64,000 nucleotides of DNA, taken from Trachythela sp. YZ-2020 (taxonomy: Eukaryota > Cnidaria > Anthozoa > Malacalcyonacea > Clavulariidae). The stretch spans positions 248,800-312,799 of the forward strand of contig JADLSH010000013.1 in assembly GCA_016169945.1 (NCBI GenBank). The letters are read 5' to 3'. Made by a program: the position numbers and the translations under genes. Under the pieces are notes generated by a model. The model had not been told where the DNA came from. It worked only from the letters and a program-made list of their open reading frames with translations, and searched no databases. Shown here piece by piece: positions 1 through 64,000 of this stretch (within the stretch, counting starts at the first letter, position 1; every line of letters starts with the position of its first letter).

Positions 1-970
1 TACTTGGCTCTGGTAAAGTCGCAACTAAGTTACGCCACTGAAATCTGGTCTCCATCTACCATCAAAATGAGATCCAGAGTGGAAGGTATTCAAAGAAGAG
101 CCACAGCTTGGATACTGCAAGCTAAGCGTGGAGAAATAGCGTACAAAGAACGGCTGACAACCCTTGACTTACTACCCCTCTGCTACGAGAGAGAAATAAA
201 GGACTTGGTGTTCTTTTTCAAGGCGCTGCATGGTCATATCGATCTTGACGTGCATACTTTCGTATCACTCGCGAACAATGGTCGAATACGCCTTTGTCAA
301 AATCCTTCTTTAGTACTCAAAGTTCCATTCTGCAAGTCTAAAACGTTTCAATCCTCTTACTTCAATCGTCTGGTCAAGTTATGGAACCTCTGCTGTAAAG
401 TACTTCCCTCTACAAGCTTCGCCAGCCTTTCCTCTTTCAAAAGAACTCTTAAAGCCACATATGGAAATTTGGTTATTACAACATTTGACATAGACTTGCC
501 ATGCACGTGGACACTGGCGCGGGACTGCCCGTGCCACAGATCTTAACTGTAGTTAAAATAGACGTTTCCCCTCATTGTTAACTGAATACAATTACTTATA
601 TTACTTGCGACCACTAAAATTTTGCAAGAACATCTGAGAGACTGAGAAGCCTTCTTGTGGTCGTAGTCATGGTGATTGTATTCATGGTGCGTAATGGGGG
701 AAGCGACTTTCTTTCTATTTATTTAATGCATGTGTGTTTGTGTATGTGTGTATGTGTGTATGTATGTATGTACTTACAGCATGTATTATTACTGCTGCTT
801 TGGGGGTTGCACCATGCATGGGACTTAATGTCCCGTTTGTGCTTTTCCCTTTGAGTCGACTATACAGTTAATATTGTACATAATTTATATTGACTTTTGG
901 TTGTTTGTTTATATTATGTGTGAACATATGAATTCTATATTAATGTACAATAAAGACTCAATAAATATTT
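1..970 (+). mobile_element. 3' end of a CR1/jockey-like LINE, cut by the window start
   Basis: An open frame from base 4 to 546 encodes the end of a non-LTR retrotransposon reverse transcriptase. Visible hallmarks are YATEIWSPS, IQRRATAWIL, YKERLTTLDLLPL and NRLVKLWNL followed by a SFKRTL-type end, all of the segment after the polymerase palm. It ends with a short Cys-containing tail (TWTLARDCPCHRS) and a TAA. About 400 bp of 3' UTR follow, with a TG/TATG microsatellite near 730-775 and an AATAAA near 951. The catalytic part lies left of the window. The family name is inferred from these motifs; the LINE identity itself is clear. Confidence 0.85.
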
Positions 971-1220
971 AAAAAAACCCAAAAAAAAACAACAACAAAA
1001 ACTCGCACTGCGCACGCGCAAACAGAAAAATGCATTTTCCCTGTGGGTTTTCCCCGATTTCCCCCGTAAAAACAACAAAATAAAATCACGGAATAGAGAT
1101 CAATCCTTGTAATATTAACGAATAAATACACGCACATTAAATATTGTTTATGCAAATTTGTGTGAGGTAAAAAACCCACCTGTATCAAACAGGACGGAGA
1201 ATATATAAATATACTTCTAA
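971..1220. other. Non-coding spacer, nothing recognised
   Basis: AT-rich sequence between the LINE end and the satellite. It carries short A-runs and a minus-strand open frame with no recognisable content. Confidence 0.5.
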
Positions 1221-2919
1221 AATTCATTAATTATTCATAGGCAAAATACAAAGGAAACTCATGACCCGTAGCGGATCTATATATTTGACATAGACTTGCT
1301 CAAATTTTCTCCTTCAATTTTTACAGCGTAGATAACATCAATCTTCAAAATTCCAACGCCAGTGAGCGTATACAAAACGAGTCATTTTAGAAGTCATATA
1401 CAAACCTTACAGTTCGGCCTTTATCAGATCTAAAACACTCGGCTGCGCCTCGATGTTTTAAATCTGATAAAGACCTCTTGTGCGGTTTGTATATATTACT
1501 AAAATTCATTAATTATTCATAGGCAAAATACAAAGGAAACTCATGACCCGTAGCGGATCTATATGTTTGATATAGACTTGCTCAAATTTTCTCCTTCAAT
1601 TTTACAGCGTAGATAACATCAATCTTCAAAATTCCAACGCCAGTGAGCGTATACAAAACGAGTCATTTTAGAAGTCATATACAAACCTTACAGTTCGGCC
1701 TTTATCAGATCTAAAACACTCGGCTGCGCCTCGATGTTTTAAATCTGATAAAGACCTCTTGTGCGGTTTGTATATATTACTTCTAAATTCATTAATTATT
1801 CATAGGCAAAATACAAAGGAAACTCATGACCCGTAGCGGATCTATATATTTGACATAGACTTGCTCAAATTTTCTCCTTCAATTTTTACAGCGTAGATAA
1901 CATCAATCTTCAAAATTCCAACGCCAGTGAGCGTATACAAAACGAGTCATTTTAGAAGTCATATACAAACCTTACAGTTCGGCCTTTATCAGATCTAAAA
2001 CACTCGGCTGCGCCTCGATGTTTTAAATCTGATAAAGACCTCTTGTGCGGTTTGTATATATTACTTCTAAAATTCATTAATTATTCATAGGCAAAATACA
2101 AAGGAAACTCATGACCCGTAGCGGATCTATATATTTGACATAGACTTGCTCAAATTTTCTCCTTCAATTTTTACAGCGTAGATAACATCAATCTTCAAAA
2201 TTCCAACGCCAGTGAGCGTATACAAAACGAGTCATTTTAGAAGTCATATACAAACCTTACAGTTCGGCCTTTATCAGATCTAAAACACTCGGCTGCGCCT
2301 CGATGTTTTAAATCTGATAAAGACCTCTTGTGCGGTTTGTATATATTACTTCTAAAATTCATTAATTATTCATAGGCAAAATACAAAGGAAACTCATGAC
2401 CCGTAGCGGATCTATATATTTGACATAGACTTGCTCAAATTTTCTCGTTCAATTTTTACAGCGTAGATAACATCAATCTTCAAAATTCCAACGCCAGTGA
2501 GCGTATACAAAACGAGTCATTTTAGAAGTCATATACAAACCTTACAGTTCGGCCTTTATCAGATCTAAAACACTCGGCTGCGCCTCGATGTTTTAAATCT
2601 GATAAAGACCTCTTATGCGGTTTGTATATATTACTTCTAAAATTCATTAATTATTCATAGGCAAAATACAAAGGAAACTCATGACCCGTAGCGGATCTAT
2701 ATATTTGACATAGACTTGCTCAAATTTTCTCCTTCAATTTTTACAGCGTAGATAACATCAATCTTCAAAATTCCAACGCCAGTGAGCGTATACAAAACGA
2801 GTCATTTTAGAAGTCATATACAAACCTTACAGTTCGGCCTTTATCAGATCTAAAACACTCGGCTGCGCCTCGATGTTTTAAATCTGATAAAGACCTCTTG
2901 TGCGGTTTGTATATATTAC
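1221..2919. repeat. Satellite: six tandem copies of a ~285-bp unit with a large hairpin
   Basis: Units begin at about 1221, 1503, 1786, 2071, 2356 and 2641 with aattcattaattattcata. Spacing is 282-285 bp and copies differ by only a few substitutions and small indels. Each unit holds a roughly 95-bp imperfect palindrome: tatacaaacc and ctttatcagatctaaaaca on the left are matched on the right by tgttttaaatctgataaag and cggtttgtata, around a GC-rich loop (ctcggctgcgcctcg). No unit has a sustained reading frame. Near-identity suggests recent amplification or gene conversion. With no unique spacers and a very long unit, it is not a CRISPR array. Confidence 0.95.
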
Positions 2920-2964
2920 ATACAATTCACACGATCAAGGAACAAATTAAATATTTCGCTAAAC

Positions 2965-3260
2965 TAAAGCCTTGGTCAAACGTAAGAAACATTGTCGCAG
3001 AAATATTCGCGATTTTCAATGTTTGCTCAAATGTTTCCCTGTCTCCCACATCTGGAAACATTGGCTTTTATTGCAGAAACAAAATTTGCTTCCTGGAAAG
3101 CAAAAATATTTCCTACCAAATTCAGAAACATTTGATGAAACACTCTTTCTCCATTTGCCGACGCTGGTAGGACAATATGACATACTGAAACATTGGTAAG
3201 ACAAATAATATGACAAATATCTTTGCGCAACAATGTTTCCCAGTTTGTCCCGAGCTTTAT
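2965..3260. mobile_element. Probable MITE with degenerate inverted ends
   Basis: The left end (ggtcaaacgtaagaaacatt) is matched in inverted orientation by the right end (aatgtttcccagtttgtcc). Inside, the word gaaacatt and its complement recur many times, giving a folded structure. No protein is encoded. Superfamily and exact ends are uncertain. Confidence 0.5.
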
Positions 3261-3779
3261 TAAGGGATATTTATATAAACTCCTACGAAAACCTCTGATT
3301 GAATCTTTAATGTATTATTGAATAACTATGCAAGATATGTTTGGGGCTTCTTAAATTGTGCGTTCCATCCATCGCTTAAGTATATTCTATCGATACCAAT
3401 CTTCGATTTGGACCAACTTTTCCATTCGTTCCAACCATCTGTTCCAACCAACGAAGCCAGACTGCACCAGTGAAGGACCTTTAACTGTGAAAGAAACATG
3501 TCCCAGGCACCAACTCGAAATTCATCATAAAAAAAGATAATAATTTCATCATAACCGGCTATAATTGAAAGAAATGTTTTCATCCTTGAGCCCAGATTTT
3601 CACATCAGTGCAATAAAATCCCACTTATTGGATCCTGGCCAAGGGCCTACACTCAAAACGAGATTGCATGTATTCTACAATAAGCTGTCATGGCTTTTCT
3701 CTGGTAAAGTTCTACTTCTCGTATTTGAACTATTACATATATTATATTGTGACATAAGTTGGTATTTAGCCACTATCTA
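3261..3779. other. Non-coding spacer, nothing recognised
   Basis: Short overlapping frames occur on both strands but none has recognisable motifs. I see no repeat structure. Confidence 0.4.
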
Positions 3780-5029
3780 GAATAACAAGGAACAATTTAG
3801 AAGTTCCCTCAGTTTCTGTGTTGGAATTCAGATCATCATCATCAATGGTACAGCTCTCTTTATCAAAGTCTTCATCATTGTTTTCAGACTTATTTGACAT
3901 ATGCTCCTCAACCAATTCAGAAGAATCCAAATTTTCCACATATACAATCTCAATAACATTTCTCATTTTTGGTACACAGAACACAAGTTGGGGATAACTT
4001 TTCATCAGTCGTTGCTTGAGTTTAAAAGCTCTATATTTACTAGATGCATCCACATTCTCGGTGTCCTTAGCAATGATAACAAATTTATCCAGCAAATCTT
4101 TCACATACTTTATTTGCTTATTTCCAATGACCTCCGTCTCGATTACTTTCTTAGGGGCCACGACTCAAGTTGCCACGCAAAACGTCAAGTTGACGTTTTG
4201 GGTGGGTAGGCGTTTTTATCGTAGCAAAATGAATATCTTAAGAAAATCTTACTATATTACATATAACATATGGCACGCTTGACATTTTCGAGGCTGGGTG
4301 GGTGGGTTTAGATAAAAACGTCAATTTGACGTCTTGCGTGGCAACTTTAGTATGGATGTGGCACCTTACAGATGACATCATAAGACTTCTCGTGCACTGA
4401 TGTACATCTTTCAGTCTCCGATTGCTTCTTCGTCTCTCTCGTGAGAAATTTTGTTTAATTGCAGTAGCAAACTTTGTGATAGCGGACTTCCAGTGCTACA
4501 CAGTCTTTCCCCGGATTTGCACGAGTATCTGTTCATCATTCTTTCTCTCGGCAGCTGTACCAGCATCAATTGTTTCTGCCAACATGAGTGGGGTTCTTCT
4601 TCTCTTCTTAGTTACCTGGTGTGAAACAAAATTATTAAACTAAATATCTGCTAATAACAAGGTTGGACGTTTGTAGCATTAGAAACCGCTTTACCCTAAA
4701 TACACTTAATTGATCACAATTCAAGATATTTTAAAACCAAACCCGAGAATGTTGTGCACATTGCGCTAGTATTATACCTATCAAAATGACCATACCTTGT
4801 CTAGTGAGAACCAAGAGGCGTCTCTTCCACAAATAATACATATCTCTGGGAGTACATGCTCGTTTCTTTTAGACAGAGTCTTATTAGCTTCTGCGACTGA
4901 TTGACGTGTAATTTTTCGCCTTGGTTCTATTGGCTCCACTTCCACATGTGGTTCTTCGGTAGAAGTTTCTTCTTTTCTCTGTTGTCTACGGATCTTCTCT
5001 TCATCACAAAATCTCTTCCAGCATTTCAT
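3780..5029 (-). pseudogene. Broken two-exon gene of an uncharacterised family, split by a MITE
   Basis: Exon 1 (5029-4796) starts MKCWKRFCDEEK, has charged stretches and RQSVAEANKTLSKRNEHV, then a CIICGRD cysteine pair, and ends FSLDK at a GTATGG donor. Exon 2 starts at 4615 after CAG with VTKKRRRTPLM and continues through an MLAETIDAGTAAERK-like stretch. One missing base near IRGK shifts the frame into KDCVALEVRYHK. An in-frame TAA follows shortly after, then TKFLTRETKKQ. A 181-bp MITE interrupts the exon, after which reading resumes as KKVIETEVIGNKQIKYV through VPKMRN to an acidic tail ending near 3780. The pieces are collinear and clearly one former protein. I associate this family with multi-copy cnidarian gene predictions from memory. 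Function unknown; the Cys pair hints at metal binding only weakly. Confidence 0.7.
4167..4347. mobile_element. 181-bp MITE inside the broken gene
   Basis: Terminal inverted repeats of about 30 bp: aagttgccacgcaaaacgtc at the left, gacgtcttgcgtggcaactt at the right. Inside them, aagttgacgtttt pairs with aaaacgtcaattt, and ggtgggt occurs at both ends. There is no coding capacity. I see no clear target-site duplication. Confidence 0.85.
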
Positions 5030-5599
5030 GATGGTACCATTCTAAGTTAATGCTGTCAGGGTTCTTCTCCATCTATGAATTGAGTCAATTTACAGATCCC
5101 TCATCGATGTTCTCGTACGATGTCTTAGCTATTTAAGCTTGTTGACATTTAAGTTTGGCCCATTTAGACCTACACTCAAGAAATTTCTTAAGCCTTTGGC
5201 GTGTAACTTTGCAAAGTTGCTCCGTAACGCCATCAAAATGCATAAAACATGAGGATATTCGAGTTTTATAAATATCTTCAGCCATGATTGTTTTGCATAA
5301 CTATTAAAGCATGTTTCCACTTCGAAGCATGTGCGTGTTTGTGCGCATGCGCAGTGCGAGTTTGGCTGATATGCGCATGCGTATTTGCTACCAAAATAAT
5401 GGCGGTTCGAATATTTCGAAGCGCGAAAATAGCAAACTTTGGAGGGATTTTTTTCTCAATTGTGCACCTGTTTCGCTTGGGGAGCAACGGATTCTGATAA
5501 AGTAAGTTTTTATCTATTGATTCATGTGAAAATTATGTAGTTCCACGAGGGTGCAACGGAATCCGTTTTCTAAGCATCTTTTGGATGCTCATCCTACGG
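5030..5599. other. Non-coding spacer, nothing recognised
   Basis: Possible remote 5' flank of the broken gene. Contains tgcgcatgcgcagtgcg-type alternating purine-pyrimidine sequence near 5340-5385. No supported gene. Confidence 0.4.
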
Positions 5600-5815
5600 C
5601 CTACCTGGACAAACGAGGATGAGAGTTGATGAAAGTTGCAACTCGAGAGTTTGCATGAGAGTTTCATCAACTCTATTGCCCCGGTCAAACGAAAACAAGA
5701 GTTGCATGAGAGTTGACTGGATATTACCACGCGTACCGGTTAAACAAGCAAAAACTCTCCTCAAAACCTGAACCAGCTCAAAGTTAATGAGAATTCTCAT
5801 CCTCGTTGGATCGGG
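5600..5815. mobile_element. Short inverted-repeat element, also present at 51.2-52.0 kb
   Basis: Made of repeated sense and antisense forms of gatgagagttgatgaaagtt and aactctcatgcaactc, bounded by aaacgaggatgagagttgat and its complement near tctcatcctcgttgga. The same modules occur at 51236-52045. Non-autonomous; no protein. Confidence 0.65.
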
Positions 5816-5904
5816 TCATAAATTTCGTACCCTAAATTAAATACTCTTTAAGATATATACACACGCACAAAACAGAACAAAGACAAACCATAAATCGTAC
5901 GAAT

Positions 5905-6130
5905 TTTGAGAGTCTAAAGTGGTTAAGATCAATAGACAATACATCGCCAAGTTTCGAGTTTTGATATTGACCATTGTTTTGAATATTGGTGTGGGAAAAC
6001 AGCACCGCCATATAATTGTTTTGTTTTCCGGAAACTGACACCATCAATATTTCACTGGATGAAGAGGCTTACAGATCGAAACTGCTTTATATAAAATAAA
6101 CGTGTTCTTTCCATGCTTCTATAAATGCAC
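5905..6130. repeat. Left half of a duplicated segment, interrupted by a LINE
   Basis: Matches 8350-8600: both carry aaagtggttaagatcaata, caagtttcgagttttgatat, gaaactgacaccat and gaggcttacagatcgaaact in order. The match resumes at about 7153 after the LINE. Confidence 0.8.
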
Positions 6131-7152
6131 TAATGTATAATATGGTAATGCTAATGGTTTATTGATACATTTAGTAGCAGTTACGCTAATTTACAATGTG
6201 TTTACAATACAAATGCAAAAAACGTACTAATCTATATCTATTTTATCTATTTACATCGTCCATTAAATATATGAAAACTTACTAATCTATACCCATTCTA
6301 TCTATTTACATCGTGCATTTAAAATTTAAATAAAATAGGTCATTCTAATCAACTAATTTAGAATTATACAAGTCCATAGAATAAACCAATGTACTATGTT
6401 TAAAACGTTCAGTTTTACAAGAGAAATTATATATCCTTTGAGTATTAGCTCTTGTTTTCTTTTGTCTAACATATTCTAGTTTCATTGGTAATAGGCTATG
6501 AAGTTTATGATTTGGCTCTAGCATTTTCTTAATTAAGGATACACATAAATCATCCCTACGTTCCTCCAAAGTTTGTAATTTGGTCTCGATTAATGCTTGA
6601 TCATAATCTTGCTTTGGACAAATTATTCTAAGTGATCGTTTTTGAATTCGTTCAATACTCTTCTTCTGTTCTTGTGTTAGACCTCCGCTCCAAATCTCTG
6701 CACCATATTCTAGAATGGAACGAATTACTGTACAGTAGAATGATAACAAATCACCCGTGGGGGCGCCATAACTCTTCAAAATCTTTAATAAATACAGACG
6801 CTTTTCCGCTTTCTTTGTGACATATTCAGTATTAGATTTCCATTTTAGATCATCGTCTAACCATATTCCCAATAATTTATATGATTTTGTACGAGATACA
6901 TTGCAACCTCCAATATGAATTGGGGGTATCGTCGATCTATTTTTCCTAAAATCAATAATCATCTCCATACACTTCTTACCGTTCAATTCCATTCCTTCAT
7001 CCTTTGGTCTTTGGGTACGATAGACATTGGTAATTGATTTATTTTAATTATGAAAGCAATTGGACCCAGCTTACTCCCCTTGGGAACGCCACCCTTGATT
7101 CTTTTAAAATCAGATTGTTCTCCTTGAAAAGACGTTACTTGCGATCTATTGT
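6131..7152 (-). mobile_element. Defective CR1/jockey-type LINE, 3' part with the catalytic box deleted
   Basis: On the minus strand, RIKGGVPKGSKLGPIAFI (about 7110-7050) is the conserved reverse-transcriptase block before the catalytic site. After INQLPMS the sequence jumps, out of frame, to NGKKCMEMIIDFRKNRS, so the segment with the YxDD box is missing. The frame from 6992 to 6345 then carries YKLLGIWLDDDLKW, KRLYLLKILKSYG, IRSILEYGAEIWSGGL and IQKRSLRIICP, the usual thumb region. An AT-rich 3' UTR runs to about 6131. The paralogous segment at 8350-8810 lacks this block, which fixes the ends. A degenerate duplication, taatatg, is seen at both edges. Inactive. Confidence 0.88.
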
Positions 7153-7345
7153 AATATGCGGGACTTAAATATTTTGTGCCTCCAAATAACCTAATACTTT
7201 AAAACTCTACTTAAACTGTAAATTAGATAGCAAGATAAAACAACTTGACGATGAAAATGTTCTTTTAGCTTTGTTTGTACTTTGGAGTTTTCACTCCTAG
7301 TCAAATTGAATATGGCGAATTTCAATAGGGCACGCATGAGAAAAA
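7153..7345. repeat. Right half of the duplicated segment
   Basis: Parallels 8615-8810: ctttaaaactctactt, ttgacgatgaaaa and ttttcactcctagtcaaatt occur in the same order in both. Confidence 0.75.
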
Positions 7346-8349
7346 GTGGAGACATCGGATTCATGGTCAAGTACACATTCTATAATCTATATCTATTATT
7401 TCTATGTTTGCACCAAACAAAACAGTCATTTTTTTCGGTATGCAATCCAGCCATGTCGCGCTTATTACACAGTTTAACCATGATCCTGACAAGAGTGATA
7501 AAACATGACATTTAGCACAGAGCTTCCTTGGCACCTATAGCTACCTATCAACATTATAGAAGGGGGTGCCCGAAATTTAACTGCTTTGAATCTATTTCCA
7601 GTGTTTTACCTATATTTAATACTTATTTACTGACACCGAGGGACACAGTGTGTTTTATGGACCCGAGACCGTTATGGATCCCAATCGTTATTTACTCAGT
7701 ATTGAATATTGCTATAGACCTATTTAAAATAATATAGCATATTAGCATCATATCATATAATTTGGGCATACATAGTGGAATTAATAATGACTGATGTCTA
7801 TGAATTTTCATAAAATATTTGCCTTTATTAAAAACTATATTTACATCATACAAGTGTGTCGATTAACGAGATAGTTGCCGTTTGTTTTTACATACTTCAA
7901 AGTGTTTTAAAACCACAAAATGCGTGATAGCGATTATCTCCAAATAGAAATATTTCGAATGTTCGGTACTTTAAAAGTAATTTCAACTCGGACGCTTCTA
8001 CAAGACTAGGGTAGTCATTTTCAAAATAATGTCAATGAAAGTGAAGTCTGCATTCTAGGCAGAAATAACTTGTGATACCGTAAATAGATATAATCATTCA
8101 ATGCTATATAATTCCATGAGCATTCCATTTCACTGACCGATTTTCATGAAGTTATATAAGAGACCTGTGTCCTGTCAAATATGTACCCCGCTTTTGACGT
8201 CATTCTATCTACACTGAAATCAAATAAAGTAATTAAGATAATTATATATATATATATAACAAAGAAATAGATATCATTGTAGCATAAGTTATATAAATTA
8301 TTTAAAATATTTAAATAATTCTTTCACTGCATGGACAAACTTAAAGCCC
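7346..8349. other. Non-coding stretch, nothing recognised
   Basis: AT-rich, with an (AT)n run at about 8243-8258. Two short plus-strand frames (7282-7515 and 7528-7737) have no recognisable content. No repeat unit or RNA gene seen. Confidence 0.4.
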
Positions 8350-8810
8350 TGGTTTGAGAGTTCAAAGTGGTTAAGATCAATACATTGCCAAGTTTCGAGT
8401 TTTGATATTGTTTTGAACATCAGTGTGCGTGCATGGGAATATTGGTGTGTACAGCACCGCCGTTAGGCGCCATATAATTGTTTTATTTTCCCGGAAACTG
8501 ACACCATGAATATTTGAATTGAGGAAGAGGCTTACAGATCGAAACTGCTTTATATAAAATAAAATAAAATATAAACGATATATATTTTATTGCTTCTATA
8601 AATGCACTGCTATGCAGGACTTAAAATGCCTCCAAAGAACCTATAATAGGCTACTTTAAAACTCTACTTGAAACTGCAAAACTTGTAAAGCAAGATAACA
8701 CTTGTTGACGATGAAAACTTCTCTTAGTTTTGTTTGTATACTTCGTTGTTTTCACTCCTAGTCAAATTCAAAATGGCGGATTTTAACAAGGACATACATG
8801 ATTCGTGATC
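8350..8810. repeat. Uninterrupted paralogue of 5905-6130 plus 7153-7345
   Basis: Collinear with both halves of the segment split by the LINE at 6131-7152. The join lies near tataaatgcactgctatgcaggact. It is therefore the empty site for that insertion. Confidence 0.8.
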
Positions 8811-9587
8811 AAGTACCGCATTCCAGTCAAATTTGAGAATCGCTGTGAGGGAAAAGTGAATCATTTCAATAAAATGTACGTGCGTAAAGCGGCAAAATAA
8901 GCTATTGCAAATTGCACGATACTATGCGTTGCATGGTAAAGATATTATAGCTTACGGAAAGTCGAGAAAATCTACACTTTGCAGACACAATGCGCGTGCG
9001 CAGTTACATTATCTCGCAATTTATATGTTTAATTTCGCTGCATCAATAAGTCGTATGTAGAGGCGAAATATATCATTTTGCTTCTTTTCGTGAGTTCTTA
9101 CGGCTGAAGCAATCCATGTTGTTGACTTGTTGTAGCGGAGATGCTTAAATTTTACCTTTTTTCTTTGTGAGAAGAATATGCAAAACCACAGAAATGCCTC
9201 TGGAAAAATCTTTGAAGCAATTAATGGGCACCGACTTTAATATTGATAGGCAGGTTCCGTGGAGGCTCTGTGCCAAAGGTCATGATTTTGTTCGAAAAGT
9301 AATGATAATTTTGAACCACTTGACTAATCGTACAAGGAACTTATTAACACCTATAATTATGCACAAATACTTTTGCGACATAAGCCGTCCACGGCTTTGC
9401 TTTCACGACGTTGCAGCTAATTTGTATAATTGTATATGCTAAATGAAGTGTTACTACTTGATAGAGTTGAGCGTTTTTGTGACATAATGGTAAGTAAATA
9501 GTAAATACTTTTATATGTGCCCTTCACCTCTGTCGTACACACGTAAAAACGTACCGAGTTGTAACAAACCTGCAGCAGACTTGTACT
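8811..9587. other. Unassigned sequence before the peptide-gene array
   Basis: A plus-strand frame at 9167-9442 (91 codons, KTTEMPLEKSLKQLMG near the start) has no motif I know and no supporting splice or codon signal. I do not call it a gene. Confidence 0.3.
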
Positions 9588-10229
9588 AATGCTGTTTCAA
9601 CAACTTGTTATCAGAATGTGTTGGCACTGCTTGTTCCTAGCTTGTCACAACTTGCTACAAGGTTGTTGACTCGACAGACTTGCTACAAGTAGTTCCAACA
9701 TCAACAACTTATTATCGTCCTGCAATTCAACAACCTTGTAGCAACTTGATCAAAAATTGCCACAACAGTGTTACGACTTGTTGGCAACCTTGCTACAAAT
9801 CTGTGGCGAACACTTCTTGTTGACAAAATGTGAGATTTGCGTATAACATGTAGATAATGAGTTCCATCTCTAGCATTGGGATTATTTTCACTGCAGTTTG
9901 GCAACGAAGTGAGATCGTTCGCTCGAATATGATATAAAAAACAGTAACTTCATTATTTCAACATTACTTTTATTAATTAATGAAACCACTTACAAGTCTC
10001 GCTCTAAATATTGTTTAAAAGTGCATGATTACGTATGCGTACTTTATGTGCTAATAATGATTCATTGAATTACGATATCCCTGGTGAAATGTGCTAGCCA
10101 CAACGTCTGGGTGCTTTTATTCTAGATCCAGCAATGGTTTGTCATTCGTTGAGCGAGGAGATTCTGTAAAAAGATTATCCCAAATCAATTTTATTCTGAA
10201 GTAAACAAAGTCTTAGTTCATGCTGAATA

Positions 10230-10363
10230 TGCGGTGCCACTGTGGGTAGAGTATAGAAAATACGACCCATTCTTCTACTAACTTTTCCCCGACCCATTCT
10301 ACTAACTTCCAGACGAAGGGCCTTCGCTCGAAACGTCGAAGTTCTCATTGTATTTTACAGGTA
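10230..10363 (+). mobile_element. Short retroelement with a hammerhead-like core and a 16-bp target duplication
   Basis: Sister units read straight through this point. Here the host word tagttcatgctgaata (10214-10229) recurs as tagtttcatactgaata (10364-10380) after the insert, a long duplication typical of target-primed reverse transcription. The insert ends with an arrangement like a hammerhead ribozyme: aacttc pairs with gaagtt, the core is cagacga ... cgaaac-gtc, and an inner stem gggc/gctc lies between. One core position is A instead of U (10312-10351), so it is probably inactive. Likely derived from a Penelope-like element; that is inference. Confidence 0.65.
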
Positions 10364-10855
10364 TAGTTTCATACTGAATAGCTCAATCAGTTTCGTTTCA
10401 ACTGTCCTCCATAGAATCGAGGTCCAGCAAAGGTGATCTGTTTAGGCGTCTAACGAACCTAAACTTATTTAACTTTAGTTATTATACTAGATAGATCTAT
10501 CAGTCCGCACAACTGTTCTCCCAACAGGTTTAGAAAGGGCCAACACTTATTTCTCCAGTGTTATTGCAGAAGGAAACTTAACTAATCTATCTTTATTTAA
10601 CTTGTATAGCTCTATCAGTTCTTAACTGTTCTCCCTAAAAGTTTAGATGTGGTTACATCTTATTGCTTTAGTGTTAAGCCGTGGTCAAATGATAACGCAA
10701 ATCATCGCGAGTTTTAACTCCTGAGGTATGGAAAAGATGGAATGGATAATTTGATCAAGAAACACAAAATGTGAAATACACAAAGTGTCTTGTGAAAAGT
10801 GATTAATGTGATTTGTTTGTAACATGAATATTTTACGCTAAACATGATATGGTTT

Positions 10856-11720
10856 TCAACCTTCATCTCCCGATAAGCGGCGACGAATACACCGACGACC
10901 CCAACATGGGCGGCGACGAACACATCGACGACCCCAACAAGGCCATGGACGACGACGAAAACATCGAAGACCATAACATGGGCGGCGACGAATACATCGA
11001 CGACCCCAACATCGGGGTACTCTTCTATATGGTCCACGCGAGCGTTTGAATATTTCTGGTTCGTCTTCGTCATTTGACGGACTCTCATTTACATTGTCCA
11101 AGGCGTTCTCTCTGAATTGAAAGGAAGAAGATACATGTATTGATAATTTCAAGAACCTTTTACAGTACACGTATAGGCGTAGAATGATGTAGCAAGTTCG
11201 AACCAGTCAATCTAACACAGTCTAACATTGTTTGCCCATCGTTATCCGTATTTTCAAACGAATCAGATCTATATGTCAAGTCGGAAAATAATATGAAACA
11301 TTGCAAGAAAAAAAAACTAGTTTATTGCATAGCGGCACATGTCAAGTACAGGATCACTTTAGAACTAGCCTAGGATTAAGGTCAGCATTAGGATTATGAT
11401 TATGGTTATGATTAAGGATTGAGATTATGGTCAGGAAACTTTAGCGGTTAAAAATCGCCATGTTAAATATAGAAAATTCTGGTAATTGAGGCCTTATACG
11501 AAAGGAAATCTTGAAGACGAGTATATGTCAGTATGAAGAAATGCCCACAATGAAGAAATTACACAGGACAGACTTACAATTGCCCATCGTCTTCGGTGTC
11601 GCTATAGACGTCTTCCAAAGCTTGCTCTCTAAAATCATCTTCGGTTTCTTCTGCGTGTCCAACACCAAGAAACACAGAACAGACTGTAATCAGCAAGGCT
11701 AGAATTGTCCAACACTTCAT
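10856..11720 (-). CDS. Secretory precursor of a Cys/Arg-repeat cationic peptide
   Basis: Exon 1 (11720-11578) encodes a signal peptide, MKCWTILALLITVCSVFLGV, then an acidic run EETEDDFREQALEDVY, ending with TT at a GTAAGT donor (phase 2). Exon 3 (11111-10856) starts after TTCAATTCAG and continues in frame: ENALDNVNESPSNDEDEPEI, then FKR and a 61-residue C-terminal peptide. That peptide has four copies of an 11-residue repeat of the form CWGRRCIRRRP (second copy CYGLRCFRRRP), 8 Cys as four C-x4-C pairs and 23 Arg, with a GDEG end. Only the first half of exon 2 remains (11268-11226) with no usable donor, so exon 1 probably joins exon 3 directly, giving 132 residues. Acidic pro-region, Lys-Arg site and Cys/Arg-rich end fit an antimicrobial peptide precursor acting outside the cell. 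Expression not shown. Confidence 0.75.
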
Positions 11721-11769
11721 CGCGATAGCTGGCGGTCGACTCCTGGTTAGCTTGGCTGTTTTCGCGCGC

Positions 11770-11777
11770 TTTTATGC
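11770..11777 (-). promoter_or_regulatory. Possible TATA-like box of the unit 1 peptide gene
   Basis: On the minus strand cataaaag lies about 50 nt upstream of the ATG at 11720. The 28.5-28.9 kb gene has catataga at the homologous position. Units at 33-38 kb have lost this segment. No experimental support. Confidence 0.35.
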
Positions 11778-11997
11778 GTGAGGTGTTCCAAGGCAAAGGC
11801 TATAAAGGTCTTTTTAGTCAAATCTAATTTGAGCGAACTGTCATCGGGTTTCCGGCTCAGCACTTAAGTTCAAGTGCCTATTAGAGTTCTTAGCTCTCAA
11901 AAATCAAGAGTATTGTTTCGAATTTCTTTCATAACATGTTTTGGCAAAATTTATGAATAAATTGACCTGAATGATATTTTTACATTTGTCATTATAA

Positions 11998-12473
11998 TGG
12001 TAAAATGGTATAACTTTATTTCAGCAGGGTAGCCCATTCAGCACGTGGCTGGTATCTATAGGGGCCCTGCATTCAGTAAGCAAGCTATATCACAAGATTT
12101 AAAATACAATATGCTAAAATGAAATCCCTAATTAAACTATCATAAAATAATTCTACTATAGGTAAAATTATTGAACATGTCCACAATTTATAAAAAGTAG
12201 CAACCTAAGAAATGGGCTCGTACAAGTCTTCTAAAAGACGAAAGTGTCTCTCACCTTTGATGTGAGCGGGTAGCGTGTTGAATAACACTGAGCCCGAATA
12301 TCTGAACGTACGTTTGCCGAGAGTAAGTTTTGGCTTCGGCAGGTGTAGATCAGAACGTCTCCTGGTATTATAGCTATGGAAATTTGAATTTCTAGTAAAA
12401 TAGATCTTTTAAACATTTAAAAGTAAGAATACACTTATGCACCTTACGATTAGTCTCTAAGTCTGTCCAATAA
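11998..12473 (-). mobile_element. LINE 3' fragment inserted in unit 1
   Basis: Absent from sister units, where cattataa is followed directly by gtacgcaaaaacgtcatt. The minus strand encodes a reverse-transcriptase C-terminus (GKRTFRYSGSVLFNTLPAHI, then KGERHFRLLEDLYEPIS and stop), followed by a 3' UTR with an aataaag signal near 12012-12020. Only the 3' end inserted. Confidence 0.75.
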
Positions 12474-14125
12474 TAACTACGCAAAAACGTCATTAGTAAG
12501 GTATAACTCTAAGATCTGTTTATTATTACAAACGAACAATATTTGTAGCAGGAAATCCTCCATGAGAAAGTTGGGTGTCGTCGCTCAAGGATGCTTGGAC
12601 GCACTTCGCGAAGAAAAAAACAAAACAAAGTAATCCACTCCTACAATATTTTTGATCAATACTTCTTTGTATTCATAAACGAGACAGCCAGATCTATACT
12701 CACTAAACTAACTATATTTATACTACTGTAGATAGCTTTGTCAGTTCTAAACTGGTCTCCTTAGAGGTCTTCAAGTTACATCCATCTTCTATTGGTCCAG
12801 TGTTACCGCAGGAGGATCTTTTACCTGAACTCACTTTTTTCGTACTGATTTAATAGCTCTATCAGTACTAAACTGGTCTCCGTAGAGGTCCAATAAAAGC
12901 CAATCCCTTCCAGTGCAACTACAGCACTGAAAACCTAATCTAATGCTGTTTCAACAACTTGTTATCAGGATGTGCCTCGCACTGCATGTTCTTAGCTTGT
13001 TGACAAGTTGTCGACGGCTTATCGACAACTTGCTAATGACAAGGTTGTTGACTCGACATGCAGACTTGCTATAACTTATTATCGTCCGGCAATTCAACAA
13101 CTTGTTACCAAGTTATTACAATGTTAGTGACAACCTTGTAGCAACTTGATAAAGTGACAACAAGCTTGCTACAAGTCTGTGGCGAACACATCTTGTTGAA
13201 AAATTGTGAGATTTGCGTGTAACATGATAATGAGTTCCATCTCTCACATTGGGATTATTTTCACGGCAGTTTGGGAACGATGTGAGATGGTTTGCACGAA
13301 TATGGTATAAATAACAATAACTCTATTATTTCAACATTACTTTTATTTATTAATGAAACCAGTTACAAGTCTCAGTTTATGTGTTTATGTGCTATTAATG
13401 ATGCAAGAAAGACAGGTCGACAAAAATATTGTTTGAAAGTGCCAAGTGCATGATTACGTAAGCGTAATTTATCTGCTAATAATGAATCATTGAATTACGA
13501 TATGCCAGGTGAAATGTGCTGGCCATTACGTTTGGGTGCTTTTATTCTCGACCCAGCCATGGTTTGTCATTTCACGGCGCAGCTTGCTTGTCTTTCTTCA
13601 AACGAGGAGATTCTGTGAGCGAAATTGAGTGTCCTAAATCATTTCAATTCTCAACTAAACAATAAGATATTTACTATATAGTATACACTAAATAGCCCAA
13701 ACAGCTGCGTAGACTAGAGGTCCAGGAATGGTGATTCTTTATTGTTCTAGTGTTACCACAAGACTTCTAGTGAACCGAAACTAATCTAACTGTATTTAGT
13801 ACTTGATAGGCTCTATCAGTTCGAAACTGTTCTCCCAACAGGTTTAGAATGGGCCAACACCTATTTCTCCAGTGTTATTGCAGAAGGAAACTTAACTAAT
13901 TTAACTTTATTCAACACGAATAGCTCTATCAGTTCTTAACTGCTCTCCCTAAAAGGTTTAGATGAGGTTATCTCTTATTGCTCTAGTGTTAAACGAGAGC
14001 GTAAAACCACCAGCAGGTTTTAACTCCTGAGGTATGGAAAAGAGGGAATTAATAATTTGATAAAGAAACACAGAATGTGAAATACACAAAGTGTTATATG
14101 TGATTTGTTTGTAATACTCAGTTAA

Positions 14126-14741
14126 GGTGGCTCCCTACAATTTTTGAAATATGGTAAATTTATGATTTAGATTGAATTTTTTTGAAGAACGTTTACTTGT
14201 TAGAAAACAAAAATTGTCCCTCATGTATTGAGCAACATTCTAAAAGTCTGAAATTGTTCACAACAATGACGTCATTACGGTTTCTATGGTAACAATGACG
14301 TTTCAATATGGCTGACATTTGAGCTTTTAGCATACTTTACTCGAAAAAACGCCTGGTTATCCCCATTTTTTATTTCATAAAACATTTTCATCTAGTACAG
14401 TAGATTATTTGAACAAGCTTAAAAAGATTCTGTAGAGCCAAATTTAAAAAAAATTAATAAACATGAGTTTTCGTTATAAATATTTTTTGGCTCCACATAA
14501 TTTTTTTAAACTCGTTCAGATAATCTATTTATCTACAGGAAAACGTTTCATCAAGCCAAAATGTCGGCCATATTGAAACGTCATTGTTACCATAGCGACG
14601 GAAATGGCGTCATTTTTGGGAACAATTTCCAGCTCTTAGAATATTGCTCAATATGAGTCACACCATTTTTGTTTTGTAACAAGTAAGAATTATTCAAAAA
14701 GTTTAATCTAAACCGTAATCAAAAAATTGTAGGGAGCCACC
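14126..14741. mobile_element. 616-bp palindromic MITE with TTAA target duplication, copy 1
   Basis: Ends are ggtggctccctacaattttt and its inverse aaaaattgtagggagccacc; inverted similarity continues inward for about 300 bp per arm. TTAA flanks both sides (14122-14125, 14742-14745). Units at 27.56, 32.46 and 36.53 kb have the uninterrupted site with one TTAA. TTAA targeting fits piggyBac-like or Kolobok transposases; none is encoded here. Confidence 0.9.
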
Positions 14742-15933
14742 TTAAACATGAATAATTTTACGCTTTATATCATTGAATCTTGTCACAATTTGTGCTGTTC
14801 AAACCACTCATCCCCTGTTTTCCATCTCTCAGAAGTTTACCCTTGCGATGACTTGCGGTTTGTTTGATCTGGGCTTTAGTAATGTGATACAAAAAATAAG
14901 GTTTTCAATCTTCGTCTCCAAAGTGACGTTAAACAAGGCATTTGTGACATAGAATGCAAAAAATGAAAGCAAAACACCAGCGATTAGAAAATAGAGATAT
15001 TATGCATCTGTCACAAGAATAGCTAGTTATCAAATCAAAAACTGCTTATCTCTATTATGAAATTCGTGTTTTTTAAGATACCTAGATTTAGTAATATGAA
15101 GACATGGATCAGGTTGTACCAGGGCACTTAATATAGTGGGAGGTAATCTCCTTGGGTTTCCGGCTTAGCACTTCGATCAGTTCAAGTGTATTAGAGTTTG
15201 TTAACCCTCAAAAGTCAAGAGTATCGTTTCGAATTTCTTTCATAACATGTTTTGGCAAAATTTATGAATAAATTGACCAGAATGATATTTTTACATTAGT
15301 CATTATAAGTACGCAAAAACGTCATTAGTAAGGTATAACTCTAAGATCTGTTTATTATTACAAACGAACAATATTTGTAACAGGAAATCCTCCGCGAGAA
15401 AGTTGTGTGTCGTCGCTCAAGGGTGCTTGGACGCACTTCGCGAAGAGAGAAACAAAACAAACTAATCCACTCTTACAATATTTTTGATCAAATTTAATAC
15501 TTCTTTGTATTCATAAACGAGACAGCCAGATCTATACTCACTAAAGTATTCTCGACCCAGCCAGCTTTGTGGCGATTCGTTGAACGAGCATATTCTGTAA
15601 AAAGATTATCCCAAATCATTTTTATTCTCAAGTAAACTAAGTCTTAGTTCATACTGAATAGCTCAATCAGTTGTATTTAAACTGTTCTAGCTCCATAGAC
15701 TCGAGGTCCAGGAAAGGTGACCTGTTTAGGCGACTAGCGAACCTAAACTAATTTAACTTCATTTATTATACTATAGATAGATCTATCAGTTCGTATAACT
15801 GTTCTCCCAACAGGTTTAGAAAGGGCCAACACTTATTTCTCCAGTGTTATTGCAGAAGGAAACTTAACTATAATATAATCTAAATTTATTTAACTTGAAT
15901 AGCTCTATCAGTTCTTAACTGCCCTAAAGGTTT

Positions 15934-16373
15934 GAATGAATGAATGAATGAATGAATGAACAACTTTATTTAAAGAGGGTAAAAATAACACATGACAGCA
16001 ATACAGCTGAAAAACCTGTGGCCCTCGTACAATATATACAATTAAAGTTACAGATTATACCTACTTTAAAACGATAAAGCTATTTAGAAAGAGAACAATA
16101 GAAGAGATCTTAGGATTACATATATACATATCTACAATTTACTGAAGCTTTACTGGTCACATTAACTGTTCAAATCGATCAATACCCTTATATGAGTCCA
16201 GGAAGTGGTTTTTAAGGGCAAACTTAAAAGAAGTAACGTTAGATTTTGTCTTGATCTCTTTGGGTAGATTGTTCCATATCTTAATGCTATATACTGACTG
16301 TTACAGATTTCCCTCCTTTAGTTACATAATTAAATTTAGGAAAACTAAATTGTATTATTATTATTTATTTTTT
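15934..16373 (-). mobile_element. LINE 3' fragment with a TTCA-repeat tail, copy 1
   Basis: The minus strand encodes a reverse-transcriptase C-terminus: NLPKEIKTKSNVTSFKFALK then NHFLDSYKGIDRFEQLM and stop near 16157. The 3' end is a (TTCA)n tail, seen on the plus strand as gaatgaatgaatgaatgaa. Inserted in the unit between ccctaaaggttt and atgtggtaac. Block B has the same insertion. Confidence 0.85.
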
Positions 16374-16799
16374 ATGTGGTAACATCTTATTGCTCTAGTG
16401 TTAAGCTGTGGTCAAATGATAACGCAAATCATCGCAAGTTTTAATATATAAGTTTTATATAGGTGTGCATGAAAAATAATATATATTATTTATTATAGGT
16501 GTGCATGACAAGAGGGAATTAATAATTTTAAACACAGAATGTGAAATACACAAAGTGTCATGTAAAATGGGATTAATGTGATTTGTTTGTAATATACAGC
16601 TAAACATGAATATTGTACGCTGTACTATTTATAACAAAGTTGACTCGTTTCTACAATTTGTGTTGTTCAGGCAAACCACTCATTCATTAGTTTCCATCTC
16701 TCAGACGTTTAAACTTGCGACGACTTGCATCTCGTTTGATCCGGTTTTTTTTAGTAATGTAGTAAGAAAAGGTAAAAATATGGTTTTCAACCTTGAGGG

Positions 16800-16851
16800 G
16801 TGATCTTCGTCATTTGACGGACTCTCATTTACACTCTCCAAGGCGTTCTCT
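16800..16851 (-). pseudogene. Exon-3 relic of the peptide gene, block A
   Basis: After the TTTCATTTCAG acceptor it reads ENALESVNESPSNDED, then jumps to unrelated sequence. The Lys-Arg site and the cationic part are deleted. Exons 1 and 2 are absent: the sequence goes from the intron-side flank at about 16940 to the region upstream of exon 1. Confidence 0.75.
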
Positions 16852-17324
16852 CTGAAATGAAAGAATGAAGATACATGTATTGATAAGTTTATACTGAGTT
16901 AATTTCAAGAACCTTTTACAGTAGACGTAGCTAGAATGATGTTGAGGGCCGGAACTGTCATTTTTTTGAAATGCAAAACTCCTTGGGTTTCCGTACTAGA
17001 CAGAGTGTACTAGAGTTCTTAGCCCTCAAAAGTCAAGAGTATTGTTTCGAATTTCTTTCATAATATTTTTTGGCAAAATTTATGAATAAATTGACCTGAG
17101 TGATATTTTTACATTTTTCATCATAAGGTATAACTCTAAGATCTGTTTATTATTACGAACGAACAATATTTGTAGCAGGAAATCCTCCATAAGAAAGTGG
17201 GTGCCGTCGCTCAAGGGTGCTTGGACGCATTTCGCGAAGAGAAAAACAAAACAAACTAATCCACTCTTACAATATTTTTGTATTCATATTAAAACGAGAC
17301 AGCCAGATCTGTACTCACTGAACT

Positions 17325-17510
17325 GAAGGTACGTTGCTGCGATTTGTCGGACCGATCGTTTTAGGTTTCTCTGAATGTTAATGACGAATATTTTCAGTTG
17401 GTGATGTTGGCTGATGACGTTTGCCCACTGCGTTTGCCACGTATTTTTCAAATATCATTAACGCGCATCTGAAATCGGCCCGACAAATCGCAGCGTGTAA
17501 ACGTACCTTC
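17325..17510. mobile_element. MITE with long terminal inverted repeats, copy 1
   Basis: Right end cgcagcgtgtaaacgtacc mirrors the left gaaggtacgttgctgcgatt, which has lost about 8 bp relative to the copy at 23504. The inner TIR word is tgtcggaccgat against atcggcccgaca. No coding capacity. Confidence 0.85.
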
Positions 17511-17728
17511 ACTATATTTATACTAGATATCTTTATCACTTCTCAACTGGTCTTCTTAGAGGTCTTCAAGTAGGAGGATCTTTACCGTACTTTTTCGTAC
17601 TGATTTAATAGCTCTATATCTGTACTAAACTGGTCTCATAGAGGTCCAATAAAAGCCAATCCCTTCCAGTGCAACTACAGCACTGAGAACCTAATCTAAT
17701 GTTGTTTCAACAACGTGTTATCAGGATG

Positions 17729-19042
17729 CGGGGGCGTAAATGTGGGGGGGGAGGGTGGTACACCCCCCAGAGATCATGATCCAGTCGGTCTCAAGAAATT
17801 CATTGTTAAATTGGACGCATTATGCCACGTAATGCTATGCGAGACTGGCTAAATAGTTTCGGAGACTGACTTCAATCGTTGCATTAATTAAAATATAAAG
17901 TTTGCCGAATATCCTGTTACAATCTTTCAATCTAGAATGTCATATCACGCATACTGTATCTGGCGTGCGTATGTTGAATATTTACAGAAGCACTAAAGGA
18001 CTGTAAATGCTAAAACAAACTACTTTGAAGTTTGAAATAGAACCATAATATTGCCAGTTGCCTGTTGCCACAACTGCTACAATCTACATATTAAATACTT
18101 TATGGCAAACTTATTGTACAGGAAGCTAAACTTATTCTTATCCGGAAAAACTACATTGTTTTTGTGATATAATTCGAATTTTTTTACTGATTTCCACCTA
18201 CAAATTGGAATAAAATATTTGTTCAGAACGCAGGAAATCGTGTCTACGAGGTCCTAGATTTAAAAATTTCCCGGAGGAGGATTCCCCCGGACCCCTGCGA
18301 ATGGGTGTCTTACTGCATCAGTCGCCCTACTCTGCTGGATCTGCCCCTGTGTACATGAGTTCAGTAAAAAATATGAAACGTAACTTACGTAAGTTGAATT
18401 GTGCGGCTACTCATGCGCAAGTTATTGCATTCTATTGTATTATAAGAATAGGTAATAGACAATTACTAACAAAGCGCGGACGCTTGATAAATATATGACT
18501 ATATTGATTAAATTTAATAATTCATTAATTCATACCAGCGAACATATGAAAGACAAGCTGTCTTGATCAGTTTCCACTCAAAATTTTCACTATGATACTA
18601 GCGACTGCTGTCAGTGCTAAAACTCTTAGCCAATTAGGTACTAAAATAATTAGGGACAGGATTCACAGACTTGAGTGGTGTCGATTGAGTTGTGTACGTA
18701 ATCTCTAAAAACTGAAAGCAGTATGACATGAACTCTCATGCGCAGTACTCAATGTAACTGAAAGTCAGAGAACAATTTTCTGCTCAATTACCAATTAGTG
18801 TAATAAGATACAATTAGATATAAAAACTTTTTTTCTTGGACAAGGTCAGTACTCATTAGTATGTGTGTACATATTTTGTTTATTGAATTGCGTTGCCATT
18901 AAACTTATTGGAGCAGCATACGTAAATTTTCAATTGACTTTTCGATTTAGAAGTTGGGGCGGGGGGGAGAGGTGGTTCTGAATTTATGAGTCGGTCTCGT
19001 TTCGAATCTTCACCACCCAGCCAAAATAGATATACGCCACTG
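17729..19042. mobile_element. hAT-like non-autonomous element X, copy 1
   Basis: Flanked by the 8-bp direct repeat tcaggatg (17721-17728 and 19043-19050), which occurs once in units without the insertion. Termini cgggggcgtaaat and atatacgccactg form a short inverted repeat. An 8-bp duplication and this TIR type fit hAT transposons. Inside are only short frames and no recognisable transposase. Confidence 0.8.
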
Positions 19043-20150
19043 TCAGGATGTGCCGGGTCGCACCGCTTGTTCTTAGTTGACGGCTTATCGAGAACTTGCT
19101 ACAAGGTTGTTGACTCGACATGCAGATTTGCTATATAACTTATTATCGTCAGGCAATTCAACAACTTGTTACCAAGTTGTTACACTGATGTTAGTGACAA
19201 CCTTGTAGCAACTTGATAAAATGACAACAAGCTTGCTACAAGTCTGTGGCGAACACATCTTGTTGACAAATTGTGAGATTTGCGTGTAACATAGATAATG
19301 ATCACGAGTTCCTTCTCTAACATTGGGATTATTTTCACTGCAGTTTGGGAACGAAGTGAGATGGTTTGCACGAATATGGTATAAATAACAATAATTCTAT
19401 TATTTCAACATTACTTTTATTTATTAATGAAACAAGTTACAAGTATCAGTTTATGTGTTTATGTGCTATTAATGACGCAAGAAAGACAAAAATATTGTTT
19501 GAAAGTGCCAAGTGCATGATTACGTAAGCGTACTTTATGTGCTAATTCATTGAATTACAATATGCCTGCTTTTAATTATTCTCGACCCAGCCATGGTTTG
19601 TAATTTCACGGTGCAGCTTGCTTGTCTTTCTTCAAACGAGGAGATTCTGTGAACAAAATTGAGTGTCCTAAATCATTTCAATTCTCAACTAAACAATAAG
19701 ATATATAGTATACTAAATAGCCCAAACAGCTGCGTAGACTAGAGGTCCAGGAATAGTCATTCTTTATTGTTCTAGTGTTACCACAAGACTTCTAGTGAAC
19801 CGAAACTAATCTAACTGTATTTAGTACTAGATAGGCTCTATCAGTTCGAAACTGTTCTCCCAACAGGTTTAGAAAGGGCCAATACCTATTTCTCCGGTGT
19901 TACTGCAGAAGGAAACTTAACTAATCTAACTTTATTCAACACGAATAGCTCTATCAGTTATTAACTGTTCTCCCTAAAAGGTTTAGATTAGGTTATTTCT
20001 TATTGCTCTAGTGTTAATCGAGAGCGTAAAACCACCGGCAGGTTTTAACTCCTGAGGTATGGAAAAGAGGGAATTAATAATTTGATAAAGAAACACAGAA
20101 TGTGAAATACACAAAGTGTTATATGTGATTTGTTTGTAATACACAGTTAA

Positions 20151-20766
20151 GGTGGCTCCCTACAATTTTTGAAATAGGGTTAGTTTATGATTTAGATTGA
20201 ACTTTTTTGAAGAACGTTTACTTGTTAGAAAACAAAAATTGTCCCTCATGTATTGAGCAACATTCTAAAAGTCTGAAATTGTTCACAACAATGACGTCAT
20301 TACGGTTTCTATGGAAACAATGACGTTTCAATATGGCCGACATTTTAGCTTTTAGCATACTTTACTCGAAAAAACGCCTGGTTATCCCCATTTTTTATTT
20401 CATAAAATATTTTCATCTAGTACGGTAGATTATTTGAACAAGCTTAAAAAGATTCTGTAGAACCAAATTGAAAAAAAATTAATAAACATGAGTTTTCGTT
20501 ATAAATATTTTTTGGCTCCACAGAATTTTTTTAAACTCGTTCAGATAATCTATTTATCTACAGGAAAACGTTTCATCAAGCCAAAATGTCGGCCATATTG
20601 AAACGTCATTGTTACCATAGCAACGGAAATGGCGCCATTTTTGGGAACAATTTCCAGCTCTTAGAATATTGCTCAATATGAGTCACACCATTTTTGTTTT
20701 GTAACAAGTAAGAATTATTCAAAAAGTTTCATCTAAACCGTAATCAAAAAAATGTAGGGAGCCAAC
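20151..20766. mobile_element. TTAA-flanked palindromic MITE, copy 2
   Basis: Same element and site as 14126-14741, with TTAA at 20147-20150 and 20767-20770. The copies differ by scattered substitutions. Confidence 0.9.
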
Positions 20767-21583
20767 TTAAACATGAATTTTTACGCTTTAAAACATTGAC
20801 TCTTGTCACAATTTGTGTTGTTCAAACCACTCATCCCCTGTTTTCCATCTCTCAGAAGTTTACCCTTGCGATGACTTGCGGTTTGTTTGATCTGGGCTTT
20901 AGTAATGTGATACAAAAACATAAGGTTTTCAATCTTATCGTTAAACAAGGCATTTGTAACATAGAATGCAAAAAATGAAATCAAAACACCAGCGATTAGA
21001 AAATAGAGATATTATGCATCTGTCACAAGAATAGCTAGTTATCAAATCAAAAACTGCTCATCTCTATTATAAAATTCGTATTTTTTAAGATACCTATATT
21101 TAGTAATATGAAGACATGGATCAGGCTGTACCAGGGCACTTAATATAGTGGGAGGTAATCTCCTTGGGTTTCCGGCTTAGCACTTCGATCAGTTCAAGTG
21201 TATTGGATTTTTTAACCCTCAAAAGTCAAGAGTATCGTTTCGAATTTCTTTCATAACATGTTTTGGCAAAATTTATGAATAAATTGACCAGAATGATATT
21301 TTTACATTAGTCATTATAAGTACGTAAAAACGTCATTAGTAAGGTATAACTCTAAGATCTGTTTATTATTACAAACGAACAATATTTGTAACAGGAAATC
21401 CTCCACAAGAAAGTTGGGTGCCGTCGCTCAAGGGTGCTTGGACGCACTTCGCGAAGAGAGAAACAAAACAAACTAATCCACTCCTACAATATTTTTGATC
21501 AAGTTTAATACTTCTTTGTATTCATAAACGAGACAGCCAGACCTATACTCACTAAAGTATTCTCGACCCAGCCAGCTTTGTGG

Positions 21584-21740
21584 CGATTTGACTACCTCAC
21601 GGGCGTTCGTTGTGGGTGACGTCAATACACTTATGGTTAGGGTTAGGATTGGGGTTAGGATTGGGGTTAGGATTGGGGTTAGGATTGGGGTTAGGATTAT
21701 GTTAAGAACCACAACGAACGCCCGTGATGTAGTCAACCCC
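21584..21740. mobile_element. 157-bp MITE with a telomere-like core
   Basis: Inverted ends ttgactacctcacgggcg and cgcccgtgatgtagtcaa enclose about five copies of a 12-bp unit, ggggttaggatt. The host word gctttgtgg is duplicated on both sides (21575-21583, 21741-21749). Block A at 15565-15590 holds the empty site. The 8-9 bp duplication fits hAT- or Mutator-type transposition. Confidence 0.88.
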
Positions 21741-22097
21741 GCTTTGTGGCTCGAGCGAGCAGATTCTGTAAAAAGATTATCCCAAATCATTTTTATTCTC
21801 AAGTAAACTAAGTCTTAGTTCATACTGAATAGCTCAATCAGTTGTATTTAAACTGTTCTAGCTCCATAGACTCGAGGTCCAGGAAAGGTGACCTGTTTAG
21901 GCGACTAGCGAACCTAAACTAATTTAACTTTATTTATTATACTATAGATAGATCTATCAGTTCGTATAACTGTTCTCCCAACAGGTTTAGAAAGGGCCAA
22001 CACTTATTTCTCCAGTGTTATTGCAGAAGGAAACTTAACTAATCTAAATTTATTTAACTTGAATAGCTCTATAAGTTCTTAACTGCCCTAAAGGTTT

Positions 22098-22550
22098 GAA
22101 TGAATGAACGAATGAATGAATGAATGAATGAATGAATGAACAACTTTATTTAAAGAGGGTAAAAATAACACATGACAGCAATACAGCTGAAAAACCTGTT
22201 GCCCTCATACAATATATACAATTAAAGTAATAGATTATATCTACTTTAAAACGATAAAGCTATTTAGAAAGAGAACTATAGAAGAGATCTTAGGATTACA
22301 TATATACATATCTACAATTTACTGAAGCTTTACTGATCACATTAACTGTTCAAATCGATCAATACCCTTATATGAGTCCAGGAAGTGGTTTTTAAGGGCA
22401 AACTTAAAAGAAGTAACGCTAGATTTTGTCTTGATCTCTTTGGGTAGATTGTTCCATATCTTAATGCTACTGACTCTTACAGATTTCCCTCCTTTTGTTA
22501 CATAATTAAATTTAGGACGAACTAAATTGTATTATTATTATTTATTTTTT
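22098..22550 (-). mobile_element. LINE 3' fragment with TTCA-repeat tail, copy 2
   Basis: Same insertion as 15934-16373, with a somewhat longer and slightly interrupted GAAT array. Encodes the same reverse-transcriptase C-terminus on the minus strand. Confidence 0.85.
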
Positions 22551-22924
22551 ATGTGGTAACATCTTATTGCTCTGGTGTTAAGCTGTGGTCAAATAATAAC
22601 GCAAATCATCGCAAGTTTTAATATATAAGTTTTATATAGGTGTGCATGAAAAAGAATATATCTTATTTATTATAGGTGTGCATGACAAGAGGGAATTAAT
22701 CATTTTAAACACAGAATGTGAAATACACAAAGTGTCTTGTAAAATGGGATTAATGTGATTTGTTTGTGATATACAGCTAAACATGAATATTTTACGCTGT
22801 ATATTTATAACAAAGTTTTTTACGCTGTATATTTATGTCTCAAAGTTTAAACTTGCGACGACTTGCATCTCGTTTGATCCGGGTTTTTTTAGTAATGTAG
22901 TACGAAAAGGTAAAAATATGGTTT

Positions 22925-23009
22925 TCAACCTTCATCTCCCGGTCGTGGGATTGGGGGGTGATCTTCTTCATTTGACGGACTCTCATTTACACTCTCCAAG
23001 GCGTTCTCT
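22925..23009 (-). pseudogene. Exon-3 relic of the peptide gene, block B
   Basis: Reads ENALESVNESPSNEED and then HPPIPRPGDEG and a stop. The GDEG end and following bases match the unit 1 gene, so a deletion removed the Lys-Arg site and the whole Cys/Arg repeat but kept both edges in frame. No exon 1 or 2 remains upstream. Confidence 0.8.
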
Positions 23010-23503
23010 CTGAAATGAAAGAATGAAGATACATGTATTGATAAGTTTATAGTTAATTTCAAGAACCTTTTACAGTAGACGTAGCTAGAATGATGTTGAG
23101 GGCCGGAACTGTCATTTTTTTGAAATGCAAAACTCCTTGGGTTTCCGTACTAGACAGAGTGTACTAGAGTTCTTAGCCCTCAAAAAGTCAAGAGTATTTT
23201 TTCGAATTTCTTTCTGATAATATTTTTTGGCAAAATTTATGAATAAATTGACCTGAGTGATATTTTTACATTTTTCATCATAAGGTATAACTCTAAGATC
23301 TGTTTATTATTACGAACGAACAATATTTGTAGCAGGAAATCCTCCATGAGAAAGTTGGGTGCCGTCGTTCAAGGGTGCTTGGACGAATTTCGCGAAGAGA
23401 AAAACAAAACAAACTAATCCACTCTTACAATATTTTTGATCAAGTTTAATACTTCTTTGTATTCATATTAAAACTAGACAGCCAGATCTGTACTCACCGA
23501 ACT

Positions 23504-23694
23504 GAAGGTACGTTTACACGCTGCGATTTGTCGGCCCGATCGTTTTAGGTTTCTCTGAATGTTAATAACGAATATTTTCAGTTGGTCATGTTGTCTGATG
23601 ACGTTTGCCCACTGCGTTTGCCACGTATTTTTCAAATATCATTAACGCGCATCTGAAATCGGCCCGACAAATCGCAGCGTGTAAACGTACCTTC
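23504..23694. mobile_element. MITE with long terminal inverted repeats, copy 2 (intact ends)
   Basis: Left end gaaggtacgtttacacgctg and right end cagcgtgtaaacgtaccttc are perfect inverse copies; the match runs about 37 bp. Same site as 17325-17510. Confidence 0.9.
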
Positions 23695-23911
23695 ACTATA
23701 TTTATACTAGATATCTTTATCACTTCTCAACTGGTCTTCTTAGAGGTCTTCAAGTAGGAGGATCTTTACCGTACTTTTTCGTACTGATTTAATAGCTCTA
23801 TATCTGTACTAAACTGGTCTCATAGAGTCCAATAAAAGCCAATCCCTTCCAGTGCAACTACAGCACTGAGAACCTAATCTAATGTTGTTTCAACAACTTG
23901 TCATCAGGATG

Positions 23912-26480
23912 CGGGGGCGTAAATGTGGGGTGCGGGCTGGTGCACCCCGCAGAGATCATGATCCTGTCGGTCTCAAAATGTGCAGTCCGTCTCAAGATAT
24001 TCATTGTTAAATTGGACGCATTATGCCACGTAATGCTATGCGAGACTGGCTAAATAGTTTCAGAGACTGACTTCAATCGTTGCATATTAATTAAACTAGG
24101 GTACCTGCAAGGTAGGGAATGCTGCGGGACTGTTATTATTCTTTAGCTTCTTGAAACAAACATGCAAACAAATATGCAACACAAATTATATTCAGTAGAC
24201 GGTAATTGTTGGCATTGACCCAGTGGCTTGCGCGCTGTCAGTAGATGCATACCCTAGCATAGTTTGCAGGATGAGACAAGCTAAATATATCACGAAACAT
24301 GAAAGACAAATTTTGTAACATCTATTTCAAAATATCAATATTTTCCATGTATTGTTCTTCCACATGGAATTCCCACATAAAACCCATGTTTACTGCGATG
24401 AGTAATTTGACACTGCCACGCAAGGAAATTTGCATATTTTTGTAGTGTATAAAAGCGTTAAAAATATATACATGTGCGCAAAATAATTTTGCATTTGGAA
24501 AGCGAAATCCATCATTCTGTTCTTATTTTGCTGGATATGCGAGTCACCTACATGTAAAGCACAACTCATTTCAACTCATTGCCACTCGAATATTTATTAA
24601 TGCTGTGCGCGCAGAACTGAGACCCTGTCTGTTCTGACAATATGTGAACGCGACTAGACAAAAATATTAAGTCCATTGTAAAATAGGAATAAAAACATAT
24701 TTATATGCCTACAGTAGCCTATTTAATAGGTCAAACCTTGCACAAATCAGAATGATTCAGTCAGGCAATTTAGACGATCAATTGCATATCTGTGAGTTTG
24801 TGTCAAGTTCACACGGAGTCACAATCGTCAAGCGGCATACACGAAACATCACTTGATGCAAAACTGATATGGAAATCAGCAAGAGAAAGCAAACGCAAAT
24901 GGATAGAAAAACCTTTTAAATATATCTCTACGTAAGACTTCCATGCTTTACAGCACTAACAGCTCAAGCAAAGTCGATAGCACATTAGCAGAATATATAG
25001 TTCATATATAAACAGACACTGAATCTAGCTACGATCGATTGTGTACTTTCAGCTTTCATAGATATATAAATTGAGATTGCCAACTTTCCAAAAAGGAGTA
25101 AACAAATGTAAACGTAACATATAAACAAAAGACAAAATATCCTACCTTGAATGGTCAAAATAGACTTGAAAAAGCTTTAGAAATTGACTCCGTCCGTCAA
25201 AATCGAAAAGCACATAGAACTGAGCGAGTTTAAAATTTGTGTTCTGCGCATAGCAAGCGCGCACGACCACAATTCCATGCGCTAAATAAAATTTACTTCA
25301 AAACCCCCTCTCTGCATATATTAGGCTGCTGCTACGCTCGCTCGCTTCAGGCTCGCTCGCTCCGCAGCAAATATAAAGTTTGCCGAATATCCTGTTACAA
25401 TCTTTCAATCTAGAATGTCATATCACGCATACTGTATCTGGCGTGCGTATGTTGAATATTTACAGAAGCACTGAAGGTCGACTGTAAATGCTAAAACAAA
25501 CTACTTTGAAGTTTGAAATAGAACCATAATATTGCCTGTTGCCACAACTGCTATAATCTACATATTAAATACTTTGTGGCAAACTTATTGTACAGGAAGC
25601 TAAACTTATTCTTATCCGTAAAAACTACATTGTTTTAATAAAATATTTGTTCAGAACGCAGGAAATCGTGTCTACGAGGTCCTAGATTTAAAAATTTCCC
25701 AGAGGAGGATTCCCCCGGACCCTGCGAATGGGTGTCTTACTGCATCAGTCGTCCTATTCTGCTGGATCTGCCTCTGTGTACATGAGTTCAGTAAAAAATA
25801 TGAAACGTACGTAGCTTACGTAAGTTGAATTGCGCGGCTACTCATGCGCAAGTTATTGCATTCTATTGTATTATATTATAAGAATAGGTAATAGACAAAT
25901 ACTAACAAAGCGCGGACGCTTGATAAATATATGACTATATTGATTGAATTAAATAATTCATTAATTCATAACAGCGAACATATGAAAGATAAGCTGTCTT
26001 GATCAGTTTCCACTCAAAATTTTCACTATGATACTAGCGACTGCCGTCAGTGCTAAAACTCTTCGCCAATTAGGTGCTAAAATAATTAGGGACAGGATTT
26101 ACAGACTTGAGTGGTGTCGATTGAGCTGTGCACGTAATTTCTAAAAACTGAAAGCAGTATGACATGAACTCTAATGCGCAGTACTCAATGTAACTGAAAG
26201 TCAGAGAACAATTTTCTGCTCAATTACCAATTAGTGTAATAAGATACAATTAGATATAAAAACTTTTTTTCTTGGACAAGGTCATTACGCATTAGTATGT
26301 GTGTACATATTTTGTTTATTGAATTGCGTTGCCATTAAACTTATTGGAGCAGCATACGTAAATTTTCAATTGACTTTTCGATTTAGAAGTTGGGGCGGGG
26401 GGGAGAGGTGGTTCTGAATTTATGAGTCGGTCTCGTTTCGAAACTTCATCACCCCAGCCAAAATAGATATACGCCACTGT
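23912..26480. mobile_element. hAT-like element X, copy 2, with a nested insertion
   Basis: Same site and 8-bp duplication as copy 1 (tcaggatg at 23904-23911 and 26481-26488). The two X copies align throughout except for the block at about 24103-25370, present only here. Confidence 0.8.
24103..25370. mobile_element. About 1.27-kb insertion nested in element X copy 2
   Basis: Copy 1 of X reads ttgcattaattaaaatataaag without a break. Here about 1,270 bp separate attaattaaa from aaatataaag. The right end is rich in cgctcgctcgct and gctcgctccgcagc. No frame with recognisable content. Superfamily not determined. Confidence 0.7.
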
Positions 26481-28466
26481 CAGGATGTGCCGGGTCGCAC
26501 TGCTTGTTCTTAGTTGACGGCTTATCGAGAACTTGCTACAAGGTTGTTGACTCGACATGCAGATTTGCTATAACTTATTATCGTCCGGCAATTCAACAAC
26601 TTGCTACCAAGTTGTTACACTGATGTTAGTGACAACCTTGTAGCAACTTGATAAAATGACAACAAGCTTGCTACAAGTCTGAGGCGAACACATGTTGTTG
26701 ACAAATTGTGAGATTTGCTTGTAATTTAGATGATCACGAGTTCCATCTCTAACATTGGGATTATTTTCACTGCAGTTTGGGAACGAAGTGAGATGGTTTG
26801 CACGAATATGGTATAAATAACAATAATTCCATTATTTCAACATTACTTTTATTTATTAATGAAACCAGTTACAAGTATCAGTTTATGTGTTTATGTGCTA
26901 TTAATGATGCAAGAAAGACTAGTCGACAAAAATATTGTTTGAAAGTGCCAAGTGCATGATTACTTTATGTGCTAATTCATTGAATTACAATATGCCTGAT
27001 TTTAATTATTCTCGACCCAGCCATGGTTTGTCATTTCACGGTGCAGCTTGCTTGTCTTTCTTCAAACGAGGAGATTCTGTGAACAAAATTGAGTGTCCTA
27101 AACTAAACAATAAGATATATAGTACATACTAAATAGCCCAAACAGCTGCGAGACCAGATGACCAGGAATGGTCATTCTTTATTGTTCCAGTGTTACCACA
27201 GACCTCTAGTGAACCGAAACTAATCCAACTGTATTTATACTTGATAGGCTCTGTCAGTTCGAAACTGTTCTCCCAACAGGTTTAGAAAGGGCCAACACTT
27301 ATTTCTCCAGTGTTATTGCAGAAGGAAACTTAACTAATATAACTTTATTCAACATGAATAGCTCTATCAGTTCTTAACTCTTCTCCCTAAAAGGTTTAGA
27401 TGAGGTTATCTCTTATTGCTCCAGTGTTAAACGAGAGCACAAAACACAGCAAGTTTTAACTCCTGAGGTATGGAAGAGGGAATGAATGATTTGATAAAGG
27501 AACACAGAATGTGAAAAACACAAAGTGTCTTGTGAAAGTGATTTATGTGATTTGTTTGTAATGCACAGTTAAACATGAATATTTTACGCTTTAAAACATT
27601 GACTTTTGTCACAATTTGTGTTGTTCAAACCACTCATCCCCTGTTTTCCATCTCTCAGAAGTTTACACTTGCGATGACGTGCGGCTTGTTTGATCTGGGC
27701 TTTAGTAATGTGATACAAAAAATAAGGTTTTCAACCTTTGTCTTCAAAGTGACGTTAAACAAGGCATTTGTGACATAGAATGCAAAAAATGAAATAAAAA
27801 AACACCAGCAATTAGAAAATAGAGATATTATGCATCTGTCACAAGAATAGCTAGTTATCAAATCAAAAACTGCTTATCTCTGTTATGAAATTCGTGTTTT
27901 TTAAGATACCTACAATCAGTGACAAAAACGTTTTGGACAGTAGCTAGCTATATAGATAAATGCACAATGTATAATGCAGTTGGGAAAATAAACCAACTCC
28001 ATCCCTCCCCCCACCCTCCCCCCGCCCTGAACAATGTTGCTGTTCTACTAAGCTAAATTTTACGCGATAAATTTCCCACTCAACATTGAACGGGGGGTGT
28101 GGGGGGCAATTACATTGTACGCAGACAATATTTTGATACTGTGTCCAAAGTGTTTTGACACTGATTGTAGATTTAGTAATATAAGACATGGATCAGGTTG
28201 TACCAGGGCACTTAATATAGTGGGCGGTAATCTCCTTCTCAACTTTAGCCGAAAAGCACGCTCGTGCCAGTCCTCTTCCGCATCACACATGGTCAGCTGG
28301 ACATGAGCGAGTTGCACCGCCCACTTAATAGCGGCGTGGTGGTTTGTACGAAGGCCGGGAGGCCCCACAGGAAAGTGCTAAAGTGATTTTTCAAACTTTC
28401 TAAAATTCGTTGTTTTAAATAGGTATACTGTACCGGGCATTCTTAGAAAAGTTGAAAAGATGACGT

Positions 28467-28878
28467 CTATCCACGGTTACGTCGGAAACGTTGGAAAAAC
28501 CTGCGGTAATGCAGCCGAGGCACGTGAATGCGAGCTGCCCAACGGCGACCTGGGTAACTGGGATGTAGAAAACGGGTACGTCTCGGTCCCCATGGTGCAC
28601 GTTTGAACATGGCTGGTTCATCTTCGTCATTTGATGGATTCTCATTTACACTGTCCAAGGCGTTCTCTCTGAGTTTGAAGAAATGAAAGAGGATATATAT
28701 TGATAAGCGAGGGGCAAATTGAATGATAAAATATACAAATGGCTTACAAGTCTTCGTCGTTCAATGCATCTTTCAAAGCAGATTCTCTAAAATCATCTTG
28801 GGTTTCTTCTGTATGTCCAACACCAAGAAACACACCACAGACTGCAATCAGCAAGGCTAGAATTGTCCAACACTTCAT
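28467..28878 (-). CDS. Secretory precursor of a 43-residue Arg-rich peptide, two-exon form
   Basis: Exon 1 (28878-28748) encodes MKCWTILALLIAVCGVFLGV and an acidic stretch to NDED, with a GTAAGC donor in phase 2. Exon 3 (28668-28467) encodes ENALDSVNENPSNDEDEP, then AMFKR and 43 residues beginning APWGPRRTRFLHPSYPGRRW, with 13 Arg, 3 His and no acidic residue. Only about 80 bp separate the exons, so the acidic middle exon is missing; both introns are phase 2 and the reading frame survives, giving 110 residues. The usual acceptor has mutated from CAG to CAA, but an AG six bases on keeps frame. It probably yields a secreted antimicrobial-type peptide after cleavage at Lys-Arg. Whether so short an intron is spliced is unproven. 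Confidence 0.68.
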
Positions 28879-29062
28879 CGCGATGGCTGACTCGATTCTA
28901 TATGTGTGAGCTGTCCCAAGACAAAGGCTACAGTATAAAGGTATTTTTATTCAAATTTTATTTGAGGGAACTGTACGTCATTGGGTTTCCGTCTCAGCAC
29001 GTCAGTTCAAGTGTACAAGAGTACGCAAAAACGTCATTAGTAAGGTATAACTCTAAGATCTG

Positions 29063-30385
29063 GGTAAACTGTAAAACATGGAATCTTGGAATCTTTCTAT
29101 ACTACACCAAAAAGTATCTCTCGCTAATATATTTATTTCTATTATTTATTATTTTTGGTACAGAATGCTTTACATTCTATGCGTTATATATAAGATATTT
29201 TCGCAAGATTATCGGCAAGTTCCTTAGGTTTATTTTTACTTTAAAGCACTTTCTAACACCTTCGCTTTGCGGCAGGGAACAAGCTCGTTTGCATTCAAGA
29301 ATTAACAGCAGTAGTTCTGCAGTACTATGCCTAGACAGATAAACGATAATGTACGACTCAATGCTAATGTGGCCGTATAGGTTTATAGCCAAGTACAATT
29401 AGTACATATGTTCGGCTAATAAATCCAGATAAATCAAAATACATTACAAAGAAAATATTGTCACATGTATGTCGATCGACGAATAAACCGTAAACCGAGA
29501 CTTTTTTGTTAAAATTGAAAACTCGAGAAATAGGAAATTAACAATGTTTTTGACTACTGAATTTGTAGATTGTTCTAATATTACTTCCAGAAAGATTTCG
29601 CGGTATATATGTATGGATGGAATAAATACTTGAATATTATATCTTGCAATATCGTATAATTAGCTAGTATGATGGGCGGTAAGCAGAGTTTAGTAAATTG
29701 AGATTTGAGATTAACAGAAAAATGCGGCAAAAACGATTTAATCTCTATGGGTGCGAGTATACATTTAATTTTCGTCCAGTGAGTTGCTTTACAATAAAAG
29801 GATTTTTAATACACACTTCGTACTCTGAAGATTACGACGAGCAATTAAGAATTCATCCTATAGATAATTATGATGCTATATTGTTTTCCTAATTACTAAG
29901 TCATCCGGAAAGTCTCGGTTAATTTACAATTACATCGACGACAGACATACATGTGACAATATTATCTCCGTAATGTATTTAGATTTATCTGGATTTATTA
30001 ACCAAACATAATTATGTACTAATTGTACTTGGCTACAAACCTATCCTTTATCATAGTACTGCATGTGCTGTTAATTCTTGAATGCAAACGAGCTTGTTCC
30101 CTATGCCTGCGCACGTATAGAAATTGGTTTCAGGTGTTAGAAAGTGCTTTAAAGTAAAAATAAACCTAAGGAACTTGCCGATAATCTTGCGAAAATATCT
30201 TATATATAATGATAGCACATAGTGATAGAATATAACGCATTCTGTATCAAAAATAATAAATAATAGAAATTAATATGTTAGCGAGAGATACGTTTTGGTG
30301 TAATATAGAAAGATTCCAAGATTCCATGTTTCCATGTTTCGATCCAAGATTCCAAAATTCCAGATTCCATGTCTTACAGTTTACC
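29063..30385. mobile_element. Mutator-like foldback element with ~470-bp inverted arms
   Basis: Left arm (about 29063-29530) and right arm (about 29930-30385) are inverse copies: ggtaaactgta/tacagtttacc at the tips, then tgcattcaagaattaacag/ctgttaattcttgaatgca and caagtacaattagtac/gtactaattgtacttg. The host word ctaagatctg is repeated at both sides (29053-29062, 30386-30395) and occurs once in sister units such as 35068-35077. A 9-10 bp duplication with very long TIRs fits Mutator-like elements. The 400-bp centre shows no transposase. Confidence 0.88.
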
Positions 30386-30857
30386 CTAAGATCTGTTTAT
30401 TATTACAAACGAACAATATTTGTAACAGGAAATCCCCTGTGAGAAAGTTGTGTGTCGTCGCTCAAGGATGCTTCGCGAAGAGAAAAACAAACAAACTAGT
30501 ACACTCCTACAATATATATTTTTGATCAAGTTTAATATTTCTTTGTATTCATAAACGAGATAGCCAGATCTGTACTCACTAAACTAACTATATTTATACT
30601 ACTGTAGATAAAATGGATGCTGATTTATTTACTTTCAAAAATGAAATGACAAATTATGAACTTCGAGATTTTGAAAGTACTCTTTGCTTACCACAGCCAT
30701 GCACGTACTAATAGCATGAAGGATCTTTGGAACTCTTTACGAAATGAAATTAGGGAGAGCAACTCCCTCATGTCTTTTGAAACGAAAATCACTATACTCA
30801 CATTTTTGAATACCTTATATTCTTGTACCTATATAACTTTCTTAGTATTATGTTTCT

Positions 30858-31276
30858 TCTGAGTATTGTACCACATGCGCTTGGTGAGGGCAAGAGTATG
30901 GTGTATAAATACGAAGTCACTCGCATCTAGACTGCGTTACAAGCCGCACTGACGAGCCGTTGAACGGCGAAACATGCATGTCTGCAGATTTGACTATATA
31001 ATTATGCTCCTTCACTTGTGTTGTTGAGCACTCTGTGAGGTTAATTGGTGGCTATAAGCTATAATGCAAAAGCTCACTTCCCTTGTGGTCGTTTGAGCAC
31101 TCTGGCCCCAAGACACTTCACGCATGTCTGGATGCGCATGTGTCTGAGTATTGTACCACATGCGCTTGGTGAGGGCAAGAGGTATGGTGTATAAATACGA
31201 AGTCACTCGCATCTAGACTGCGTTACAAGCTGCACTGACGAGCCGTTGAACGGCGAAACATGCATGTCTGCAGACT
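30858..31276 (+). mobile_element. Tandem dimer of a ~286-bp hammerhead-bearing retroelement unit
   Basis: tgagtattgtaccacatgcg through the ribozyme core is present at 30859-30995 and again at 31145-31276. The second copy stops after the ribozyme. Tandem copies with hammerheads 286 bp apart match the organisation of Penelope-like element pseudo-LTRs and of retrozymes. No protein is encoded. Confidence 0.72.
30936..30993 (+). ncRNA. Type I hammerhead ribozyme motif, copy 1
   Basis: Core ctgacga (30949-30955), stem II gccg/cggc with loop ttgaa, then gaaa (30969-30972), a tiny stem III (ca/tg around tgca) and the cleavage triplet gtc (30980-30982). Stem I pairs aagccgca with tgcagattt, with one mismatch and a bulged a. 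Minimal stem III is typical of Penelope-like and retrozyme hammerheads, which often cleave as dimers. Confidence 0.75.
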
Positions 31277-31279
31277 TGA
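31222..31279 (+). ncRNA. Type I hammerhead ribozyme motif, copy 2 (best formed)
   Basis: Same core as copy 1: ctgacga at 31235-31241, gaaa at 31254-31257, gtc at 31266-31268. Stem I pairs aagctgca with tgcagactt over 8 bp with a single bulged a, better than copy 1. All core positions I can check are canonical. Confidence 0.8.
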
Positions 31280-33055
31280 CTAACTTTCTTACTATATACT
31301 GATTACTATCTATACTATATTTTTGTAATCTTATTATCGTACATGTCCCTTGCGGAAATCAGCCTATAGGTTGACAATGGTTAGCGTGTTTAAATAAAGT
31401 CTATCTATCTTCTAACCTAATCTAATGCTGTTTCAACAACTTTTTATCAGGATGCATGTGTCGGGTCGCACTGCTTGTTCTCAGCTTGTTGACAAGTTGT
31501 CGACGGCTTATCGACAACTTGCTACAAGGTTGTTGACTCGACAGACTTGCTACAAGTTGTTCCAACACCAACAACTTATTATCGTCAATAACGTTTTACC
31601 AAGTTGTTACAATGTTACATTGTTACAACTTGTTGACAAGCTTGCTACAAGTCTGTGGCGAACACATCTTGTTGACAAATTGTGAGATTTGGGTGTAGCA
31701 TGTAAATAATGAGTTCCATCTCTAACATTGGGATTATTTTTACTGCAGTTTGCCGGGAACGAAGTGAGATCGTTGGCATGAATATGGTATATAAATAACA
31801 ATTAACAATAACTCTATTATTTCAACATTACTTTTATTTATTCATGAAACCAGTTACAAGTCTCAGTTTATGTGTTTATGTGCTATTAATGATGCAAGAA
31901 AGACAAAAATATTGTTTGAAAGTGCCAAGTGCATGATTACGTAAGCGTAATTTATGTAGTGCTAATAATGAATCATTGAATTACGATATGCCAGGTGAAA
32001 TGCCTGGCCATTACGTTTGGGTGCTTTTATTCTTGACCCAGCCATGGTTTGTCATTTCACGGTGCAGCTTGCTTGTCTTTCTTCAAACGAGGATATTCTG
32101 TGAACAAAATTGAGTGTCCTAAATCATTTCAATTCTCAATTAAACAATAAGATATATAGTATAATTATACTAAATAGCTCAATCAGCTGCGTAGACTAGA
32201 GGTCCAGGAATGGTGATTCTTTCATATTGTTCTAGTGAACCGAAACTAATCCAACTGTATTTATAGTAGATAGGCTCTATCAGTTCTTAACCTTTCTCCC
32301 TAAAAGGTTTAGATGAGGTTATCTCTTATTGCTCCAGTGTTAAACGAGAGCGCAAAAACACCAAGTTTTAACTCCTGGGGCATGGAAGAGGAATGAATAA
32401 TTTGATAAAGAAACGCAGAATGTGAAAAACACAAAGTGTTTTATGTGATTTGTTTGTAATACACAGTTAAACATGAATATTTTACGCTTTAAAACATTGA
32501 CTCTTAATTGTCACAATTTGTGTTGTTCAAACCCTTTTTTCCATCTCTCAGAAGTTTACCCTTGCGATGACTTGCGGCCTGTTTGATCAAAAATGGTTTT
32601 CAACCTTCGTCTCCAAAGTGACGCTAAACAATGCATTTGTAACATAGAATGCAAAAAATGAAATCAAAACACCAGCAATTAGAAAATAGAGATATTATGC
32701 ATCTCTCACAAGAATAGCTAGTTATCAAATCGAAAACTGCTTATCTCTGTTATGAAATTCGTGTTTTTTAAGATACCGAGATTTAGTAATTAATATAGTG
32801 GGCGGTAATCTCCTTGTCAACTTTAGCCGAAAAGCACGCTCGTGCCAGTCCTCTTCCACATCACACATGGATCAGCGGGACATGAGCGAGTTACCGCCCA
32901 CCACTTAATAGCGGCGTGGTGGTTTGTACGAAGGCTGGAAAGCGCCACAGGAAAGTTCTAAAGTGATTTTTCAAACTTTCTAAAATTCGTTATTGTAAAT
33001 AGGTATACTGTACCGGGCATTTTTAGAAAAGTTGAAAAAATGACGTCTATCCATG

Positions 33056-34957
33056 CTAACGGATACGACGGACGCGACCAGGGAAAAGGCGACCTGGGTA
33101 ACGTGGAAAACGGAAACGTCCCAACGGTGCTCGTTTGAACATGGCTGGTTCATCTTCGTCATTTGATGGATTCTCATGTACACTGTCCAAGGCGTTCTCT
33201 CGGAGTCTGAAGAATGAAGATATATATTGATAAATCTAGTTAATTTCAAAAACCTTTTACAGTGGATGTAGGTGTAGAATGATGTAGCATATTACCGAGA
33301 GAAATATGTTTTGGTGTGTTGTGTTGTGTTGTGCTGTGCTGTGCTGTGCTGTGCTGTGCTGTGCTGTGCTGTGCTGTGCTGTGCTGTGCTGTGCTGTGCT
33401 GTGCTGTGTTATGTTATGGTATGATATGATATGGTATGGTGTGGCGCGGCATGGCATGGCATGGCATGGCATGGCATGGCAAGGTATGGTATGGTATGGT
33501 ATGGTATGGTATGGTATGGTATGGTATGGTATGGTATGGTATGGTATGGTATGGTATGGTATGGTATGGTATGGTATGGTATGGTATGGTATGGTATGGT
33601 ATGGTATGGTATGGTATGGTATGGTATGGTATGGTATGGTATGGTATGGTATGGTATGGTATGGTATGGTATGGTATGGTATGGTATGGTATGGTATGGT
33701 ATGGTATGGTATGGTATGGTATGGTATGGTATGGTATGGTATGGCGTGGCATGGCATGGAAGGTATAGTGTGGTGTGGCATGACATGGCAAGGAATGGTA
33801 TGGTGTGGTGTGGTATTGTATGGTATGGTATGGTATGGTATGTTTCAGCATGGTTTCAAACTAGTGTGGAATGATGTGGCGTGGAATGATTTGGTGTGGT
33901 ATGGTAATGTATATGGTTTTGCGTGCTATTATATTATACAATATGATTCAGTTTGACACACAAGCACTTTACTTCACTTACGTTTCAACTAAAGAATTGG
34001 GATCAGACTCTTCGTCATCATCATCGTCATCGTTTTCAGTATTTTCAAACGAATCAGATCTAAAGAGTGTATAAAAAATAAGGGAATCGATGTTTTATGG
34101 TTTGATAATTTTTAGAATACTAGTCCTTATAAAAGGATTTTAGTATTACTTTAAAGCCAGGGGTCGTAATTGAATTTTTTTTGTGCTATACAGCCGGAAT
34201 AGTAGCTTTGAAATTTACTATTCAATCGGAAGATCCACTATTCCTTAATGTACTGTTTCTGAGAGCCTGTTCATCCAGGGTCAGCGCTAATGTTCTGATT
34301 TTCGTGACTAAACGCTAAAGTTGTTTTAGACAGACTAGTTGCGCTAGTCTGTCTGTCTGTCATGTGACAAAGTTAATTAAGTTATTGCTGCAAATTAGAA
34401 TACAAGTTGGAACAGTGGCTCAAAGTCCGGTATAAAGTGATATATTATACAAGAGGAAAACCTTTGCTTGTCGATATTTGGTACCACAATTGTTTCTACT
34501 ATACAAACGGAATACCGTGATCATGAAGTTTACTATTCCGTCAACCATTTTACTATATTCGGAATAGCGTGAATTTCGACCCCTGCAAGCTTGTTGTTTT
34601 CTCTTTCGAACAAGGGATCATTTGTGTCTTAGTGTAGGTAATAACTGCACAAGAGAACCTATTTAGTAGAACCCATCATTTTTAATTTAGACGCCGTTTA
34701 ATGGCCATAAAAATGAAATATAATGAATAATTAGACTATCCTTAACTGAGAATAAAAATTAATATTTTTCAAAAGAAGTAATAGCCAGTGGTAATATTGA
34801 ATGAATAAAATATACAAATGGCTTACAAGTCTTCGTCGTTCAATGCATCTTCCAAAGCTGATTCGCTAAAATCATCTTCGGTTTCTTCAGTGTGTCCAAC
34901 ACAAAGAAACACAGCACAGACTGCAATCAGCAAGGCTAGAATTGTCCAACACTTCAT
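33056..34957 (-). CDS. Secretory precursor of a 24-residue Arg-rich peptide, three-exon form
   Basis: Exon 1 (34957-34827): MKCWTILALLIAVCAVFLCV, then acidic EETEDDFSESALEDALNDED. Exon 2 (34059-33982, 78 nt): SDSFENTENDDDDDDEESD and on to LVET, with TAG/GTAAGT borders. Exon 3 (33206-33056): LRENALDSVHENPSNDEDEP, AMFKR, then APLGRFRFPRYPGR and ten more residues ending RVRRIR, stop. The last 24 residues hold 8 Arg and no acidic residue. All junctions are phase 2 and splice in frame to 119 residues. It probably enters the secretory pathway and is cut at Lys-Arg; the acidic pro-part would neutralise the cationic end. Intron 2 holds a 500-bp pentanucleotide array and intron 1 a transposon. Antimicrobial role is inferred from architecture. 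Confidence 0.78.
33310..33850. repeat. Pentanucleotide arrays in intron 2 of the unit 5 gene
   Basis: Three successive arrays: gtgct repeats (about 33335-33405), atggc repeats (33447-33482) and a long, nearly perfect atggt array (33485-33745), then a degenerate tail. The open frames over it are consequences of a 5-bp repeat without stops and are not genes. Confidence 0.95.
34158..34585. mobile_element. 428-bp element with CAGGGGTCG ends, private to unit 5
   Basis: Unit 6 reads actttaaagcttgttg without a break. Here 428 bp are inserted, with inverted ends caggggtcgtaattgaa and gaatttcgacccctg. Such ends are seen in hAT-type MITEs, but a clean 8-bp duplication is not visible. No protein. Lies in intron 1 of the unit 5 gene. 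Confidence 0.75.
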
Positions 34958-36906
34958 CGCGACGGCTGGCGGTCGACTCCTTCTGGTTATCATGAATTTG
35001 ATTTGAGGGGAACCGTTTGTCATTGAGTTTCCGGCTCAGCACGCAAAAACGTCATTAGTAAGGTATAACTCTAAGATCTGTTTATTATTACGAACGAACA
35101 ATATTTGTAACAGGAAATCCTCTATAAGAAAGTTGGACGTACTTCGTGAAGGGAAAAACAAAACAAACTAATCCACTCGACTAGAATATTTTTGATCAAG
35201 TTTAATACTTCTGAGCTTTGTATTCATAAACGCCGAGATAGCCAGATCTATACTCACCAAACTAACTATATTTATACTAGACAGCTTTGTCAGTTCTAAA
35301 CCGGTCTCCTTAGTCCAGTGTTACTGCAGGAGGATCTTGTACCTAAACTCACTTTTTTCGTGATGATTTAATAGCTCTATCAGAAATAAACTGGTCTCCG
35401 TATAGAGGTCCAGTAAGAGCCAATCCCTTCCAGTCCAACTAGAGCACTGACAACCTAATCTAATGTTGTTTCAACAACTTGTTATCAGGATGTGCCGAGT
35501 CGCACTGCTTGTTCTCAGCTTACTGATCAGTTGTCGACAAGGTTGTTGACTCGACAGGCTTGCTACAAGTTGTTCCAACACCAACAACTTATTATCGTCC
35601 TGCAATTCAATAACTTGTTACCAAGTTGTTACAAGGTTAGTGACAACCTTGTAGCAACTTCATAAAATGACAACATTGTTACAACTTGTTGAAAAGCTTG
35701 CTACAAGTCTGTTGCGAACACATCTTGGCGACAAAATGTCACATTTGGGTGCAGCATGTAAATAATGAGTTCCATCTCTAACATTGGGATTATTTTCACT
35801 GCAGTTTGGGAACGAAATGAGATCGTTTTCACGAATATGGTATAAATAACAATAACTCTATTATTTCAACATTACTTTTATTTATTCATGAAACCAGTTA
35901 CAAGTCTCAGTTTATGTGTTTATGTGCTATTAATAATGCAAGAAAGACAGGTCGACAAAAATATTGTTTGAAAGTGCCAAGTGCATGATTACGTAAGCGT
36001 AATTTATGTGCTAATAATGATTCATTGAATTACGATATGCCAGGTGAAATGTTCTGGCCATTACGTTTGTGTGCTTTTATTCTCGACCCAGCCATGGTTT
36101 GTCATTTCACGGTGCAGCTTGCTTGTCTTTCTTCAAACGAGGAGATTCTGTGAGCGAAATTGAGTGTCCTAAATCATTTCAATTCTCAACTAAACAATAA
36201 GATATATAGTATATACAAAATAGCTCAATCAGCTGCGTAGACTATAGAGGTAGTTAGAGGTCCAGGAATGGTGATTCTTCAGTATCGTTCTAGTGAACCG
36301 AAACTAATCTAACTGTATTTATACTAGATAGGCTCTATCAGTTCTTAACTGTTCTCCATAAAAGGTTTAGATGAGGTTATTTCTTATTGCTCCAGTGTTA
36401 AACGAGAGCGCAAAACCACCGCAAGTTTTAACTCCTGAGGTATGGAAAAGAAGGAATGAATAATTTGATAAAGAAACGCAGAATGTGAAATACACAAAGT
36501 GTTTTATGTGATTTATTTGTATACATAGTTAAACATTAATATTTTACGCTTTAAAACATTGACTTTTGTCACAATTTATGTTGTTCAAACCACTCATCCT
36601 CTATTTCCATCTCTCAGAAGTTTACACTTGCGATGACTTCCGTCTCGTTTGATCTGCATGGGCTTCACTATTGTGACACAAAAATAAGGTTTTCAACCTT
36701 CGTCTCCAAAGTGACGTTAAACAAGGCATTTGTAACATAGAATGCAAAAAATGAAATCAAAACACGAGCAATTAGAAAGTAGAGATATTATGCATCTGTC
36801 ACAAGAATAGCTAGTTATCAAAACGAAAAGTGATTTTTCAAACTTTCTAAAATCGTTGTTGTAAATAGGTATACTGTACCGGGCATTTGTAGAAAAGTTT
36901 AAAAAA

Positions 36907-38157
36907 TCACTGGTAACGGACACGACGGACGCGAGCTGGGAAAGTGCGACCTGGGTAACTGGGAAAACGGAAACGAAGACGTCCCAATGGTGCACGTTTG
37001 AACATGGCTGGTTCATCTTCGTCATTTGATGGATTCTCATTTACACTGTCCAAGGTGTTCTCTCTGAGTCTGAAGAATGAAGATATTTTAAGCCTAGTTA
37101 ATTTCAAAAACCTTTTACAGTGGATGCAGGTGTAGAATGATGTAACATATTAGTACATTACCGATAAAAAATATGGTTTGGTATGTTATGGTATGATATG
37201 TTTTGCAGTATGGCATAATATATGTACAACTAGTATTGTTCATGGTATGGTATGGTATGGTATGGTATGGTATGGTATGGTATGGTATGGTATGGTATGG
37301 TATGGTATGGTATGGTATGGTATGGTATGGTATGGTATGGTATGGTATGGTATGGTATGGTATGATATGATATGGTATGGTATGGTATGGTATGGTATGG
37401 TATGGTATGGTATGGTATGGTATGGTATGGTATGGTATGGTATGGTATGGTATGGTATGGTATGGTATGGTATGGTATGGTATGGTATGGTATGGTATTG
37501 TATGGTATGGTATGGTATTCTTCAGCGTGGTTTCAGACTAGTGTGGAATGACTGATGTGGTGTGGTATGGTAATGTATATGGTTTTGTGTGCTATTATAT
37601 TATATTATATATGATTCAGTTTGGCAGACAAACACTTTGCTTCACTTACGTTTCAACTAAAGAATTTAGATCAGACTCTTCGTCATCATCATCGTCATCG
37701 TTTTCAGTATTTTCAAGCGAATCAGATCTAAAGAGTGTATCGATTTTTTATGCTTGATAAATTTTAGAATACTATTGTCCTTATAAAAGGATTTTAGTCT
37801 TACTTTAAAGCTTGTTGTTTTCTCTTTCGAACAAGGGGTCATTTGTGTCTTAGTGTAGGTAGTAACTGCACAAGAGAACCTATTTAGTAGAACGCATCAT
37901 TTTTAATTTAGACGCCGTTATAATGAATAATTAGACTATCTTTAACTGAGAATAAAAATTAATATTTTTCAAAAGAAGTAATAGCCAGTGGTAATATTGA
38001 ATGAATAAAGTATACAAATGGCTTACAAGTCTTCGTCGTTCAATGCATCTTTCAAAGCTGATTCTCTAAAATCATCTTCGGTTTCTTCTGTGTGTCCAAC
38101 ACCAAGAAACACAGCACAGACTGCAATCAGCAAGCCTAGAATTGTCCAACACTTCAT
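36907..38157 (-). CDS. Secretory precursor of a 28-residue Arg-rich peptide, three-exon form
   Basis: Exon 1 (38157-38027): MKCWTILGLLIAVCAVFLGV plus acidic EETEDDFRESALKDALNDED. Exon 2 (37727-37650, 78 nt): acidic, SDSLENTENDDDDDDEESD. Exon 3 (37069-36907): LRENTLDSVNENPSNDEDEP, AMFKR, then a 28-residue end APLGRLRFRFPSYPGR through RVRRVRYQ with 8 Arg and no acidic residue. Donors GTAAGC and GTAAGT and acceptors TTTAG and TTCAG are intact, all phase 2, giving 123 residues. Compared with unit 5 the pro-region is nearly unchanged while the mature end differs, as expected for a diversifying defence peptide. Cleavage at Lys-Arg and an antimicrobial role are inferred. Confidence 0.8.
37242..37515. 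repeat. Pentanucleotide array in intron 2 of the unit 6 gene
   Basis: Nearly perfect atggt repeat over about 270 bp with a brief tatgatatgat interruption near 37362. Shorter than the unit 5 array and lacking the gtgct and atggc blocks. Confidence 0.95.
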
Positions 38158-38670
38158 CGCGATGGCTGACCGTCGACTCATTCTGGTTATCATGAAAGGT
38201 CTTTTTATTCAAATTTGATTTGAGGGGAACTGTACGTCATTGGGTTTCCGGCTCTGCTTATTATTACAGACGAACAATATTTGTAACAGGAAATCCTCTA
38301 TGAGAAAGTTGGACGCACTTCGCGAGGGGAAAAACAAAACAAACTAATCAACTCGCCCACACGGTCTACAATATTTTTGATCAAGTTTAATACTTCTTTG
38401 TATTCATAAACGAGACAACCAGATCTACTGTATACTCACCAAACTAACTATATTTATACTAGATAGCTTTGTCAGTTCTAAACTGGTCTCCTTAGAGGTC
38501 TTCAAGTAAGATCGATCTTCTATTGGTCCAGTGTTACTGCAGGAGGATCTTTTACCTAAACTCACTTTTTACGTACTGATTTAATAGCTCTATCAGTACT
38601 AAACTGGTCTCCGTAGAGGTCCAGTAAGAGCCTATCCCTTCCAGTCCAACTACAGCACTGAAAATATAAT

Positions 38671-39660
38671 CTAATGCTGTTTCAACAATTTGTTATCAGG
38701 CTGTGCCGAGTCGCACTGCTTGTGCTCAGCTTATACTGATCAGTTGTCGACAAGGTTGTTGACTCGACAGGCTTGCTACAAGATGTTCCAAAACCAATTA
38801 TTATCGTCCTGCAAATTCAACAACTTGTTGTCAAGTTGTTACAATGTTAGTGACAACCTTGTAGCAACTTGATAAAATGACAACCTTGTAGCAACTTGAT
38901 AAAATGACAACATTGTTAATTTGTTACAACTTGTTGACAAGCTTGCTACAAGTCTGTGGCGAACACTTCTTGTTGACAAAATGCGACATTTGGGTGTAGC
39001 ATATAAATAAGGAGTTCCATCTCTATTAACATTGGGATTATTTTCACTCCAGTTTGGGAACGAAGTGAGATCGTTTCCACGAATATGGTATAACATTACT
39101 TTTATTTATTAATGAAACCAGTTAAAAGTTTATGTGCCATTAATGATGCAAGAAAGACAGGTCGACAAAAATATTGTTTGAAAGTGCCAAGTGCATGATT
39201 ACGTAAGCGTACTTTATGTCCTAATAATGATTCATTGAATTATACGATATACCAGGTAAAATGTGCTGGCCATCACGTTTGGGTACTTTTATTCTCGACC
39301 GTGTGGCATGCCTTGCCTTGCCATGCCATGTGGGATGATTTGGTGTGGTATGGATTAGTATATGGTTTTGCGTGCTATTATATTATAATCCAACCTGAGA
39401 ATTAAATTTAATATTTTTTAAAATAAGTAGCTAATAGCCAGGGATAATATGGAATGAATAAAATACAAATAGCTACAAAGTCTTCTTCGTTGTCTTTCGA
39501 AGCCTATTCTCTAAAATCATCTTCGGTTTCTTTTGTGTGTCCAACATCACATAGCACAGACTGCAATCAGCAAGGCTAGAATTGTCCAACACTTCATCGT
39601 GATGGCTGTTTCGATTCTCTCTGGTTATGCGTAAACCGTACGTGCGCCTATAAAAGTGCG
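38671..39660. repeat. Array unit 7, truncated end of the array
   Basis: Normal unit start, but at about 39300 attctcgacc joins gtgtggcatgccttgcc, a remnant of the intron-2 pentamer array. Exons 3 and 2 have therefore been deleted. The array ends soon after the exon-1 relic. Confidence 0.8.
39478..39597 (-). pseudogene. Exon-1 relic of the peptide gene
   Basis: Starts intact (MKCWTILALLIAVCA from 39597) but a 9-bp replacement-type change brings in TGA two codons later. The downstream acidic part is shifted and the donor has changed from GTAAGC to GTAGCT. No exon 2 or 3 follows. Confidence 0.85.
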
Positions 39661-40089
39661 ACGTGTCAAAAATATAAAAAAATTCTTAGTTTAGCTTCGA
39701 TTGCGGAAAAATATCAAGATAAGCCCCACGCTTTCAAGTGTTTGTTTTGTTTTAAAATTCATTTCACGCAGCTAGCATGAGTTTAAATATCCTTCGGCAA
39801 AGTAATTAAAAAAATAGGTACGCTAAGCGTACATGTATCTTCTCATAGTGATGCCACAGTTGCCCATGAAGGAGTAATATTCAACAATAGGCAATTTCGT
39901 AATTACGGGCGCCATTTTGCAAAGGAAGCAAACACAATAAAGCAACAATAGCACGATTCTACTAGGGACAAATATTCCCATTGGGACGAGGTGTATATAA
40001 TTACTACGGCTGGCAGAGCCAAGGTTAAATATGCCTTCAAAATTGCAATATTTATAGTTATAATACAAGAAGAAAGAAAGACCTTCATT

Positions 40090-40681
40090 TACCAAGGTTT
40101 AATGGACCACACCAGTACAATAAACTGCCTGCCAATGTGAAAGAGACCTCTTCCTTTACTAGTTTTAAGCTCCATATCTGGAGGCATCAAATGGGCGTGG
40201 CATAGTCTAAAATGCATTGTGTATTGGTGACATTGTACATAAACATGTACTCATGTACATAACTACACAGGCTAATATAGAAACATAATACTATGTAAGA
40301 AGGTGCCAAAAGTGGCGAAGCACAAACGAGATCAGGTTCCATGCATGGTGCTCACCATTAGACATGACAGTACAAACAGAACAACAGAAATATAGAATAG
40401 AAAAAAGAAGAGAGAATGGAAAGCAAGAAGAACAGTAAATTAAGAGAGAGAAGAGATATAAAAACTGACATGGAAGTATTAGTCAGTCGTAATCAGTGAG
40501 TGAGAGCTAGGTAGGTCAGGAGTGATATTCCTAGACATAATTGCATGCTATTGTTTGTATTTTTCTATTTTTAAGTATTGTTACTTTTCCGTTATTTTTT
40601 TTTAATACAGGCCCCCAAGGAATACCAGCTATGTAGTTGATGAGGCCAGCCAGTTTAAATAAAATTATCCTATCCTATCCT
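40090..40681 (+). mobile_element. LINE 3' end with a TATCC tail
   Basis: The plus strand encodes a reverse-transcriptase C-terminus (GPHQYNKLPANVKETSSF, then TSFKLHIWRHQMGVA and TAG at 40203-40205). The 3' UTR ends aaataaaattatcctatcc with three TATCC repeats, a typical LINE 3' microsatellite. 5'-truncated. Confidence 0.78.
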
Positions 40682-41126
40682 AATGATGCACTTTATGGCA
40701 CTTTTGGCGGCAGTATTGGTATGTTGCAACCCTTGTTTAATCTGTGCTACATATGTTCAATAAGCTCAGACCGCCCTGGGCAGGGTATAATAAATTCTGC
40801 TAAGCGGTCGATGTTCTCCTAAGTAAGAACGTATTTTCTTCAAAGTGCCCGTACAATAAGGGCAGGTGGCCACTTTAAGAAACAAATATTGCATAAAGAT
40901 GACGACACAATATCCCTCATCCTCTCTGACTGGCAACTGAGTTCCTTCACTAAAAGAGGTGAATAAAGGATGGCATCTCAATTGATAGGCCTGCATGAAT
41001 CTTTTTGTTTTCTCCAAATACAGAACATATGAAAATTTCAATACTTACCCGACGTATATATATATACACATGAACTTGTCGCTAGCTCTTGGCAACTGAA
41101 CTCTGTTTTTTATTTCTTAAATATAA

Positions 41127-41272
41127 TACATAAATCTTTATTAATCCCTTTTTTGAGATTTTCTAGATCAGGTAGCCTGGCTGCCTGGCGCCTCCTCAGT
41201 TCTCCTCGCCCGCCTTTTGGGTGCTCCCCCGCGGGCAGACTGTCTGCCGTGCAGGCTCAGTCAGTTAAAGTT
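41127..41272. repeat. Dispersed GC-rich repeat, copy 1 of 3
   Basis: Begins cataaatctttattaatc and contains gtagcctggctgcctggc and cgggcagactgtctgccg, a small hairpin. Further copies at 41860-42005 and 43840-43980 start the two LicD duplication units. Confidence 0.8.
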
Positions 41273-41274
41273 CA

Positions 41275-41423
41275 GGGGCCGGTTGTATAAAAGTCTTAAC
41301 TACATTTTAACTACTCGTGTTGTGGTTAAATAGTAGTTAACTCTAAAATTCCCGATTCTGATTGGTTTACTTTCGCACTAACTATAGTTAACTTAATTAA
41401 CTACTTTTTATATAACCGGCCCC
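41275..41423. mobile_element. 149-bp MITE with GGGGCCGGTT ends
   Basis: Left end ggggccggttgtataaaa and right end tttttatataaccggcccc are inverse copies. The interior has repeated gttaactac-type words in both orientations. No coding capacity. Confidence 0.85.
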
Positions 41424-41850
41424 TGGTGCGGCCCGTTAAATCTACATTTCTTCGTGACCTTATAAGTAAAGAAACGAAAAGATTTATCCCCGGGGATAAG
41501 CCCTTCGCGAGAGGTACTAAATCGACTCCGCTATTAAGCTCGTGATTGGCTAAGATAAAGATTTTGTTTTTCCAATGCACACTTCAGAAGTTGAACTGTC
41601 AATATTTCATGTTGCACTGATAGTTTTTGATAAATTTTATAATTTATATACGGATTACGAAATAGGATTTCGTAAAGAATTGGTGCTTGAACAAGCCATG
41701 GCAGGATGCTTAATCGTGGTATTGTCATGCATGTTTGAATTCAGTGAAATAACGTTCTCCCAAACTCCCCCGCGTGTTTCTATATGACTGTATAGAGACA
41801 CGGAAAATTTTTTTATTTCTTAAATATAATATGTATTTGCTATTAGACGC

Positions 41851-43823
41851 GTTGCTACAGCTACATAAATCTTTATTAATCTTTCTTTTGAAATTTTCTA
41901 GTTCAGGTAGCCTGGCTGCCTGGTGCCTCCTCAGTTCGCCTCGCCCGCCTTTTGGGTGTCCCACCGCGGGCAGACCGTCTGCCGTGCAGGCTCAGTCAGT
42001 TAAAGTTTAATAAGCACTTTAATATGAATGTTTAAAGAATTGAATGTCATATTGGTAAGTGAACTTTCTATCTTTTCATTTGCACAACTCTTTTAGTTCA
42101 GTTTACAACAAAAGAAATGAAACGAAAACGCCACCAGAACATGACCAGATCATTGTAAAGACTAACACCTGTATGCTGAAAGCTCTCTCACACTCACACT
42201 CAAAGAATGGAGGTTCAATCTGAGCTTTCCTTGAGTGTCAGTGCTATTTGTGAATAGCTGGAGGGTGAGTAGTCACATGGTAAGGTACGGCACTAAACCT
42301 CCAGCTAGCGAAACAATTCGCCGCGAAAAAGTAGGATCGTTTTCTACTTTTTCGCGGCGAATTTTTTCGCTAGCCAATCACGTTGCCGAAATTTGTTTTC
42401 GCTTTGCTTCGCACGAACAAATTTGCCTGGTGGAGAAGGGGCTTTAGGCGTCAAGTGTGACGGCTGTTTTCACACATGCAGCCAAGGCAACTATGTATTA
42501 TATATTTTGCTATATATTAATTATATTATTATCGCTTCAAATTGTTATTGTAAAAACTAAAGTGCTATAATATGACGGTATCAATATTGTTAAAGTACAA
42601 AGTATCGATGAGAGTGCTTATTGTGCTGTTCTTTCTCTTTTACACTTGGATAACATGGCTTACGTACAACTATGCTGTACATAACGCAAACTTTCATTCA
42701 ACAGCTGAACTCGGTGATATTCATGGCGATATCATATTGAAATATCCAGTTACTTTTAGTACTAAGTTTCAGCTTGTTCGGTCAGGAAACTTGTACCAGA
42801 AAAATTATAGTAATATTACAACAAAGGATCTGGAGAAGATATCGTTTTGGAAGCAGCATTGAAGCCAGTTTTTAATCGAGGTAATAAACCCACAGCGGAA
42901 ACCATCTATGGCCCTGGATGTGGCGGTAACCCATTTCATCGACGTCTGCAGAAACTCTTAAGATATTGGATTAAATTAGTGATGCATAGGAACCTAGAAT
43001 ATTTCTTATGTTACGGCTCATTGCTAGGTTATCAACGTACTGGGGATTTTATACCTTACGACCACGATATAGATATATGTCTTCATGAAAAGGATTTCCA
43101 CGTTTAATAAAACTGGAATCCAAACGTCCAATCAAAGTAAGAGATAAACAACCTCACTTAATCATTCCTTGGAATGTTGCCAACGGAAAAAGAATGAATT
43201 GTAAAGGAGTTTTGGACACAAAGATGGACCCATGTTCAATTGTATCCCCGGCCGCTCGTATATAATACTAGGCCAGTACAATTTTCTTGATGTCTATCTA
43301 TACAAAAGGGCCCAGTCTACATTCCATATCCAGACATACAGTTTGACGGACGAGAGATAACCCCGATCAAATATTGTTCATTTGCAGGCATAAGAACGCG
43401 CTGTCCCAGTAACTCTGGTTCGCTCTTGATAAAATTTTATGGCAAAGGCTCTATCGACAAACCTCATCACGTTTGCAGGAATGGACAGTTTGTTGCGACA
43501 CGAGCAAATGTTACAGAAAGGAAATTGAAATGGCTTGTGGAAAAGATTAAAACTAAAAAAATTGAACGTAAATAGTATAAAGACTATGTTATTAATTTCA
43601 TAGAACCATGAGGAACCAAAGCTAAATTACAATGGGACTCTTTACCTTAACCAGACAATTATATTTTTAACTTTTAAGTTAAACAGAATTAAAATTATTA
43701 TTTCCAATAGCCAAGAATCGCCGGAACCTACGCCTGAACATGGGATGGGCTGTGAAATCCATAACTCAATTCGTTGAAACTCTGGGCTAAGCAAATTACT
43801 CTAAAAATCCCGATAACAAACAT
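41851..43823 (+). repeat. Tandem duplication, unit 1
   Basis: About 1.97 kb repeated immediately as 43824-45795. Both start ttgctacagctacataaat and include the GC-rich repeat, a hairpin (42300-42370; ctagcgaaacaattcgccgc and its inverse), and the LicD-like gene. Copies differ by point changes and mostly 1-base indels. Confidence 0.9.
42572..43575 (+). pseudogene. LicD/fukutin-like transferase, copy 1, frame broken several times
   Basis: Starts MTVSILLKYKVSMRVLIVLF, a type II membrane protein start with a hydrophobic segment at residues 13-33. A run of four T where copy 2 has five shifts the frame after DLEKIS (42850). The catalytic part then reads CYGSLLGYQRTGDFIPYDHD followed by IDICLHEKDF, the Asp-rich box of the LicD family of phosphosugar or phosphocholine transferases. 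Further differences from copy 2 (one C lost at about 43097, three bases at about 43208, two gained at about 43261, one A lost at about 43307) break the rest. It would act in the Golgi on a glycan. Several breaks are single bases in homopolymers, so assembly error is possible; the 2- and 3-base changes argue for real decay. Confidence 0.75.
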
Positions 43824-45795
43824 TGCTACAGCTACATAAATCTTTATTAATCTTTCTTATGAGATTTTCTAGTTCAGGTAGCCTGGCTTCCTGGTGCCTG
43901 CTCAGTTCGCCTCGCCCGTTTTTTGGGTGTCCCACCGCGGGCAGACCGTCTGCCGTGCAGGCTCAGTCAGTTAAAGTTTAATAAGCACTTTAATATGAAT
44001 GTTTAAAGAATTGAATGTCATATTGGTAAGTGAACTTTCTATCTTTTCATTTGCACAACTCTTTTAGTTCAGTTTACAACAAAAGAAATGAAACGAAAAC
44101 GCCACCAGAACATGACCAGATCATTGTAAAGACTAACACCTGTATGCTGAAAGCTCTCTCACACTCAAAGAATGGAGGTTCAATCTGAGCTTTCCTTGAG
44201 TGTCAGTGCTATTTGTGAATAGCTGGAGGGTGAGTAGTCACATGGTAATGTACGGCACTAAACCTCCAGCTAGCGAAACAATTCGCCGCGAAAAAGTGGG
44301 ATCGCTTTCTACTTTTCGCGGCGAAATTTTTCGCTAGCCAATCACGTTGCCGAATTTTTTTTTGCTTCGCTTCGCGCGAACAAATTCGCCTGGTGGAGAA
44401 GGGGCCTTAGGCGTCAAGTGCGACGGGTGTTTTCACACATGCAGCCAGGGCAACTATGTATTATATATTTTGCTATATATTAATTATATTATTATCGCTT
44501 CAAATTGTTATTGTAAAAACTAAAGTGCTATAATATGACGGTATCAATATTGTTAAAGTACAAAGTATCGATGAGAGTGCTTATTGTGCTGTTCTTTCTC
44601 TTTACACTTGGATAACTTGGCTTACGTACAACTATGCTGTACATAACGCAAACTTGCATTCAACAGCTGAACTGGGTGATATTCATGGCGATATCATATT
44701 GAAATATCCAGTTACTTTTAGTACTAAGTTTCAGCTTGTTCGGTCAGGAAACTTGTACCAGAAAATTATAGTAATATTACAACAAAGGATCTGGAGAAGA
44801 TATCGTTTTTGGAAGCAGCATTGAAGCCAGTTTCTAATCGAGGCAATAAACCCACAGCGGAAACCATCTATGGCCCTGGATGTGGCGGTAACCCATTTCA
44901 TCGACGTCTGCAGAAACTCTTAAGATATTGGATTAAATTAGTGATGCATAGGAACTTAGAATATTTCTTATGTTACGGCTCATTGCTAGGTTACCAACGT
45001 ACTGGGGATTTTATACCTTACGACCACGATATAGATATATGTCTTCATGAAAAGGATTTCCCACGTTTAATAAAACTGGAATCCAAACGTCCAATCAAAG
45101 TAAGAGATAAACAACCTCACTTAATCATTCCTTGGAGTGTTGCCAACGGAAAAAGAATGAATTGTAAAGGAGTTTTGGTGGACACAAAGATGGACCCATG
45201 TTCAATTGTATCCCCGGCCGCTCGTATAATACTAGGCCAGTACAATTTTCTTGATGTCTATCTATACAAAAAGGGCCCAGTCTACATTCCATATCCAGAC
45301 ATACAGTTTGACGGACGGGAGATAACCCCGATCAAATATTGTTCATTTGCAGGCATAATAACACGCTGTCCCAGTAACTCTGGTTCACTCTTGATTAAAT
45401 TTTATGGCGAAGGTTCTATCGACAAACCTCATCACGTTTGCAGGAATGGACAGTTTGTTGCGACACGAGCAAATGTTACAGAAAGGAAATTGAAATGGCT
45501 TGTGGAAAAGATTAAAACTAAAAAAATTGAACGTCAATAGTATAAAGACTATAAAGTTATTAATTTCATGGAACCATGACGAACCAAAGTTAATATCTTA
45601 CAATGGGACTCTTTACCTTAACCAGACAATTAAATTTTTAGCTTTCAAGTTAAATATAATTAAAATTATTATTTCCAATGGCCAAGAATCGCCGGAACCT
45701 ACGCCTGAACATGGGATGGGCTGTGAAATCCATAACTCAATTCGTCGAAATTCTGGGCTAAGCAAATTACTCCTAAGAATCCCGATAATAAACGC
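43824..45795 (+). repeat. Tandem duplication, unit 2
   Basis: Direct copy of 41851-43823, joined head to tail. The hairpin recurs at about 44268-44340. Confidence 0.9.
44535..45540 (+). CDS. LicD/fukutin-like transferase, copy 2
   Basis: The catalytic part (from about 44809 to the TAG at 45538-45540, at least 243 codons) is open: ETIYGPGCGGNPFHRRLQK, CYGSLLGYQRTGDFIPYDHD and IDICLHEKDF, then LIIPWSVANGKRMNC and GQYNFLDVYLYKKGPVYIP. YDHDID is the metal-binding Asp box of LicD-type transferases, and CYGSLLGYQRTGD is the usual preceding block. The N-terminal part starts at 44535 (MTVSILLKYK) but loses one T after LFFLF and one A near the copy 1 NYSNITT position. Both sites are homopolymers and intact in copy 1. 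Either these are sequencing indels in a live gene of roughly 330 residues with a signal anchor, or a real early break. Fukutin-type relatives modify glycans in the Golgi; the substrate here is unknown. Confidence 0.72.
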
Positions 45796-45858
45796 CATAA
45801 AGTTACAAACTACCGCCAGCCGACAATTTTATATAAATAAAATTAAAAAATTCCGAAG

Positions 45859-45975
45859 AATAATGTCATCTTGAAATTCAAAATATGAATAGTACAAGAC
45901 GAGTTTATCAAACTGTAAATTTTCAACTTTATTTCAAAGTCATCATCGGATAGAATCATATCAGATATCCTGTGC
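45859..45975. repeat. Short dispersed repeat shared with 51748-51855
   Basis: Both contain gaataatgtcat, gaaattcaaaat, acaagacgagttt and aaagtcatcatc in order. No coding content. Confidence 0.65.
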
Positions 45976-47089
45976 ATACAGACCTAAGTCGACATTCGTA
46001 TCGAACTTCGAGTTGTCGTATTTACTCGTTTAAGCACCTTTATCCTTTTAATTTTCTTCATGTAAATTACTTGAGTAAATTTGCCGAATTCCAGCACGGG
46101 TCCATGACTTCATTTGCAGCCGACATTTTAGACTCACACCGTTTGAGTTCTCTCCATTATAGAAAATATTTTACCAAATTCTGGGAACGGCAATGTTCAC
46201 CTTTCTATTGCGTAAAATCCTGAAGCGAATTCCAAACGAATATGCCAGAAAATTGAATATTTCGGCAGTTTTTCGCTTCCAACATGACTATATTTTATAT
46301 TGTTTTATAATGTAAACAAAACATGACTTCCCGACTTGACGTCATCGCGGCTATTCGTACTCAGCCTATATATCATTCGAATTGTCTCGTCACGGCTGAT
46401 TTTTGAAAAAAATGGTAATTGTGACATATGCACTTTTAATAGTAACCCATTTCTAATTTATGAAACGGGGCCTCGCTGCTGAGTTTATTCACACCTACAC
46501 TTCCATACCATATACCGATCATTGCCACCGCAATATCCTCAGCAAGCTATCCAAAAATATGTGTTTTATACAGTTGCGCCAGTAGAAGCGTTCTAAAAGT
46601 GCTTAGTGAGATCATGCATTCTATACAATGCAAAATTGAGATAAATGACTTACTAATTTCGCTACATCCTTATTGATTTTGTTCATGATTGTTGCCAAAT
46701 CTTGTAGCAGAATCAAGAATGTATGAAAATGTTTGTCTGATATACTAAGATCATGACGTTCTTAACAATGCACTACTGTACATATGCTGTTCCATATTGA
46801 AATTCCCCTAGAAATTCCCTATGAGCGTAGAAGTAAATTTTTTGGGTTATTGAGGAGATACACGTTTCTATACCGGACAAAAAATGAAACCAGCGATACC
46901 ACAAATATTGATAACAAATATATTGATAATAAATTCAGATTTTTAAACTTTACTTTTCCCTTCGAATCTTTATTTGCAATGTTTTTGAGGTTAGGCTTTC
47001 ACTTGTACTTTTAAAATTTGAACGAAGGAGCATCTCTAGACGACATGAGATTGCTCAGCACTTTAAATCTTGAACAATACACAGATGCA
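45976..47089. other. Non-coding stretch, nothing recognised
   Basis: AT-rich. Frames at 45972-46223 and 46784-47014 show no known motif. No tandem repeat or inverted repeat of note. Confidence 0.4.
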
Positions 47090-48112
47090 AATCGGCCAAC
47101 TAAATTGGGGTTTTCCTTGACCTTAAGAAGGCTTTCGATACAGTAGATCACGAAATACTACTAAAAAATTAAACCTTTATGGGGTGAAAGGATCTGCTCT
47201 CAATTGATTCAGATCTCACCTATCAAACAGAAAACAATATTGCCAGGTAAATGACCACCTTTCCCATCCACTAGAAATGGTCAGCGGTATACCTCAAGGA
47301 TCCATACTTGGACCACCACTGTTTCTAATATACCTTCCCAATTGTTTAAAATATACTAGATGTAACATGTTCGCTGATGATACACAAATTGATACATCTA
47401 GCAGTAATATTGATGCGATTGCTAACATATTGAATAAAGACTTGGCAAACGTTTCTGATTGGATGAAAGCAAATAAATTAAGTCTAAATGCAAATAAAAC
47501 AGAATACATGGTTATAGGTTCTCATAAAAGACTTCACCAAACTCAACATGATCCACCAATCACTTTGGACAATGATCATAAAATAGTTAAAGGTACAAAA
47601 TCGCTTGGATTAATGATAGATGAGACTGGGATGAGCAGGTAAAATTAATTACGAAAAAAGTAAATAAGGGCTTGAATGCCATTAGGAGATTACGGGAGTT
47701 CTTTGACATAAAAATATTGACTACCGTGTATCAAACTTTAGTACAACCATACTTCGATTATTGTTCCCAGGTTTGGGGAGGCTTCGGTACCACACTTTGT
47801 GATCGACTACAGCGATTACAAAATAGAGCTGTTCGTATTATTACAAAGAGTGGATACGAAGTTCGATCTGTAAACCTACTAAAGCAACTTGGTCTGCCTA
47901 ACCTTGAAACAAGAAGAAATCAACATGAATCCAAGACCCATGAATACCAAACGAGACAAGCCAAACACGATTTCCTACAACCAAAGCCTAAAACAAACTC
48001 CCTGAAAAAAGCACTTAGTTACACGACCTGTTGGAACATCACTTTTTTTTGTATGTATTTTTGTGAAATAGTACTGTGTTTAAATAAAGTTTAATAATAA
48101 TAATAATAATAC
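47090..48112 (+). mobile_element. LINE with reverse transcriptase domain, 5'-truncated, frameshifted
   Basis: From about 47110 the plus strand encodes VFLDLKKAFDTVDHEILL, a stop-broken linker, SNRKQYCQVN, then an open frame 47277-47642 with SGIPQGSILGPPLFLIYLPN, the catalytic box MFADDTQI and WMKANKLSLNANKTEYMVIG. A frameshift near 47640 leads to 47672-48094 with LVQPYFDYCSQVWGGFG and LQRLQNRAVRIIT. It ends in a (TAA)n tail at 48093-48112. A CR1/jockey-clade element, inactive. Confidence 0.9.
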
Positions 48113-48185
48113 CTATGTTGTGTTTGCACGCATTACAAACGCATGCTTTAATAATAATTTATGTTGTAGCCAGTAACGCACTGTG

Positions 48186-48298
48186 ACTGGGCGCGCAGAT
48201 CCAAATCACGCGCGCAGTGGATCCAAATCACGCGCGCGTTGGATTCATATTTGGCGGGCGCTGGATTTAAATCACGCGCGCGTTGGATTCAAATCACA
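48186..48298. repeat. CG-rich tandem repeat, about 25-bp unit
   Basis: Four to five degenerate copies of gcgcgcgttggattcaaatc between two LINE 3' ends. Markedly richer in CG than its surroundings. Confidence 0.8.
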
Positions 48299-50530
48299 AA
48301 TTTGTCTTAGGTTTTGGTAGGTAAAGCTTTTGATGGTTATTTCGTAGTGGTAAGTTTGGTTGACAGAGATATTAAACATCTGTGTTAAATATTCTGGAGC
48401 CATACCCTTAAATGCTTTGAAAGTCATCACCAATTCTCGCTTTTTAAGTATTGATTGCATTCTTGTCCATTTGAGCATTTGAAAGATTTTAGAAGATCGT
48501 TCGTCTAAGCCTGAACTAGTAATGACCCGTGCTGCACGCTTTTGTAGTTTAAACTGACATTTTTTTCGGCGTGCATGCGTTTTATTACCATCATGCCATA
48601 TAGTTGAGCAGTAGTTGAAATAAGGGAGTACAAGTGACTTGTACATCATCTGTAGGGTTGTTTGAGGTACGTAAGGCTTTATCTTTCGTAACATAGCTAT
48701 AGAACAAGAAATCTTTTTGGATTGTTTTTCTACAGTTTTGTCCATTGTAATTTGTCGTCTATTTCTAAGCCTAGGACCTTTTTCTTGTAAACTCGTTTGA
48801 TTATATGATCTCTAATTTTAATAATAGGATCATTTTCTATCTGTTTTAGGCGCTTTTCTGAGCCGATTAGCATATACTCGGTTTTTTCTTCATTCAACGT
48901 TAATTTGTTTGCATCTAACCAAGTCTTAACGTTTTGGATTTCCAGTCCCAATTTATATTCAATTTCGGAAGAAGACTCTCCAGTTGTAGTCAAACTTGTA
49001 TCATCAGCAAACATGGCGGGTTCAGTTATTTCTAAACTATTTGGTAAATCATTTATATAAATTGTAAATAGGAGTGGCCTTAAGGTTAGATCCTTGTGGG
49101 ATGTCGCATGAAATGTTTTGGAAGGTTGATAGCGAGTTACTTACTTTGCATACTTGTTTCCTGTTACTAAGATACGACTGAAACCATGACAGTGCTAATC
49201 CACGAATCCCATAACATTCTAATTTGGATAATAGAATTTTATGGTTTATTGTATCAAAAGCTTTTTGAGGTCCAGAATAAGACACAATTAATCAAGCCAG
49301 CATCCATGTTTGCTAACCAGCTGTTAGTTACATGAAGTAATGATGTTTCAGTTGAATGATTTGCTCGAAAACCAGACTAAATTTAGATATTATTTGGTGG
49401 TGTTCCATGTAGTTCATCAATTGTACATGCACAACTTTCTCAAATACTTTGGGGAACTACAGAAATGACAGAAATCGGCCTATAATTACTGCATGGAGTT
49501 TTCTCTTCTGATTTATGGATATAGGTGTTACTTGGCAATTTTCCAGTCATCTGGAAAAATACCTGTCTTAAGAGATTGGTTAAATATATATGTTAGTGCC
49601 TCAACAATTGCACTACCAGCGGCCTGCAATATTTTTCCAGAAATTTTGTCATAGCCCGATGATTTAGCAGTTTTCATTTTCCTAATTTCCTCCGTAACTT
49701 TATCATGGGATATAGTTTGAAATACAAAGTTGTGTGGTGTATGTGTTACAAAGGACAGTGGATCGACATCACTTGGGTCTATATTCTCGGCCAAACATGT
49801 ACCTATGCGTGAAAAGAAACTATTTAATTCATTAGCAATATTATCATCTCCTACAATTTTCCCTTCATCTCCTACAATTTTCCCTTCATCAACAATCAAT
49901 TCATTAATTATAGTAGTTTTTATGCATTGTTCAGCAGTTCGTTATCAATTTCCAATTCTCTTTGTGGTCCTTGCATGCATTTAGTTTACTTTTATAATAA
50001 TTGCTTTTTGTTTCTTTGATTGTTTTATTTAGGTTGTTCCTACAATGTTTATACTCATTAAAATAATAGATTGAGTTATGGGTGACCGCTTTAATTTCCG
50101 TAGTTATCCAGGGGTTGTAAGTGCTTCTAACTTTCCTTTGTCTTAGAGGTGCATGCTTATTAGCTAAAGAGAGAAATATAGTTTTCCATACATTCCAAGT
50201 CTCATTTGGGTCATCACGATGATAAACATTATTACCAAAGGCTTGTTTCAAAGGCTTGTTTCAAATCACTTTCAAATGCTCGACTGTTAAAATTTTTAAA
50301 TTGCCTAGTTTCAACAATTTTTGGTTTTCCTTTTAGCGTAGTAATTTTGCGGCAAGTATACACTAGACTATGGTCGCTATATGACTCCAGAAGCAGTAAC
50401 GTTCGTATATTTCCCAATTGAGTTATAATAACATCTATCAATGTTCTTGTGTTAGCTGTTGCGCGTGTAGGTTCCTTAATGAGTTGTTTTAACTGGTATA
50501 AACATCCATTAATTCAATTAATTTATTTGT
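48270..50530 (-). mobile_element. LINE with partial endonuclease and reverse transcriptase, inactive
   Basis: Read on the minus strand from 50530: the end of an exonuclease-endonuclease-phosphatase domain (LIKEPTRATANTRTLIDVI, SYSDHSLVYTCRK), a linker (50251-49931), the pre-RT region with KMKTAKSSGYDKISGKIL, then QKAFDTINHKILLSKLECYG, DIPQGSNLK, MFADDTSL, WLDANKLTLNEEKTEYMLIG and LVLPYFNYCSTIWHDGNKTH. Frames 48745, 49014, 49285 and 49899 are separated by small indels. A short internal duplication (GKIVGDE) sits near 49860. It ends near 48270, facing the LINE at 47090-48112. 5' truncated. Confidence 0.9.
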
Positions 50531-50589
50531 ATTACCCTTGTAGTGTATTAAACAATGCGGCTACAATATCAATAATTATTTTGAAGCCC

Positions 50590-51045
50590 TCTTCTCTCAT
50601 AACCTCCTATCAAATACGTCCTCCTTTCTAACTAGCCCTCCTTTTAGATGAAGAAGTCTTTAAGCATTCATCCTAGTACGCCTCCTCTCGCTATGAACTA
50701 AGTCCCCGCTCTGTATATAATCCCCCTTTTAGATGAAGAAATATTTAATTCCACTCCCTCCCCTATCAAATACATCTCACCTTTCCCGCTAGTCCCCTGT
50801 TAGGTGAATAAATATTTAATCCCACCTATAGAATACCCCCCTCCCCCTATTAAATACATCTCACCTTTCTAACTAGTCCCCTTTTAGGTGAAGAAATATT
50901 TAATCCCACTTCTATAATAACCTCCCCTACCAAATAGTACCATGCTATGTACCCCTTTCTACCCAGCTCCCCATTTAGGTGAATATATTTTAAGCCTTCC
51001 TCCCTAATAAGCCCCCTCCCCTGTAATAATACCCCCATACACACA
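50590..51045. repeat. Degenerate minisatellite, about 70-90-bp unit
   Basis: Five to six copies of a module containing ctttctaactagtcccctt, ttaggtgaagaaatatttaa and tcccctatcaaatacatctc. C/T-rich on the plus strand. No coding content. Confidence 0.85.
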
Positions 51046-51379
51046 AGAACAGAAATGCTTTGATAAGATTTTTGATTTTATTTATACATATTGTACCGTG
51101 CTTAAACTAATTACGTTTTAAATAATATCCATATTGGAGAATAGATTAAACTGGCCCTATTTAAATATCCCTATTTTTCAAGTGGCGCGTTTTAGTAAAA
51201 CTTCTACAGTATTGGCGTCTAAATATAAAGCCTCATGAGGATGAGAGTTGATGAAGGACAAAGAAAGTCGCAACTCCTGTTCGCGTTTGTCCACCAACTC
51301 TCATTAACTTTGAGCTGGTTTAAATTTTGACTTAATGTTTTTGCTCGTTTGACAGGTACGCGTGGTAATATACAGTACA

Positions 51380-51903
51380 GTCACAGAGTAGACACTATAA
51401 AGAGGTTTCACTGTGTATCAAATCCTAATGTTTTGAGCGTAACCGATGCTTAGCCAGTGCGCAAAGGAGAGGCTCTCACCCCCCCGAAAACATTCAAAAT
51501 GGAGGGCATTTTTAGACGTAAAAATACCGCAAAAATTCGATTTAACTATTTAATGTTGTTAATCACAACTTCAGTCAAGGTAAACCGTTATAAAGAAAGT
51601 AACAAGGGTTTCTTATGCCGGTTATTTTCCGAAAATATCGGCCGCCATCTTGTTCGGGGGGGTGAAGGCCTCTCGTTACCGCACTGGCTAGGAACGTGGC
51701 GGCCGGCCGATAATTTAAGAAAATAAAGAAAAAAACAAAAATCGAGAATAATGTCATTTGGAAATTCAAAATAGGAATAAAACAAGACGAGTTTGAGAGA
51801 CTGTGAATTTTCCACTCTATTTTAAAGTCATCATCAGACAGAATAGCGTCCGGTTACGCATTTTGCCTGAAGTGAGACCTCTGTATAGTGTCTACTCTGT
51901 GAT
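51380..51903. mobile_element. Middle MITE of the nest
   Basis: Inverted ends cacagagtagacactataaa (left) and tatagtgtctactctgtg (right), extending to gaggtttcact against agtgagacctc. No coding capacity outside its own insertion. Confidence 0.8.
51451..51690. mobile_element. Inner MITE of the nest, 240 bp
   Basis: Ends tagccagtgcgc and gcactggcta. Just inside, gaggctctcacccccccgaa is mirrored by ttcgggggggtgaaggcctc. Confidence 0.78.
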
Positions 51904-52045
51904 ACAGTCAACTCTCATGCAACTCTTGTTCTCGTTTGACCGGGGCATCAGAGTTGATGAAACACTCATGCAAACTCCGCTTGCTAACTCTCATCAACTC
52001 CTTCATCCTCGTTTGCAACTCTTATCCTCGTTTGACCAAGGCGCA

Positions 52046-53279
52046 AAAATACGAACGCACAACACAAACATATAGAACAATATATCACTTACATCACTTG
52101 CTGCTGGCATTCCCATTAATGTAGGCTGGTCCTTGCAAAAGTATTTCCTCAAGGTGTGATGTCGACTGTGTCTTTCCATACTTCAATTTCTTCTTCTTTT
52201 TCTTCTTCTCGTCGGAACCAGAACATACTGACAGAATAGAAGATATATATCCAAATATATATAATAGAAAACAATGTAACTCTCAGACTATATATATAAT
52301 TGTATACAAAAGCAATCTCGCAACTCTCAGAATTTCGCTGTGAACTCGAAATGAACTCTCGAAATGAAGCAACTAGCGAGAAACAATAGCTAATGAACGC
52401 GCGTTTGGCCAATCACGTTTGAGAAGCAACTGTGATGACAAGTAATTGGATGATTAACTAGGCGCGCGCGTTTTTTTCCAATTAATTTGCGGCGTGCGTG
52501 AAACATCATTTAAGAATTTTCTTAAAATCATTTCATTATTACCAGTTTGTTTTTCTTAATTCATTCTATTTTAAAAGTTCTTCGCATGCTTTTTGTGGCA
52601 ATGTATAGGATTTGTTTTGGTTTGTGAAACATCCAAAAATGTATATTCGCCGAAAAATTGTGAACATGAATCTCGTTTCACTTTGCCGATATTTTCTTGC
52701 TAAACATGCTCAGAAGGCAACAAAGAAATGAATGAGAATGATAATATCGGTGGAGTGAAACGCGGCCATGTTCACTGTTTTTCTGTGCGTACATTTCGCA
52801 TAACATGGCTCAGTGTAGAAATTGCGTTGCAAGTTGCAGCAAAACTGCCTCATGTAACGTGGCAAAAAGTTAATCGTCGTTTTCTTGTGTACCAACTCTC
52901 AAGCATCAAAGAGACAAAGACCCCAAGAGGAGAAGCAGCAACGATTTGCACAAATAGACGCTGCATATGAAACGAGGGACAAAAGAGGTATAGGTATATT
53001 GTGCTCATGGTTCCTGTTGTGTTAGACAAGATTAAACGTCCTACCTCGAAACACAAAATTTACAGGAAAGACGAGAGGATCGATTTCACGTGAAATTATT
53101 GGCGAGAAAGGTTTTATGATGATTCTTTATATTATTAGACTTCTGCAATAAAATATCGTAAAGGAGCGTCTGGTAATTGTGGAGCGATGATCAAAAAGAA
53201 GGGCTGTTTAGAGGTTTGTGATGCCGTCATTATTCAGCATATATTTTGCTCGCTACTGAATGTAATCCCTTGAACAAAT
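52046..53279. other. Non-coding stretch, nothing recognised
   Basis: Includes a TTCTTC-rich patch (52190-52215) and frames at 52728-52970 (plus) without known motifs. I see no supported gene. Confidence 0.35.
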
Positions 53280-53345
53280 TACATTTCACGACCCAACGTT
53301 TTGACACTCCAGTCTAGTGTCTTCATCTAGTTTGATCTAAAGTCA
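53280..53345 (-). ncRNA. Degenerate hammerhead-like motif
   Basis: The minus strand reads ctagatga, a perfect 6-bp stem gacact/agtgtc, then caaaacgtt. This resembles ctgatga ... gaaac-gtt of Penelope-associated hammerheads with core changes, so it is likely inactive. Confidence 0.4.
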
Positions 53346-53607
53346 TACCATAGCTTGTTATATACTCCAGGATACAACGTTGCTCCAAGGATCGTCCAAC
53401 ATGGTGGAGATGCTCCTAGGCTCCTGCTTTCCATATTTTCTCTAGGAGAACAAATTAGAAAGAACTGTTAAAGCTATCCAGTGTAAATACAATAAAGTTT
53501 CTTCAGTTTTGTATATTTCATATAGTGAATTCATCATTCTCTGGCGACCTCGGCGTGTTGGGACGAAGTTTCACTGATCACATCAAGCCGGATGGCAAAA
53601 GAGATAG

Positions 53608-53640
53608 GTACAGTATTTAGTTTAGTTTAGTTTAGCTTAG

Positions 53641-53671
<31 letters not shown>

Positions 53672-53680
53672 TAGTTTAAA
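53608..53680. repeat. TTTAG pentanucleotide repeat
   Basis: About ten copies of tttag with one tttagc variant. Confidence 0.92.
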
Positions 53681-53749
53681 GTGTTAGTAGACGGAATACC
53701 TATCGTTTAGGTTTTCAGACCTAGTTTAGATTATTATTATTATTATTTT

Positions 53750-54227
53750 ACATCGAGACATGATTCTGTATTGAACTTTCTCGCAAAAACATTTCAAACT
53801 GTAAATACGTATAAACTATATGCTGACCTACCTGGATTTAGAAGCCCTTCAATAATAACTGGTGATATATATCTGCCAGATTTACTACTAATTACTCCTA
53901 ATGAATCTCTCTATATCCTCGAACTTACTGTTGGATTTGAAACTAACTTACACAACAACGTTGAACGCAAGAAAGCCAAATACAAATATTTAATTGAAGA
54001 ACAAATTGATTGCCATCCGTTGAATTTGTAAACTTGTCAATCAGCTCTCTCGGTGTTTTCGATAAAGAATGCTTTCCTTTATAAAAATGTTTGACAATGT
54101 AGGCTTTGATAAAAAACACCAACAATATTGCATGAAAAAGATAATGTCCATCGTAATTAGAACGACATATTATGTTTTCTGCTGTAGAAACAAGGAGTGG
54201 ACCAATCCTGAACTGCTTAACTTTTAA
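53750..54227 (+). pseudogene. Relic of a retroelement nuclease-like C-terminal domain
   Basis: TSRHDSVLNFLAKTF and LYADLPGFRSPSIITGDIYL lead into PDLLLITPNESLYILELTVG then NNVERKKAKYKYL. The pattern D ... ELTVGFE ... K resembles a PD-(D/E)XK restriction-like nuclease, which some LINE and Penelope-related proteins carry at the C-terminus. After a stop, the pieces VEFVNLSISSLGVFDKECF and MFDNVGFDKKHQQYCMKKIM, then RTTYYVFCCRNKEWTNPELL and TAA at about 54227, continue in other frames. So it is one domain broken by at least two shifts. No reverse transcriptase lies next to it. Family assignment is tentative; pseudogene status is well supported. Confidence 0.6.
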
Positions 54228-54483
54228 TATGTATAATCATTTGTCTATAATTCTTTCTGCACAAAATCATTTGTCTATAATTCTTTATCAGATTTAAAAT
54301 GCGCGGCGATTGTCGAGCGTTAAAGATCTTGTAATGTGCATTGAATTGCTTCAAAAGCGAACATTTGATAGGCTATTGGCGAAGTAATTTTGGAATTCAA
54401 CGTTTTCTAAGCCGAGAAAATGGGCGTTTTATCAAATTGCTTTTTCTAGCTTGACTAAAGTCACAGTATTTTTGTTTTGTTAG

Positions 54484-54949
54484 GCAAAGCAACAACTAAA
54501 GTCTGATAAACTACATCAAGACTTGATGGATGGAAAGAAAATTGAAGGTAACAATGATTTTAAACTTGACAGTGAACAAGCATGGGTGGCCATTTACCCG
54601 TTTTGTTCTCGACAGTCTTGGGGTCAACATGGGTAGTGAAAGATACTGCGGTGTGGTGCCCTCCAACCTTGAATAACTGTGTAACAATGCTGCAACAACG
54701 CACCTCCCTCAATATTTGGACCTTTTCAATGCCATTGAGGTCAACGCATGGGTTGCAATCGATATTCAATACAGTCAATAATCGATACGATCACTTTCCT
54801 ATAATAAACATTATATATTCAAATTCAAATTCAAACAACAGAATCATTTGTCGTTTTTAGGAAAAGTTAAGTGACGACGATTTATGAAGATGAAGACAAA
54901 TATGCTGATGGTGTCAATCCACCTCGACAGAAGTTTGACAGCAAGAGGT
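54484..54949 (+). other. Two possible exons of an unknown gene
   Basis: 54484-54547, after TTTTGTTAG and before GTAACA, reads AKQQLKSDKLHQDLMDGKKI. 54876-54949, after AAGTTAAG and before GTAATC, reads TTIYEDEDKYADGVNPPR then QKFDSKR. They join in frame. The second acceptor is weak, no further exons were found and I do not recognise the protein. Could be chance. Confidence 0.25.
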
Positions 54950-55136
54950 AATCCAGAGCTAGTGTCCCAATGTAGCATATTAAGTTAAGAGGGACATTAT
55001 TTCTTACAGAAAACTAGACTCTTCTACAAGCTGAACAGAACATCTCTCTAATTCTATGAACATTTGTTATGTAGAAGAACAACTGTCCGAAATTTACGTA
55101 TCCGAGAGGATACGGCGAAGCCTCGAAGGTATATGA

Positions 55137-55385
55137 ACTGTCTCATCAACTTGTTATATCAGTATGTGTTCGCACTGCTTGTTCCCAGCTTGTTGACAAG
55201 TTGTCGACGGCTTGTTGACAACTTGCTACAGGATTTGACTCAACAGACTTGTTACAACTTTTTAACAAGTTGTGGTGACAACCTAGCAACTTGATAAAAT
55301 GACAACATTATTACAACTTGTTGACAAGCTTGCTACAGGTCTGTTGCGAACACATCTTGTTGACAGTATGTGTGAGATTTTTCCA
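55137..55385. repeat. Dispersed copy of the module that starts each array unit
   Basis: Same series of words as at 9588, 12944 and 31426: caacttgttat, cagcttgttgacaagttgtc, ttacaacttgttgacaagct and gcgaacacatcttgttgaca. It stands alone here, so the module is a dispersed repeat that predates or seeded the array. Self-complementary words (acaagttgt, acaacttgt) suggest a foldable, non-coding element. Confidence 0.85.
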
Positions 55386-57240
55386 TGTGTAGGATCGGTT
55401 GCCTGTATTAAATAAGTTGTATGGAATCATATTAAGTTATTGTAATATTTTTGTTTCCAATTGTATTTGTACAACTTGGATCCAAATTAATTCGTCGTAT
55501 TATGATCCGAAAACGAGATCAATGAGATCCAATTCAATCTATTTTGGTCAGAAAAGATACATATAGAGTCAGGAATTAGGAATTAGAGTATTAGCGTTGG
55601 GTTTTGTTGGCCAACAAAAGGTCAACACACTCGCTCCAGGCCCGCGAGTATCGCAACGCGCACCAATATTATATAAATTTATTATGTAAATAAATATAAC
55701 AAAAACGAGAAATTAAACATAGAAAAGCTGTTTACTGCTGAAATAAACAATATTTAAGTATTGAAAACTGTGACATTTAATACCCAACTGACTTAACAAT
55801 TCAACAGTTCGGTAAGTTGCTTAGTTCAATGTATTTGTTGCTTGCAGATCATAAATACAAATATCTTAATAACATGTGCTCAGGAACTACAGTAACAGCT
55901 ACCATTTTAGATAAGTTCAATGTACTAAATTCAACACTGGAACTTTCTAACGCAACCGATAAGCACAACTCGTAGTAAGTATAGTAGAAAAGTTATTTGT
56001 GTATAAATTCCGTTATTTCCATTCGAAAGGATGGTTAAAAGTCTAATCAATTTTCGCTCTGATTGTCTTACATGTAAATACAATTCGATATTAGTTTGGA
56101 TTCACTTTTTATCTTATCTTTTTTGCCCAGTAATATAACAGTACTTCAACCTGGAACCATGACTGTTTGCCATATTTTTATGATAAATATTTGGCTTGTG
56201 AAATGTGAGTTGGTAACTAAGCAGTATGATATGAGCACTGCAATCATTGAATCGATGATCAACAAATTGATATCAATTTATAATATAAGACAATATAATG
56301 AATCAATTGACTTTCAAAATCAATAAACAGTTGATGGTTCAAGCTTTTTGTGGTTTTCTTGATCGGTATTGGATTATTGATAACAGTCAATAGACCAATC
56401 GTGTGGGATTGATGTGATTATCAATGAATTGATGAACATACAGCTTTCGGTTGGTATAGATTTGTGATCTTGTGTTGAAATATAGTGATCAACAGGCCCA
56501 AAGGGAGTTATCTTGATCGTCAGTTCTGGCTTGACCCAGAATGAAGATAAAAGCCCACTAGAGTTTTTAAGACTTTTGTGCCATAACACTCTCGTAAAGC
56601 CAGGCTGCATCTTTGTTTTTAGTTCTTCTATATATTCTTAAGTTCTCTAGTTGTTTGTTAATTTGATGATTCAATTAATGTTTCGATAGATCATTTTAAT
56701 AGTGCACACTGTGTGGCGAGATTGACATTACCAAATTTGCTCCCATCAGCCACAAGCAGATTTATTGTTTCCAGGCGTCACTGATTTTTTAAAAATATGA
56801 TAAAAATCGATAGCAATCGACAAATACTGATTGCATAGCAATCAATGATTATTGATTGACAGACTGAATTTTGCTGACTATCAATTGGTCATTGATTGGC
56901 GAATACTAATCAATATTGATTGAGTTAATTGCTATTGATTGATTTTGATTCATCGATTGGCTTTGCCAAAATATCGATTTTAATGGATTGCACAATGCCA
57001 GGTTAGATACAGCTTAAAACAGTTTGAAATTAATTCTCTGTTATTTATTTCTCTTACTGTATTTGCAAATATCTTAGCAAGATTATGGTATACATACATA
57101 CATACATTATTCAGCTCACTCCCCATTGGGCTAAATTGAAAGTGACCGATTACATGAAGTATCTGGCTTACCTATATTATGTAACTTAACCTACATTATT
57201 TATTTTTACAATTGTGTGATATTACTTTCCTAAATCTGTC
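55386..57240. other. Non-coding stretch with attgatt-rich sequence
   Basis: 56230-57000 is dense in imperfect attgatt and aatcaat words in both orientations, strongest at 56810-56970. A catacatacatacat run lies at 57088-57106. No supported gene. Confidence 0.4.
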
Positions 57241-57244
57241 TATC

Positions 57245-57425
57245 TGTAACCCACCCAGTCAGCACTTTCCCTGTGGGAGAGCAAGAGTGCCCGGAGAAAA
57301 CCTACGACTTTCGACAGGCGTTGACTTACTCTTTTCACATGAGTGTGATGAGTGTCCTCAACGAGAATCGAACTCAAGACTCAGAGGTGAAGGCGCTTGC
57401 TCTGACGACTGCATTTTCACCTGAA
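57245..57425. repeat. Probable dispersed repeat
   Basis: cactttccctgtgggagagc, cccggagaaaacctacgact and actcttttcacatgagtgtg are words I associate with a repeat common in marine invertebrate genomes. No second copy lies in this window, so this rests on memory. The open frames over it are not genes. Confidence 0.4.
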
Positions 57426-60235
57426 GGTATTAGGGCTATCGATAACAAAATATCTGCAGCACTGTCTGTCTCTCTGTGAAAGTATTGAAGACACTGATTA
57501 TGGTGATAACAGATTATGTAATTAAAATCAACGCCAAACAATTGATAAGGTTACAGACAATGGACTCTAATATAATATGATTTTAAATAATCTTATCAAA
57601 CTCATTAATAGTTCATGAAGTAAATGGGGTCAAAAGAAACGAATGTTTAATCAATGTCTGTAAATCGATTTTGTCCTCTTGATTTACATAAGTTTTCGAT
57701 TTTCTCAGCTTATATCTTTAAAATAGTTGATAAACATGAACATTTATAAGGTGACTACCATGCGTTTGATAAGTATGATAAGACGTTCAAGCAGATAAAA
57801 AGATCGACTGCTCATGTTTTATCTATTACTTATTTGATTATTAGATCAAAATTTATAAAGGGATTGTCGTGGATCATAAACATTTTCAAGCTTTTAACTG
57901 TCCTAGATGACAGATATGTATAAAAATATCTGGTTTATGAATAATACTAATGTTGATACAATAATATGTAATATTAACAAGGACATATGCAAGCTTTGGG
58001 GTATACAATAAAATGTGTTAGTTTGTTTCCTTTCTTCTTTTGTTTAAATACTGTGAAACAGCAGCTTAAAGCTTTGTCTCTGTAAATACTTAGACAACTT
58101 GAGTGTGTTGGAAAAAAAGTTCCAATATAAGTTTCCAACTTAATGCCACCCTTTGGTTGATGCAGATTTTAGAAACTTCTCAACACCTTCATGTTGGTTA
58201 GATAACATTTACTTTGGCGAGCTATAGCTAATTAGTTTTAACTGGCAGTACTAACACCACTGACCAGTAAAAATTGTCTGGCATTAGACGGAGTAAAAAT
58301 ACTAAAGTATAGGTGCATCTGGTTGCATTGTAAGCTAATGGATTAACTCGACATAAAAGCTTTTGCAAGTGTTGCAGTGGGCAAAATTGAACAAACACCA
58401 GATGATTAGTACTCTTCAGGATCGGGTACTTACCAGTTAATGGTTTTTAGTGCCATTGGTAAAATGGATTATATCTGTTATTGACTGCTTATGATCTGTG
58501 TGATTGCTGATTAGGAAAGAGTATATTAATTTTTAAACGCAGAAATATTACAATGCGAACGTGGTTGCTACCGCCACAATTTCTTATATCATCATTTCTT
58601 CCCTGTTATTGTTGCTTCTCGCATGAGGCCCTGCTAGTATATTATTAGAGCATTTTAGCACAACAAACTCCTCTGTAGCTCAAAGGCTGAAGTGAATTTT
58701 TCGTTCATTACCTAGCGGGGGCTGGGGGGAATTTCACTCATTTTACTTTCTAGGATTTTCTATTCATACTATGTAGGTTTTCATGCAAGGCCAACTACAA
58801 TCAAATTATCTGTAATAGTTTGTCGTTACATTTGATATTGTGTATATATCCAATAGGAATAAAACCAAATAAATTGATGTGTGTAATTGTACACGATGTT
58901 ATTTCTAAAACTTGAGGATGAGGTTGTAAAATGTTAAAGTGTTACCAAATCTTGAATATCTGAGGTGTAAAACTCACAACTAAGATAAAAATTCCTCTCT
59001 CAGGAATCATGGAAATGTATCTTTGAGAGCTCGAAAATGCACCATGTTCCAGGGGAGTATCTGCGCGCCGACCCCAGATTGTCTCCTGCATAATAATTTA
59101 TTCGAGCAGCACCTGTGATACAGCATTGTAAATATTTAATTGACTGAGCTTTCTGTTTTCCGAAACTTCGAGACTACTACGTAAATCTGAATACCGCCCA
59201 ACAGGTTTCAATAAAAACAATATAAATATTGTTCTATAAATAGATTCGTCCTGACGCTGGGACTGCGATTCACCTGGAGGCATGTGCTCCCTAATTCTTA
59301 AAATGGAAAAGTGTTCTTTTGTGGAATGAGATATATACTTTCTTCTCGATTGAAAGTGCTCTTTTCGGGTGATATACAAAAATCCCTGCCGTCCATTTAC
59401 TTATGACCTTAAATGAGGTTAAAAGTGCCTCTGTAGAACGCAGCTGCCTTTCAGATTCGTGCAAGCATGCTCTTGTCCTAACTCTAATACAATGCTTCTT
59501 CATTACATTTGAACTCTACCATTGGTACCCTAACCCCTAAGTGAAGAAAAGATCGTGGTGTACGTCACTAAAAGTTGATCCCCTTTAATGGCGGTGCCCA
59601 CACTTTTCAGGTATTTCCCGCCATTCCGCAGTCTTTTTTGTAATCGATCAATAACACTTTCAGAAATGGTTAATCAGTGGTGTAGCTTTGGAGTGGACCT
59701 TTCCTCACACTTGGGGCTGAGTTTCTCTTCTTTTTCGCAAGAATGCTTGAAATGATTTAATTTTTTCCGCAGTTTTCATTCCCTCCAAGTATCACTTACG
59801 AACTATTTCGTGGCATGAATATGGTATAAAGGATGCTTTCCATTTAATGGCCGGTACCGGCTCGTGACCAGATTTCTGTCTTCTGTATTGATGGAGTAGA
59901 TCTGGTCCAGATTTTTGAAAATCTACTAAATGGACCTCATTGATTTGATCCAAATTTTCCGGGTCAGACCGGTCGTAAGCCCAAACGTTTTGTGTCTGAT
60001 TTAACAATTTGATCGGTCTAATCGTGTTAATAGAAAAACGCCCAAAGATGCTATGCATTGTGGGGATACTTATGACGTCATTCATTCCCCAATGCTTTTC
60101 GCCCTTGTAATATGCTCGTCTAGAGAGCCTCCCTAGTTATGAATTTAGTTCCACAACACTGTGGTTTAATTATAATCAATAAAATGATTCCTTTTTATTC
60201 ATTACCATCAAAGAAGTTAACTATACTATAACTTC
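57426..60235. other. Long non-coding stretch, nothing recognised
   Basis: AT-rich, no repeats over 20 bp noticed. Minus-strand frames at 59098-59503 and 59792-60085 lack known motifs and splice support. Confidence 0.35.
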
Positions 60236-60277
60236 GAGACAAAGGGCTTCTCGCTGAAACGTCAAAGTTCTTGTCTT
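60236..60277 (+). ncRNA. Degenerate hammerhead-like motif, relative of the one at 10312
   Basis: aacttcgagacaaagggctt, then ctcgctgaaacgtcaaagtt. Outer arms aactt/aagtt still pair and gaaac-gtc is kept, but the first core box is gagacaa instead of ctgacga. Probably a dead relic. Confidence 0.45.
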
Positions 60278-60609
60278 ATTTCTTCTCTCTCCAGGTAGCC
60301 GGATCCTAAGTGGCACCCTCGAAATATATGGTCTATCTGGGTCTACCTGCACTTATGATTTTCTTATATGTTTATTTTTATTCGTTAGCAATGCTTCCTT
60401 CACAAAGTAACTTATAATACGTCTATTTTTATTGATTACACGCTTTTTCCGAGCCAAACTCCTTAAATTACGTAATACGTCTATTTTTTGGTTCGATGTA
60501 ATAAGTATATTTTAGTTGAGACATTTCTGATACAATTTTCCTGCAATGATTATCTGTTTAAAAGGTTATTTTCAGTAGCTAATTTTCCAAGTGCTGGGAC
60601 AATAATATA

Positions 60610-61190
60610 AAAATAGCTGGCTAATGTTGCAGCAAGCGCTAAGAATAATATAGAAGTAGCGCTGGCTAATGTTACAGCAAATGCTGAATAATAAAAATAG
60701 CTGGCTAATGTTGCAGCAAGTGCTGAATAGTAAAAATAGCTGGAGTAATGTTGCAGGTGCGAGTGGAATAATGTAAAAAATAGCTGGCTAATGTTGCAGG
60801 CAAGTGTGTGAATAGTAAAACTAGCTGCTAATGTTGCAGCAAGTGCTGAATAGTAAAAATAGCTGTAGCTAATGTTGCAGCAAGTGCTGAATAGTAAAAA
60901 TAGCTGGCTAATGTTGCAGCAAGTGCTGAATAGCAAAATAGCTGGCTAATACGTTGGTAGCAAGCGCTGAATAATATAGAAGTAGCTGGCTAATGTTACA
61001 GCAAATGCTGAATAATAAAAATAGCTGGCTAATGTTACAGTAAGCGCTGAACAATAGGTAGAGCTTAGCTACAATGTTTGGGCCATAGAATAATAAAAAT
61101 ATATAGCTGGCTAATGTTATATGCGCTTAGTAAATAATATAGGAAATAGCTGGCTAATCGTTGCAAGCAAGTGCTGAACAATTAAATAGT
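60610..61190. repeat. 39-bp minisatellite, main block
   Basis: About 15 copies of tagctggctaatgttgcagc plus aagtgctgaataataaaaa, with indels. The minus-strand frame over it (60550-60936) is a repeat artefact. Confidence 0.92.
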
Positions 61191-61494
61191 TATTTCTAAC
61201 GAAATGAGCTGATAGGAATGGTTTGAGGCGCGATAGCGCCGAGTCGAAGGCCGTCATGTCATGATAATGACGAGAGTGATTAGAATAACTGTTTTATTAT
61301 ATACACAAAGCCTCTGGATCTGGTATTTACTTTTTTCAAGTAAAAACTTGAATTTCCTCTCTTCATTTTAATTGTCTATAAATCTGCCAGCCATATTTCT
61401 ACTTTTCTCTGACTCAGCAGGATATGAGCCAATATCCTGCTAGTAGAGAAACCAATCAGATTGCAGAATACTCCTATATCCAGAGCTTTCTTGT
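61191..61494. mobile_element. Probable insertion splitting the 39-bp minisatellite
   Basis: About 300 bp of unrelated sequence, including a small palindrome gaggcgcgatagcgccgagt, between two blocks of the same minisatellite. Clear terminal repeats were not found. Confidence 0.45.
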
Positions 61495-61585
61495 ATATAA
61501 TAATAGAAAAATAACTGGCTAATGTTGCTGCAAGAGCTGAATAATAAAAAATGCTACACTAATTTTGCCAACAAGGTTGAATAAT
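61495..61585. repeat. 39-bp minisatellite, second block
   Basis: Two to three degenerate copies of the unit seen at 60610-61190 (aactggctaatgttgctgca). Confidence 0.8.
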
Positions 61586-62304
61586 AAGCAAAAATGTCTG
61601 CAAAGTTATAACGAAGACTGTCTATGCATAAGAAAAAAATGGCTAATTTCATAACTGATTATATAATATTGGCGGATATGGCACCCCATATAGCCTGAAT
61701 GGAAGCACCATGCTACCTGAACCGTCAACAAAATCGTGTGGATAAAATTCAAAGAAAGAGTGGAGATTGCCAAACTAACAGATGCCTCTTTCAAGAAATG
61801 AACAAGTTTCGTGCAAAAAGGCGTAACAATAAACTCTGTACTAGCTGTAAACTATTTTATATTGATAATAATAATAACGGTTTAACTCAATAAAAGTATC
61901 TCATACAAGGTAGCTCTACATGCTAGCGATACTAACTATAATTATCTATCTAAATTAATCTAAGTTACATCTATGTATATTTTAATTCCATTTATAATAC
62001 TAAAATAATGTTAGCCAAAAGTGAAAGCTGCCAAAGTCAGTCTTTGCTTTGCGTTATCCATTAAAAATTGGGTTTTCTAACTCTGGACAGATTAAAACAA
62101 TAATTCGTCATGAACATGATCGAAATGTCTGCAGGCAGATTGATTAAACAAACTATAAGTGACACAATCTGAAATGTGTTCTAATCATAGAGTAGTAACA
62201 AAGGTGGAAACTGAGCGTAAACACTTTGATTGGTTCATGTGATTTCTAATGCCAGATATTTAACGAGGGATTATGTAAATTGACTTATGCGGCGCTCCTC
62301 AAAG
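61586..62304. other. Non-coding stretch, nothing recognised
   Basis: Frame 61699-61893 (plus, with a CTSC Cys pair) resembles nothing I know. No other structure seen. Confidence 0.35.
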
Positions 62305-63433
62305 CAGTGTTGTAAAAATTACTAAAAACAAGTAGTGAAAGTATTTCCACCGAAAAAGTAATTATTAAGCAAATTACTAATTACTTTCTTCAAAAGTAAC
62401 CAATTACAAATTACTAATTATTTGTTAAAAAAGTAATTAATTACTAATTACTTTCAGATTACTTTTTGATTTAGAGAGCAGAAATAAAGCACGGTTCGAG
62501 AGGTGGAGTTAGTGAAAATTAGACGCGTAGTTTGAAATATTTTAATACCGCGAGTGAAGCACGAGCATTACGAATATTCTCGCGCCAAACCACAAGTAAC
62601 AATTTTTCATTAATACTTCGAGAACAAGTGTTATTTCGTATTAATATTATTATTAACAATTTTTATTTCAATTTTTACTCAATTTTACTCAATTGACGTT
62701 GCTCAATTTCTTATTTAGGTATTTGGGGAGAAAATACAAGCATGTGTGTATTTTCTCCCAAATACCTGTTAGTAAAAAGAATTAAGAGAAAATTTTGATG
62801 AATTCTTAGCCAATCAGAAAACGAGGAAAATTGTTAATAATGATATTAATAAGATAATTTTTTTTTTTATATGCGTTGCTTTCGCACTGCTACACGAATA
62901 ATAGCGTAATGTCAGCGAAGCATTTACTGTGTTCTATGATCGCTGATCAGTAACACCGCAGGCCTCTTCAAGTAAAAACAATGCAGATCTCTTTCTTGAT
63001 AATTACGTCACATCCGGGCCTATTTGGCTCAGGGGGGATCCTCAGTTTTTCGTGCGCATCAAGACGAAACGTGATTGGCCCACTGTTCGTGGGAGTGAGG
63101 CTCTGCAGGCCAAAATGACGTAATTCATCGAAAAAGAGTCTATTGGGGCTGAAATTCATGGAATAAAACGATTTTCAACACTGAAACAAACTTTATTACA
63201 CATGGACGAAATCGCTCTTAAATGCGTGGAATTTGTAAGGTTGGAAAATCAAGCAAAGAAGTATTACAGAAGTAATGCGCAAAAATTACTTTTGAAAAAT
63301 GTTACTGTTACTCTAAAAAGTAATTAATTACGTTACAAATTACACTTTCGTACAGAAAGTAAATAAATTACCGAAAATTACTCAAAAGTAATTAGTAACG
63401 CTGTTACTTTAGTAACGAGTATTTACAACACTG
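62305..63433. mobile_element. 1.13-kb non-autonomous hAT-like element
   Basis: Ends cagtgttgtaaaaattact and agtatttacaacactg are inverse copies, and subterminal regions are packed with aattactaattac and its inverse. The host sequence ctcctcag follows the right end and ctcctcaaag precedes the left, an 8-bp duplication with a 2-base difference. CAGTG-type ends and 8-bp duplication fit hAT elements. No transposase frame. Confidence 0.82.
62717..62767. repeat. Strong hairpin inside the hAT-like element
   Basis: aggtatttggggagaaaata is mirrored by tattttctcccaaatacct around a 10-base loop, with one extra g in the left arm. Confidence 0.9.
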
Positions 63434-63639
63434 CTCCTCAGTAAGTTAAATTGAGTTCTTCCAAAGTGGGAAGCATCCCAACTTCACTACATCCTTCTTC
63501 TGCATTTGAACTCGAATTTTTGCAAGCAAACAGGGCAGCGGCAGAGAAAACCATATCGTTGTAAGTTAGCTTTCTGATAATACTAGGCTTTTTAAGTGGT
63601 TTCATTTCTTGCGTTTTGCGGAGCTATATTCTTCACTTT
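63434..63639. other. Spacer, nothing recognised
   Basis: No gene or repeat structure seen. Confidence 0.3.
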
Positions 63640-64000
63640 ACGCAGAGTCGAAAGGGATTAAAATATGATGATACAACATGCTTCTTACATGATTCAATTC
63701 ATTTAAGATGTTCATTGAACTAAGTCTCCAAGAGCTTAAATGTTGTGACTCTTTTTCTATGTTTTGATCCTTAGCGACAATAGGGGGGTATAACTTCTGC
63801 TCAAGACCATGCACTTTGACATTTGTAGGTTAGAACTAGCATTTGCTTCTGTTTTTTCCCCATTTAATAATAGATTTGAGTTCATACTTCATCGTTCCGA
63901 AATTACATAAGGAAGTTGCATTGCTCATTGTTTGAATGCCTGATCTGAGATCTTTCGGTGAAATAATGATTGTACACAGTCGCATCATCCGCATATTGAA
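63640..64000 (-). mobile_element. Decayed LINE reverse transcriptase, cut by the window end
   Basis: The minus strand starts at the window edge with the catalytic box QYADDATVY (63997-63971) and then loses frame. Collinear pieces follow in other frames: SNLQMSKCMVLSRSY and a region near 63720-63660 with NEHLK-like and SSYFNLSTLR-like remnants. The 5' part lies outside the window. Confidence 0.55.

Follow-up and report, generated by a model that had tools for sequence, protein, structure and literature searches.

A large gene family, probably restricted to octocorals, of candidate secreted antimicrobial prepropeptides with a near-constant pro-region and diverse arginine-rich payloads

The 64,000-nucleotide stretch of the Trachythela sp. 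YZ-2020 genome analysed here (contig JADLSH010000013.1, positions 248,800 to 312,799; hereafter, the window) carries four intact precursor genes, A to D, on its minus strand. They belong to a large family that is probably confined to octocorals and that, in our judgment, quite likely encodes secreted host-defence (antimicrobial) prepropeptides, with the killing of microbes proposed by analogy. Across the 578-Mb assembly, 22 contigs carry 71 first-exon matches in all, a count that includes duplicate or haplotype copies; 32 lie in the stretches we read in detail and 39 outside them. The signal peptide and pro-region are nearly constant across the family, and the payload that follows the Lys-Arg (KR) site is not. 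The original prediction described the four genes correctly, but it missed that there are many such clusters besides the one in the window and that a diverse payload stands behind a near-fixed leader and pro-region.

Genes A to D have in common a signal exon (MKCWTILALL...), an acidic pro-region, the sequence (S/N)PSNDEDEP, an FKR site and an Arg-rich C-terminus. This shared plan, already proposed from the window, is confirmed by the exons and by first-exon profile matches (E-values of 8.0e-31, 9.7e-31, 7.2e-29 and 5.1e-31 for A to D, which are not independent since the profile was partly seeded with family members). All coordinates that follow are on the minus strand. In gene A, exon 1 (11578–11720) encodes the signal peptide and acidic pro-region (MKCWTILALLITVCSVFLGVGHAEETEDDF...DDGQ) and has a phase-2 donor, TT/GTAAGT. 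Exon 3 (10856–11111) supplies the pro-region end, FKR and a payload of four Cys-Arg units (CWGRRCIRRRPC...; 8 Cys) before the stop, with a 33-nt tandem unit present in 3.9 copies. Gene B consists of exon 1 (28748–28878) and exon 3 (28467–28668), separated by a 79-nt intron; its exon 3 holds the pro-region end, FKR and an Arg-rich payload of 43 aa whose last residues are NRG. Gene C has exon 1 (34827–34957), an acidic exon 2 of phase 2-2 (33982–34059; SDSFENTENDDDDDDEESDPNSLVE) and an exon 3 (33056–33206) with the pro-region end, FKR and a 24-aa R/F/P payload. Gene D follows the same plan, with exon 1 at 38027–38157, the acidic phase 2-2 exon 2 at 37650–37727 and exon 3, carrying the pro-region end, FKR and a 28-aa R/F/P payload, at 36907–37063. 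An alternative acceptor lies 6 nt upstream of gene D exon 3.

The window also holds incomplete copies. Two orphan last exons near 16.85 and 23.0 kb lack both a first exon and KR; one spans 16780–16851 (end approximate), and the other, at 22925–23009, has no payload and ends in EEDHPPIPRPGDEG and a stop. A broken first exon (39460–39597, end approximate) loses its frame after MKCWTILALLIAVCAM. The array had been placed at 9588–39660. Its coding exons within the window cover the narrower interval 10856–38157, the copy at 39.6 kb being the broken first exon, and the array itself runs on beyond the window ends.

Exons of the family are joined by phase-2 introns, and structure and phase are constant over 24 spliced models. 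Of 29 first exons examined inside and outside the window, all but one end at a phase-2 donor (28 exons, in most cases TT/GTAAG), and the remaining one has none; the consistent exon junctions of the original prediction are thus borne out. Its two proposed joins, 1-2-3 and 1-3, are also right: genes C and D contain the acidic exon 2, which is symmetric and 78 nt long, gene B has none, and gene A retains a relic (11215–11268, end approximate) that keeps the acceptor and first codons with no matching donor. Two proteins from ENA, P0001 (705-nt contig) and P0004 (1040-nt contig), read uninterrupted through exons 1-2-3, which suggests that they derive from spliced transcripts. A CATAAAA/TATAAA box lies 55-63 nt before the ATG in 14 of 20 genes. 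It is absent from B, C and D, so some of these three may be weakly expressed. As for kappaB-type regulation, none of the 20 genes has a kappaB-like site in its upstream 400 nt, a count that is uninformative because fewer than one would be expected (66 of 2000 random stretches were positive).

We tried 29 gene starts and obtained 24 models, leaving out C86_758k (no first-exon donor found), C231_614k (last-exon frame broken) and C231_205k (a near copy of C122_235k). Joined exon readouts supplied two more, C122_235k and C86_791k, giving 26 models for counts of charge and composition; one of these, A_hap2, is the C231 equivalent of gene A. For C365, whose payload reaches 101 aa with 401 more bases, this set counts the 82 aa available before the stretch end. 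Across the 26 models, pro-region charge ranges from -9 to -28 and payload charge from +5 to +39, and payloads contain 26-52% Arg. All 26 contain F-K-R, after which variability climbs sharply, and payload length after the single shared KR is 19-111 aa. The basic character belongs to the coding frame: with 21 copies pooled, payload DNA yields 38.5% R+K in the gene's own frame versus 3.1% and 6.1% in the other two. Pro-region and payload charges are uncorrelated (rho -0.04, n=26), which rules out gene-by-gene charge matching; any masking is therefore not tuned gene by gene.

This layout, with a signal peptide (judged by eye), an acidic pro-region with a dibasic site and a cationic C-terminal peptide, is that of antimicrobial peptide (AMP) precursors in general. 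From it we infer a plausible path to an active product. The conserved signal peptide would direct the product into the secretory pathway, where the conserved Asp/Glu-rich pro-region could mask the basic payload, with the skippable acidic exon adding strength in some genes. A furin/kexin-type convertase would then cleave after F-K-R, and the C-terminal G, GK or GR found in 16 of the 26 models would permit amidation. By analogy with known AMPs, the freed cationic peptide may bind and damage microbes.

Payloads fall into several types: Cys-Arg repeats, Pro-Arg repeats, Arg-Phe repeats, poly-Arg with amphipathic segments, and R/F/W peptides. A relative from the octocoral Paramuricea clavata, P0005, has a His-rich payload. 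We take these types to resemble known AMP classes. The C354 payload (33% Pro, 36% Arg; a 24-nt unit in 7.7 copies) consists of Pro-Arg repeats in a cationic, predicted secreted peptide, which is a mark of proline-rich AMPs. For six segments chosen by eye, the observed amphipathic moment was reached by 0, 8, 3, 145, 7 and 151 of 10000 shuffles. Alternatively, the payloads could be cytolytic or cell-penetrating peptides that serve as venom or allelochemicals, stored in nematocysts or mucus and aimed at prey or competitors instead of microbes. Toxin families, too, occur as gene clusters in which the leader is conserved and the payload changes fast, but most payloads here have no disulphide framework (0 or 1 Cys in 16 of 26 models), and Pro-Arg and His-rich peptides make poor cytolysins. 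We consider a venom role unlikely, even though anthozoans employ both toxins and chemical means of defence (PMC12250223).

Some payloads exceed typical AMPs in length or have a more mucin-like character, including an RRPSS/TTSP type and repeat arrays of 72 and 101 aa. Together with long regular Arg repeats such as RFRVP and IPRPRWPR, these tails look structural, and octocorals build sclerites. A role for polycationic peptides in organising sclerites, mucus or the extracellular matrix would fit such features, but one structural role is hard to square with the diversity of payloads, and the terms 'arginine', 'cationic' and 'basic protein' are absent from the main text of an octocoral skeletal-proteome paper as searched (PMC11959691). 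We regard this role as improbable.

The contrast between pro-region and payload extends to substitutions. Pooled over 12 pairs, which are not independent, pN/pS is 0.18 in the pro-region and 0.83 in the payload. Between gene B and its C86 copy, the payload has 8 nonsynonymous and 0 synonymous changes and the pro part has none. Of 21 pairs compared, 18 show lower similarity in the payload than in the pro part, and in the other 3 the payload is conserved equally or more; in 12 of the 21 it is less similar than the 250 nt past the stop. Since the pooled payload value is below 1, positive selection is not demonstrated. The same value, and the several broken or orphan copies in the window and elsewhere, would fit mostly decaying duplicates with little function, their diversity arising from relaxed constraint. 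Yet the pro part encoded in the payload exon is strongly constrained, internal stops are absent from 69 of the 71 first-exon matches, the high Arg content is kept in 26 payloads, and relatives persist in P. clavata; we find decay very improbable. Least probable of all are neuropeptide-type signalling precursors, which would share the signal peptide, dibasic site and C-terminal G, GK or GR but not the single payload after one KR in place of many short identical peptides between sites, the strong variability, or the lack of a common C-terminal motif. Under the antimicrobial reading, leader and pro-region would be held fixed while payloads diversify via substitution, tandem-repeat expansion and gene duplication, yielding many different peptides in one animal.

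No curated Pfam or NCBIfam family appears to explain the precursors tested. Genes A and B matched no Pfam family at E<=0.1, and 10 further members or relatives gave sub-cut-off matches and one to Cornifin. NCBIfam and Pfam matches were below curated cut-offs and mostly over the signal and acidic stretch, except Cornifin (SPRR, PF02389; 39.4 bits, cut-off 34.8), which covers only the Pro-Arg repeat of the C354 precursor (residues 96-161) and which we read as compositional. Comparisons with solved structures are likewise read as chance or composition: gene A reached E=0.49 to an unrelated protein, a helical payload 0.056 to ribosomal uS17, and the Pro-Arg payload a single unrelated PDB match at E=4 (chains of at least 20 residues). 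In two protein searches by shared five-residue words, the second scoring the top 8000 candidates, relatives from named organisms were all 'hypothetical' proteins of P. clavata (5 of 23 and 4 of 10 matches), and none of the 23 and 10 matches was a Hydra-named protein. Mitochondrial MutS, tried as a marker of octocoral identity, was uninformative: each of the 9 PF00488 matches lies more than 0.68 Mb into its contig and so is nuclear. For a neighbouring LicD gene, the best of 10 matches stands at 75%. Six family sequence strings do not occur in the open-licence literature searched, and the family is undescribed as far as such searches reach. The proposal of an undescribed, lineage-specific family is supported to this extent; its antimicrobial nature is the best fit, by analogy. 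The term 'antimicrobial' does not occur in the sections of PMC7467007 covered. A set of AMPs mined from cnidarian proteins, with 16 of 152 in silico candidates from Octocorallia, may contain members of the present family (PMC11820242, in part).

On the best reading, these precursors function in the manner of cathelicidins or of the dermaseptin precursors of frogs, with no relation visible at the sequence level. Vertebrate cathelicidins vary in payload class by member (helical, Pro-Arg, Cys or Trp-rich), and the octocoral family similarly joins a conserved pre-pro part to a putatively cleaved cationic C-terminal payload of differing class. Unlike cathelicidins, it has an acidic low-complexity pro-region and predicted KR cleavage and occurs in a different phylum, and no cathelin-like pro-domain was found in the 12 members or relatives given to Pfam. 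Frog dermaseptin/brevinin-type precursors form a multigene family in which the signal and the acidic propiece, with KR at its end, hardly vary and the cationic peptide does. The likeness here is one of layout, and the octocoral family differs in its far higher Arg content, skippable acidic middle exon and repeat-built payloads. Hydra arminins and periculins are also cnidarian, clustered paralogues of bipartite charge. As the original prediction held, the arminin comparison is valid in principle only, the signal, acidic N-part and basic C-part being shared as a matter of layout. Excerpts describe arminins and periculins as strictly confined to Hydra, periculin paralogues as encoding remarkably similar peptides (PMC10945409) and arminins as bearing a C-terminal glycine (PMC12013895); octocoral payloads, unlike those of periculins, differ strongly. 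In another octocoral, the sea fan Gorgonia ventalina, arenicin-2-like and royalisin-like transcripts, of which one rises and the other falls upon exposure to a parasite, are named by similarity only and are set beside the family by description (PMC3722494, in part).

Octocoral AMPs have so far been named by similarity (PMC12250223, PMC3722494) or predicted in silico (PMC11820242), to judge from the portions consulted. A broader proposal, which we offer tentatively and find somewhat doubtful, is that octocorals possess an independent cathelicidin-like armoury, in which one cassette would deliver nearly all AMP classes, including Pro-Arg peptides that possibly act on the ribosome within bacterial cells, and in which in-frame repeat expansion and haplotype copy-number turnover would give colony-specific peptide sets that shape the microbiome. 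If the antimicrobial reading is true, the family would offer dozens of candidate peptides of several classes from one animal and candidate markers for gorgonian disease work, for example in Paramuricea clavata. It would also give invertebrates a counterpart of cathelicidins in which to study how an unchanging precursor accommodates payloads that change.

Four complete small genes (A-D) lie on the minus strand of the window and encode proteins of 132, 110, 119 and 121 aa, respectively. The original prediction of four genes with a common signal peptide, acidic pro-region, Lys-Arg site and Arg-rich end held on assembly, as did its expectation of consistent exon junctions. Exon 1 encodes the signal peptide and then an acidic stretch (MKCWTILALLI.VC.VFLGVGH.EET.DDF...), and ends in all four genes at a phase-2 donor (TT/GTAAGY). 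Genes C and D carry an extra middle exon that is acidic, 78 nt long and in phase 2-2; in gene A this exon is reduced to a relic, and gene B has a single intron of 79 nt. The last exon begins at an AG/A acceptor with ENALDSVNE.PSNDEDEP or a near variant, followed by F-K-R, a basic C-terminal peptide (the payload) and the stop. Also present are orphan last exons without KR at ~16.85 kb and ~23.0 kb, the second with its payload absent, and a first exon with a broken frame at 39.6 kb. A TATA-like box (CATAAAA or TATAAA) stands 55-63 nt upstream of the ATG in 14 of 20 genes scanned, A among them; by this strict pattern B, C and D have none. Long TATGG pentamer arrays lie in the interval from exon 2 to exon 3, at 33.3-33.8 kb in gene C and at 37.2-37.5 kb in gene D.

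Elsewhere, the window holds six tandem copies of a ~285-bp unit (1220-2939) and a plus-strand open frame (44809-45540) with a LicD domain (PF04991, E=8.9e-16) and 75% identity to the best of 10 database matches. Open frames at 1-546, 6345-6992 and 47277-50251 are, by eye, presumably fragments of non-LTR retrotransposon reverse transcriptases. The first matched no Pfam family; the sole Pfam match of the second, ALKBH8_N, fell slightly under the cut-off.

The family extends well beyond the window (C122:248800-312799). In the 578-Mb assembly of 396 contigs, gene B as query gave 105 exon matches, and a first-exon query gave 71, spread over 22 contigs and free of internal stops in 69 cases; both counts take in haplotype or duplicate copies. 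Contig C231 is 99.5% identical to the window over 12.7 kb and 97.3% farther along; a third copy, C86, has diverged further. A ~6.0-kb tandem unit (~14554-20578), with one orphan last exon, is absent from the otherwise similar C231, meaning that haplotypes or duplicate contigs differ in copy number here.

We built 26 precursor models from ~297 kb of contig stretches, overlaps counted. F-K-R is present in all 26; net charge runs from -9 to -28 in the pro-region and from +5 to +39 in the payload, which is 26-52% Arg. Such precursors are usually secreted, with an acidic pro-part masking a cationic antimicrobial peptide that is freed when a convertase cuts after KR. Each step fits a sequence pattern here: the signal peptide would direct secretion, the acidic part may mask the basic peptide, and a convertase could cut after KR and release a putatively antimicrobial product. 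C-terminal G, GK or GR allows amidation, and such an ending would permit it in 16 of the 26 payloads. Venom, matrix or signalling peptides are possible but much less likely readings.

The leader is nearly constant and the payload variable. Averaged over pairs, identity is 0.88 across residues 1-22; in the ten residues leading up to KR it is 0.78, and in the ten that follow it falls to 0.40. With 12 pairs taken together, the exon-3 pro part has a pN/pS of 0.18, against 0.83 for the payload; gene B and its C86 counterpart differ by eight nonsynonymous and no synonymous changes in the payload, and by none in the pro part. Payload identity is below that of the pro part in 18 of 21 pairs (exceptions: A/C86_768k, C30_4280k/C334 and one tie at 100%) and below that of the 250 nt downstream of the stop in 12; in six of the remaining nine, the downstream stretch is barely alignable (40-60%). 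Two pairs show the contrast clearly. In C122_235k/C30_4329k, the payload is 88% identical with 93 gap columns, between flanks of 98% upstream and 97% downstream. Genes B and C are 68% identical in the payload, 95% in the pro part and 93% downstream, but only 43% upstream, where their introns differ. Because the pairs have a common history, these figures describe a pattern and are no formal test of positive selection; relaxed constraint is a possible but much less likely explanation.

The payloads fall into six classes: Cys-Arg repeats with 6-8 Cys (A, its C231 and C86 counterparts, C30_4311k, C189); Pro-Arg repeats (C354, IPRPRWPR, a 24-nt unit x7.7 in a payload ending in FRFGK; C365, RFRVP, a 15-nt unit in a 101-aa payload ending in RGGWGR); poly-Arg ahead of an amphipathic segment that contains a single Cys (C251, C30_4304k); poly-Arg with one or two Cys in the tail (C30_4263k, C30_4280k, C30_4290k, C334); shorter R/F/P/W peptides (B, C, D, C30_4314k, C30_4317k, C30_4320k, C376, C312), with two R/T-rich members on C181; and RRPSS or RRRSS with TTSP tails (C122_235k, C86_791k, C30_4329k). 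Six segments, two of them from this genome and four from its relatives, were chosen by eye and shuffled; their helical moment at 100 degrees was attained by 0, 8, 3, 145, 7 and 151 of 10000 shuffles.

A set of 5.8 billion proteins was searched twice by profile, with 23 and 10 matches. Those with a named organism (5/23 and 4/10) all come from the gorgonian Paramuricea clavata and are annotated as hypothetical only; the absence of other named cnidarians among these matches is weak evidence, because the search requires shared five-residue words. Taken by themselves, these relatives point to an octocoral as the most likely host of the window. Among the relatives, the payload of P0003 has WPRRRRV repeats and ends in LGK, that of P0005 is His-rich, and that of P0002 joins a poly-Arg segment to a Lys-rich part with Cys. 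P0001 (on a 705-nt contig) and P0004 (on a 1040-nt contig) each continue across exons 1, 2 and 3, and we take them for putative spliced transcripts; exons 1 and 3 are at least 746 nt apart in the three-exon Trachythela models.

Cathelicidins and frog skin-peptide precursors are similar in design, and a Pfam search of 12 members and relatives found no cathelin domain. The arminins and periculins of Hydra are described as lineage-restricted, with clustered genes and a bipartite charge, and periculin paralogues as coding for remarkably similar peptides (PMC10945409). Compared with those descriptions, the Trachythela family is set apart by the diversity of its payloads. Since it shows this diversity and no cathelin domain was found, we call it an apparently new precursor family, assigned to no named one.
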